Assembly: GCA_016195275.1 (NCBI GenBank)
Contig: JACPZZ010000034.1
Span: forward strand, 1 to 36,138
Direction of reading: 5' to 3'
From: Candidatus Aenigmatarchaeota archaeon
GTDB taxonomy: Archaea > Aenigmatarchaeota > Aenigmatarchaeia > JACPZZ01
DNA length: 36,138 nt
A program made the position numbers and the translations under genes. Shown here in pieces: positions 1 to 36,138 of this stretch. Every line of letters begins with the position of its first letter. Within the stretch, counting starts at the first letter, position 1. The notes below the pieces were generated by a model. The model was given only the letters and a program-made list of their open reading frames with translations, was not told where the DNA came from and made no database searches.

Positions 1-74
1 TACGCCTTGGAATATTGATCTATTGTTTCTATCAAATTTTTGTTTTCAATTTTTATTCTGATTGTCCTTTGCAT
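1..74 (-). CDS. TnpB-like transposase/nuclease, N-terminus only (runs off the left edge)
   Basis: Only 24 codons are visible, starting at the ATG at 74 and continuing past position 1. The peptide begins MQRTIRIKIENKN and continues LIETIDQYSKA. This resembles the start of IS200/IS605-family TnpB proteins (RNA-guided nucleases of transposons), where a basic beta strand is followed by a helix. The start lies inside the 3' end of the upstream RHH gene (29-nt overlap, different frame), which suggests translational coupling. The call rests on a short N-terminal resemblance and on TnpB debris elsewhere in the window, so it is tentative. A toxin partner of the RHH protein is the main alternative. Confidence 0.45.
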   Translation of the reverse strand, partial: MQRTIRIKIENKNLIETIDQYSKA

Positions 75-180
75 ACTTCAACAACCTGTTTATTATTTCG
101 TCGTATGTCTCTTCTTTTTTGCCGATGTCTTTCAGTTTTTGCAATGTTTCTTTGGTTACTCTTATAGTGGTTATATTCAT
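46..180 (-). CDS. small ribbon-helix-helix (VapB/RHH antitoxin-like) protein, 44 aa
   Basis: This ORF encodes 44 residues beginning MNITTIRVTKETLQKLKDIG, followed by KKEETYDEIINRLLKY. The pattern of a short basic beta strand (TTIRV), a helix, a G-K-E turn and a second helix (YDEIINRLL) is that of small archaeal RHH DNA-binding proteins often annotated as VapB/DUF7557-type antitoxins. Such proteins dimerise and bind operator DNA. An AT-rich TATA-like stretch (around 195-215) lies upstream on the minus strand. The gene overlaps the following TnpB-like start by 29 nt, so the two are probably co-translated. Function as an antitoxin or as a regulator of the element is inferred from family only. 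Confidence 0.6.
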   Translation of the reverse strand: MNITTIRVTKETLQKLKDIGKKEETYDEIINRLLKYAKDNQNKN

Positions 181-220
181 GTATATTTATTATATTTTAA
201 TATATTTAAATTCGTTAGTT

Positions 221-270
221 CGCGGTTCGCGCTCATCACACCCTTAAAAGGCGTGGGTTTTCCCGCTCAC
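221..270 (-). repeat. TnpB-type right-end hairpin without an adjacent transposase (locus 1)
   Basis: On the minus strand this reads GTGAGCGGGAAA, then an imperfect stem of CCCACGCC and GGTGTGATGA around a TTTTAA loop, then GCGCGAACCG. The same arrangement recurs at 7067-7104 and 13966-14012. It resembles the 3' end (right end/omega-RNA hairpin) of archaeal IS200/IS605 TnpB elements. No TnpB coding sequence lies upstream of it; the channel gene ends at 309. It is therefore a solo end or relic. Confidence 0.5.
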
Positions 271-308
271 ACGACTGATAAAATGTGTTTGTATTGCAGT
301 AAAATAAA

Positions 309-1124
309 TTAATTCCCTGCGCTGAACTTCTTCCTGCTCACAAGGTCGTGCGTTTCAACTTCCTCGAGCTCCAGCACTTCTTTCGCCAACTGCAAGCCGC
401 CCACAATTTCCGGCAAAACTACGATTTCGGCGCCTGCCCTGTGAAGCCTCCTTATGGCAGCCTCCGAGTCGGCGCGCGCCCCGATAAGTATGTCCGGATT
501 TATGTCGTTAGCTGTCAATACGAGTGAAATGTTGTCAGAGTCTGTGTTTAAAACTGCTATCAGGCCTCTTGCGCGTTTTATTCCGGCCCTTTCCAGAACA
601 CGCGGGTCCAGCACGTTACCTTCAACAGTCAGGCCGCCGAGTTCAGCTAGCTCTTTTACGGTCTCCGGGTCTTTATCGACAACCACAAAAGGCACCCCGT
701 TGGATCGCATCACACTTGATATCTTCTCGCCCACCCTGCCGTAACCGCAGATAATGAAATGATCTTTCAGGTCTTCCAGCTTCCTTTTCAAAGTGTTCCC
801 CCTCAAATCCAACCTGCCAAGTCTGTCCACGATATTCGCAGCCAAAAATGATATTATAATTATAAACGCAGCCCCATTTATAACCGTAAACACTCTTACA
901 GTCGGAAGGTAGTAAAAATCCTGGCCAAGTATGCAGGTTGCGCTTGTAATTGAGCACAAAGTCCAGTAAAAGGAATCTCCTATAGCGACGTTGTCAAACA
1001 TGGAAACAAGCGTTGTGGAAAGTATTATAATCAAAACTATGGTTCCTGCCAGCAGGATATTTATCGATGGCGCGTGTATTGCATCGCCCAATCTTTTTTT
1101 GTCCCTATGTTTGCCTGCACCCAT
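309..1124 (-). CDS. two-TM channel-like protein with cytoplasmic RCK/TrkA-N domain
   Basis: The 271-aa protein has TM1 at about residues 20-43, a re-entrant pore-like stretch at 48-72, TM2 at 76-98 and an RCK N-type Rossmann domain from about 120. The nucleotide-binding glycine motif is GYGRVG (127-132) and the strand-end acidic residue is D150. The layout matches MthK-type potassium channels, in which RCK domains gate a 2-TM pore. The expected TVGYGD selectivity filter is absent: after SFYWTLCSITSAT the protein reads CILGQDF. It may not be potassium-selective, or it may have become a sensor. It is transcribed divergently from fen1, and both promoters seem to use one symmetric TATA-like box at about 1141-1153. 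The ATG start at 1124 fits that box. Confidence 0.8.
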   Translation of the reverse strand: MGAGKHRDKKRLGDAIHAPSINILLAGTIVLIIILSTTLVSMFDNVAIGDSFYWTLCSITSATCILGQDFYYLPTVRVFTVINGAAFIIIISFLAANIVDRLGRLDLRGNTLKRKLEDLKDHFIICGYGRVGEKISSVMRSNGVPFVVVDKDPETVKELAELGGLTVEGNVLDPRVLERAGIKRARGLIAVLNTDSDNISLVLTANDINPDILIGARADSEAAIRRLHRAGAEIVVLPEIVGGLQLAKEVLELEEVETHDLVSRKKFSAGN

Positions 1125-1140
1125 AATATAAATTGTCCGG

Positions 1141-1153
1141 CCTTTTTAATATC
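1141..1153. promoter_or_regulatory. shared bidirectional TATA box for channel gene and fen1
   Basis: The sequence CTTTTTAATAT reads as a TATA-like box on both strands. Its centre is about 28 nt upstream of the fen1 ATG (1175) and about 23 nt upstream of the channel ATG (1124). Both distances suit leaderless archaeal transcripts. No other AT-rich element lies in this short divergent spacer. Confidence 0.5.
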
Positions 1154-1174
1154 TGCTGCCTCAAAATCAACGGT

Positions 1175-2200
1175 ATGGGAGTGCAGATATCCGGCATACT
1201 GGACAAAAATCCGGTCGAGATAACAGATCTGTCAGGCAGGGTAATTGCAATCGACGCTTACAACACGATTTACCAGTTTCTGTCCATTATCCGCCAGCCT
1301 GACGGAACACCGTTAATGGACACAGCGGGCCGCGTAACATCGCATTTGTCCGGCCTGCTTTACCGGACATCGAAGTTTATCGAAGCCGGCATACTGCCTG
1401 TTTTCGTGTTTGACGGCAAACCGCCCGCGTTCAAGAATGTGACCCTGGAAAGACGTGAACAAGTGAAGTCGCAGGCTGAAAAAAAGCTTGAAGAAGCCCT
1501 GTCTTCGGGTGATGTTGAAGGTGCGCGCAAAGCTGCCCAAGCCGCGTCGCGCCTCACAAAAGACATGGTTGCTGATGCGAAGAAACTTCTTGATCTCATG
1601 GGCGTTCCTGCAACTCAAGCCCCGAGCGAAGCTGAAGCACAGGCCGCGCACATGACAAAACGCGGGGACGCTTACGCAACCGCCTCGCAGGATTATGATT
1701 CCCTTTTGTTCGGGTCCCCCAAACTGGTCAGGAATTTAACAGTCACGGGAAAGAAAAAACTTCCTAACAAGGAAACTTACGTAGAGGTAAAACCGGAATT
1801 GATAGAGTTGAAAAAAGTCCTGGCCGGCCTTGGTATAACGCAGGAAAAATTGGTTGTGCTGGGAATACTGGTCGGAACGGATTTCAATGCCGGCGGTGTC
1901 AGGGGCATAGGCCCGAAAAAAGCGCTTGCCCTTGTCCAGTCAAAAAGTGTGGACGAAATATTAACTGAAACGGATTTCTCTCCCTACGATCCGCAAATGG
2001 TGCTGGATTTTTTCATGAACCCCCCTGTGGAAGACGGCTACAAAATTGAATGGAAAAAACCGGACGAGGACGGGATTAAGAAAATGATGGTAGACGACCA
2101 CTCTTTCTCGGAAGAGCGCGTGGGCAAGGTGCTGGAAACTCTGCGTAAAAAATCCCCGCACACCCAGAAAAGCCTCGGATCGTGGTTCAAAGGCAGTTAG
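1175..2200 (+). CDS. fen: flap endonuclease FEN-1
   Basis: The 341-aa protein is the structure-specific 5' flap endonuclease of Okazaki-fragment maturation and repair. It begins MGVQISGILDKNPVEI as archaeal FEN-1 does. Metal-binding acids are recognisable: D27 in AIDAYN, D80 in VFVFDGKPP, the glutamates of PSEAEAQ, the aspartates of SQDYDSLLFG and D in VGTDFNAGGV. The helix-hairpin-helix motif is GVRGIGPKKAL. The C-terminus QKSLGSWF is a canonical PCNA-interacting peptide. An in-frame TTG at 1133 would add 14 residues with no family counterpart. ATG 1175 is preferred because it also lies about 28 nt after the TATA-like box, predicting a leaderless mRNA. Confidence 0.96.
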   Translation: MGVQISGILDKNPVEITDLSGRVIAIDAYNTIYQFLSIIRQPDGTPLMDTAGRVTSHLSGLLYRTSKFIEAGILPVFVFDGKPPAFKNVTLERREQVKSQAEKKLEEALSSGDVEGARKAAQAASRLTKDMVADAKKLLDLMGVPATQAPSEAEAQAAHMTKRGDAYATASQDYDSLLFGSPKLVRNLTVTGKKKLPNKETYVEVKPELIELKKVLAGLGITQEKLVVLGILVGTDFNAGGVRGIGPKKALALVQSKSVDEILTETDFSPYDPQMVLDFFMNPPVEDGYKIEWKKPDEDGIKKMMVDDHSFSEERVGKVLETLRKKSPHTQKSLGSWFKGS

Positions 2201-2243
2201 AAACACATCCCTGTCTGTACGCAATCAGGATATGCTCTTCATC

Positions 2244-2864
2244 TCATTGTAACGGCACGAACGCAACGCCCCCCGCATTGCGTTTTGTTACTTTCTTGCC
2301 TTTCTTTTCGATCACGAAAAGGTTCTGGAAATATTCGCCTACAGGTATCACCATCCTGCCGTTGTTTTTCAGCATCTTCACCAGGCCTTGCGGTATGGAC
2401 GCCGCGGCCGCGCTTACAACAATTTTATCAAACTTTCCCATTTCTCTGGAACTGGTGACGTCTTCGTTTAACAGGACCGGGTTGTATCCCATTCTTTCGA
2501 GGTTGGATTTTCCAAATTTGTAAGTTTCCTTGTTTATTTCCGACCCCACGATCTTGCCCTTCTTTGCCATTTCGCAGATGTATGCAAGAAGTATTCCGGA
2601 ACCGAACCCGATTTCCAGCGCATCGTCATCGCTCTTCAGATCCAGCAGCTCAAGAACAGTCGCGTGCATGTGCGGCGCAGAAATGGTTGCGTTTCCAGGT
2701 ATGGGCAGCGGGTAATCGGCGTAAGCCATCTTCTCGTGCTCTTTCATCACAAATTCTTTGCGGTCGACTTTCTCAAAGGCCTTTACAACCTTGTCGCTTT
2801 TAAGGTAGCCTTCTGCTTTCAGGGCTTGAATCAGCTTTTCCCTAGTTTCATCGGCCTCGCCCAT
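2244..2864 (-). CDS. pcm: protein-L-isoaspartate O-methyltransferase
   Basis: This 206-aa SAM-dependent methyltransferase repairs isoaspartyl residues in aged proteins. Seen in the sequence: the substrate-side motif ISAPHM (61-66), SAM motif I LEIGFGSG (83-90), the acidic end of strand 2 in VGSEINKE, and the family C-terminal pattern RMVIPVGEYFQNLFVIEK. An in-frame start at 2900 would overlap the isomerase start. The ATG at 2864 (MGEADETREKLI) fits the family N-terminus and leaves a 34-bp divergent spacer. Pcm is often near housekeeping repair genes in archaea, and I see no functional link with the RuBisCO operon beyond the shared promoter region. Confidence 0.93.
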   Translation of the reverse strand: MGEADETREKLIQALKAEGYLKSDKVVKAFEKVDRKEFVMKEHEKMAYADYPLPIPGNATISAPHMHATVLELLDLKSDDDALEIGFGSGILLAYICEMAKKGKIVGSEINKETYKFGKSNLERMGYNPVLLNEDVTSSREMGKFDKIVVSAAAASIPQGLVKMLKNNGRMVIPVGEYFQNLFVIEKKGKKVTKRNAGGVAFVPLQ

Positions 2865-2898
2865 GAATAGCTTTATCTCACATTTGACAATTAATACC
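2865..2898. promoter_or_regulatory. divergent promoter region pcm / R15P isomerase
   Basis: This 34-bp spacer separates two divergent starts. CTTTATCT at 2871-2878 sits about 25 nt upstream of the isomerase ATG. On the other strand a TATTAAT stretch lies about 26-30 nt upstream of the pcm ATG. Both are plausible TATA boxes for leaderless transcripts. Confidence 0.4.
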
Positions 2899-3789
2899 AT
2901 GGAAGCGGCGGCGATTGTAAAAAAGATAAAAACGCTGGAGATTCAGGGGGCAAAAAACGTTGCGCTTGCCGGGCTGAAAGCGATTAACCTGTACGCCTCC
3001 GGGATAAAGTCAAATAACAGGAAGGGTTTCATGAGGGAATTGAAATCCAAATCCTTGCTTGTCGCCGCGGCACGCCCCACAGAACCGGCGCTCAGGAACG
3101 CAATAAGCTTTGTTTTGCTGCGCCTTTCAGAATGCAAAAGCGCCGCCGACGCTAAAAAAACTTTGGCATCGGAGGTTCGCTCGTTTTCTAAAAATATAGA
3201 AAATATGATAAAAAAAATAGGCGAGATAGGGGCGCGGCGCATACCGGACAACGCAGTCGTATTCACGCACTGCCATTCGAACACTGTGATGGAGATATTA
3301 AGACGTGCTAAATATGACGGGAAAAAATTCGAAGTAGTTTGCACGGAAACGCGGCCGCTAAACCAGGGTTTAACTACGGCAAAACAACTGGCTAAGATGC
3401 GCATACCCGTGACCCTGATAGTGGACTCTGCGGCCCGGGCGTTTATCAAAAAATGCGACATGGTTCTGATAGGTGCGGATGCGATAACGTCCACCGGCGA
3501 CGTTGTAAACAAAATAGGATCGTCTACAATAGCTTTGATAGCTGAGGAACAGAGAAAACCGCTTTACGTTGCCGCGGCAACGCATAAAATAGACCCGCAA
3601 ACGGCAAAAGGATTTTTGGAGCCTATCGAGGAAAGGCCCGGAAAAGAGATTGTAAAAACTATGAAAGGTGTAAAGGTCAGGAATCCGGCTTTCGATGTTG
3701 TGCATGCCCGCCGGATATCCGGGATAATCACAGAACTTGGCATAGTGCCTGCCCAACAAGTGTACAGGTTGGTGGAAAAATTAATTTAA
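2899..3789 (+). CDS. e2b2: ribose-1,5-bisphosphate isomerase (AMP pathway)
   Basis: The 296-aa protein belongs to the eIF2B-alpha/MtnA-like isomerases. It is assigned to ribose-1,5-bisphosphate isomerase, which converts R15P to ribulose-1,5-bisphosphate. Diagnostic stretches are ARPTEPALRNAI (58-69), FTHCHSNTV with the likely catalytic Cys125, CTETRPLNQG (148-157), GADAITSTGDVVNKIG with the likely catalytic Asp194, and the late YVAAATHKIDP. The ATG at 2899 (MEAAAIVKKIKTLEIQG) is chosen over an upstream in-frame ATG at 2863, which would overlap pcm. Form III RuBisCO starts 19 nt downstream and AMP phosphorylase follows, which strongly favours this function over translation-factor eIF2B or MtnA. 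Confidence 0.93.
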   Translation: MEAAAIVKKIKTLEIQGAKNVALAGLKAINLYASGIKSNNRKGFMRELKSKSLLVAAARPTEPALRNAISFVLLRLSECKSAADAKKTLASEVRSFSKNIENMIKKIGEIGARRIPDNAVVFTHCHSNTVMEILRRAKYDGKKFEVVCTETRPLNQGLTTAKQLAKMRIPVTLIVDSAARAFIKKCDMVLIGADAITSTGDVVNKIGSSTIALIAEEQRKPLYVAAATHKIDPQTAKGFLEPIEERPGKEIVKTMKGVKVRNPAFDVVHARRISGIITELGIVPAQQVYRLVEKLI

Positions 3790-3808
3790 TACGCGAGAAT
3801 GGTATGTT

Positions 3809-5080
3809 GTGAGCTACATAGAATTTGTGCACCCCGGCTACACGCCGTCGAAAAACGATTTGGTGTGCCTGTTTCGCATAACGCCTGCCAAAGGCATTTC
3901 AATGCGCGAAGCGGCCGGGCGCGTCGCCTCGGAAAGCAGCAACGGAACATGGACAGACGTTAGTCTTCACAACACGCGTATAGTCAGGCTTGGCGCAAAG
4001 GCTTTCGAAACAAAGGGCGATTTTGTAAAAATCGCTTACCCAGTCGGGTTGTTTGAAAAAAATAACATGCCCCAGATTCTGTCCTCTATAGCAGGCAACG
4101 TCTTTGGTATGAAAGCTGTTGACGGTCTGAGACTGGAAGATGTCAGCTGGCCTAAGAAGATATTAAAATCTTTTCGCGGTCCGCAATTCGGGATAAGGGG
4201 GATCAGGAAAATATTCCGTGTCTACGATCGCCCGCTAACTGCGACGGTACCGAAGCCGAAAGTCGGAATGACGTCCGGCGAGCACGCCAGAACAGGTTAC
4301 GAGGCGTGGATGGGTGGTTTGGACCTGTTAAAAGACGATGAAAATTTGTCTTCTCAAAACTTCAACAAGTTCGAAAGGCGGGTAGAAAAAAGTTTCAGGA
4401 TGCGCGATCTGGCAGAGAAAAAAACGGGCGGCATAAAATCTTATCTGGTAAACGTAAGCGCTGAAACAAAAGAAATGATTCGCCGCGCACGCTTTGTTAA
4501 AAAACACGGCGGCGAATATGTGATGGTCGACGCCATAACCGCCGGTTGGTCTGCAGTCCAGACACTGCGTGATGAGTGCGAAGATTTAGGTCTCGCGATC
4601 CATATGCACAGGGCCATGCACGCTGCCATGGATCGCAATCCTTTGCATGGAATTTCCATGTTAACGCTTTCAACAATATCACGCCTCGTAGGCGTCGACC
4701 AGCTCCACATAGGGACAGTGGTAGGCAAGCTTGTATCGCCGAAGGACGAAGTTCTTAATCTGCAGGACAAGCTCGTAAATAAAAAATCAAAAAAAGTCCT
4801 TGGACAAAACTGGGAAAACCTGAAGTCTGTCCTGCCTGTGTCATCGGGCGGCCTGCACCCGGGCCTGATTCCAGATGTAATGAAAATAATGGGCCGCGAC
4901 ATAGTAATACAGGCTGGCGGCGGCATTCATGGCCATCCTGACGGGACGCGCGCCGGCGCAACAGCGTTGCTGCAGGCAATAGAAGCCGTCATGGAAAATG
5001 TATCTCTGTCACACTACTCCAAAAACCACGCAGAGTTAAGAAAAGCGTTGGAACACTGGGGGCACGTGAAACCTGTATGA
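3809..5080 (+). CDS. rbcL: ribulose-1,5-bisphosphate carboxylase, form III large subunit
   Basis: The 423-aa protein carboxylates RuBP to two 3-phosphoglycerates. Active-site residues are intact: E42 and the NGTWTD loop in the N-domain, K149/K151 in TVPKPKVG, the carbamylation motif GGLDLLKDDEN (K175, D177, E178), HMHRAMHA (H267, R268), DQLHIGTVVGKL (H300, loop-6 K307), PVSSGGLHPG (S346) and QAGGGIHGHPDGT. There is no small-subunit gene nearby. The archaeal context and the partner isomerase and AMP phosphorylase indicate a form III enzyme for nucleotide salvage, not a Calvin cycle. The only fitting start is GTG 3809, since an upstream in-frame stop at 3782 limits choices. The 19-nt gap implies co-transcription with the isomerase. 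Confidence 0.97.
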   Translation: MSYIEFVHPGYTPSKNDLVCLFRITPAKGISMREAAGRVASESSNGTWTDVSLHNTRIVRLGAKAFETKGDFVKIAYPVGLFEKNNMPQILSSIAGNVFGMKAVDGLRLEDVSWPKKILKSFRGPQFGIRGIRKIFRVYDRPLTATVPKPKVGMTSGEHARTGYEAWMGGLDLLKDDENLSSQNFNKFERRVEKSFRMRDLAEKKTGGIKSYLVNVSAETKEMIRRARFVKKHGGEYVMVDAITAGWSAVQTLRDECEDLGLAIHMHRAMHAAMDRNPLHGISMLTLSTISRLVGVDQLHIGTVVGKLVSPKDEVLNLQDKLVNKKSKKVLGQNWENLKSVLPVSSGGLHPGLIPDVMKIMGRDIVIQAGGGIHGHPDGTRAGATALLQAIEAVMENVSLSHYSKNHAELRKALEHWGHVKPV

Positions 5081-5090
5081 ATCAAATCAA

Positions 5091-5164
5091 AGGTTTTTGG
5101 GGTTTCCAAAGACCTCACAGGAAATCAAAAGATTTCCTGTGCACGAAAATCCGAAGATTTTCGT
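5091..5164. repeat. stacked intergenic hairpins (array 1)
   Basis: Three inverted repeats follow one another between RuBisCO and AMP phosphorylase. The first is imperfect, with arms AGGTTTTTGG and CCAAAGACCT (5091-5115). The second is perfect, with arms CACAGGAAATC and GATTTCCTGTG around a 4-nt loop (5116-5141). After one base comes the third, with perfect arms ACGAAAATC and GATTTTCGT around a 4-nt loop (5143-5164). The last two form a 49-bp unit whose geometry recurs exactly at 6996-7044. Confidence 0.85.
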
Positions 5165-5186
5165 TGTTTTATAAAAGGGATTTGGT

Positions 5187-6737
5187 ATGAATCTGAAAAC
5201 AAAATTAACGGGCATAGAATCGGGCAGTGTTTTCGTCATAATGCTAAACCCGCAGGACGCTGCGGAAATGGGTGTACATTCAGCAGACCGCGTTAAAATC
5301 TCTGCCAGGGGCCGCGAAGCTGTTTGCATAGCTGATATCTCCAAAACCTGGGTCGGTAAGGGTGAGATCGGCATTTACAAGGAAGTCGAAAGCAGTTTGA
5401 TGATAAAGGCCGGCGATATCGTTGACGCCAACCACTCCGGCGCTCCGCGCTCTTTGGAATTCATAACAAAAAAAATGAACGGCGCGCGGCTCAATAAAGA
5501 GGAAATGTTAACCGTAGTTCGCGACACAGTAGACCGAAAGTTATCCGATATAGAATTAACAGCATTCATTTACTCTTTGCATTTCAACGGCATGTCGATG
5601 GACGAGGTTGTCTCATTGTCTATGTCAATGGCTGAAACAGGAAAAATTCTTGGCATAAAGGAAAAAATTGTATTAGATAAGCATAGTTTGGGCGGCTGTC
5701 CAGGCGACAAGACAACTATGTTGGTCGTCCCGATAATCGCAGCAGCCGGTTACAAAATCCCGAAGACAAGCTCGCGTGCAATAACGTCGGCCGCCGGCAC
5801 CTCGGACAGAGTTGAATGTTTATGCCCTGTTAATTTGAATGTCGACGAAATTCTACGAACAGTTGAAAAAACAAACGGTTGCCTGGCGTGGGGCGGCGCC
5901 GTCGATCTGGCGCCGGCAGACGACATGTTCATACAGATCGAATATCCGCTTTCAATCGATCCTTTATTGTTGCCGTCAGTCATGTCAAAGAAAAAAGCCG
6001 TCGGAGCGACGCATGTTGTAATTGACATGCCCACAGGCCGCGGCGCAAAACTAAAAACAATCGGCGAAGCGCATGCGTTGGCAAAAGATTTTATCGAGCT
6101 TGGGAAACATATGGGGATAATAGTCAATTGTGTTCTCACTTTTGGTGAGCAGCCTATTGGTTACGCTGTCGGCCCTGCGCTGGAGGCGCGCGAAGCGCTG
6201 ACCACTATATCCAACTTGGCGGCGCCGCCAGATCTTGTGGAAAAGGCTGTCAATGTAGCAGGTGCTCTTTTGAACCTTACTGGCGAAAAAAACGGCAAAG
6301 AGCTTGCGTACAAACTGCTGAAATCAGGTTCTGCTGAACGTAAATTGCGCCAAATAATCGAAGAGCAGGGCGGAGATCCTAAGGTAAAGCCTGGCGATAT
6401 CGGAGTAGGCTCGCACGTTGCGGAAATTCGCAGCAAAACCAGCGGCACAGTATGGTGGATAGCAAACCATGACATCGTCAAAATCGCTCGGGAAGCCGGC
6501 GCGCCAAGGGACAGGGGCGCAGGCATACTTCTCAAAAAGAAGATCGGCGATGTCGTGAAAAACAACGAAGTCGTCATGGAAATTTACGCCGAAAACGACA
6601 GGAAGCTCCATGACGCAATCTCTTTGGCCGGGAAGTTAAACCCGGTCGGCATTTACGCAAGACCGCAGGACCGCATGTTCATAGAAAAACTCCCGGATGG
6701 CGGGGAGCATAAAAAATTCTTCGCCTTGGAAAGGTAG
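5187..6737 (+). CDS. deoA: AMP phosphorylase
   Basis: The 516-aa protein cleaves AMP (and related NMPs) with phosphate to the base plus ribose-1,5-bisphosphate, the first step of the archaeal AMP pathway. It has the archaeal N-terminal extension (residues 1-85, with VFVIMLNPQDAAEMGV), then the thymidine-phosphorylase fold. Phosphate- and nucleoside-binding motifs are DKHSLGGCPGDKT (164-176) and KTSSRAITSAAGTSDRVE (193-210). The C-terminal alpha/beta domain includes GDIGVGSHVAEI and GAGILLKKKIGD. Start ATG 5187 (MNLKTKL) matches the family. A TATA-like TTTTATAAAAG lies close upstream at 5167-5177, so the gene may have its own promoter besides read-through past the hairpin array. Confidence 0.95.
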   Translation: MNLKTKLTGIESGSVFVIMLNPQDAAEMGVHSADRVKISARGREAVCIADISKTWVGKGEIGIYKEVESSLMIKAGDIVDANHSGAPRSLEFITKKMNGARLNKEEMLTVVRDTVDRKLSDIELTAFIYSLHFNGMSMDEVVSLSMSMAETGKILGIKEKIVLDKHSLGGCPGDKTTMLVVPIIAAAGYKIPKTSSRAITSAAGTSDRVECLCPVNLNVDEILRTVEKTNGCLAWGGAVDLAPADDMFIQIEYPLSIDPLLLPSVMSKKKAVGATHVVIDMPTGRGAKLKTIGEAHALAKDFIELGKHMGIIVNCVLTFGEQPIGYAVGPALEAREALTTISNLAAPPDLVEKAVNVAGALLNLTGEKNGKELAYKLLKSGSAERKLRQIIEEQGGDPKVKPGDIGVGSHVAEIRSKTSGTVWWIANHDIVKIAREAGAPRDRGAGILLKKKIGDVVKNNEVVMEIYAENDRKLHDAISLAGKLNPVGIYARPQDRMFIEKLPDGGEHKKFFALER

Positions 6738-6889
6738 GATAATTTTGTCAGGAATTTATTTGTTTCGTCATATTTTTTCTTGTTAGCTTCAAGAAGTTTG
6801 TTCCATAGATACTTTTCTATCCAGAGATGTTTCTTCATCTGCGTTTCCTGTTTCTTCGACGGGTAGATTCTGAATTTATAGGTTCTCAT
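6738..6889 (-). pseudogene. TnpB N-terminal fragment (about 50 codons)
   Basis: The peptide MRTYKFRIYPSKKQETQMKK followed by HLWIEKYLWNKLLEANKKKY is a textbook IS605 OrfB/TnpB N-terminus (RIYPSKKQ, then the W-N-LLE helix). Homology ends near codon 50, exactly at the AMP phosphorylase stop (6737). The open frame then runs on through antisense deoA sequence to 6653 without TnpB motifs. The rest of the transposase is missing, so this is a truncated relic. Deletion apparently removed everything up to the deoA 3' end without touching deoA. The upstream bases CATACTC and GGGCGTG resemble an element left end. Confidence 0.8.
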
Positions 6890-6937
6890 TACATTTCCTT
6901 TTGTTGAGTATGACACGCCCTGTATTTATGCATTTTG

Positions 6938-6963
6938 TTTGCAGCGTTCCGATACGGTTCGCT
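6938..6963. repeat. 26-bp exact repeat shared with 13947-13972
   Basis: These 26 bases begin TTTGCAGCGTTCC and end ACGGTTCGCT. They recur exactly at 13947-13972. At 13947 the first part is the end of a TnpB coding remnant (N-A-A-K codons) and the second part joins a right-end hairpin. Here the hairpin is displaced by about 103 bp of stacked palindromes. Confidence 0.85.
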
Positions 6964-6964
6964 T

Positions 6965-7062
6965 CATAGGAAATTATTAAATTTCCTATGCACGACACAG
7001 GAAAAGTTTGCTTTTCCTGTGCGCGAAAAGCTTCTGCTTTTCGCTGAAACCTTCGGGTTTTC
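6965..7062. repeat. stacked intergenic hairpins (array 2)
   Basis: Four consecutive inverted repeats fill this segment. They are arms CATAGGAAAT/ATTTCCTATG with a 6-nt loop (6965-6990), CACAGGAAAAG/CTTTTCCTGTG with a 4-nt loop (6996-7021), GCGAAAAGC/GCTTTTCGC with a 4-nt loop (7023-7044), and AAACC/GGTTT around TTCG (7047-7060). Hairpins two and three reproduce the 49-bp geometry of array 1 with paired changes in both arms. The array is flanked by TCAT on both sides (6964-6967, 7067-7070). Confidence 0.85.
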
Positions 7063-7066
7063 TTTG

Positions 7067-7104
7067 TCATCCCACTCTTAAAAGGTGTGAGATTTCCCGC
7101 TCAC
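7067..7104 (-). repeat. TnpB-type right-end hairpin (locus 2)
   Basis: On the minus strand: GTGAGCGGGAAAT, then the stem CTCACACC with GAGTGGGAT around TTTTAA, then GACA. It is closely similar to 221-270 and 13966-14012. It directly abuts the promoter of the SIS-domain gene and has no transposase upstream. Confidence 0.5.
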
Positions 7105-7111
7105 TCTGTTA

Positions 7112-7122
7112 AAATATTTAAG
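7112..7122 (+). promoter_or_regulatory. TATA box of SIS-domain gene
   Basis: AAATATTTAAG is centred about 29 nt upstream of ATG 7146. This is the usual distance for an archaeal leaderless transcript. It lies 8 bp from the right-end hairpin of the neighbouring TnpB relic. Confidence 0.55.
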
Positions 7123-7145
7123 CGCAAAATACGTAATTAACAACC

Positions 7146-8000
7146 ATGCAAACCGAGACTGTAGATTATTACGTAATGAAAACTCTTGACAGCCTAGAAG
7201 GTTGGACATATCCTTCATTGCCATTAAAACACGATAACAAAAATCTCTTTCTCGGAAGCGGCAACGCCTCCAACGTGGCCGGCATATTCGCAAAAAAATT
7301 CGGCGGCAACGCTGTAAGCGTGGCGAATTACAAAGAATATTTATCTGCAAGACACACCTCGGATTTTGCTTCGATAAATATAATCAACGCGTCAGGCGGT
7401 AAGGATGGCATCAACATGGCCTCGTTCCTGAAAGAGAACGGCTTTAATTTCAGCCTTTTTACTTGCAACCCGCAACCGCCTGCAGGGGAATTTACCCCAA
7501 AAGAAAACGTGTTCGTTTTTCCTTCCTTCGTTGAACCGCCTACGTACAATGTGAGCACATACGCATCCATGATATACGCGATAATGAAAGAAAACGTCGG
7601 CGACATAAAAGAAAACATAAAAAATATGGAAATACCGGATCTCAGAAAACACAAATTTATTTTTTTCGTCGCAGAAGACAAATACGAGCTGCCCGCGGTA
7701 ATGTCTGCAAGAAAGGTCGGCGAATCATTGGCGGGGTTGGGTTCAGCGGGCGAAGGCATAGCGACAGCCGTGCATGGAATGCTTGTGCACGAAAACAATG
7801 ACCGTCTGGATTTCTGTATGAATTGTGACACCGGGACAAAAAACACCTACAAACTCGAAATAGACTCGTATCTGGGGCTGATTATGTCCGCATATTACAT
7901 AATCGGAAAAAATCAGACTGCATCGGATATGGAAAGCATAATGAAAAATTACACGTCAACGGCGCAAAAACTCGGTTGGAAATTCAACAAGGTGTGGTAA
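7146..8000 (+). CDS. SIS (sugar isomerase)-domain protein, function unassigned
   Basis: The 284-aa soluble protein shows a Rossmann-like phosphosugar-binding pattern. It has LFLGSGNASNVAGIFAKKFG (strand, glycine turn, helix), then INIINASGGKDGINMASFLK (the S-G-x-x-x sugar-phosphate loop region), then FSLFTCNPQPPA and VFVFPSFVEPPTYNVSTYAS. A second half includes FIFFVAEDKYELPAVMSARK and an AVHGMLVH segment. This order is typical of SIS domains in glucosamine-phosphate synthase and phosphosugar isomerases, but no glutaminase domain or full isomerase signature is evident. It could be a sugar-phosphate isomerase or a regulator binding a sugar phosphate. ATG 7146 is supported by the TATA-like box. 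It stands alone, convergent with the next minus-strand gene. Confidence 0.6.
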   Translation: MQTETVDYYVMKTLDSLEGWTYPSLPLKHDNKNLFLGSGNASNVAGIFAKKFGGNAVSVANYKEYLSARHTSDFASINIINASGGKDGINMASFLKENGFNFSLFTCNPQPPAGEFTPKENVFVFPSFVEPPTYNVSTYASMIYAIMKENVGDIKENIKNMEIPDLRKHKFIFFVAEDKYELPAVMSARKVGESLAGLGSAGEGIATAVHGMLVHENNDRLDFCMNCDTGTKNTYKLEIDSYLGLIMSAYYIIGKNQTASDMESIMKNYTSTAQKLGWKFNKVW

Positions 8001-8054
8001 ATTTCCGTAATCATCTTCTATTCCTTTCGGCGATGCGTTCTCTACGCTTGTGCG

Positions 8055-8798
8055 TTAAACTGTAATTATTTCTTTTTCAATTTCCGGTAATAAACCCCGA
8101 ACCGGACGGAAGCCGCCAACCGAATACGCACTCCAGCGCCCGGAATTCGAACCGACACCCAAGCACTTCTCGTCCCCGCCGTGGTGCCAACTGCCCCTGC
8201 GCACGACACCGACGTCATAATGATCTGATCCATTATCCTTTCTAGGGGTTGGGTTGAACCAGAAATGAGTCGTGTAAGGGTTGTGCGGCCAGTCCATATT
8301 TTCTGTGACTCTCGGAATGCCGAAAACCTCGTCCCATTCGACAACTACACGCCCGTTGCCTTCGGGGACTAGAATTTCGCCTATTTCTGTGTCGCCTATG
8401 AGAACTATCCTCGGCCAATACCTCCTTCCTTGGCTGTCTGTCTCGAATCTATCAGCTCTGTATCCTTTCGGAACCATGAGACCTGTCTCTGTCCATTGCC
8501 GTGCATGCAAATGAGAAGCATTTCTGGCAAAAAGGTCGTTGAATGCGGCTTCTTGTCTGGGGTCTCTGCCGGCTTTTTCCATGCCAAGTTGTATCGCCAG
8601 CTCTTCACCTGCTGTAGACATCCTTTGCCCTAGTGGGATTAAAGTCTTGGTGTGGTAATGATTTCTACCTGTTCTTGTAAGTGCGAGAGAATATTCGATA
8701 GTGTAACCCTGACGATTGTAGGTCGTTCTTATTGGCCGGTAAAAAGAACTAGCCGGTTGCATTACGAGCTTTTCCATAATTTCGGGATTTGATGCCAT
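8055..8798 (-). CDS. hypothetical protein with FGE/SUMF1-like C-terminal tail
   Basis: I do not recognise the whole protein (247 aa). No signal peptide or TM segment is visible. The N-terminal part (FYRPIRTTYNRQGYTIEYSL) and middle (WPRIVLIGDTEIGEILVP) have no motif I can name. The last 70 residues contain VVRRGSWHHGGDEKCLGVGS and then AYSVGGFRPVRGLL. This resembles the RGGSW...GFRxxR end of formylglycine-generating-enzyme-like folds (also used by phage variable proteins), but the enzyme's catalytic cysteine region is not evident. ATG 8798 (MASNPEIMEKL) is preferred to GTG 8807. A TATA-like CGCTTAAATCC (8829-8839, minus) lies at a position fitting a leaderless start. Confidence 0.65.
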   Translation of the reverse strand: MASNPEIMEKLVMQPASSFYRPIRTTYNRQGYTIEYSLALTRTGRNHYHTKTLIPLGQRMSTAGEELAIQLGMEKAGRDPRQEAAFNDLFARNASHLHARQWTETGLMVPKGYRADRFETDSQGRRYWPRIVLIGDTEIGEILVPEGNGRVVVEWDEVFGIPRVTENMDWPHNPYTTHFWFNPTPRKDNGSDHYDVGVVRRGSWHHGGDEKCLGVGSNSGRWSAYSVGGFRPVRGLLPEIEKEIITV

Positions 8799-8869
8799 GT
8801 GGAACACTGGTATTTAGTCGATAGTAAAGGATTTAAGCGTTAAATGTAGCAAAACGTTCCCTACCAGTG

Positions 8870-8895
8870 CATAGGAAATTTGATAATTTCCTATG
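8870..8895. repeat. single intergenic hairpin of the CAYAGGAAA family
   Basis: Perfect 11-bp arms CATAGGAAATT and AATTTCCTATG enclose a 4-nt loop. The arms belong to the same family as the hairpins at 5116-5141, 6965-6990 and 6996-7021. This one is solitary and sits between two minus-strand genes, upstream of the 8055-8798 gene. Confidence 0.8.
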
Positions 8896-8942
8896 ATTTA
8901 TCTGGTGGGCTGGAGCCCGCAGGGTTTCCCGAGATATATCAT

Positions 8943-9701
8943 TCAAAGCCCTCGTGAGTAACAAAACAGATACTGGTTCGCGTAACCGGCGTATTTGCCC
9001 CACCGCTCCTGCGCAAATTCCCGTATCTTTCTATCGCTCGTTTTTTTGCAGTCAAAATAATTTTCCGTCATAATTTTTCTTATCCACGTGTCAATAGGAA
9101 AAGACTCCAGAAAACCGTAGCCGAAAAGGAGAACGCAGTTCGCAACCTTGTCCCCGATTCCGTGCAGCTTTGTCAAATGTTCAACAGCCTCTTCATACTT
9201 CATTTTATTAACCTCGCTTATCGAATGCCCGCCGATAATCATCTCTGCGGTCTTTTTAAGGAATTTTTGCCGGAAGCCCAACCTCGCAAAACTTATGTCC
9301 GTGTTTAAAATTTCTTCTGGTGTCATCACTGCGCCGTTAACCGTTAACGACTGAACATTCTTCCTTATCCTTTTTATGTTGTTGTTTATAGAGCAAATGA
9401 ACGATAACGTTGTTTCCCAAGGATCGCTTTTTGTTATCCTCAACCCCCGATAATTTTTAATCGCTTCGCCCATCAGGCCGTCTGTGTTTATCCTCTTGTA
9501 AATTCTCTCAAGGTCGTCGTCTTTTCTCAAAAGCTCCATGACCCGGCTTTCAAACCCGTGTGTGAACTTAAGTTCTCCGTCATGCCATATCTCGCACAAT
9601 CGTCCCCCTATGAGCCGGGAAAACCTCCCTTCTTCGCAGTTCCACAAAAACTCGGGCGTCTGACCGCTTTTCATCGTTAAACCGAGATTAAGCAACACCA
9701 T
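8943..9701 (-). CDS. ogg: 8-oxoguanine DNA glycosylase (OGG1/HhH-GPD type)
   Basis: The 252-aa base-excision repair enzyme removes 8-oxoguanine and nicks the abasic site. The HhH motif LHGIGDKVANCVLLFG carries the catalytic lysine (K185), followed 19 residues later by the GPD-loop aspartate in FPIDTWI (D204). The C-terminal RWGKYAGYANQYLFCYSRG matches archaeal OGG1-like proteins. The N-domain includes SGQTPEFLW, the counterpart of the GGQ-F-W element of OGG1. No iron-sulfur cysteine cluster is present, which argues against EndoIII/MutY. It is divergent from apgM with a 32-bp spacer. Confidence 0.88.
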   Translation of the reverse strand: MVLLNLGLTMKSGQTPEFLWNCEEGRFSRLIGGRLCEIWHDGELKFTHGFESRVMELLRKDDDLERIYKRINTDGLMGEAIKNYRGLRITKSDPWETTLSFICSINNNIKRIRKNVQSLTVNGAVMTPEEILNTDISFARLGFRQKFLKKTAEMIIGGHSISEVNKMKYEEAVEHLTKLHGIGDKVANCVLLFGYGFLESFPIDTWIRKIMTENYFDCKKTSDRKIREFAQERWGKYAGYANQYLFCYSRGL

Positions 9702-9733
9702 ATTATTTCAATAGAAAAGTTTAATAACAACTC

Positions 9734-10915
9734 GTGGCTACGCTAAAAACTCTGTTAATAATCTGCGACGGCATGCCCGACTCCGAAGACGGTGACGGAA
9801 ACACGCCTTTGTCGGCATCATACCACCCGGGCCTGGATTTTTTGGCGAAAAACGGCTTGGTTGGTTTGCTGGATTTAAAATACGAAAAAACTGCTGACAC
9901 GGACGAAGGTGTTTTAAAAATCCTTGGCTGTTACGACGACTCATACCCGGGCCGCGGCTACATCGAGGCGTTAAGCACAGACATAGAAATACAAAAAGGC
10001 GACGTCTGTTTTCGGGCGAATTTCGCCACGCTGGACACGGACAACATATTGATCGACCGAAGGGCTGGGCGGGATGAAACCGGGTTGAAAGAATTGTCAG
10101 AAACAATAGACGGCATCGAGATCGACAACATAAGATTCAATGTTGGACACGCGCTAGGCCACAGGATAATAATTGTAATGCATCGGTTAGACAACAAGCC
10201 GCTGTCATGGAACATCGAAGGCAACGACCCTAAAAAAACAGGCGTCACAATAAAACAAATAAGAGCAAAAACACCGAACGGTAAAATTACCGCAAGCGCG
10301 CTCAACAAGTTTTTGAGAAAAGTTAACAAGACCCTGGCAGAACATCCTATAAACAAAAAAAGGAAAATCCCCGCCAACACGATACTGATAAGGAACGTCG
10401 GCCATCCGACGAAAACGAAAAGTTTTGAACAACGATATTACAAAAAAGCGTGCGTCATCGCAGCGCATAGCACGCTTGTCGGCGTTGCTAAATTCCTGGG
10501 TATGGGTTTCATCAAACCGTCCGGGGCGACGAGCCTTGAGGACACAAACCTAAACGAAAAAACGAACGCGACCCTGGAAGCGCTGCAAAAATACGACTTC
10601 GTCCTGCTGCACGTCAACGCTTTTGACACGCTTTCCCACGACAAAAAGCGCGACGAAAAAACCGCATTCATCGAGCGCTTCGATCAATTAGTTGTTAGGA
10701 AAATCCTGGACAGGATCGACTTAAACAAAACAATTGTCGCAGTAACAAGCGACCATTACTCGAATTCATTGGCGAAAGGTTATGAGCATTCTATTGAACC
10801 GGTTCCGTTTGTGATATGCGGCGATGGGATAAAAAATTCTGGCATTGAAAAGTATGATGAGAAAAACACAGCGAAATTCAGAGTTTATAAAAGTATAATG
10901 GATTTACTTGTTTGA
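9734..10915 (+). CDS. apgM: 2,3-bisphosphoglycerate-independent phosphoglycerate mutase, archaeal type
   Basis: The 393-aa alkaline-phosphatase-superfamily mutase interconverts 3- and 2-phosphoglycerate. The N-terminal metal site is LLIICDGMPDSEDGDGNTPL. Mid-protein stretches include DRRAGRDETGLKELSE and NVGHALGHRIIIVM. The C-terminal metal ligands lie in VLLHVNAFDTLSHDKKRDEK and AVTSDHYSNS, followed by PVPFVICGDGI. Length and order fit archaeal aPGAM. The start is a GTG at 9734 shortly after an AT-rich stretch. It would pass 3-phosphoglycerate made by the upstream AMP/RuBisCO pathway into lower glycolysis. Confidence 0.92.
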   Translation: MATLKTLLIICDGMPDSEDGDGNTPLSASYHPGLDFLAKNGLVGLLDLKYEKTADTDEGVLKILGCYDDSYPGRGYIEALSTDIEIQKGDVCFRANFATLDTDNILIDRRAGRDETGLKELSETIDGIEIDNIRFNVGHALGHRIIIVMHRLDNKPLSWNIEGNDPKKTGVTIKQIRAKTPNGKITASALNKFLRKVNKTLAEHPINKKRKIPANTILIRNVGHPTKTKSFEQRYYKKACVIAAHSTLVGVAKFLGMGFIKPSGATSLEDTNLNEKTNATLEALQKYDFVLLHVNAFDTLSHDKKRDEKTAFIERFDQLVVRKILDRIDLNKTIVAVTSDHYSNSLAKGYEHSIEPVPFVICGDGIKNSGIEKYDEKNTAKFRVYKSIMDLLV

Positions 10916-10956
10916 TTTTAACGGTTTTCTCGAGCCCCTTCGGCTTATCCATCGGC

Positions 10957-10965
10957 CTTTAAATA
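10957..10965 (+). promoter_or_regulatory. TATA box of ATPase gene 10989
   Basis: CTTTAAATA is centred about 28 nt upstream of ATG 10989. This spacing favours that start over the in-frame ATG at 10974 and predicts a leaderless mRNA. Confidence 0.55.
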
Positions 10966-10988
10966 GATGAAACATGATTATAATAATC

Positions 10989-12356
10989 ATGATTCAACAA
11001 AAATTCATAGACAGGGACTCGGAACTGGAAATCCTAGAAAAATTTGAGAAGAAAAGGCCGGGTTTGTTCATACTATACGGAAGGAGGCGCATAGGAAAAA
11101 CGGAATTGGTAAAGCAGTTCTGTTTGGGCAAAAAAGTCGTATACTTCCTTGCTGATGAGAGGCCGGCCGATGAGAACATGAAGGAATTAAAAATAATCAT
11201 GGCCAAGTTTTTAGCCGACAGCTTGTTTGAAAAGGCCGCTATAAGCGAATGGGCAGAGTTATTCGGGGAATTTTCCCGGAAATGCGGCAAAAAAGTCGTA
11301 ATAATCATTGACGAATTCCCGTATTTGATAAATTCAGACAAGGCTATTCCATCAATTTTCCAAAAAATATGGGATTTAAACCTTTCAAAAAAGGACATTT
11401 TCCTGATCCTGCTGGGTTCAAGCATAACCATGATGGAAAACTACGTATTGGATTACAGGTCTCCTCTATATGGCAGAAGAAGCGGGCAGCTGAAACTTGA
11501 GCCGTTGAAATTCAAACATATTAAAGAATTCCTTCCCAGCTACAAAATAGAGGAGCTCATTAAGGTGTATGGCGTGACGGATGGAATACCCCAGTATATT
11601 CTAAAATTCGACTATAAAAAGAGTTTTATTGAAAATTTAAAAGAACACGTCCTCAAAAAAGGGGAATTTCTTCACCAGGAATGTGAAATCCTGTTAAAAC
11701 AGGAGCTGCGGGAAATCGGAAATTATTCTACGATATTAAAAGCCATAAGCTTCGGAAGAGGCAAGTTCGGGGAGATAGCCAATCTTACGGGTTTGGACAA
11801 AACACTGGTCTCAAAATATTTGGATAATCTTATAAACCTGCACATTATCCGGAAGGAATTTCCTGTGACAGAAACGAAAGAGGTTAGAAATGCAAGGTAT
11901 ATGTTCGAGGACAATTACTTTAATTTCTGGTTCAGGTTTGTATACCCTAACAAATCCATTATCGAAGAAGGCAGGCATGAGGAGCTTATATCCTCGATAA
12001 AAACTGATCTGAACCAGTATGTGTCTGCTGTGTTTGAAAAGGTCTGCAAGCAGCTTCTCTGGGATATTAGTCTGCCTGTACGGTTTGATAAGCTTGGACG
12101 ATGGTGGCACAAGGACAGGGAAATAGACTTGGTCGGCCTGAACGAGAAAACAAAAGAAATCCTGTTCGCTGAATGTAAATGGCAGGATAAGGTCAACCCT
12201 GAAAAAATACTGCAGGAATTAAAAGAAAAGGCCGAATATGTGGACTGGAACAACGGAAAAAGAAAAGAACACTTCTGCATAATTGCAAAATCGTTTTCAA
12301 AAAGGCCGAAAGGTGTCATACTGCTTGACCTGAACGATCTGGAAAAAGGCTTGTAA
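10989..12356 (+). CDS. archaeal AAA ATPase with C-terminal nuclease-like (DUF234) domain
   Basis: The 455-aa protein has Walker A GRRRIGKTEL (31-40) and Walker B VVIIIDEFPYL (103-113), a sensor-like LILLGSSITMM, and YGRRSGQLKLEPL, which is typical of archaeal ATPase-family STAND-like proteins. A winged-helix segment follows (FGEIANLTGLDKTLVSKYLD, then NLHIIRKEFPV). The C-terminal DUF234-like region contains REIDLVGLN and ILFAECKWQDK, a PD-(D/E)xK-like pattern. Cellular role is not established for this family; such genes are frequent accessory genes in archaeal genomes. Arginine is mostly AGA/AGG here, unlike the CGN-richer neighbours upstream, which hints at transfer. ATG 10989 is chosen from the TATA spacing. 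Confidence 0.82.
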   Translation: MIQQKFIDRDSELEILEKFEKKRPGLFILYGRRRIGKTELVKQFCLGKKVVYFLADERPADENMKELKIIMAKFLADSLFEKAAISEWAELFGEFSRKCGKKVVIIIDEFPYLINSDKAIPSIFQKIWDLNLSKKDIFLILLGSSITMMENYVLDYRSPLYGRRSGQLKLEPLKFKHIKEFLPSYKIEELIKVYGVTDGIPQYILKFDYKKSFIENLKEHVLKKGEFLHQECEILLKQELREIGNYSTILKAISFGRGKFGEIANLTGLDKTLVSKYLDNLINLHIIRKEFPVTETKEVRNARYMFEDNYFNFWFRFVYPNKSIIEEGRHEELISSIKTDLNQYVSAVFEKVCKQLLWDISLPVRFDKLGRWWHKDREIDLVGLNEKTKEILFAECKWQDKVNPEKILQELKEKAEYVDWNNGKRKEHFCIIAKSFSKRPKGVILLDLNDLEKGL

Positions 12357-12463
12357 AGCTGTTACAGCCGCAACTTTCCACGAGTATAGCAGGGCCTGAT
12401 TATATCTTTCATAGTACACTTTTATACCATTCTTATGCTGTCGGTAGGCTCCCTTTACTATAC

Positions 12464-12513
12464 GTATTCTAAATACCGATAAATATATATTTATCAGTAT
12501 TCTAAATACTTAT
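12464..12513 (+). promoter_or_regulatory. symmetric promoter with paired operators flanking the TATA box
   Basis: Two identical 13-mers, GTATTCTAAATAC (12464-12476 and 12497-12509), each with GTATT/AATAC arms, are 33 bp apart, about three helical turns. Between them lies a perfect 18-bp palindrome (12478-12495, GATAAATAT then ATATTTATC) containing the TATA element. Its centre is about 27 nt before ATG 12514, so transcription should begin at or next to the start codon and the second 13-mer covers the initiation region. This looks like an autoregulatory operator. Confidence 0.65.
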
Positions 12514-13827
12514 ATGTACCAGGAGATATTCGCCCAAAACCCGTGGTGGAAAGACAAAAATCTGATTGAAGAGGATTACGACATAGTTAAATGGAAAGAG
12601 AAAACGCACAAATGGGAACCTGAGATAATAGAAAAAATAAATTTGGAGCCTTTTAGTTTCCATATAATTTCAGGTCCCCGGCAGGCAGGAAAAACAACCG
12701 CACTGAAGCTGTTGATAAGGAAATTGTTGGGGATAACGGATCCCAAGTCTGTCTTCTATTTCAACTGCGAAAGTCTGGCGGATTATAAAGAACTTTTAGA
12801 GGTATTAGATGCGTATCTTGAATTTAAGCCCAAAAATTCTGTCATCCTTCTGGATGAGATCACCATGCCAAAAGAATGGTACAGGGCAATAAAATCGCTC
12901 ATAGACAGGGGGAAATTCAGGGACGATGTCCTGATAATAACAGGCTCCACCAGCATTGCGGTCAAAAGGGAGGTGGAATTATTCCCGGGAAGGAGGGGGC
13001 ATGGAAAAGATTTTATTATGTACCCTCTTTCTTTCAGGGGATTTGTGAAAGTTGTCGGCCCGGACCTTGCAAAAAGAATACAACCGATAGATAAAATAGG
13101 GGAAATCGGTGAAAGGGCGCTTAATGCTTTAATGTTTGAAAAGGAATTAAACAGGCATCTGGAAACTTACATGGAATACGGGGGGTTTCCTTTAAGTGTC
13201 GCCAACCTTCACAATAGCAAAGAGGAAGCAAAAAGAACTTACCTAAGCTGGATTAAAAATGCTGTTCTAAAGGCCGGGAGAAGCGACATACTTGCAAGGC
13301 AAATAATCAAAGTATTGGTGGAAACATTGCAAACCAATGTAAGTTGGGAAGGCATATCAAAAAAAATAGAGGTTAAATCGCCTAAAACAGTTGCTGCTTA
13401 CGTCGATTTACTGGAATCGATATTTGTGGTCAATGTATTGTACAACATAGATGCAAACAGCAAAAAAATCAGGTTCGGCAAGAATAAAAAGGTGCATTTC
13501 AGGGATCCTTTGCTGCTTGAAATGCTTGAAGAGTGGTGTCTTGTAGAATCTGAAAATAAAAAGTCGGCTATCGCGGAAGCTTTGGCCGTAGAACACCTTA
13601 CACGCGCGTTTCCTGACAGGGTCTTTTTCTGGAAAAACGGCTTTGAAATAGACGTTGTTGTCCTGGAAAAAGGAAAACTCTACGGGTTTGAAGTAAAATG
13701 GTCTGAAAAAACGGATGCAAAATCAATCAGCCAATTAAAAGATTTCATTGTAATAACCAAGAAGGAATACTCCAAGAAACCTTTGAAAATTCCCCTTTCT
13801 GTATTTCTTAGCTTGTTTGATGTGTAG
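12514..13827 (+). CDS. AAA ATPase with C-terminal DUF4143-type domain
   Basis: The 437-aa protein has Walker A GPRQAGKTTA (54-63) and Walker B SVILLDEIT (109-117), then LIITGSTSIAVKREVELFPG, RGHGKDF and a PLSFRGFV motif, as in AAA_14/DUF4143 ATPases. The C-terminal part has a winged-helix-like TLQTNVSWEGISKKIEVKSP segment, a HFRDPLLLEML stretch and a PD-(D/E)xK-like end (EIDVVVLEKGKLYGFEVKW). The biochemical role of the family is unclear. It follows the other ATPase in the same direction but has its own unusual promoter. A TnpB relic begins directly after its stop codon. Codon use (AGG/AGA, AT-rich) resembles the preceding ATPase. Confidence 0.85.
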   Translation: MYQEIFAQNPWWKDKNLIEEDYDIVKWKEKTHKWEPEIIEKINLEPFSFHIISGPRQAGKTTALKLLIRKLLGITDPKSVFYFNCESLADYKELLEVLDAYLEFKPKNSVILLDEITMPKEWYRAIKSLIDRGKFRDDVLIITGSTSIAVKREVELFPGRRGHGKDFIMYPLSFRGFVKVVGPDLAKRIQPIDKIGEIGERALNALMFEKELNRHLETYMEYGGFPLSVANLHNSKEEAKRTYLSWIKNAVLKAGRSDILARQIIKVLVETLQTNVSWEGISKKIEVKSPKTVAAYVDLLESIFVVNVLYNIDANSKKIRFGKNKKVHFRDPLLLEMLEEWCLVESENKKSAIAEALAVEHLTRAFPDRVFFWKNGFEIDVVVLEKGKLYGFEVKWSEKTDAKSISQLKDFIVITKKEYSKKPLKIPLSVFLSLFDV

Positions 13828-13957
13828 ATGTGACATACTCCAACCCCTAAAGGGCGCGGGCTTCCTGCTTCAATGACGGAGCTATTACTCCATCTCCACA
13901 GGCGTTACTTCCCGCCTGCCCGGCGGTAGCTATTTTGAGTATATTCTTTGCAGCGTT
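13828..13957 (-). pseudogene. TnpB C-terminal remnant with right end (130 bp)
   Basis: On the minus strand this encodes NAAKNILKIATAGQAG, then SNACGDGVIAPSLKQEARAL and a stop, followed by the right end GGGGTTGGAGTATGTCACAT. It aligns without gaps to 35802-35931, with about 8 differences in 130 positions by my count. The zinc ribbon and most of the RuvC domain are missing. Upstream of the N-A-A-K codons the sequence switches to the 26-bp repeat and another right-end hairpin. The remnant begins directly at the stop codon of the preceding ATPase gene. Confidence 0.85.
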
Positions 13958-13965
13958 CCGATACG

Positions 13966-14012
13966 GTTCGCTCTCATCCCACCTCTGAAGAGTGTGGGAT
14001 TTCTTGCTCACA
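13966..14012 (-). repeat. TnpB-type right-end hairpin (locus 3, uninterrupted site)
   Basis: On the minus strand: GTGAGCAAGAAAT, the stem CCCACACTC with GAGGTGGGAT around TTCA, then GAGAGCGAACCG. It matches loci 221-270 and 7067-7104. Here the hairpin connects directly to GCGAACCG, whereas at locus 2 a palindrome array separates the two. Confidence 0.5.
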
Positions 14013-14156
14013 AAGGTTAACGAAAGCCCGTTTTTGAGAAAGGGGAATTACGCTATCTTTTCCGCCTTCGGGGTTACAAACGCCTTCGTAATTTGCGACG
14101 ACGGGATAAACGCATCTGGTGTTGACTTATCAGGCTTATACCGGAGTAGATTATTT
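14013..14156. other. spacer without a convincing gene
   Basis: Only a 60-codon plus-strand ORF (13992-14174) covers this stretch. Its middle, FVICDDGINASG, faintly recalls FVICGDGIKNSG near the end of apgM in this window, but the similarity is too short to call a duplicated fragment. No promoter or stem-loop stands out. Confidence 0.4.
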
Positions 14157-14474
14157 TTATTTGGGCGCTGTTAGCGGACAGCCGCATCCGACCCTGACCT
14201 TCTGCTTTTCAGCAGCGTCGCCACATGGTTCTACGTCATCGGCTTCAAGGACAACACCTTTAGCCGCGGTGCACAAAGCTGGTGAAGGATCTCCGCTGCA
14301 ACCTGTGTTGACCAAAACTTGGCAAGCGTTGTTGAAATTCACCCTCAGCTGCTGGTTGTTCGCAAAAGGGTTCCAAACGCCCATGAAAACAGCAACCACA
14401 GCGATAAGGATTATTACAGCTATTGCCAGAATTACCAGCATGTCAATCGGTAAAGAGACACCCTTGCGTTTCAT
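14157..14474 (-). CDS. class III signal-peptide prepilin-like protein, Cys-rich (105 aa)
   Basis: The N-terminus MKRKGVSLPIDM is followed by about 20 hydrophobic residues (LVILAIAVIILIAVVAVFMG). This is a class III (type IV pilin-like) signal with likely cleavage after K-G. The mature part is short and holds six cysteines, including ACQVLVNTGCSG, ALCTAAKG, EPCGD and a terminal VGCGCPLTAPK. The CGC near the C-terminus resembles the CGCG ends of two other proteins of the cluster. It is the last gene of the minus-strand pilus operon, 55 nt after the preceding gene, with an AAGGT Shine-Dalgarno-like sequence upstream. Confidence 0.8.
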   Translation of the reverse strand: MKRKGVSLPIDMLVILAIAVIILIAVVAVFMGVWNPFANNQQLRVNFNNACQVLVNTGCSGDPSPALCTAAKGVVLEADDVEPCGDAAEKQKVRVGCGCPLTAPK

Positions 14475-14529
14475 TTTGACCTTGTAAATTATTTTCTTCT
14501 GGCTAGCTTAAATAGCTTGGTTTGGCTTT

Positions 14530-15846
14530 TCAAACCCTGTTAGTTATGCCGGCAGGTAATTGGCACGCTGTCGCGTCGTCTTTTAACTCCGTCGCCACAG
14601 ACCCGCTCTTTATTACAGAACAGCTGTGCGTCGTATAATCGAATTTTAACGTCTCGTATGGCAGCGTTTTCGCGACAACAGGCACTGTGTTTAAACTTTT
14701 CGAAGGAACAAACCCATTGGGGTCTTCGGATAAGTATTTCCCGTATACGTCCGCAAGGAACGTGAATGCCATGTTCGTTGTCTTGGTTTCTGCCGAACAG
14801 GAAAGTGTTATCGTGTCAAAGCCCGGGACGCATTTATCCGTGCAAACAGGATCGTCTTTCGGGTCTGCCGCCGGGACGCAATCCTTTACCTTTGTCTTGC
14901 ACGGTTTAGGCTCCACATACTCGCAACTGAAGTCGCAGCTGCCCCTAATTTCAGTTTTGTCCGCATCGCCATAGCCTGCCAAAAATGACGATGCGTAATT
15001 TTCAAACCTGGCATTAAACAGCGAAAACGGCAGGCCTGTTATAGCCCCTGTTATGCCGCCTGCTTTAACGCCCAGCTTGGAAAAATCTGTTTCCTGCAAA
15101 ACCTCGGACGGCATCGGATATGTTGTCGTGAAAACAGGGCACGCCTTGCTGACGCAACCAACGCCAGCGGACGGGCACGCGGTGTTCGTCTTTTGCCCGG
15201 CAGTGTTTACGCCTGTGAACGCCGCATTTATCCTGTTAACCGGTTCGTTGCTGTTCAAAAATTGTTTCGCCGCATCGTACAATGCGAAATATTTTAATGC
15301 GATTTCATTGTCTATGTACCCCTTCGAGCCTGCCGCGATTTTTATTGCCTGCGTTTCAAGCCCTTTGGAAACCTTTATTTCCTTGTCGCCTTTTACGTAA
15401 AATTTTTCCGACTTGGAAAAATCGGTGCTGTCCGGAACAACCTGGATGTTAGTGGCTCCGTAATCGATTGTTAGGAATTTTCCAGCTATGGCATGTTGCT
15501 GTAAACTGGCGATTTCGTTATCAATGTAACGCTTCAGCGTATCCTTTATCGTATCTTCGCTTGGCGGTGTTTTCCATATCGCAATATTGTCTTTTTGCGG
15601 GACTGTGTTGTCCAAACCGCCTGCTGCGCCTGCTTTTGACGCGCCTGTCTGCGCATAAACAAAAACCGCCTCTTCCACCGTCTTGCGCGCAAGCTCCGCG
15701 TAATTGATGGTTGAAAAACTTTCCTTATGCCTTTCAGAAACAATGAACGCCTCTGATGGCATGACAGAACGAAACCACCAGATTATGCCTACGCCTATCA
15801 TTATCATTACCATGCTGCCGATGAACGTTGTTACCCGCCCTCTCAT
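14530..15846 (-). CDS. pilus-locus surface protein with N-terminal anchor and Cys cluster (438 aa)
   Basis: No family is recognised. A single hydrophobic segment (MRGRVTTFIGSMVMIMIGVG, then IIWWF) opens the protein, so the rest should be extracytoplasmic. The middle is helical and polar. A cysteine-dense stretch (CDFSCEYVEPKPC, KDCVPAADP, CTDKCVPGF) lies at about residues 295-340 and further cysteines follow. No K-G prepilin site is obvious, so it may be a pseudopilin-like minor component or an anchored assembly factor. It starts 1 nt after the preceding stop, so the two are tightly coupled. Confidence 0.75.
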   Translation of the reverse strand: MRGRVTTFIGSMVMIMIGVGIIWWFRSVMPSEAFIVSERHKESFSTINYAELARKTVEEAVFVYAQTGASKAGAAGGLDNTVPQKDNIAIWKTPPSEDTIKDTLKRYIDNEIASLQQHAIAGKFLTIDYGATNIQVVPDSTDFSKSEKFYVKGDKEIKVSKGLETQAIKIAAGSKGYIDNEIALKYFALYDAAKQFLNSNEPVNRINAAFTGVNTAGQKTNTACPSAGVGCVSKACPVFTTTYPMPSEVLQETDFSKLGVKAGGITGAITGLPFSLFNARFENYASSFLAGYGDADKTEIRGSCDFSCEYVEPKPCKTKVKDCVPAADPKDDPVCTDKCVPGFDTITLSCSAETKTTNMAFTFLADVYGKYLSEDPNGFVPSKSLNTVPVVAKTLPYETLKFDYTTHSCSVIKSGSVATELKDDATACQLPAGITNRV

Positions 15847-15847
15847 C

Positions 15848-16426
15848 TTATTTCACCGTTGAATACAGCCTGTAAACAGCGGTTTTGCTGCACGACGAGC
15901 ATGCTGCGTATGGCATATAAAATTCCATCTCCGCAACCTCAGGATCGTTCTCAATCTTGTCGCCGTCTCTTGCTGCGATTATCATTCTTTTCATTGACGG
16001 CATGCCGCTGTCGAATTCTTTTCTCAGCTCGAAAATATACGGACCTTGTATAAATGTGTCAAATATGCCCTTTGCCAGCGCACCGGCATCGTTAAGCTTC
16101 CCTTCCGCATAAACATTTTTGTCCCAGCTCGTGTCGCCATTCCACTGGAACGCCGCATTCGATAAAATTCTTTTTAACTGCGGGTCGTCATTCTGTTTTA
16201 TCTCCATCCCAGACAAAAGCGCGTTTTCCGTATTCAGCGAAAAATCCAGGAAAGTGACATGGACCGTGTAGTCTATCAGGTTTCCTACGATCAGGTGCGC
16301 TATGCTCATCGAAAACAGCATTATCATGGTTGTGAAAAAAACCGAGATTATGAAAAGGAAATCGGATACGAAAAATATGTCGCCCCTTAAATTTTTCATT
16401 CTGTTTTGCTTTTTATCAAAAACCAT
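15848..16426 (-). CDS. pilus-locus membrane-anchored protein (192 aa)
   Basis: Unrecognised family. The N-terminus is basic (MVFDKKQNRMKNLRGD), followed by one TM segment (IFFVSDFLFIISVFFTTMIM, continuing LFSM). A mostly polar extracytoplasmic domain ends with YAACSSCSKTAVYRLYSTVK. ATG 16426 starts one nt after the previous stop (16428) and is preferred to an in-frame TTG at 16435. The layout parallels the two genes before it: one N-terminal TM, then a beta-rich domain. It is likely a minor pilin-like or assembly component, inferred only from context. Confidence 0.75.
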   Translation of the reverse strand: MVFDKKQNRMKNLRGDIFFVSDFLFIISVFFTTMIMLFSMSIAHLIVGNLIDYTVHVTFLDFSLNTENALLSGMEIKQNDDPQLKRILSNAAFQWNGDTSWDKNVYAEGKLNDAGALAKGIFDTFIQGPYIFELRKEFDSGMPSMKRMIIAARDGDKIENDPEVAEMEFYMPYAACSSCSKTAVYRLYSTVK

Positions 16427-16427
16427 A

Positions 16428-16868
16428 TCAACCAACCTTCGGAACGTAAACTTTCATTATTCCCGGCACTACAATATTTGTAACATTAACAGCAATGGGA
16501 TGCTCCCACAACCTGTTCTTTTCCTTCAGTATGGAGTCGTCGCCAAAAACCCAGGCATTGGATGTTATGTCTATGACGACAAGGTATTTGGTCAGGTCTG
16601 CAAAACTTATTTTTTCCCCAAACGTCTTATTGGTAAGCTTATTTAGCATTCTCGAGTCCAGCACGCCTTTCCTGTAATCCGGCTCATCGTACGTAAGAAA
16701 CGGCGAACCGGCCATGTATTGCGAAAAAATTATATATTCGCGATCAACCTGTTTGCCGTGCATCTGTATGCTGAACGACTGGAACTGCACAAGCGTCCCT
16801 AAAATTCCCAGTGTGCTGATTATCAGCGTTATGATTTTTATCAGGTTTTCCGCCATGAACGTAGACAC
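16428..16868 (-). CDS. pilus-locus membrane-anchored protein (146 aa)
   Basis: Unrecognised family. One N-terminal TM segment (NLIKIITLIISTLGILGTLV) is followed by an extracytoplasmic domain with alternating hydrophobic strands (YLVVIDITSNAWVFGDDS; IAVNVTNIVVPGIMKVYVPK). There are no cysteines, unlike its neighbours. GTG 16868 lies one nt after the previous stop and behind a GGGGGT Shine-Dalgarno-like sequence. ATG 16856 is an alternative start. Confidence 0.72.
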   Translation of the reverse strand: MSTFMAENLIKIITLIISTLGILGTLVQFQSFSIQMHGKQVDREYIIFSQYMAGSPFLTYDEPDYRKGVLDSRMLNKLTNKTFGEKISFADLTKYLVVIDITSNAWVFGDDSILKEKNRLWEHPIAVNVTNIVVPGIMKVYVPKVG

Positions 16869-16869
16869 A

Positions 16870-17340
16870 TTACCCGCCCCCGACCTTGCTGGTTATCGTC
16901 GAAATGTCCGTGTTAATTTTCTTTACTTCTATCAGCCAGTTGCGCTTCTCGTCCATTTTTACGTCAGTAGGGATTATCTTGTTGCCGGGATAGTGTATCA
17001 AAAAAAGTTTTCTCGCAGGCTGCGTCTTTACGGTTGCCTTGTCCGCCAACCGGAAAATTTCGCGCGTCGATTCGATGAGCACGTAATTGTTGCCGTTTTC
17101 CTCGGCGATCTTTATTTTGTAAGGGTTGGGCGGCATCACAAAACTGGCCTCGAACTTCGGCGCCATATCCGCTGCGGCATGGAAACCAAACAACGTCTCC
17201 GAAGCCAGCCGTGAATCAAAATTAAAAACAAACTCGCCCATGGCCGCGCCGGCATTGACTATGAATAAAATGCTTAGAAGCAGTATCCCAAGTTCCCCAA
17301 GAAAAATCATGAAATCCCGGGTAATGATTATTCCTTTCAT
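16870..17340 (-). CDS. pilus-locus membrane-anchored protein (156 aa)
   Basis: The start is fixed by an ATGA overlap with the stop of the 923-aa gene. Longer versions of this frame reach back into that gene without merit. N-terminus MKGIIITRDFMIF leads into one TM segment (LGELGILLLSILFIVNAGAA), and a beta-rich domain follows (NYVLIESTREIFRLADKATV; KLFLIHYPGNKIIPTDVKMD). No cysteines. Family unknown. The layout matches the three downstream genes, suggesting a set of minor components. Confidence 0.78.
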   Translation of the reverse strand: MKGIIITRDFMIFLGELGILLLSILFIVNAGAAMGEFVFNFDSRLASETLFGFHAAADMAPKFEASFVMPPNPYKIKIAEENGNNYVLIESTREIFRLADKATVKTQPARKLFLIHYPGNKIIPTDVKMDEKRNWLIEVKKINTDISTITSKVGGG

Positions 17341-20111
17341 CAGCCGCACCCGCACGCGATTTTGTAATCCTCGCCCGTTGTTTTGGATAGTTGCTCTAAC
17401 GTGCATTTGTCCGCGCCGCAGATCAGCCTGTTTTTCTCGGCGTAATCGATACCCGAGCATACAAAATCCCCGGTGCATTGCGCTATGCCGCAGCATGCCT
17501 TTACCGCCAATTTTGCAGCGTCTTTCGGGTTTTTCTCTATGTTGCATTGCAGTATGTTCATATGCTCTTTTCGCAGGGGCTGGAAAGGCCGGAAAGGCCA
17601 GGTTGTATCGTACTCTGTCCAGACTTCTATGGAACTGCACGCCGGCTGCAACAAAAATCCTACAAGAGCAAATTTTCCAAAGTCCGCAATCACAGAGCAC
17701 ACCAAAGACCCGTAGAATCCTGATGCCATCTCATTGAATTTTCCTTCGTCGAAATAGCAGTAATTTGAACGCCCGGGCGTCGGACATTTGTCAACGTCTG
17801 CGATTACAACACCATCCTCCGTTTCGCTCTCGTAAAATTTCATCTCGGCCAGACACGGCGAAACCAGATGGAACCTTGGGTTTTCCTGGAAAGAGAATGC
17901 GCCCACACCTGCGCCCAGCGGTGATGTGGGCCCGTGTCTCTTTAGCTTGAGGTCAACGCTTTTTGATACTACGTACGCTGTTTCATAGTCTTTGATCTGT
18001 TCTTCCGCGACATCGACCTTTTTTTGCTCCACGCCCTTCTGGTTTAAACAAACCGTGTTTGACTCGCATCCTGCGTTTGGGGATTTTAGATAGGAGTATT
18101 TCAGATCATTTTCCACGTCCGACACAACATATCCTTGCATATTCAGTTTCAGGAATTTGGTGGTGCCCTTGGCCTGCCAGCCTCCAAGATCATTGTAGAT
18201 CTGGTATGGCAGGAAATCATATCTATCGTCGGCCATTAACGCCAGCGATTCCGGTTCTCTTTTCCAGGACGCGGATAACATGGAGATTTCAAGCATCTCG
18301 TCTTTGTCTATGAACGGGCTTGCAGGATCTGCAGGGTCCACTTTGATTTTTTTAGCCCTTTTAATTTCAAGCTGCAGATCACGCACTAAACGGTCTGCAT
18401 AATCCGGTATAGAAAGTTTATTGCCGGCTGAATCTATAACATCCTGACCCAACCCGGCGCCTTTTAGCTCATTTAAATAATCTGCCTTGAAAGCTGCTGA
18501 TATCTCCTGTATGTCCTTGCCCGAAGCCCCGCCTTCCAGAAGCCTTTCATAAGCGCCTTTGGATACGCTGGGCACGCCGCCTTGCACGCCTTTTTTCGCT
18601 TCAGTCTCTAGGAAAATAAACATCGATGTGTCTGTCTGCGCCCCTGCCAATATCGCCTTTCCGTCTCTTACAAAAAACTTTTCCACAGCGCCTGCAAACT
18701 GGCCTTCGGTTTCCAGTTGCGTGGTGATTTTAAGGTCGCTAAATTTTTTCTTTATCCCGTCTATTATAGGGGTCGGTTTTCCTGCATCGTCGAAGAATTC
18801 AAGTCTTCTGAAAACATCGGCTGCATTTGTTTTTTTCGAGAACTGTGTTATCCCGCTCTGGTCGAAAAATACGGTTATAGGCCTGTGGGCATAAAGTCCG
18901 TATTTGGCTGCCATCGCCCTTGCGGATGCATCAAACGCTTTGCTGCTCTCGTCCATGGCCTTGCCCACGAGTTCATAGAACCCCTTCTGTTCGCCTTTTG
19001 CAATCTTTTCCTCCGAATCAAGAACGATACGCTTGAAAGTTGTTGTCGCGGTGTCGATTTGCTGGCCACCCGCTATCTCCGCGCCGGAATAAGCAAAGAA
19101 TTTCTGCAAATTTCTTCCCATCTCCTGCTCTTCCTGCGCAGCGCTTTGAAGAAGTCCGCCGGTCCTCTTGCCTGTTTTCGTATCCGGCACGCCGTTGATC
19201 AATTCGTCCAAGTCTGTCCTTTTTCCAGAAGGCACGACAGCCTTTTCGATGAATTTTGCCGGATCGCCTGGATCGACAACCCTGATCGTCCTGACAGCCT
19301 TTTCGATCCCTTCCGCTGTTGTTACATCAACGGTTTCTATTAGCCCGTTATCGGTCATTGCACCCAAAAAACCTATTCCCGTCACCCTGCCAAAAAGTTT
19401 GGGTGACGTCGAACTTGTTATGTACTTTCCCGGTATGCTCAACACGTCCGTGATACGGCTGGCATCCACAATAAACCTGATTGCGGCCTTTGTTTTTGTG
19501 GCAATCGCATCTTCCATGTATTTTATTACTTTCGCACTAATTGTTATCGGCTTTCTCGCAATATCGACCAGTGTTTTTGGCAGGAAAACTGACCCGACTT
19601 TTCCTGCAGCATTTTTAGAAATCTTGGAAGCAAAATCCGTGGTTGTTTTTCCGATCTTTGTTTTTGAAATTACGGATAAAGTCCCGCTGAACATAGAAAG
19701 CCCTATATTGGTGGCGGCAATCTGGGCAAAGTTTTTTGTGAACGGGTAGCTCTCGTCAAACTTGTACGAACCTTCGGCCAGGCCGGTGGGCGATTCGGGA
19801 AAATGCTCCCAGTATATCATATACTCGGGTGTGGAAAAGGCTCTATAATCTACAGGGTTTAAAGTCAGCGGGCTGCCGACTTTGTTCTGGCACAGCATCG
19901 CATACGTCGTGTAAGGGCTGTCCTTGGTGTATGTCCCTGTGACCGCGACAGTCTGCACAGCGTTTTTGATGTTGTTCGCTGTCCTTTTCGCAAGGTCGTC
20001 GCAATAAGGCCCGCCTATCAGCGTGTAAATAAGAAAAGACGTTATAACGAGTATGACTATGCCGGCAAGAAGGAACACCTGGTCCTGCCCGAATCCTTTT
20101 TTCTTCGACAC
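17340..20111 (-). CDS. giant prepilin-like surface protein, 923 aa, ending CGCG
   Basis: The protein starts with GTG and MSKKKGFGQDQV, followed by FLLAGIVILVITSFLIYTLI, a class III signal with likely cleavage after K-G. At 923 residues it is far longer than ordinary pilins, so it may be a tip adhesin or major surface subunit. Most of the body is polar and helical (SAAQEEQEMGRNLQKFFAYS and similar). The last 230 residues carry most of the cysteines (GCESNTVCLN, VSPCLAEM, KACCGIAQCTGDFVCSG, ICGADKCT) and the chain ends KIACGCG. No known domain is recognised. It follows a 206-bp spacer with purine repeats and overlaps the next gene by ATGA. Confidence 0.82.
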   Translation of the reverse strand: MSKKKGFGQDQVFLLAGIVILVITSFLIYTLIGGPYCDDLAKRTANNIKNAVQTVAVTGTYTKDSPYTTYAMLCQNKVGSPLTLNPVDYRAFSTPEYMIYWEHFPESPTGLAEGSYKFDESYPFTKNFAQIAATNIGLSMFSGTLSVISKTKIGKTTTDFASKISKNAAGKVGSVFLPKTLVDIARKPITISAKVIKYMEDAIATKTKAAIRFIVDASRITDVLSIPGKYITSSTSPKLFGRVTGIGFLGAMTDNGLIETVDVTTAEGIEKAVRTIRVVDPGDPAKFIEKAVVPSGKRTDLDELINGVPDTKTGKRTGGLLQSAAQEEQEMGRNLQKFFAYSGAEIAGGQQIDTATTTFKRIVLDSEEKIAKGEQKGFYELVGKAMDESSKAFDASARAMAAKYGLYAHRPITVFFDQSGITQFSKKTNAADVFRRLEFFDDAGKPTPIIDGIKKKFSDLKITTQLETEGQFAGAVEKFFVRDGKAILAGAQTDTSMFIFLETEAKKGVQGGVPSVSKGAYERLLEGGASGKDIQEISAAFKADYLNELKGAGLGQDVIDSAGNKLSIPDYADRLVRDLQLEIKRAKKIKVDPADPASPFIDKDEMLEISMLSASWKREPESLALMADDRYDFLPYQIYNDLGGWQAKGTTKFLKLNMQGYVVSDVENDLKYSYLKSPNAGCESNTVCLNQKGVEQKKVDVAEEQIKDYETAYVVSKSVDLKLKRHGPTSPLGAGVGAFSFQENPRFHLVSPCLAEMKFYESETEDGVVIADVDKCPTPGRSNYCYFDEGKFNEMASGFYGSLVCSVIADFGKFALVGFLLQPACSSIEVWTEYDTTWPFRPFQPLRKEHMNILQCNIEKNPKDAAKLAVKACCGIAQCTGDFVCSGIDYAEKNRLICGADKCTLEQLSKTTGEDYKIACGCG

Positions 20112-20167
20112 GAATAATATTTATCAAGGCCTCTTAATATTGCGCCCCAAACCTGGAATTTGCCAAC

Positions 20168-20293
20168 TTTCCTTTTCCTTTAAAGCTGTCCTGAGTTTTT
20201 CTCTTCCCTTAAGGATTTCCAAGCTTTTACCTCAAGGCTTTCCTGCTTTTCTTTTCCCTTAGGTTTTCCTAAGTTTTTTCTTTTCCCTTAAGG
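20168..20293 (-). repeat. degenerate purine-rich direct repeats upstream of the 923-aa gene
   Basis: On the minus strand five imperfect units of about 25-30 nt share a core like CCTTAAGGGAAAAGAAAA. The core occurs at about 20278-20293, 20249-20263, 20224-20236, 20200-20214 and 20169-20182. The 12-mer TAAGGGAAAAGA also occurs at 23411-23422. The stretch is almost free of C and T runs on the mRNA strand and would be an unstructured, purine-rich leader. Confidence 0.6.
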
Positions 20294-20315
20294 CTTTCTT
20301 TTTTTAAAAAGAAAG
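20294..20315 (-). terminator. U-rich hairpin directly after the 111-aa pilin stop
   Basis: A 10-bp perfect stem (CTTTCTTTTT with AAAAAGAAAG, 2-nt loop) begins 2 nt after the stop at 20318. In the minus-strand transcript the first arm is a U-rich tract, which can act as an archaeal terminator. It matches the elements at 20714-20733 and 23426-23449. Confidence 0.5.
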
Positions 20316-20317
20316 GG

Positions 20318-20653
20318 CTATCCGCAGCCGCAGAAAGTTTTTACTTTGTCCGAGGCAATGCCTATCTTGTCTGCTGCAGACTCAAGGGATATCTGATTTT
20401 TGGCATCGCCGGGTCCGAACGTCGCCCTTAAATTTTCAGGTACAGTGCACATGACTTCATCCGGGTCTGTGCATGTCAGCGGCATGTTCAACTGGCAGCA
20501 GCCTCGCACGAAAGTCTGTTTGCCCAGCTCGCCTGTCGGCTGCTGGCCGCCCAGGATTACAACCCCGACCAGCACAGCCAGCACAATTACAGCAAGAACT
20601 ATGATTACCATTACTTCAACAGCCATCATGCCTTTGGTTTTTATGGACGTCAT
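20318..20653 (-). CDS. class III signal-peptide prepilin-like protein ending CGCG (111 aa)
   Basis: MTSIKTKGMMAVEV leads into MVIIVLAVIVLAVLVGVVIL: a class III signal with cleavage expected after K-G. The mature domain contains GCCQLNMPLTCTDPDEVMC and ends VKTFCGCG, so most cysteines are in two clusters. Identity as a pilin is inferred from the signal and operon. Its mRNA is bracketed by hairpins, one following the upstream 140-aa gene and one directly after its own stop. Confidence 0.8.
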   Translation of the reverse strand: MTSIKTKGMMAVEVMVIIVLAVIVLAVLVGVVILGGQQPTGELGKQTFVRGCCQLNMPLTCTDPDEVMCTVPENLRATFGPGDAKNQISLESAADKIGIASDKVKTFCGCG

Positions 20654-20713
20654 CTGTCTTTCCCCAGTTTCTTTTGGTTAAGCTTTTCTTCTCCTTAATT
20701 TCTTTTGGTTAAG

Positions 20714-20733
20714 CTTTTCTTTTGAAAGAAAAG
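20714..20733 (-). terminator. U-rich hairpin directly after the 140-aa gene stop
   Basis: Arms CCTTTTCTTT and AAAGAAAAG lie 1-2 nt after the stop at 20735. The first arm gives the transcript a U-rich tract. The position and sequence repeat those at 20294-20315 and 23426-23449. Confidence 0.5.
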
Positions 20734-20734
20734 G

Positions 20735-21157
20735 TTATATACATTTCTTTGTGCCAGCATCGCATTTAAGCCCGGCCGAGCATTTGACAGTCAAATCATT
20801 GCACGCAGCCCCTTTGCCGGCAGCGAGTATCCCGCAGCATCTTATGTGGCAGTTCTTCGCATCTGTGATGCCGGCCAGTCCGCATTCCTTCCAGAGTTTT
20901 ATGTTTTCGTCCTTGACTTTGATCCCAACGCCCTGCAGCAAAGTTTTGCATGCCGATTCCTCGTAATCGGCTCCGCATACCTTGTTGTTGCAGCCGAAAT
21001 CTCCTTGGTATGTTGTGCACGCAAATTCCAGCGTCCCGCTTTGTTTAACCGTGTTTATATTGGGTATGATAAAAACAAAAACTATCCCGAGTATCACAGC
21101 CAAAAGAATAATCCCTATCAAAACAACCTGTGCAAGGCTTATCTCGCGTTCCGGCAT
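20735..21157 (-). CDS. Cys-rich pilus-locus protein, pseudopilin-like (140 aa)
   Basis: MPEREISLAQVV leads to a 20-residue hydrophobic segment (LIGIILLAVILGIVFVFIIP). The K-G site of its neighbours is missing (R-E-I-S instead), so it may be uncleaved or use another site. The extracytoplasmic part has about 13 cysteines, including CTTYQGDFGCNNKVCG, CHIRCCG and CSAGLKCDAGTKKCI. Many disulfides are likely. The last motif resembles short Cys-knot or EGF-like tails but no named domain is clear. Confidence 0.78.
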   Translation of the reverse strand: MPEREISLAQVVLIGIILLAVILGIVFVFIIPNINTVKQSGTLEFACTTYQGDFGCNNKVCGADYEESACKTLLQGVGIKVKDENIKLWKECGLAGITDAKNCHIRCCGILAAGKGAACNDLTVKCSAGLKCDAGTKKCI

Positions 21158-21211
21158 TCAAAACAAATTGACTATGGATTTTAGAAAATATAAATGATAG
21201 CCAGCCGTTTG

Positions 21212-21406
21212 CTAACATCCGACTCTCAGCCCTTTCATCAGGTCGCAAAGCGCATCCCCTATCATAGGGATCGCATTTAATGCGGCCGGCTTCCCCGCCA
21301 CGACAACAAGGAAAACGCCGGCTCCCAGTATTATCAGCAGACCGGCAACAATAAGCGCGAGCAGCAGAACCTTGTCGCTCACCTGCCCCTTACTGGCATT
21401 TCCCAT
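21212..21406 (-). CDS. small class III prepilin-like protein (64 aa)
   Basis: MGNASKGQVSDKV is followed by LLLALIVAGLLIILGAGVFL. K-G-Q at the signal boundary is the classic class III cleavage context, with cleavage between G and Q. The mature peptide is about 57 residues with two cysteines near the end (DALCDLMKGLRVGC). The start overlaps the 3' end of the preceding 112-aa gene by 17 nt, indicating translational coupling. Its small size suits a major or minor fibre subunit. Confidence 0.75.
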   Translation of the reverse strand: MGNASKGQVSDKVLLLALIVAGLLIILGAGVFLVVVAGKPAALNAIPMIGDALCDLMKGLRVGC

Positions 21407-21728
21407 AGTTCGTACCCCTTATGTCAGACACGCACCTTTTTCCGGGTGCGCAGTCTTCATTATTTTCAATGCCTTTCCACGCCCTGCACCCGCATTCGTT
21501 TTTCCCTTCATACGTGTATACGCAGGCCTCGTTATCTGTCTGCCCGCAAAAATCGCTTTTTGCAAGGCAGCCAGCCTGTGATGTTAATTTATTCCTCTCC
21601 CTTTCAACATTTTCTCCGCTGCCCTTTATCCAGCCTAAATAAAGCGCCATAAGCACAAGCGCGATAATCAGCGCCATCAGCAGCGCAAGATTGTATTCGG
21701 CTATCCCCTTTCTATTTTGAGGCTTCAT
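21390..21728 (-). CDS. class III prepilin-like Cys-rich protein (112 aa)
   Basis: MKPQNRKGIAEYN is followed by LALLMALIIALVLMALYLGW. Cleavage is expected after K-G, with E at +3, as in class III signals. The mature part has eight or more cysteines (GCLAKSDFCGQ, EACVY, NECGCRAW, EDCAPGKRCVSD, KCQ). The CAPGKRCV pattern resembles small disulfide-rich extracellular domains. It overlaps the start of the next gene. Confidence 0.8.
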   Translation of the reverse strand: MKPQNRKGIAEYNLALLMALIIALVLMALYLGWIKGSGENVERERNKLTSQAGCLAKSDFCGQTDNEACVYTYEGKNECGCRAWKGIENNEDCAPGKRCVSDIRGTNYGKCQ

Positions 21729-21784
21729 AGGATTATTTTCATTCTCGTTCGATTAAGCTTTTCCATTTGCTTAGTTAACAGAGA

Positions 21785-23368
21785 TCAGTCTTTCACGAAC
21801 GAGTTAAGTGCCGCATCCGCAGGTGCACAAATGGTCGCATCCGGTGGGCTGACCGATGTTAGTACAGCACTGTAAGACCCGTCCCCTTCAAATTTCTCGT
21901 TCAAGCCGGGCGGGCCGTCCTGGTATATCGTAGTCTTCAGCTTGTCCCCATTGGTTATGAAAATGTTGTCATAATATACTGTATAGGTTCCTTTGTCGTT
22001 AAGCTCCGATGCCAGCATGAAATTTGTTATTTTTTTGTCTAGCCTGTCCTCAGGCACTATCATGACTCTGTGATACCATTTGTTTAACACCAGGTTCTCA
22101 CCGAACTTCTGTGTTTCCATGCACTTGGGATGGCCGCTAATCAGGTTCTGGTCGCGCCATTTGTTCCCGTTTCCTTTGACTGCGCCACTAACTCTATCAC
22201 AGTCCGTAGCAATATCCTTCCATCGTTTTCCGGAGTCGTCTAGTATGTCTATCCCTCCTATCTCTTTTGCGCTGGATACTACGCACACGTCGTATTCTAC
22301 TGTGTCGCCGGCTATGAATATGTAATTGTTCAATGGTACAGGGCTTCCAGTCTTCCAAAATATATTGTTTTTCCCGTCCGGGTTAATTGCTACAAACTTC
22401 AGCGCGTCCGTGCCATGGACACGATAATCAGGCACGGACGTCAGGCCAGCGATGTTTACCAATTCAAGCCGCTCGTTTTCATAGCCGCCGCTTCTATCCA
22501 AATCGGCCGGGGATTTTAACAGAGCATCTTCGTAGATAATTTTTCCCACATCTGCTGCATTTTTGCAATTTACAAATCTGACATTGTCGAAATACGCTAT
22601 TATTGGGGCCTTCGACAGCTTGTCCTGTTCAAAAACCAGCCTGACCAACTCAACGCCCTTGCCGACCATTGTTTTATCGGGATCCGGATCCTCAAACACG
22701 GGTATTTTCCTGCGATGCCATGTCCTGTACGCATAATCTGATATGTCCTCGTTATCAGAGTGTATATCCTTGGATTTACGCATTGACGCTTTCTGGCCGT
22801 TTATATCCTTCCATTTGTCTTCATTCCACCACTGTTTTCCTCCTGGCTGGGTTTTTATATCGATCCCGCCGATCCCGCTTGCATCAGAGGATATCCATAT
22901 ATCATACTCGAGACAGTCCCCCGGACGTATGCTATAGGTCGCCGCAGCATCTTCATAGATTACATAATATACGTCTCCCGGCGAATCCGGAACTGCGTAT
23001 AATCTTAGCACATTGCCCGCCGGGTTTGGCCCCAACGCATCGCATACAACATCCGCGGTACACTCACCCAATCCAGGATCATCGTCCGGATCGGCGGTAG
23101 CTTTGCATCTTTGTTTCTGTGGGCAGTTTCTTGCTTTATTCTCGCATAATCCGCCGCATACGCCTATCTGGTCGATCGGGTTCGGGTTGTCTTTGCTGTC
23201 CTCAGGTATGATCTTGTTTAACCATGGGACCTTGTTTAAAAAATCCTTAAAAGCGCCTGTTGTGTTTAACCCGACAATGACGCCAAGAACAACCAGCAGC
23301 ACGACAACGCCCAGCGCCAGCCCAAGAACATGCGCGTCCATCCCTTTTCTTTTTTTATTAAGCTTCAT
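21785..23368 (-). CDS. prepilin-like surface protein with two tandem beta-sandwich repeats (527 aa)
   Basis: MKLNKKRKGMDAHV with hydrophobic LGLALGVVVLLVVLGVIVGL gives a class III signal. Residues about 65-115 form a Cys-rich spacer (GVCGGLCENKARNCPQKQRC). Two related domains follow. Domain 1 (about 118-270) has GDCLEYDIWISSDASGIGGI, a W-K-D-I motif, WHRRKIPV and YFDNVRFVN. Domain 2 (about 300-475) has GDTVEYDVCVVSSAKEIGGI, RWKDIATD, WYHRVMIVP and YYDNIFITNG. These look like carbohydrate-binding or galactose-binding-like jelly rolls, suggesting an adhesin. ATG 23368 is chosen; the longer frame starts at a TTG (23404) with no signal-like context. Confidence 0.82.
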   Translation of the reverse strand: MKLNKKRKGMDAHVLGLALGVVVLLVVLGVIVGLNTTGAFKDFLNKVPWLNKIIPEDSKDNPNPIDQIGVCGGLCENKARNCPQKQRCKATADPDDDPGLGECTADVVCDALGPNPAGNVLRLYAVPDSPGDVYYVIYEDAAATYSIRPGDCLEYDIWISSDASGIGGIDIKTQPGGKQWWNEDKWKDINGQKASMRKSKDIHSDNEDISDYAYRTWHRRKIPVFEDPDPDKTMVGKGVELVRLVFEQDKLSKAPIIAYFDNVRFVNCKNAADVGKIIYEDALLKSPADLDRSGGYENERLELVNIAGLTSVPDYRVHGTDALKFVAINPDGKNNIFWKTGSPVPLNNYIFIAGDTVEYDVCVVSSAKEIGGIDILDDSGKRWKDIATDCDRVSGAVKGNGNKWRDQNLISGHPKCMETQKFGENLVLNKWYHRVMIVPEDRLDKKITNFMLASELNDKGTYTVYYDNIFITNGDKLKTTIYQDGPPGLNEKFEGDGSYSAVLTSVSPPDATICAPADAALNSFVKD

Positions 23369-23425
23369 TTTCACTCTCTCAATTATTACATTTCTTTTGT
23401 TCAAATGTTTTCTTTTCCCTTAAAG

Positions 23426-23449
23426 CTTTTCTTTTTTTAAAAAGAAAAG
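23426..23449 (-). terminator. U-rich hairpin directly after the 75-aa pilin stop
   Basis: An 11-bp stem (CTTTTCTTTTT with AAAAAGAAAAG, 2-nt loop) starts 2 nt after the stop codon at 23452. It is followed by the purine core TAAGGGAAAAGA. It may be a leaky terminator or RNA stability element between a small pilin and a larger minor component. Confidence 0.5.
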
Positions 23450-23451
23450 GC

Positions 23452-23679
23452 TTATATGTTGCAGATTGCCGACCCAAACCCGCCCATTGACGTCGCTAAA
23501 AAACCGCAAATGCCTTTGCCTATCGTAATTCCCAACCCGCCCGACCCGGACTCTTCGTTCGCAAACGCTATGACAACAATTAAAACTATTAACGCCACGA
23601 AAATCGCTCCGATAACCACGAGCATCGTGGTCGTTATGCCCTTGGCAGTTTCTTTCCCTTGAAAGTTTGAAAGGTTCAT
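23452..23679 (-). CDS. small class III prepilin-like protein (75 aa)
   Basis: MNLSNFQGKETAKGITTT leads into MLVVIGAIFVALIVLIVVIA, with cleavage expected after K-G. The mature chain is glycine-rich with two cysteines (GKGICGFLATSMGGFGSAIC). ATG 23679 lies 4 nt after a strong Shine-Dalgarno sequence (GAGGTGA on the minus strand, 23684-23690), so it is preferred to the TTG at 23682. A TnpB relic begins just upstream of that Shine-Dalgarno site and separates this gene from the 77-aa pilin gene. Confidence 0.8.
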   Translation of the reverse strand: MNLSNFQGKETAKGITTTMLVVIGAIFVALIVLIVVIAFANEESGSGGLGITIGKGICGFLATSMGGFGSAICNI

Positions 23680-23693
23680 CAATTCACCTCAAG

Positions 23694-24160
23694 GATACCC
23701 ACGCCATTCGTTGGTGGGAGTAATTGAGCATATTGGAATACTGCAACCGAAATGTTTAAAACTTGACGTACATGATTATAACTATTTTGGGCAGAGTAAC
23801 AATAAATGTCAAAGTTCCTCACGATAAGATAATTTTGAAAAAATACAAGGTTATTCAAAGGGGTTGCCTTGTGGTTTATGTCAATCCGCAATACACAAGC
23901 CAAACATGCCGAATCTGCAACGAAATCGGGACAAGAACCAAAGGATTTTTCAAGTGCGATTCCTGCGGATATTCCTGCAACGCCGATTTGAACGCCTCTT
24001 TCAATATCAAAAATAGGGTCAAGCCACTGGCTATAACCTTCGGGCTGCATGTAAACCAGTCTATCGTAGCGGACTCCGGTGGAATTTGCGATGTTTTCCA
24101 ACATTGTGAATCTCCTAGTTCAGTTGCAATGCCCACACACTTTAGTTGTGGGTAAGTTTA
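23694..24160 (+). pseudogene. TnpB remnant (C-terminal zinc ribbon) plus two right-end hairpins inside the pilus operon
   Basis: Antisense to the operon, the frame from 23763 encodes VVYVNPQYTSQTCRICNEIG and then FKCDSCGYSCNADLNASFNI. This is the TnpB zinc ribbon (CxxC...CxxC) plus the D-N-A-S RuvC-III motif. About 40 residues of degraded sequence precede it, and the first two RuvC motifs are missing. A right-end hairpin (CCCACAC...GTGTGGG-like, TTTAGTT loop) closes it at 24130-24157. A second, solo right-end-like hairpin (CCCACGCC, then TTGGTGGGAG) lies at 23698-23721. The element splits the operon between two prepilin genes and now touches the stop codon of the 77-aa gene. Confidence 0.8.
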
Positions 24161-24391
24161 CTTAACCAATCCTGCCGTGCGGCTGTATAACCATATGGAA
24201 GCCTTTAACGGGAAACAAACAGCCTTATCGAACAAACCGCCGCCCACATCACAAACATCCGGTATATTCGCTCCAGACGAAATGCTTTGCAGCGCAAATG
24301 CGACAGCGATTACGACACCCAAAACTATTAATGCCAGTATGCCAAGGAACAGCGTCTTTGCCGATTCAGCTTCTATCTGGCCTTTCAACAT
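24158..24391 (-). CDS. class III prepilin-like protein (77 aa)
   Basis: MLKGQIEAESAKT followed by LFLGILALIVLGVVIAVAFA matches the class III prepilin signal (K-G-Q, E at +5). Two cysteines (DVCDVGGGLFDKAVC) may pair. ATG 24391 follows an AAGGTGA Shine-Dalgarno sequence by 4 nt. The in-frame GTG at 24397 is part of that site and is rejected. The stop codon coincides with the junction of the TnpB relic. Confidence 0.8.
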   Translation of the reverse strand: MLKGQIEAESAKTLFLGILALIVLGVVIAVAFALQSISSGANIPDVCDVGGGLFDKAVCFPLKASIWLYSRTAGLVK

Positions 24392-24404
24392 TTTCACCTT
24401 GTCA

Positions 24405-24833
24405 TTATTTCTGTTTGACTTCTACCTCTATTAGGGTAGCCCCGCTCTTTAACGATATTATAACATCGTAAGTATTTTTACCGGCGATTATCGTGCCGCC
24501 CTTGTACTGCCAGACAATATCTTTGCACTCCGTATCTGCAAGCTTGGCGATGATTTCGTTTTGGCCTACGGAACCGGATGTGGATTTATACTGCGACGTG
24601 CTTTCAAAGCCTGTTTTAAAGCTGCTCCTTGACTGCCAGAGCGCGCACATGCCGTACGCTACCCTTGTTGCTAAAACATCTGCATTATCAACGTACAAAT
24701 CTACTGTTTCCGGCAGCTGGTTGAATATTACCAATCGTGGAAGGATCAGCATGGCCACATTGTAAAACGCAAAAATTATGATAAACGCGGCCACAAGCCA
24801 GAACAAAAACCTCGGCTGTTCAGCAGCAGCCAT
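24405..24833 (-). CDS. pilus-locus membrane-anchored protein (142 aa)
   Basis: Unrecognised family. MAAAEQPRFLFW opens a TM segment (LVAAFIIIFAFYNVAMLILP), then an extracytoplasmic beta-rich domain ends TYDVIISLKSGATLIEVEVK. Two cysteines (MCALW, ECKDI) are present. There is no K-G site. It begins within TAATG of the platform protein's stop, so its translation is coupled to the platform gene. A minor pseudopilin or assembly factor is plausible. Confidence 0.78.
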   Translation of the reverse strand: MAAAEQPRFLFWLVAAFIIIFAFYNVAMLILPRLVIFNQLPETVDLYVDNADVLATRVAYGMCALWQSRSSFKTGFESTSQYKSTSGSVGQNEIIAKLADTECKDIVWQYKGGTIIAGKNTYDVIISLKSGATLIEVEVKQK

Positions 24834-26893
24834 TACACCCCTCCGATTATCGTGCTCTGTATCTGCGTTCCGAGCGTAGAATAAATCGCAACTATTGCAA
24901 GCACGTAAACCACCAAAGACACAAACATGTTAATGGATAGTGTGCGGTAAAAGTTTATCTTGTCCTCGCCTGTTTCGATTTTGCTCACGAAATACGACAA
25001 CAGGCCCGCGATTTCGATCATGTAAATCCCGACAACCAATTGGAACATCTCGGCTGTCACGCCGCCTTTGTCAAGCCCTATTGTCAAAAACATCGGTAAG
25101 CTTGTGCCGCCGCCCTGTTGAGTTATGTCGGCTAATTTTTCTCCGAGAACTTTGATTATGTCAAGCATTATTAGAGCCATCGTGACTGTTACGCCCGCGA
25201 CCATCGGCGCCAGTATAGCGCCCAAAAATTTCATGCTCGTCGTGCTCTCGCCCAATATGTCGCGTAATTCTTCCTCAATTGAATGCACGTCCTTCAGGTA
25301 TCGCGCAATGGACAGCATGCACTGTGAAGCGTTGTAAACGCCCTTGCGTACGGCTTCAACAACGACTTTCATGACCGAAATTATCAGACTCGAAGGGTAG
25401 TACCAGACAGCGCCGTAATTCTTGTCAAATATCGCCTGATCAAAGGTCATTCCCATTCTTTTTATATTTTGTACGATCCGGCCGAAGAAATCCGATATGC
25501 TCAGATCTTTTATTTTATCCTGGTTCTTGTCGATGGCATTTTCGATAGGCGTGCCCGATGAAAGCTGATTGCCTAAATGGAAAATCGCTTCCGCAAACTC
25601 ATTTTCAACGCTTATCACTTTTTTCCGCACGCTCGTCCTCTGGAAGCTTTCCAGATACGCGTAGAGGGAAATCGAAAGGGAGATGGACGAAATGATTAAA
25701 GCCGAATACATTACCCGTTCAAAAGAACTTTCCGCCCCGGTCATTCCGTTATACCCGACAAAGAAAAGCGCTGCAAAAAGCATTGCTGAAGGTATCACGG
25801 TTCTTATTTCAAATTTTTTGCCGAACAAATGCGCACGAAAATGGCCTTCTTTAGGCGTGTCCGGATGTTTCGAGACATCCGGTTTGGAAAGCGTGGGCGG
25901 TTTCGTTGCCAACACGTTTGAGGTGTACCAATACAATCCCAAAAACAGCAGTACGTCGTATCCCAGGAAAAGCATGTACGGCTGGACGACGTTGGATAAA
26001 AACAGGACTAAAACAGGAAACATGACAAGCCCCATTATCGGAAGCAGGATTCCCATAGCGTGTATGATCAACAATGGCATGCGCAAATTCTGCGCGTAGT
26101 GGCTCATCCTTTCTTTCGTGCCTTTCAGTATGACGTCAACCGCTTCATCGAGCATCGCTAACCGCTTTTTCTCGGGCTGGTCTATTGAATTGCGTATCAG
26201 CGTCAACGCTGAGGAAAATTCTTCGTTATTGTTTTTCCATCGGGCGTCTATGTACGTGCCTAATGCCTTATCTATGCTCTCCTCCTTGCGCATGTAAATG
26301 TCCCACAGCAGTTTGCGAAAATCCAATGCCAGCGGCCCGTTAAGGTTTGTTGCAACGAATTTCACCGCATTCTCAAGGTTCGGCGAAATTCGCATCGAGA
26401 TGACCATGTAGACTATTGATAAGACAATCTCCTCCGAGGCTTTCACGCGGAAATCGCGCGCCTTCTTGGACGGGTATTTGTAAATGTACACGCCCGCGAT
26501 TACGGAAAACAAAAGCATGGTAAGCGCGGCAAAAATCGGCAAGAACAGGAAGCCCGCAATCGATATTATTATCAGTATTATCGAAGACAAAAACGCAGCC
26601 GATGTCACCCCGGCAGGTGTGCATTGCATGTTTGTGAAGTCAATCTCTTTGCGCAACTGCTCTGTAGAGCCCTTCGAAGGCTCGACTTTCAGAACTTTCT
26701 GTGCAACAGCGCAAAGCCTTTCATAAATTGACAGGGATTTTTTTGATCCCCGTTCCTCTGTCCTGAAAACCTTGTAGTCCAAAGAAAGGAAATGTTCGTC
26801 TTCTTTTTTCGATTCCTCGTCCTCGAAAATCCTGGGCTGGTAATCGCGCGCTATTCTTTTCAGTTCCTCTTCGTCAATTTTCCTGTCATCCAT
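24833..26893 (-). CDS. TadC/GspF-like membrane platform protein with two T2SSF domains
   Basis: The 686-aa protein is the inner-membrane scaffold of archaeal type IV pilus/Tad systems. A polar N-terminus of about 110 residues precedes two TM segments. Next comes a first T2SSF-like helical domain (ASEEIVLSIVYMVISMRISP; NLENAVKFVATN) and more TM segments, then a second T2SSF domain (FAEAIFHLGNQLSSGTPIEN; DVHSIEEELRDILGE) and C-terminal TM segments (VVGIYMIEIAGLLSYF; MFVSLVVYVLAIVAIYS). Tandem T2SSF domains are usual for archaeal FlaJ/TadC proteins. It starts 4 nt after the ATPase stop and overlaps the next gene (TAATG). Confidence 0.9.
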   Translation of the reverse strand: MDDRKIDEEELKRIARDYQPRIFEDEESKKEDEHFLSLDYKVFRTEERGSKKSLSIYERLCAVAQKVLKVEPSKGSTEQLRKEIDFTNMQCTPAGVTSAAFLSSIILIIISIAGFLFLPIFAALTMLLFSVIAGVYIYKYPSKKARDFRVKASEEIVLSIVYMVISMRISPNLENAVKFVATNLNGPLALDFRKLLWDIYMRKEESIDKALGTYIDARWKNNNEEFSSALTLIRNSIDQPEKKRLAMLDEAVDVILKGTKERMSHYAQNLRMPLLIIHAMGILLPIMGLVMFPVLVLFLSNVVQPYMLFLGYDVLLFLGLYWYTSNVLATKPPTLSKPDVSKHPDTPKEGHFRAHLFGKKFEIRTVIPSAMLFAALFFVGYNGMTGAESSFERVMYSALIISSISLSISLYAYLESFQRTSVRKKVISVENEFAEAIFHLGNQLSSGTPIENAIDKNQDKIKDLSISDFFGRIVQNIKRMGMTFDQAIFDKNYGAVWYYPSSLIISVMKVVVEAVRKGVYNASQCMLSIARYLKDVHSIEEELRDILGESTTSMKFLGAILAPMVAGVTVTMALIMLDIIKVLGEKLADITQQGGGTSLPMFLTIGLDKGGVTAEMFQLVVGIYMIEIAGLLSYFVSKIETGEDKINFYRTLSINMFVSLVVYVLAIVAIYSTLGTQIQSTIIGGV

Positions 26894-26897
26894 CGTA

Positions 26898-29800
26898 TCA
26901 CAAAACCCTTGCGGTCATGCGCGGCATTTGTTCTTTTATCCTTGAAGAAAACCATTTGTCCCAGCGGGAAAATATCTCCTTCGGATCGAGATAACCAGTC
27001 TCTTCCTTCAACCTCGATGAAATGATATGGAACTGTTCGTTGGACGCCGTCACCCACGGCGCCTCTATGATCTCGGGTAAGTTAAATTTGACAGAATAAC
27101 CGACCATTGATTTTTTGATGTTCGCCCTCAACTGAATGTTTTCCCACACATCCTCCCATTTGCCTTCCCACTCCCTCGTTAGCGATGCTATGCGGTTGAT
27201 TATTTCCGACTCGCCTGTTGAAAGGATCTCAGTCGGCTTTAAAGAATCTGCCGCGGCAGAATATTCCATCAAATTCACAAAACCTTTCTCCTCATAAGGG
27301 TCGTTTTTCCAGTGTTTCCTTACCTCTGTCAGATCCGTGACCCGGCGGAATTTGTGCAAGCCGTCCGCGGAGCGCAACATTTTAGATATTACAATTATGT
27401 CCGTGGCTTTGAAGCTCGTTGACGGCACCCCTAAATCATTTACAACACGGTCGTATACGCCGTAAGGCGATTCGCCGTGGATTGTCCCTGCTACAACATT
27501 GGATAAAGCGCCTATTCTCATTGCCTCATAGAGTGCGCGAGCTTCTGTGTTGTGCAGCAAAATGCCACCAAAACCGCCGACAAAGTTCTGGGTTGGGTTT
27601 ACGGAAAGGTCGTAAACGTATTCTGGTTCCTCTAATACCATTTCTTCTATTTCTTTTACTTCGTCCAAGAAGAAGTTGCCATTTACAAACGTCCTAATGA
27701 AATCATCCGCGTCGGTTTCAGGGTCTTCTACGATTTTTCTTAGATAATCCAAACTGCATTTCTTTAGCCTTCTAAGATGCCTGTATTTTCTTGTCAGTTT
27801 AAGATGTTTTTCCAGTTCTTTCGGGTCAAAATCCACACTGTTAAATTTGGAATGCGAGAATGATTTTGTGTGCGGTTTTTTATCTTTGTTTACAAATCCA
27901 ACCAATGATAAAAATTTTCTGACTTCTTCCAGCTTTTTGAACTCGACTGTATATATTGGATTTTTCGATCTTGAGTTTGTTTGCTGGCGAACTCTTGCTA
28001 CTATACCTAAACAAAGCAACAAATACATAACATCTTCTGCCAGCTTTTTTGAAGTTGTATGATACCGTATAGAATTTCCTGACTGCTTGCTAATCGTGAA
28101 AGATCCGTCCCCGCTGTATAAGCCTCTTAAGAAGGAGCAAATTTTTTCTAACGACAACCCATAAATGATCGGTGGTATCCTTTTGTTTTCCGCATACTTA
28201 CCGCATTCCAATTTGTCTATCAATGTTGCTAAAGGCACACTCTGGATCTTTATTTGTTTGGATACGCCCCACCCAAGCGTTTCTCTTACATATGGTTCAA
28301 TACCGAACAGGCTGTTTGAGAGCGAAATTACGTCATTGACTATGGCATCATTGTTGTTGGAGATCGACACGTTACCCTTGCCAACCCACCCATCAGAAAC
28401 TATATAGCCCAAAAACCTGCAGAAATCCGCATTTATAGGCAACTTCGCCGGTATTGTATTGCTTGTGCCGGATTTGATCCTTATAGTACTGATATCAGGT
28501 TCAACGTTAGCGCAACCCAGCAGAGATGTAAACGAGTTTACAGGAAGGTTTGTTTTCTGGGTAGTTAACAGATAGTGGTATATGTCCTTTGTGTTGCAAA
28601 CCTCGCTTGACTTTTTCCAACCGAGAACTTTAATCGCGCGCCTTATCTGGTCTTCTGCGTTGGAAACCCGCAATTCCGGGAGCATTTCCGTCGCGTCAAT
28701 ATGTTCCACGTCATTGTAGCCGTACGGTATAACCGAAGGTATAATTATCTTGTCGCCGACTTTCAGGTCCCTGCACTCTATCGGCGCTATCCTAAAATTC
28801 TGTGCCGTGAAAAGGCTGTGATCGTGTGTTACGGTGACCTCTCTGCCTGTTTTCGTTTTTATTTTCAATAATTTGTCCCTCTTCGGATGCTTAACAAAGC
28901 CAGAAAGTCTTGACAATCCGAATTTAAGATCGGGCCCGATAGTCGGTACTAATATACCTTCGGTTGGTTTACCTTCCAAATCCTTGATCTGAATTCTTTT
29001 TGCTTCTCCGCTTTCCACTATGAAAACTTCCTCGTTTCCGCGTATAGAACTTCGCACTTCACCCACAATCAAACTTGAATCGCCCAATCTCAATGCAGTG
29101 CGCAACGCCTCGTCAGCGGCCATCTCTGTTTCAACGTGCGTTATAACAGAGCGCGATTTCAACCGCTCAATGTTGTAACCTATTTTTCTCATGTAATCGA
29201 CGGCAAGTTCAATAGTATCTTCGACGGTTAGGATTCGCTTGTTCGGCGAGATCTCAAGCATCAGGGCGTTTAACAATGAAGTGTTGCTTACAATAACCCC
29301 ATTAGCTACAAAGTTGTGACTTGGTTCCACTGTCAAATCATAAACAAAGCCGTCTTTATCTTCAACTTGCTCCACTGTTTTTACTTCGTCCCAGTATATG
29401 TCCGACTCCGCAAGAAGCTTTAATTTTTCTATCTTTTTTGCCGCCTCTTCCGAATTGGCATCTTTCCACACGCCTTCTACGAATCCGATGATTTTTGCGA
29501 TATTTTCCGGCCTGTGTCGTGTATGGTAAATATATCTTCTGTTAGAAATGCTCACACCCGTAGATTTTTCGATACGCTCTGTTTCGATATTGAGTAATTT
29601 TATTATTTCGTAAAGTTCTTTCGACGGGGCTTCTGTTTTTATCAAACTTGCCATATTTTCGTAATTGGAAATTTTATGTGCTATTTGATCTATGTTATTA
29701 TTCCATTGCTCAGAATAACCCGTTAACAGGTTTTGTATAGAACCTCTATGGACAGTTAACGTCGGTTTTGCGTAGAAGTGGTGCTTTATCGTGGTTGTTG

Positions 29801-32800
29801 GTATTCCCAACTCTCTGGACATATATTCGTAACTCAACGGTAAATCAGTTTGAACAAAATTCTCCATGCTTCCATCAAACCGGTTTGCACGCTCTTTGAT
29901 AAGTTTTATACACGCATTACAAAATAATTTTGTTGCATTAAGGTCTTCAAATGTCTGATTAAAATGAGAGCTTACCACGCCTCTGGGCAAACCGCTTTCC
30001 CTTGCTATATCCCCCTGAGAAATACCAAGGATTTTTGTGCATTCTATGAGATCTTTAACCAGCATTTTTGCGGCGTTATACCCTATGGCAAAGTCTTTAA
30101 TCTCGACTATGTTATTTTCAACGCCCCCAAGCTCTTTTTTACGTTCCTCGATTATTTTTATCAGGTTAAATAACTTTCTTCTGCTTAAGCCCCATTTTTT
30201 GCCGGCGTAGATGTCTGGTCTGAACAGTTTCCTTTTGTCCCTCGTAAACTCAATCCTAAGTTTTTTTACCAGGTCTGTTGCCATCGCCTCGGCAGGGATA
30301 AGATCGTATCCGTAATGTTTCCATTTCCTATCTACTAATTCGGATAGCCTGGCTTTTTTTTCAGGGTGATTATACCCCACTTCGTTGAATTTTGCCGCAT
30401 TTTCTTCGCTGACAATCAACCTGTAGTATGTTTTGATCGCCACGTTTTTTTCATAAACGGACGATATGATTCCGAATCTTAAAAGTAACGATTGCATTTG
30501 ATTTACCATGGCTTTGCTGGCGGTAGAAAATTCTATCTCTCTCCGTGAGTTACTAACGCCGGAGTCGCAATCGAAATAAGATCTTATGAAAGATTTTATC
30601 AGATCTTTGGGAAGCTTAAGAAACCTGCCTTTCAACTCCAGTATGCTAGCTTTCCTCCCTGCCGGGATCCCGATGTTTCGTAGAAACCTCACAATTTCCC
30701 GATTGTGTATCCTTGCCTTGGTTATCTTCCCGTATCTGTTTGAATATTCCTCTTTCGCGTCCAAGCCGAATATTTTTTTCGAAAGGTCTACAAAAATTTT
30801 CCTGAGCTGGCAGTTTGTATTATGGAAACTTACGCCGGATTTTTCTATGGAACCGTCCCCATAAACATAGCCCAAAAAACTCATGAAATCTCTGTTTAAT
30901 TTGGGAAGTTTTACTGGCTTGGAACTGGTCCGCCCCTTGAACTCTATCTGATCGAATTCAAATTCGTTTTTTGAGGCCAGTTTTTTGAAAAGTTTCGCCT
31001 TGATTACCTTGGACCTTATTTTTCTGATCGCCTGCAGATCTTCGTCATCGGCACTAAGATTTCCTGTTTTATTCAGGATGGATTTCTTCGGTAGATTTAT
31101 GTAAGAATCGTCCGGGATGTCGGATATTGTAAATTCGTCGATATTCGTATCTTCTATGCTGATGTATCTGGGTGTGGCTATCATCATACTGGGTTTTATT
31201 TCGTCTGCGCGTATTTTTGAAAATTCGCTTTCTGACAGACAAAAATACGGATGTTCCTGCGTTGTTAACACCGTCTTGCCTTTCTTGGTCTTTATTTTTA
31301 TCAGCTTTTTGTCATTCGGCCTTTTCCATACAGCCGTAACTTTAGTTCTTTCTAATTTCATTCTATCGTTTAATGCCAGCAACTCAATGCCTTCCGGCAG
31401 GCATATCTGGTCGTTTCCTATTTTCATCGGTCGATTGATTTTGAATTCGTTGTCCACTATAACCTTTATCGGCACGATGTTTCCATCTGCAAGCTGAACC
31501 AACGTGTCACCGCTTAGGCACTTGCCGCTGCCGCGTCCACCTGCCACGAGCATGCTTGAAGACCCGTCTACCAAAAAACTCATTACGCCGGCGAATAACG
31601 GGTCTATCATCCCTGATTTTATGAATAACGGAAGCGTCCACGGTCTGTCTCTGTGTCTACGGAATGCAAACGCCAGCCCTTCCGGAGACAATGTCTTTGT
31701 TATCGCAGCGACTCTCGCCCGCCCGCCCGGCACGTTTATGTCCGTGTCCAAAACAGGGTTCGCTTCGTCCAAAGGTCTGCCCGAAGCTATCCTGAATCTT
31801 GTCGCCCACGATTCGGCGTCGTCTTTTGTAGGAATGAGGTTTGTAGAGCATTCGTTATAGTCTGAATGGTTTATGTAAATCGGGTTTTGCCCGATAGGCG
31901 AGTTGATGTAAATGTCCTGTATCTTTTCGTCGGCTAAAAGTATTTCCAGTACGCCAAAACCTGCTGTGTATCTTGTAAGGACCTTGGTTATATTTTCGAT
32001 TTCCATTGGATTCAAAAAAATTCCCATGTTCGTTGACAAGTCGCGTATCATGTCGCGGCCGATGTTGTAGAATATTTCGCGCGCGCGTTCCGGTTCCGAG
32101 AACTCGGTTTCAACAGGCTTGTGCTCTCCCATGTAGCGCCGCGCGGCGTCGAGCAGCATGTATTTGTCCTCTGTTAACTGGAATTCCGGAGGGATGACAT
32201 GGTAGACTAATTCGGATTTCGTCGGTATCCGGTAAATTTCAACCTCTATATCGCCCACTTTGTAACGGTCTATGGCCTGCCCGTCCTTTGGGGTTGTGGA
32301 CATGAACCGGGTTAACATGAAGTTAGGCCGTATGGTCGGGTGGAAAATCTCGCGGTAAAGCGTCCTGTCCCCTATGTGATAGCCGGCTATATTGTCCTTT
32401 ACCATTTGTATGAGCGCCGTCGATTCCAAAATCCTTTGTATCGGCGCCAGCGCGTTATTTGCATAATGCGCGTAGCATTGTATATGGTAAGGGTTTTTCT
32501 TGGCCTCGATTTTTACCTTCCTTATCTCGCGCAAAATCTCTGCATAAGCGCCTATGGGGTCGCGCCTCATTAAGTCGATGACAATACGCTGCAAATTGTG
32601 GCTTCGTTCAGCTGTGTGGCGGTCGCAGTTCGGTATTGAGATGTTCGTGACTGTTAGCAATCTCCTTCCACGGACGATCTCGTCAAGCGCATTGGCAATC
32701 TCAACCAACAGCCGGGTTTGCTCCCAGTCGTATTCGTATTCGCGCGTTTCGGCAAGGACAATACGGGAAACTTTCTTGACTTCGGCTATCTTGTCTATTG

Positions 32801-32909
32801 CCGCGGCCATTATAGCCTCGAAGTCCTCAAGGCTTGAGCCGTATAAAGTTCCCAAGGTGTTTAACCTTATTGAATTGTCCTCCGGGTTGTACTCGAACTG
32901 TAAAGCCAT
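26898..32909 (-). CDS. type II/IV secretion (PilT/TadA/GspE-like) ATPase interrupted by two inteins
   Basis: The frame of 2003 codons encodes a pilus-assembly ATPase with two in-frame inteins. The exteins (1-463, 1210-1287, 1788-2003) sum to 757 residues. Extein 1 holds a long N-domain and the secretion-ATPase N-terminal region (YTAGFGVLEILLADEKIQDI; INVPGGRARVAA), ending at Walker A GGRGSGK, with T-S-L after intein 1. Extein 2 has ILTVEDTIEL (Asp box) and the Walker B region SSLIVGEVRS. Extein 3 starts TEARALYEAMRIGALS and has the His box AGTIHGESP. It drives pilin assembly with the TadC-like protein encoded next. ATG 32909 is supported by a TATA-like box in the divergent spacer. Activity requires both inteins to splice. 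Confidence 0.93.
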   Translation of the reverse strand: MALQFEYNPEDNSIRLNTLGTLYGSSLEDFEAIMAAAIDKIAEVKKVSRIVLAETREYEYDWEQTRLLVEIANALDEIVRGRRLLTVTNISIPNCDRHTAERSHNLQRIVIDLMRRDPIGAYAEILREIRKVKIEAKKNPYHIQCYAHYANNALAPIQRILESTALIQMVKDNIAGYHIGDRTLYREIFHPTIRPNFMLTRFMSTTPKDGQAIDRYKVGDIEVEIYRIPTKSELVYHVIPPEFQLTEDKYMLLDAARRYMGEHKPVETEFSEPERAREIFYNIGRDMIRDLSTNMGIFLNPMEIENITKVLTRYTAGFGVLEILLADEKIQDIYINSPIGQNPIYINHSDYNECSTNLIPTKDDAESWATRFRIASGRPLDEANPVLDTDINVPGGRARVAAITKTLSPEGLAFAFRRHRDRPWTLPLFIKSGMIDPLFAGVMSFLVDGSSSMLVAGGRGSGKCLSGDTLVQLADGNIVPIKVIVDNEFKINRPMKIGNDQICLPEGIELLALNDRMKLERTKVTAVWKRPNDKKLIKIKTKKGKTVLTTQEHPYFCLSESEFSKIRADEIKPSMMIATPRYISIEDTNIDEFTISDIPDDSYINLPKKSILNKTGNLSADDEDLQAIRKIRSKVIKAKLFKKLASKNEFEFDQIEFKGRTSSKPVKLPKLNRDFMSFLGYVYGDGSIEKSGVSFHNTNCQLRKIFVDLSKKIFGLDAKEEYSNRYGKITKARIHNREIVRFLRNIGIPAGRKASILELKGRFLKLPKDLIKSFIRSYFDCDSGVSNSRREIEFSTASKAMVNQMQSLLLRFGIISSVYEKNVAIKTYYRLIVSEENAAKFNEVGYNHPEKKARLSELVDRKWKHYGYDLIPAEAMATDLVKKLRIEFTRDKRKLFRPDIYAGKKWGLSRRKLFNLIKIIEERKKELGGVENNIVEIKDFAIGYNAAKMLVKDLIECTKILGISQGDIARESGLPRGVVSSHFNQTFEDLNATKLFCNACIKLIKERANRFDGSMENFVQTDLPLSYEYMSRELGIPTTTIKHHFYAKPTLTVHRGSIQNLLTGYSEQWNNNIDQIAHKISNYENMASLIKTEAPSKELYEIIKLLNIETERIEKSTGVSISNRRYIYHTRHRPENIAKIIGFVEGVWKDANSEEAAKKIEKLKLLAESDIYWDEVKTVEQVEDKDGFVYDLTVEPSHNFVANGVIVSNTSLLNALMLEISPNKRILTVEDTIELAVDYMRKIGYNIERLKSRSVITHVETEMAADEALRTALRLGDSSLIVGEVRSSIRGNEEVFIVESGEAKRIQIKDLEGKPTEGILVPTIGPDLKFGLSRLSGFVKHPKRDKLLKIKTKTGREVTVTHDHSLFTAQNFRIAPIECRDLKVGDKIIIPSVIPYGYNDVEHIDATEMLPELRVSNAEDQIRRAIKVLGWKKSSEVCNTKDIYHYLLTTQKTNLPVNSFTSLLGCANVEPDISTIRIKSGTSNTIPAKLPINADFCRFLGYIVSDGWVGKGNVSISNNNDAIVNDVISLSNSLFGIEPYVRETLGWGVSKQIKIQSVPLATLIDKLECGKYAENKRIPPIIYGLSLEKICSFLRGLYSGDGSFTISKQSGNSIRYHTTSKKLAEDVMYLLLCLGIVARVRQQTNSRSKNPIYTVEFKKLEEVRKFLSLVGFVNKDKKPHTKSFSHSKFNSVDFDPKELEKHLKLTRKYRHLRRLKKCSLDYLRKIVEDPETDADDFIRTFVNGNFFLDEVKEIEEMVLEEPEYVYDLSVNPTQNFVGGFGGILLHNTEARALYEAMRIGALSNVVAGTIHGESPYGVYDRVVNDLGVPSTSFKATDIIVISKMLRSADGLHKFRRVTDLTEVRKHWKNDPYEEKGFVNLMEYSAAADSLKPTEILSTGESEIINRIASLTREWEGKWEDVWENIQLRANIKKSMVGYSVKFNLPEIIEAPWVTASNEQFHIISSRLKEETGYLDPKEIFSRWDKWFSSRIKEQMPRMTARVL
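27549..29048 (-). other. intein 2 (500 aa, LAGLIDADG) after Walker B of the pilus ATPase
   Basis: The intein runs from SIRGNEEVFIVESG (Ser1 nucleophile) to ILLHN and is followed by Thr+1 of the extein. Block B is GREVTVTHDHSLF. Endonuclease motifs are CRFLGYIVSDGWVG and SFLRGLYSGDGSF, with SKKLAEDVMYLLLCLGI as the usual following helix. Block F reads VYDLSVNPTQNFVGG, with Gln where the usual block-F His would be. The penultimate His-Asn is intact. Removing it restores IVGEVRS-TEARALYEAM, the conserved post-Walker-B sequence of archaeal secretion ATPases. Confidence 0.92.
29283..31520 (-). other. intein 1 (746 aa, LAGLIDADG plus HTH region) in Walker A of the pilus ATPase
   Basis: The intein runs from Cys1 (CLSGDTLVQLADG) to VIVSN and interrupts GGRGSGK-TSLLN. 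Block B is GKTVLTTQEHPYF (about 81-93). LAGLIDADG motifs are SFLGYVYGDGSI (214-225) and SFIRSYFDCDSGV (310-322). Residues about 440-700 are extra and contain helix-turn-helix-like stretches (ILGISQGDIARESGLPRGVV; YMSRELGIPTTTIKHHF). Block F VYDLTVEPSHNFVANG keeps its His, but the residue before the last Asn is Ser instead of His. At 746 aa it is unusually long for an intein. Confidence 0.92.
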
Positions 32910-32924
32910 ATGATTATTATATTA

Positions 32925-32940
32925 TCCCTTAAACTAAATT
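32925..32940. promoter_or_regulatory. divergent promoter between pilus ATPase and coiled-coil gene
   Basis: TCCCTTAAACTAAATT can serve as TATA box on either strand: about 20 nt upstream of ATG 32952 and about 23-25 nt upstream of ATG 32909. The whole divergent spacer is only 42 bp. Confidence 0.4.
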
Positions 32941-32951
32941 GTATTGATAAT

Positions 32952-33365
32952 ATGGCAGTTTTTGATAAAAAGCCTGCCAATGTGCAGGCCGTTGTAGCAG
33001 AGTTAATAAGAAGGTTGAACGATGACTCAAAGCGCCTGCGCCTGGTAGAGCAGAAGATACTTAGTTTCGAGTCTACAATATCCAATTTCGACCAGGCCGC
33101 GGTTGAGCAATTCAAACAGGCAAAAAACAACTCGGACAAGCTGAATGCGAAAATTGATGAATTGGCCAACAGCATAGCAAAGCTGGAAGACGAAATTAGG
33201 AAATTGTCGAAAATGGCGGAAAGGGCCGCGACCAAAACAGAGCTGAGGGAAATACAGGGGTTTATCGATTTGATTAACCCGATAAAATCCAATTTTATAA
33301 CGATCCAGGAAGTCAGGAAAATGATCGAGGACCTTAAGGCGGAGCTGGACGCACAAAAAGTGTAA
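32952..33365 (+). CDS. coiled-coil protein, pilus/archaellum accessory-like (137 aa)
   Basis: A soluble, highly charged helical protein starting MAVFDKKPANVQAVVAELIR. Heptad-like repeats run through LVEQKILSFESTISNFDQAA and NAKIDELANSIAKLEDEIRK. The C-terminal TKTELREIQGFIDLINPIKS, then NFITIQEVRKMIEDL, faintly resembles the ends of archaellum FlaC/D/E-type accessory proteins, but that is only a resemblance. ATG 32952 is preferred to the in-frame 32910 start, which would lie in the promoter region next to the divergent ATPase. Its place beside the ATPase suggests a cytoplasmic accessory role. Confidence 0.75.
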   Translation: MAVFDKKPANVQAVVAELIRRLNDDSKRLRLVEQKILSFESTISNFDQAAVEQFKQAKNNSDKLNAKIDELANSIAKLEDEIRKLSKMAERAATKTELREIQGFIDLINPIKSNFITIQEVRKMIEDLKAELDAQKV

Positions 33366-33370
33366 ATAAA

Positions 33371-33410
33371 GCTTTTATTAAGATCCGATCAAAAGTAATT
33401 AGGTAATATT
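33371..33410 (+). promoter_or_regulatory. promoter and RBS of coiled-coil gene 33411
   Basis: TATA-like GCTTTTATTA (33371-33380) is followed by AGATCCGATC (33381-33390) and an AGGT Shine-Dalgarno-like sequence 8 nt before ATG 33411. The same 10-mer occurs at 34581-34590 on the minus strand next to another TATA box. Confidence 0.4.
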
Positions 33411-34082
33411 ATGTGGCTGTTCAAGAAAAAGGGGCAGGAAACCCCCATACCCGTTAACATACCCAAGCCTGCCATGCAGGGTTCCGGTTTCTCCGCGCCT
33501 ATGAACGCCCCTCCTGCGGAATCGAGAACAGCTTTGATGACAGCCGTGAAAGAAGGCGTCGCCCAGCCGCGGCAACCAGCCGCACAGCAGGAAATTCAGC
33601 CAATGGGCTTTAACATACCTGAACCTCCGCAATCTCAGCAAAATGATTTTGAATTTCCTGTTGAACAACCGCAGCCACAGCAACAACCCGGGACAGAGTG
33701 GGAGCCCGCAATCCCCGAGATGAGTGAAATTCCTGTGGCGTTAAGCAGCTCGCCAACCGCTACGGAAGTCGAGGAAGTCGTCGAAGCTGTTGTGGAGGAA
33801 AAATGGAAACAACTGGAATTCCGCATCGACGCGATCGAAAAGCGCTTTGACGCCGTTAATGAAAGGTTGCATGACATCGATCTTCAGATGCGCACGATAA
33901 AAGAATCCGGGACCGCAGCCTCGGGCGGAATTGAAGGCAAGATCGATCGGTATCGCGAAAACCTGGACCAGATCGACTCGCGTATCGGTTCCATTGAAAA
34001 AGCCTTCAAAGAGACGCTTCCGTCAATGATAGAATCCGTGAGGGCTGTCAACGATTCTTTGCAGAAAATGAATAAGCAGTAA
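33411..34082 (+). CDS. Pro/Gln-rich linker plus coiled-coil protein (223 aa)
   Basis: MWLFKKKGQETPIPVNIPKP opens a low-complexity P/Q-rich region to about residue 115 (QPAAQQEIQPMGFNIPEPPQ). An acidic EVEEVVEAVVEEKWKQLEFR helix follows, then coiled coil to the end (IDAIEKRFDAVNERLHDIDL). There are no TM segments. It may be a cytoplasmic adaptor of the pilus machine, comparable in layout to archaellum FlaD/E-type proteins, but no specific family motif is visible. It is transcribed away from the pilus ATPase, 45 nt after the other coiled-coil gene. Confidence 0.75.
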   Translation: MWLFKKKGQETPIPVNIPKPAMQGSGFSAPMNAPPAESRTALMTAVKEGVAQPRQPAAQQEIQPMGFNIPEPPQSQQNDFEFPVEQPQPQQQPGTEWEPAIPEMSEIPVALSSSPTATEVEEVVEAVVEEKWKQLEFRIDAIEKRFDAVNERLHDIDLQMRTIKESGTAASGGIEGKIDRYRENLDQIDSRIGSIEKAFKETLPSMIESVRAVNDSLQKMNKQ

Positions 34083-34085
34083 AAT

Positions 34086-34547
34086 TTACAATCCCGGCGG
34101 TAACGATCTGACCATTCCTGTACGCCCTGTGATAAAAAGTTGCTTCTCCAGCTTATCCAAGGTAAGGAACAACTCTTCGGCTTCTCTTGAATAATTCTTC
34201 GAAAAATCAGCCTTCACCGAAGATGTACCTAAGAAATCGCCCCTATTTTGGGCGGCGCTCACTGCAACCTCATCGTATACTCGGATAAGGAGATGATCCC
34301 ATGGCCATGCCAAAAAAATTCTTTTCCCGACCACAGATAAATTTCTAGACGCGTTGACATCTCTGTGAGACCAGACATCTCTAACTGAACAATAACCGTT
34401 TTGGCCTGAATACACAAATTGCCTGTATTGACTGTCGTAGAAAATATCTGAATGCCCAATGCTCTGGTAACTAAAATTATTAGCCGTTCTAGAAACTTCG
34501 TTATGAACAATCGTAAACGGCAACGAATAGATTCCTTCTCGCTCCAT
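34086..34547 (-). CDS. hypothetical protein (153 aa)
   Basis: I do not recognise this protein. It begins MEREGIYSLPFTIVHNEVSR and has an aromatic-rich middle (HSDIFYDSQYRQFVYSG; GKRIFLAWPWDHLLIRVYDE) and a charged C-terminus (REAEELFLTLDKLEKQLF). No TM or signal segment is evident. Reality is supported by a TATA-like CTTAAATAG (34570-34578, minus) 27 nt upstream of the ATG and by compact convergence with the coiled-coil gene (3-nt gap). Confidence 0.6.
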   Translation of the reverse strand: MEREGIYSLPFTIVHNEVSRTANNFSYQSIGHSDIFYDSQYRQFVYSGQNGYCSVRDVWSHRDVNASRNLSVVGKRIFLAWPWDHLLIRVYDEVAVSAAQNRGDFLGTSSVKADFSKNYSREAEELFLTLDKLEKQLFITGRTGMVRSLPPGL

Positions 34548-34569
34548 GATTGAATGAAAGCACTCAAAC

Positions 34570-34590
34570 TATTTAAGTTGGATCGGATCT
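34570..34590 (-). promoter_or_regulatory. promoter of hypothetical gene 34547 with AGATCCGATC element
   Basis: CTTAAATAG is centred 27 nt upstream of the ATG. Directly upstream (34581-34590) lies AGATCCGATC in the same orientation relative to the gene as at 33381-33390. Confidence 0.45.
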
Positions 34591-34613
34591 AAGTTTCGAG
34601 GTTTGCTATATAA

Positions 34614-35195
34614 TTATTCTACAGGCTTGCCTGTTGTTGGGTCTATCTTCGGTTCTTCTGTAGTCTCAGTCTTCTCCTCATGCACGACAAACCATATAAC
34701 CGCGATTATTATGCCGAAAAAGACAAGCATTGTAAGGATCTCGCTGCTGTTTAAACTCAAATTACCGAACGAAAAAACGCCTGCGTTTGCATTCACAAAA
34801 AGGCCTGCAGCGAGTATCAGCGCGATGATAATGACCGCATACTTGAAATTGCCTTGTGTAAATTCGCTGGATTTCAGCCCGAATATGCCGACAAACATCA
34901 GCAAAACCAAAACGCCCGACAAAACGATTATCGAACTTCCGAAAAGCTTGCTGAAAAAGGACGACAAAAATCCGGAATATGGGGTAAATATCGTAAGATA
35001 GAAAGCGACTGCAAGCGCTATCACCGCATCGACGGACGTGTTTGATTTTTTGTTATCTTCGCCTTTCTTGAATATCATGACAGTCTGCAATATGCCGAAA
35101 ACAATTGAAAAGGCAAGCAGCCACGGCAATACGAAATCATAAAAGCCCATAGCCTTCAGCGTGTTTTGCAACGCGATGAAATCAAACGCGGCCAT
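34614..35195 (-). CDS. four-TM membrane protein, tandem paralogue 1 (193 aa)
   Basis: Hydrophobic protein starting MAAFDFIALQNTLKAMGFYD, with segments VLPWLLAFSIVFGILQTVMI, SVDAVIALAVAFYLTIF, SSIIVLSGVLVLLMFVGIFG, AVIIIALILAAGLFVNANAG and LTMLVFFGIIIAVIWFVV. A charged tail follows (HEEKTETTEEPKIDPTTGKP). No enzyme or transporter family is recognised. A TATA-like GGTTAAATACAT (35213-35224, minus) precedes it. It is a close paralogue of the next gene. Its place beside the pilus locus suggests a membrane accessory role, but nothing in the sequence proves that. Confidence 0.8.
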   Translation of the reverse strand: MAAFDFIALQNTLKAMGFYDFVLPWLLAFSIVFGILQTVMIFKKGEDNKKSNTSVDAVIALAVAFYLTIFTPYSGFLSSFFSKLFGSSIIVLSGVLVLLMFVGIFGLKSSEFTQGNFKYAVIIIALILAAGLFVNANAGVFSFGNLSLNSSEILTMLVFFGIIIAVIWFVVHEEKTETTEEPKIDPTTGKPVE

Positions 35196-35226
35196 TATCT
35201 ACGATTATTTTCGGATGTATTTAACC

Positions 35227-35778
35227 TTATTTCGAGCCGCTGACAACAAACCATATCACAGCGCCGATTATTCCAAAAAACAATAGTAATGTCAGCGTCT
35301 CCCCGCTCGCCAGATTAGTTCCACCAAAAGAAAAAACACCCGCATTGGCATTTATGAAAAGGCCGGCTGCGACAATTAATGCTCCGATAAGGCCACCAAT
35401 GCCCATTGGCGTAAGCTCTGTTTTATCGCCTGTTTTTTTCGACAGCAGGCCTGTAATATTGAAACCGAATATTCCTATGAACATCAAAAGGACTAACACG
35501 CCAGAAAGTACAATTATGGAGCCTCCGAAAAGCTTGCTGAAAAAGGACGAAAGAAAACCTGAGTATGGGGTGAAGATAGTAAGGTAAAACGCAACCGCAA
35601 GGGATATTACAGCGTCGACGGATGTGTTTGGCTTGTCTTCTTTTCCCTTCTTAAAAATATTTACTGTCTGCAATATTCCAAACACAATTGAAAATGCCAG
35701 CAGCCACGGCAATACGAAATCATAAAAGCCCATAGCCTTCAGCGTGTTTTGCAACGCGATGAAATCAAACGCGGCCAT
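35227..35778 (-). CDS. four-TM membrane protein, tandem paralogue 2 (183 aa)
   Basis: Paralogue of 34614-35195, nearly identical in the first 50 residues and in YLTIFTPYSGFLSSFFSKLF, but diverged in the loop (NITGLLSKKTGDKTELTPMG) and without the charged tail. The first 80 coding bases plus 11 upstream bases (35699-35789) are identical to 35116-35206. An AAGGAG Shine-Dalgarno-like sequence (35790-35795, minus) lies 11-12 nt upstream. A TnpB right end begins 24 bp before the ATG, where the other copy has its TATA region. Confidence 0.8.
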   Translation of the reverse strand: MAAFDFIALQNTLKAMGFYDFVLPWLLAFSIVFGILQTVNIFKKGKEDKPNTSVDAVISLAVAFYLTIFTPYSGFLSSFFSKLFGGSIIVLSGVLVLLMFIGIFGFNITGLLSKKTGDKTELTPMGIGGLIGALIVAAGLFINANAGVFSFGGTNLASGETLTLLLFFGIIGAVIWFVVSGSK

Positions 35779-35801
35779 TATCTACGATTCTCCTTGTAAC
35801 T

Positions 35802-35850
35802 ATGTGACATACTCCAACCCCTAAAGGATGTGGACTTCCTGCTTCAATGA
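35802..35850 (-). mobile_element. TnpB element right end
   Basis: On the minus strand GAAGCAGGAAG is followed by an imperfect hairpin (TCCACATCC, then TAGGGGTTGGAG) and terminal GTATGTCACAT. The TnpB stop codon (35821-35823) lies inside it. The copy at 13828-13876 is nearly identical. This is probably the 3' end of an omega RNA. Confidence 0.65.
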
Positions 35851-36138
35851 CGGAACTATTGTTCCATCTCCACAAGCGTTACTTCCCGCCTGCCCGGCGG
35901 TAGCTATTTTGAGTATATTCTTTGCAGCGTTTAGGTCCCTGTCGATGCTGAGACCGCACTGTGGACAGTTGTGTGTTCTCTCACACAGTTCCTTACCTAC
36001 AAGAGTCCCGCAGTCGCTGCACGTCTTTGTTGTGTTCTTGGGGTCTACGAATACAACTTTGCAACCAGCTTCTTCCGCTTTGTAGCTGATCATATTCGCA
36101 AACACATTCCATCCGGCATCGTTGATTGACTTGCCGAA
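35821..36138 (-). CDS. tnpB: TnpB RNA-guided nuclease, C-terminal part (runs off the right edge)
   Basis: The visible 105 residues include FGKSINDAGWNVFANMISYK, then the zinc ribbon CSDCGTLVGKELCERTHNCPQ (cysteines at CxxC and CPQCG) and the RuvC-III motif SIDRDLNAAKNILKIA. The C-terminus is GTIVPSLKQEVHIL. All C-terminal catalytic and zinc residues seem intact, so this may be a working element, but the first two RuvC motifs lie outside the window. The ORF remains open through 36138. TnpB cleaves DNA guided by the omega RNA derived from its right end. Confidence 0.9.
   Translation of the reverse strand, partial: FGKSINDAGWNVFANMISYKAEEAGCKVVFVDPKNTTKTCSDCGTLVGKELCERTHNCPQCGLSIDRDLNAAKNILKIATAGQAGSNACGDGTIVPSLKQEVHIL

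Follow-up and report, generated by a model that had tools for sequence, protein, structure and literature searches.

A minus-strand operon of diverse prepilins and a putative heteropolymeric pilus in an Aenigmatarchaeota genome

Gene set and assembly machinery of the operon

The window, which is the whole stretch of 36,138 nucleotides analysed here, belongs to the genome of a tiny uncultured groundwater archaeon of the Aenigmatarchaeota (DPANN) and contains a densely packed pilus-type operon on the minus strand. The operon is headed by genes for an ATPase (26898-32909) and a membrane platform (24833-26893), which are followed by small anchored proteins as far as 14157, with an intergenic spacing of -17 to +83 nt and a single exception, a gap of 206 nt. 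Coordinates, strand and gene set were correct in the original prediction, although it had listed thirteen further one-TM proteins and a recount found 14 whose N terminus forms a TM helix. The ORF at 23679-24104 (141 aa) was left out of this count because it has no N-terminal TM helix and no homologue was found in any congener, and it was dropped as a member of the pilus set. Comparison of gene order across relatives revealed the same order in all four congeners, up to their contig ends, and comparable arrays behind the same ATPase/platform pair at 34 of 65 DPANN loci. If the locus were degenerate or a patchwork, with most of its small ORFs non-functional, the scant similarity to database families and the one unconserved ORF would be accounted for, but this reading is refuted by the shared order, the clear identity and the conserved signals in the congeners, and we regard it as extremely improbable.

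The ATPase ORF (26898..32909, minus strand) encodes 2003 aa in total, corresponding to a 757-aa assembly/secretion ATPase of the TadA/CpaF, GspE-2 family that is split by two inteins, and it matches the Pfam families T2SSE and Intein_splicing. The orthologues in the congeners are intein-free, with identities of 91-93%, and in the PDB the structures most closely related to one of these orthologues are GspE-2 (2OAP) and CpaF. Intein 1 (29283..31520, minus strand; 746 aa, aa 464-1209) has LAGLIDADG domains and is inserted in the Walker A motif GRGSGK/T, between K and T, and intein 2 (27549..29048, minus strand; 500 aa, aa 1288-1787) has Ser as its first residue and sits before TEARALYEAM. Neither intein had been mentioned in the original prediction.

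The platform (24833..26893, minus strand) is a FlaJ/TadB-TadC-like T2SSF protein of 686 aa encoded by a single ORF, and it was found in 40 of 40 genomes searched. Pfam T2SSF is matched by 14 of the 17 aligned members, with the protein in the window under the cut-off (18.6 vs 25.2 bits), and in relatives it also matches the C-terminal half, at best with E 2.5e-6. The assignment of two domains is based on these C-terminal matches, because profile comparison gave no support for an internal repeat at the depth of alignment used; the sequence profile retrieved nothing significant from the PDB. A secretion ATPase and a tandem-T2SSF platform at the operon head are confirmed, the latter being the usual form in archaea (Denise et al. 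2019, PMC6668835).

Upstream of the ATPase gene, two divergent coiled-coil proteins are encoded on the plus strand, a 151-aa ORF at 32910..33365 and a 223-aa protein at 33411..34082 with a conserved C-terminal EKAFKExLPxLIESVR motif and, in two relatives, a weak resemblance to FlaC_arch. The coiled-coil family is found at 53 distinct related loci. Beyond them, on the minus strand, lie two 4-TM membrane proteins of 193 aa (34614..35195), with family members at 44 distinct related loci, and 183 aa (35227..35778), which are paralogues with 78% identity; the congeners carry more paralogues of these proteins.

Prepilin signals and cysteine content

Of the 14 N-anchored families, 11 carry, ahead of the TM helix, a [KR]-G prepilin signal that is conserved among the congeners while the leaders vary, so that the eight K-G prepilins of the original prediction, which had taken the rest as anchor-only, were an undercount. 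Counted automatically, the signal was present in 10 of 13 within the window vs 37 of 180 N-TM ORFs outside the runs (Fisher p = 5e-5), a background that itself includes stray pilins. All the genes in question are on the minus strand. KG is found in five of five orthologues of the 75-aa prepilin (23452..23679), the 64-aa prepilin (KGQ; 21212..21406), the 111-aa prepilin with 6 Cys (20318..20653) and the giant 923-aa prepilin with 18 Cys (17340..20111), and in four of five for the 77-aa (24158..24391) and the Cys-rich 112-aa (21390..21728) prepilins. Three further proteins are prepilin-like: one of 156 aa (MKG; 16870..17340), with KG in all four orthologues compared, and those of 195 aa ([KR]G; 15848..16435) and 438 aa (M[KR]G, 12 Cys; 14530..15846), with [KR]G in four of four orthologues. 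The first lies within a 276-aa ORF (16870-17700) whose true start is most likely at 17340, giving 156 aa and a 1-nt overlap with the 923-aa gene. KG is absent from three anchored proteins: those of 142 aa (24405..24833), conserved in all four congeners, 140 aa (20735..21157), which has 12 Cys and a TM anchor and is conserved in four congeners, and 146 aa (16428..16868), kept in three congeners and lying past the contig end in the fourth.

The 105-aa prepilin (14157..14474) is the candidate major pilin; it has KG in all copies and a Pilin_N match below the cut-off, and its gene occurs in tandem copies in two congeners. No pilin family in Pfam scored above the cut-off for any operon product. Iterative searches with the 105- and 111-aa pilins gave families that overlap via the TM helix, and for this reason their broad counts were not taken as orthology. 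The giant prepilin family is present in 85 of 156 genomes of the class, and its sequence profile retrieved nothing significant from the PDB. A match of the 923-aa protein to the PBECR3 nuclease (E 0.007) was rejected as noise, being under the cut-off and seen in one of 14 members, and its predicted structure was discarded (pLDDT 46).

These proteins could also be read as parts of a T2SS-like pseudopilus, in which the short subunits would form the piston, no long fibre would be made, and the large anchored proteins would serve as substrates or as a stable assembly on the surface. The large anchored members have no homologues of known function and the closest solved ATPase is annotated as a type II secretion system protein, both in keeping with secretion, but the [KR]G signal on the large proteins themselves suggests subunits and not cargo, and the candidate major pilin is tandemly duplicated; we consider secretion unlikely.

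For assembly into a pilus, the prepilins would enter the membrane and be cut after [KR]-G by an A24 peptidase encoded elsewhere. The window has no prepilin peptidase, as had been noted, and the search suggested for a FlaK/EppA-type enzyme identified a Peptidase_A24 protein outside it (G000:C26:20017-20358; 27.3 bits vs a cut-off of 26.5), whereas Arc_PepC (EppA) was absent. The A24 peptidase is present in 36 of 40 genomes searched.

The operon TM proteins contain 2.7% Cys vs 0.9% in 13 other proteins of the window, which bears out the reported cysteine density but not its novelty, since Cys-rich archaeal pili have already been published (PMC4858521). The number of cysteines is even in all 13 operon TM proteins scored, and the 156-aa prepilin-like protein has zero. 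An even number was found in 189 of 198 Cys-containing prepilins vs 222 of 481 background ORFs (46%; p ~4e-39), a parity that suggests that the prepilin folds appear to be disulfide-locked. Intramolecular disulfides would close the outward domains, probably with the membrane-anchored DsbA-like protein that was found, which has CPFC and a TM anchor; DsbB and VKOR were searched for and were not found in the genome, which is 83% complete. The even-Cys rule also offers a simple criterion to spot missed pilins.

Domain exchange in the 527-aa prepilin

The 527-aa KG prepilin (21785..23368, minus strand) consists of a KG/TM stalk (~23204-23368) and a tandem beta-sandwich-like C-terminal part (~21785-23203). 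Compared with the G002 protein, the stalk is 93% and the C-terminal part 29% identical, and compared with the G004 protein the values are 49% and 50%. C-terminal trees lacking the (G000,G004) pair are ~187-237 lnL worse, and this pair is rejected by the concatenated other genes (AU p < 0.001). The stalk tracks the species, while the C-terminal part has been exchanged in conflict with the species tree, a pattern expected for an adhesin; this protein is our candidate for one. A predicted model of modest confidence places strands in the C-terminal part. The fold search gave no match below E 0.001; the best matches include lectin-like or carbohydrate-active beta-sandwiches (GH92 mannosidase, laminin G, fungal lectin, CBM22) at global TM-scores of ~0.2 or lower, and are only a hint. 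The family sequence profile retrieved nothing significant from the PDB. Apart from two weak matches, the adhesin candidate is limited to the genus, and a search in another genus (L050, L051, L053) showed no comparable case, so that domain exchange is not yet a general rule.

The exchange also bears on whether the pilus imports DNA. A Com-like pilus would capture nucleic acid from the environment or from a host, using minor pilins as receptors, and feed nucleotide salvage, as has been suggested for other DPANN archaea. DNA import via pili has been proposed for Undinarchaeota and Nanohaloarchaeota (PMC7414124, PMC9563170), and the window gene at 5187-6737 may, judged from its sequence, encode an AMP phosphorylase. 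The exchanged C-terminal part suggests a specific ligand instead, and no ComEA/ComEC-type DNA-receiver or translocase gene was recognised in the operon in a non-exhaustive look; we give this function a low probability.

Comparison with known systems and proposed role

The locus shares with the type IV filament superfamily (archaeal T4P) a VirB11/GspE-family ATPase, a T2SSF/PilC-type platform and class III prepilin signals, and the A24 peptidase of such systems is encoded elsewhere in the genome. As regards the archaellum, the operon products matched neither FlaH nor an archaellin, and a congener ATPase scored 141.6 bits against FlaI, for which the cut-off is 550. As in the bacterial Tad/Flp pilus, a CpaF/TadA-like ATPase is among the nearest relatives, but here the platform is a single two-domain gene, with no separate tadB/tadC, the subunits are far more numerous, and no secretin (RcpA)-, TadZ- or TadE/F/G-type match was found in the operon products. 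The analysis supports a locus of the type IV pilus/Tad-like kind with a wide variety of prepilins, including giant and Cys-rich members kept in relatives.

Archaeal T4P loci with a pair of TadC proteins, five or more minor pilins and large adhesin-like proteins have been described (Makarova et al. 2016, PMC4858521), and some DPANN dark-matter islands with ATPase and TadC encode 'diverse pilins' according to Makarova et al. 2019 (PMC6393860), so that the earlier generalisation that the archaeal pili known so far are built of a few small pilins is wrong. Clades 1 and 2 of the former (methanogen Epd-type) share with our locus a VirB11-family ATPase, a TadC-type platform, several minor pilins and large proteins proposed as adhesins, whereas here a single operon has at least 11 dissimilar prepilins, the giant proteins themselves carry the prepilin signal, the platform is one ORF and coiled-coil and 4-TM partner genes are present; inspection of the operon did not reveal a gene for a FleN/MinD-type ATPase. 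The T4P loci of Pyrobaculum and Thermoproteus, with large proteins and many small components having several conserved cysteines (PMC4858521), are similar but belong to another lineage. Like our locus, the predicted DPANN islands (PMC6393860) and Nanohaloarchaeota Tad clusters (PMC9563170) combine the ATPase and TadC with secreted dark-matter proteins for which a role as diverse pilins has been proposed; no prepilin-motif, Cys or domain-exchange analyses were found in the passages of these papers that were consulted. Two-T2SSF platforms as the norm, multi-pilin and Cys-rich archaeal pili and DPANN pilin islands are therefore already known, and the proposal of an undescribed surface machine was too strong: the machine is known and partly described as a pilus type, while the variant is undescribed. 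To our knowledge, no subunit family is common to this locus and the Pyrobaculum/Thermoproteus pili.

The locus probably encodes a heteropolymeric attachment pilus of Tad/archaeal-T4P-like type, known here through its genes. By homology, the ATPase and the two-domain platform would polymerise the pilins into a filament whose major pilin is short, most likely the 105-aa protein, and whose minor pilins are small and numerous, with the large members (923, 527 and 438 aa) bearing outward domains. The two beta-sandwich-like domains of the 527-aa prepilin, which would lie close to the tip or along the length of the fibre, may act as the recognition element, the binding part of which would be swapped between lineages. 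The likely use is to attach the cell to a partner or a host, for which we infer both the adhesin role and the partner cell. More tentatively, and with less than even confidence, this could be a DPANN-specific pilus class, in which at least ten prepilins, locked by disulfides and for the most part non-homologous, with lengths of 400 to >1000 aa in some, build a structured, non-uniform host-attachment fibre and the recognition domain on one subunit is recombined as the partner changes.

For nearly all DPANN lineages, host recognition and attachment still await explanation, and this widespread syntenic operon supplies named genes for testing: the candidate major pilin, the conserved giant subunit and the exchanged binding part. 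Type IV pili of Aenigmarchaeota have been said to occur only in MAGs from thermal environments (PMC8407114), a statement on which the groundwater congeners bear. The prepilins found here likewise bear on the statement, in PMC9563170, that related DPANN clusters have no annotatable pilins; pilins were not annotated in the Nanohaloarchaeota Tad clusters described there. A second T4P locus (L057) lies on contig C15 of the same genome; it also has an intein-interrupted ATPase and [KR]G prepilins but differs in being FlaI/Ups-like, with a FlaJ-like platform and three prepilins, all of them short.

A conserved pilus operon with additional prepilins

The window is contig C6 of G000, a genome of 1.07 Mb and 83% completeness; the named relatives closest to it are MAGs of Candidatus Aenigmatarchaeota from groundwater. 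The gene positions of the original prediction were confirmed, and the operon is transcribed leftward from the ATPase gene (26898-32909, minus strand), with intergenic spacing of -17 to +83 nt and a single gap of 206 nt. Lack of conservation of most small ORFs in relatives would have refuted the original prediction; instead, all 14 of the 14 anchored proteins are syntenic in the congeners, with the same order as far as the contigs extend, the last five genes not being visible in G002 because its contig stops within the 923-aa gene (17340-20111). Conservation fails only for the ORF at 23679-24104 and for the 153-aa ORF at 34086-34547, the second of which is present in one congener. Congener orthologues of the platform (24833-26893) are 82-90% identical and those of the subunits about 30-90%; for the 105- and 111-aa families, the values obtained with G002 are mispairings between the two.

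Eight prepilin signals had been named, and orthologue alignments raise the number of anchored proteins with a conserved [KR]-G to 11 of 14. The residues ahead of the helix vary in length and sequence and [KR]-G is constant: it is found in every aligned orthologue of the 75-, 527-, 64-, 111-, 923- and 105-aa proteins, in 4/4 orthologues of the 195-, 438- and 156-aa proteins and in 4/5 of the 77- and 112-aa proteins. In the same alignments, the 142-, 140- and 146-aa proteins have the anchor and lack the motif. Over all loci, the motif occurs in 240 of 422 anchored ORFs within such runs compared with 37 of 180 outside, a contrast that is conservative because the outside set contains pilins of other loci.

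The great length of the ATPase ORF is due to two inteins, neither of which is present in any of the four congeners, whose intein-free orthologues are 91-93% identical. Both inteins are of the LAGLIDADG type, and one lies inside the Walker A motif, separating K from T. With a 133-aa intein segment as query, 14 intein-like matches were found across about ten ORFs of G000 (contigs C1, C6, C11, C14, C15, C23, C24, C26 and C31); this is an intein-rich DPANN genome. Its second pilus ATPase, on contig C15, is likewise intein-interrupted and belongs to another type IV pilus locus (L057, C15:20000-39000), which is of a more canonical, FlaI/Ups-like kind with a FlaJ-like platform and only three prepilins, all short.

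Distribution and relation to known pili

The platform protein was found in 40/40 genomes searched, and a profile scan gave 312 relatives, the best 80 of which belong to DPANN or unnamed archaea. In 65 platform loci for which 5 kb or more of downstream sequence was available, same-strand [KR]G prepilins number at least three in 34, at least five in 28 and at least eight in eight, and one of at least 400 aa is present in 27; all these counts are approximate because the ORF caller is simple. Loci with prepilin arrays include those of Nanohaloarchaeota; several Woesearchaeota have the core genes without pilins nearby. The coiled-coil (32910-33365 and 33411-34082, plus strand) and 4-TM (34614-35195 and 35227-35778, minus strand) families recur in dozens of the related loci. 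The giant 923-aa family occurs in 85 of 156 genomes and 59 of 104 genera of the class, and in about 19 of the 40 genomes searched for the platform it lies no more than some 15 kb from the platform gene (positions compared by eye); the 527-aa family is limited to the genus, save two weak matches.

The two-domain platform is ordinary, since two T2SSF domains are found in the majority of archaeal platforms (Denise et al., PMC6668835). Makarova et al. 2016 (PMC4858521) described systems in which two TadC proteins are accompanied by five or more minor pilins and by candidate large adhesins, as well as Cys-rich components in Pyrobaculum/Thermoproteus, and diverse pilins had already been suggested for DPANN islands by Makarova et al. 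2019 (PMC6393860). The pilus locus is real, conserved and more elaborate than was predicted, but of a known kind. In the open-access literature searched, we found no account of this 11-prepilin operon, its giant prepilin family, the cysteine parity or the domain exchange. Aenigmarchaeota type IV pili have been described solely from thermal-environment MAGs (PMC8407114), a statement with which the groundwater genomes carrying this locus conflict. Roles of individual subunits are proposed by analogy with pili whose tip or base carries large adhesins and minor pilins, and a partner cell as the target is inferred from what is generally known of DPANN archaea.

Even cysteine numbers

The cysteine count is even in all 13 window TM proteins scored. 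Over the whole set of loci, even counts are found for the mature part of 189 of 198 Cys-containing [KR]G prepilins, compared with 222 of 481 other ORFs (p about 4e-39, a value that overstates independence because the sequences are partly related); the set covers many dissimilar families, and the excess persists without the window's genus (149/158). The simplest reading of these sequences is that nearly all prepilin cysteines are paired. G000 encodes a DsbA-like protein that has a membrane anchor and a CPFC motif, and an oxidant for it was not found in this 83% complete genome. On contig C26 (L073), the prepilin peptidase gene has as neighbours a TlpA-like thioredoxin-fold membrane protein and, by eye, the apparent end of a CcdA/DsbD-like gene, a setting possibly linked to subunit redox chemistry.

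Domain exchange in the 527-aa prepilin; neighbouring genes

Over its first ~50 residues, the 527-aa prepilin (21785-23368) shares 93-94% identity with G002 and G001 and 49% with G004, whereas over the remainder it shares 28-29% with G002 and G001 and 50% with G004. When trees are compared on the C-terminal part, the three topologies that group G000 with G004 score about 187-237 log units above every other one, whereas the concatenated other genes reject these three (AU p < 0.001). Against G001, a comparable break is absent from the other large subunits, and the 105-aa pilin (14157-14474) displays a milder one (94% vs 68%). The alignment reveals two repeats in which GDxxEYDV, WYHR and YYDNI-like motifs recur, and strands are predicted in the repeat region of the structure model. 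Such a break is expected of a recognition protein undergoing replacement, and the 527-aa prepilin is probably an adhesin.

Outside the genus (L118, L103, L072 and other loci), the N terminus of the 223-aa coiled-coil family carries a short UBA-like segment, GFSExEIIDxLRKEGYSxEEIDxALT, which is lost in the window genus; the C-terminal motif EKAFKExLPxLIESVR is common to both. Immediately downstream of the operon, the ATPase genes at 10974-12356 and 12514-13827 resemble, by eye, archaeal AAA ATPases of the DUF234/DUF4143 type, and no homologue of them was found in the congener neighbourhoods compared. A transposase-like fragment (35821-36105; IS605/TnpB zinc-ribbon type, by eye) adjoins the 4-TM genes where the contig ends, and a homologue of the fragment lies near the same 4-TM genes in the related locus L070.

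Follow-up and report, generated by a model that had tools for sequence, protein, structure and literature searches.

The window (the whole stretch of 36,138 nucleotides analysed here) is contig C6 of a groundwater archaeon of the Candidatus Aenigmatarchaeota (DPANN), whose draft genome (G000) comprises 1.07 Mb in 34 contigs and is 83% complete, with an estimated contamination of 0.25%. It contains the gene for a secretion/pilus ATPase precursor in which two inteins separate three exteins (Table 1). Searches against Pfam place two Intein_splicing and two LAGLIDADG_3 stretches within a T2SSE ATPase (E 5e-48, 8e-47, 9e-9). All four extein-intein junctions keep the frame exactly, and the GC content of the inteins (0.40 and 0.41) is lower than that of the exteins (0.47-0.50). 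When joined, the exteins give a protein of 757 aa that is co-linear with the intact orthologues of congeners (single frames of 757-761 aa) and holds the motifs of TadA/GspE/FlaI secretion ATPases, namely Walker A, the VEDT Asp box and the GEVR Walker B. The sequence-only reading had proposed two complete inteins, the first within Walker A and the second immediately after Walker B, and a mature ATPase of 757 aa after removal of both; the Pfam matches, the boundaries and the empty genes of the congeners confirm this. The comparison with secretion ATPases that it had suggested agrees as well, as the intein-free congener protein matches the solved structures of GspE (2OAP), CpaF (8RKD) and FlaI (4II7) with E values of 3e-29 to 2e-17. 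Because of these matches, and because the next gene encodes a conserved T2SSF-like membrane protein, we infer that the two form an archaeal pilus or secretion motor pair. Further downstream (17340-24833, minus strand) lies a group of ORFs, most of them without a Pfam match, that may encode pilins and surface proteins belonging to this machine.

Table 1. The intein-containing ATPase gene and its downstream partner (positions in the window)
Feature	Position	Strand	Evidence
Secretion/pilus ATPase precursor, 2003 aa, with two inteins (whole ORF)	26898..32909	-	ORF calls and Pfam
N-extein, residues 1-463, C-terminal end at Walker A (...GGRGSGK)	31521..32909	-	92-93% identity to the intein-free congeners G001-G004
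Intein 1, residues 464-1209, 746 aa	29283..31520	-	Class 1 residues, LAGLIDADG endonuclease
Middle extein, residues 1210-1287 (TSLLNAL...VEDT...GEVRS)	29049..29282	-	
Intein 2, residues 1288-1787, 500 aa	27549..29048	-	Class 1 residues, LAGLIDADG endonuclease
C-extein, residues 1788-2003 and stop (TEARALYEAMR...)	26898..27548	-	
T2SSF/TadC-FlaJ-like membrane protein, downstream partner of the ATPase	24833..26893	-	Weak T2SSF match (E 0.0019); neighbour of the ATPase in four congeners

Both inteins carry the residue set of class 1: Cys1 (CLSGDT), TQEH, VYDL, a terminal Ser-Asn (...VSN) and Thr at +1 in intein 1, and Ser1 (SIRGNE), THDH, VYDL, a terminal His-Asn (...LHN) and Thr at +1 in intein 2. 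Class 2 (KlbA) identity, which requires Ala1 with Cys+1, is ruled out for either by the combinations Cys1/Thr+1 and Ser1/Thr+1. The penultimate His, usual but not required, is absent from intein 1, which has Ser instead, and is present in the alleles of this intein in genomes G099 and G122. About 5% of functional inteins are reported to do without this His (PMC4031507); because of the Ser, splicing of intein 1 may be slow or impaired. The acidic residues of both LAGLIDADG motifs are present in both inteins. Beside its endonuclease, intein 1 has about 300 aa of extra sequence with one weak match to HTH_24 (E 0.03), and its single-sequence AlphaFold model reached a mean pLDDT of 34.8 and a pTM of 0.24, values too low for the model to be of any use.

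The two insertion sites lie 78 codons apart: in the numbering of the mature protein, intein 1 separates Lys463 from Thr464 (GSGK-TS, the hyphen marking the insertion point) and intein 2 follows Ser541 (GEVRS-TEAR). In an alignment of 56 intein-free sequences, consisting of 55 orthologues and the joined window protein, the Lys at site 1 never varies and is followed at position 464 by Thr or Ser, while at site 2 the G, E, R and S are the same throughout and the V is V or I. The +1 residue of site 2 varies (K 18, T 14, V 9, L 7, R 6, others), and the residue after intein 2 therefore lies outside the invariant ATP-site motif. It had been stated beforehand that differing flanks in intein-free relatives would count against the finding. 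At site 1 the flanks of the congeners do not differ (GSGK-TS in 4/4); at site 2 a single residue does, GEVRS being followed by Thr in one congener and by Leu in three. The finding stands, for all that the difference at site 2 reveals is that intein 2 requires a nucleophile in that position. As for the claim that the unspliced forms cannot be active, the precursor interrupted at Walker A is likely to be inactive by the precedent of Pyrococcus horikoshii RadA, in which a P-loop intein is reported to disrupt ATPase function (PMC6195587).

The four congeners (G001-G004) carry the same gene without an insertion at either site, in the same gene order and with the T2SSF-like neighbour kept. A DNA tree of five tips pairs G000 with the intein-free G001 (support 97/98), while its one other inner branch is weak. 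This pairing favours the view that each intein was gained once, on the branch leading to G000, which would take fewer steps than repeated losses.

To view the sites across the phylum, ATPase orthologues were collected from 71 of 79 relatives and from 138 of 156 Aenigmatarchaeota genomes; 90 of the 138 were judged by sequence (the window, 70 others, G099 and G122, and 17 more), and 48 were judged intein-free by open-frame length alone (721-803 aa). The Walker A site is occupied in three (G000, G099, G122), the GEVRS (Walker B) site in six (G000, G015, G056, G081, G139, G099), and a further site, ED-T, in 13, such that 19 of the 138 orthologues have at least one intein, three have two, and 119 are intein-free. 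At its own site, intein 2 has alleles with 51-58% identity in G015, G081, G139 and G056. The pair of Walker A and Walker B inteins recurs in G099, which belongs to another family; there intein 2 is split over contigs C76 and C100, and the pair is deduced from two contig ends matching residues 1-317 and 376-500. The ED-T site of the ATPase holds a mini-intein of 167 aa in G091 (L246:395-3154) and inteins of about 510 aa in other genomes.

In an intein tree of 61 rows, all six Walker B-site rows lie on one side of a branch with support 93, the 13 ED-T inteins lie on one side of a branch with support of only 31, and the two inteins of the window fall in different parts. Inteins of a paralogous ATPase group with the main ATPase intein at the same site, as found for Walker B (G099) and ED-T (G000). 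The tree leaves out the Hef intein of G113 (C-end not found), L219, L232, L199, the ED-T intein of G110 (a stretch of N inside), ATPase intein 2 of G099 (two contigs) and the ED-T intein of the G099 paralogue. Each window intein belongs to its own site-specific family, and the sites, empty in the close relatives G001-G004 and occupied in distant genomes, display the pattern of homing inteins.

The genome as a whole is rich in such elements: 23 inteins were found in 17 genes within about 1.07 Mb, exceeding the figure of "up to 19" that one 2021 paper quotes. They are located on contigs C1, C6, C11, C14, C15, C17, C23, C24, C26, C27, C30 and C31 (L007, L049-L062), and their hosts are rpoA'', EF-2, Hel308, NrdJ (three inteins), inositol-phosphate synthase, Top6B (two), MetK, RadA (two), Cdc48, eIF2-gamma, a HerA-like ATPase, IleRS, aRF1, SMC, PEP synthase and two pilus ATPases (two each); host names are from Pfam, with Hel308, NrdJ and PEP synthase deduced from Pfam domains and the HerA-like ATPase our own reading. 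The second, paralogous pilus ATPase (L007:2558-8125, plus strand, contig C15) has one intein located upstream of Walker A, with Asp as its last residue (FVHD-T), and another at IED-T. NrdJ intein b (L051:1727-7831, plus strand) is followed by Ile (ATC) at +1, not by Cys, Ser or Thr, which makes its splicing doubtful. On contig C2 (L063:183-6028 and L066), the 23S rRNA gene is extended to 5.8 kb and the 16S rRNA gene is interrupted; this contig also carries LAGLIDADG ORFs.

Aenigmatarchaeota is a strikingly intein-rich phylum, with an Intein_splicing match (E 1e-5) in 96 of the 156 genomes, and the domain matches in G015 (39) are similar in number to those in G000 (37). Among the 19 carriers of an intein in the ATPase, the three genomes with double occupancy rank highest in intein-domain candidates (43, 38 and 38). 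Across the 138 orthologues, doubles were seen three times against about 0.95 expected under independence, and the Walker A and Walker B pair twice against 0.13 expected (hypergeometric P 0.005, phylogeny ignored). This excess of the pair fits the genome load and would also fit selection for the pair.

Five inteins of G000 are inserted exactly at GK-T/S (in the pilus ATPase, HerA-like ATPase, SMC, EF-2 and eIF2-gamma), and across the 156 genomes intein 1 has its strongest relatives at Walker A sites of the pilus ATPase and of other NTPases. The idea that one intein lineage has spread among P-loops within the genome was rejected, since a tree built from the 23 inteins of G000 shows no clustering of the P-loop label (5 changes against a shuffled mean of 4.7). 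The label changes 3 times against a shuffled mean of 15.7 in the 61-row tree, but this value is biased, because its outside rows had been picked for their relationship to intein 1 or 2 or for being same-site alleles.

We consider it highly probable that the window holds two independently acquired class 1 homing inteins, situated at classic NTPase landing sites and removed by self-splicing. Two unrelated inteins would have entered the same gene for an archaeal type IV pilus/secretion ATPase, one landing at GSGK-T, where the invariant lysine of Walker A meets the threonine that binds Mg, and the other at GEVRS-T, directly after Walker B. Each would excise itself through an acyl shift at Cys1 or Ser1, transesterification at Thr+1 and Asn cyclisation, leaving a normal 757-aa ATPase, and the endonucleases would carry the inteins, as alleles, to the same site in copies that lack them. 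A very high intein load at a gene offering several landing sites would then account for the twin state. The analysis shows the anatomy, the empty sites, the same-site families, the recurrence of the pair and the intein load; that splicing and homing really occur is what we infer.

Because four near relatives lack both inteins and the genome is unusually intein-rich, the pair looks like an ordinary mobile-element invasion, not an evolved switch. The sequence-only reading had suggested such a post-translational switch. In this view, put more fully, conditional splicing of one or both inteins (responding to redox, temperature, ATP or host contact) would gate pilus assembly after translation. Both inserts do lie within the ATP site, the penultimate Ser of intein 1 is rare, and precedents have been described: one of the two inteins of Mycobacterium smegmatis DnaB, that in the P-loop, is reported to be slow and stress-responsive (PMC6195587), and splicing of the RadA P-loop intein is reported to be conditional. 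The switch is nonetheless improbable and the suggestion is not supported, given that all four congeners use the syntenic gene without inteins, as do most orthologues in the phylum by sequence or open-frame length. Both window inteins keep their endonucleases and the catalytic acids, whereas the responsive DnaB intein is described as lacking an endonuclease (PMC6195587). Alleles at the same sites occur in other families, as is usual for mobile elements, twin copies in this ATPase are confined to intein-loaded genomes, and double occupancy tracks the genome-wide load.

It is still less probable that the gene is dead or stalled, with one intein no longer splicing and the ATPase lost in this lineage. 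The penultimate Ser of intein 1 could be read this way, and the NrdJ intein without a +1 nucleophile occurs in the same genome; yet the frame is open throughout, all other splice residues are present and the syntenic partner membrane protein is intact. The exteins are also constrained as in the congeners: in pairs with G000, dN is 0.05-0.07 against a near-saturated dS of 1.6 to 2.2 (one pair undefined), a rough ratio of about 0.03 that nevertheless shows purifying selection. The least credible explanation is an assembly artefact that joined inteins of another organism into the ATPase gene; the draft state of the genome allows for it, but it is contradicted by the exact frame at the four junctions, the allele pair at the same sites in G099, the 21 further inteins on 11 other contigs and the low contamination.

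The intein pair, read as two homing elements, is in itself ordinary intein biology; it marks a DPANN phylum that is heavily loaded with inteins, in which close genomes with empty and filled sites make it possible to test how inteins are gained and lost and what they cost. The ATPase, for its part, is a family of hosts in which three or more sites around a single ATP pocket are occupied. A bolder combination of claims would be that in Aenigmatarchaeota the ATP site of archaeal pilus ATPases serves again and again as a landing place for pairs of inteins, with Walker A and Walker B inteins together above chance, and that intein 1, spliced slowly with Ser in place of the penultimate His, gates pilus assembly, the genome being among the most intein-dense known from any cell. 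Taken together these claims are unlikely to hold, the gating of pilus assembly being a possible effect. Among the papers listed by our literature searches we recognized none treating inteins in Aenigmatarchaeota; one search listed 15 of its 18 papers, and the word intein occurs in none of the 15.

Several known systems resemble parts of this arrangement. The KlbA intein of Methanocaldococcus jannaschii also resides in a pilus/secretion-type ATPase, at a site that presumably differs from that of intein 1. Its structure (2JMZ) is of an intein with the same penultimate Ser as intein 1, but one described as a class 2 mini-intein with Ala1 and Cys+1 instead of Cys1 and Thr+1 (PMC4031507). The M. 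smegmatis DnaB protein, like the window ATPase, has two inteins in one ATPase with one in the P-loop; there, however, the P-loop intein is described as a class 3 mini-intein without an endonuclease and the other lies in a DNA-binding loop (PMC6195587), whereas both inteins here are of class 1 with endonucleases and interrupt a secretion ATPase, one at Walker A and the other after Walker B. The mycobacteriophage TerL1-a intein occupies the same position as intein 1: it separates the invariant Lys of Walker A from the Thr, an insertion termed "classic" for P-loops, and the rarer TerL1 sites reported include Walker B, as for intein 2 (PMC5050341); the host is a different protein, a phage terminase, and the likeness is one of insertion site. 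The haloarchaeal MCM-a and MCM-d inteins are, like the window pair, neighbouring endonuclease inteins in one NTPase, with MCM-a after the Walker A Lys, although their host is the MCM helicase (PMC10643990). That 2023 study reports gain and loss of these inteins among lineages, their frequency being taken to argue against a switch function in MCM, and its survey lists no multi-intein gene and one single-intein gene in two DPANN genomes (PMC10643990). Neighbouring endonucleases are also reported to interfere with homing (PMC10643990), and because the two sites of the window ATPase are so close together, the same interference might apply to its pair of inteins.
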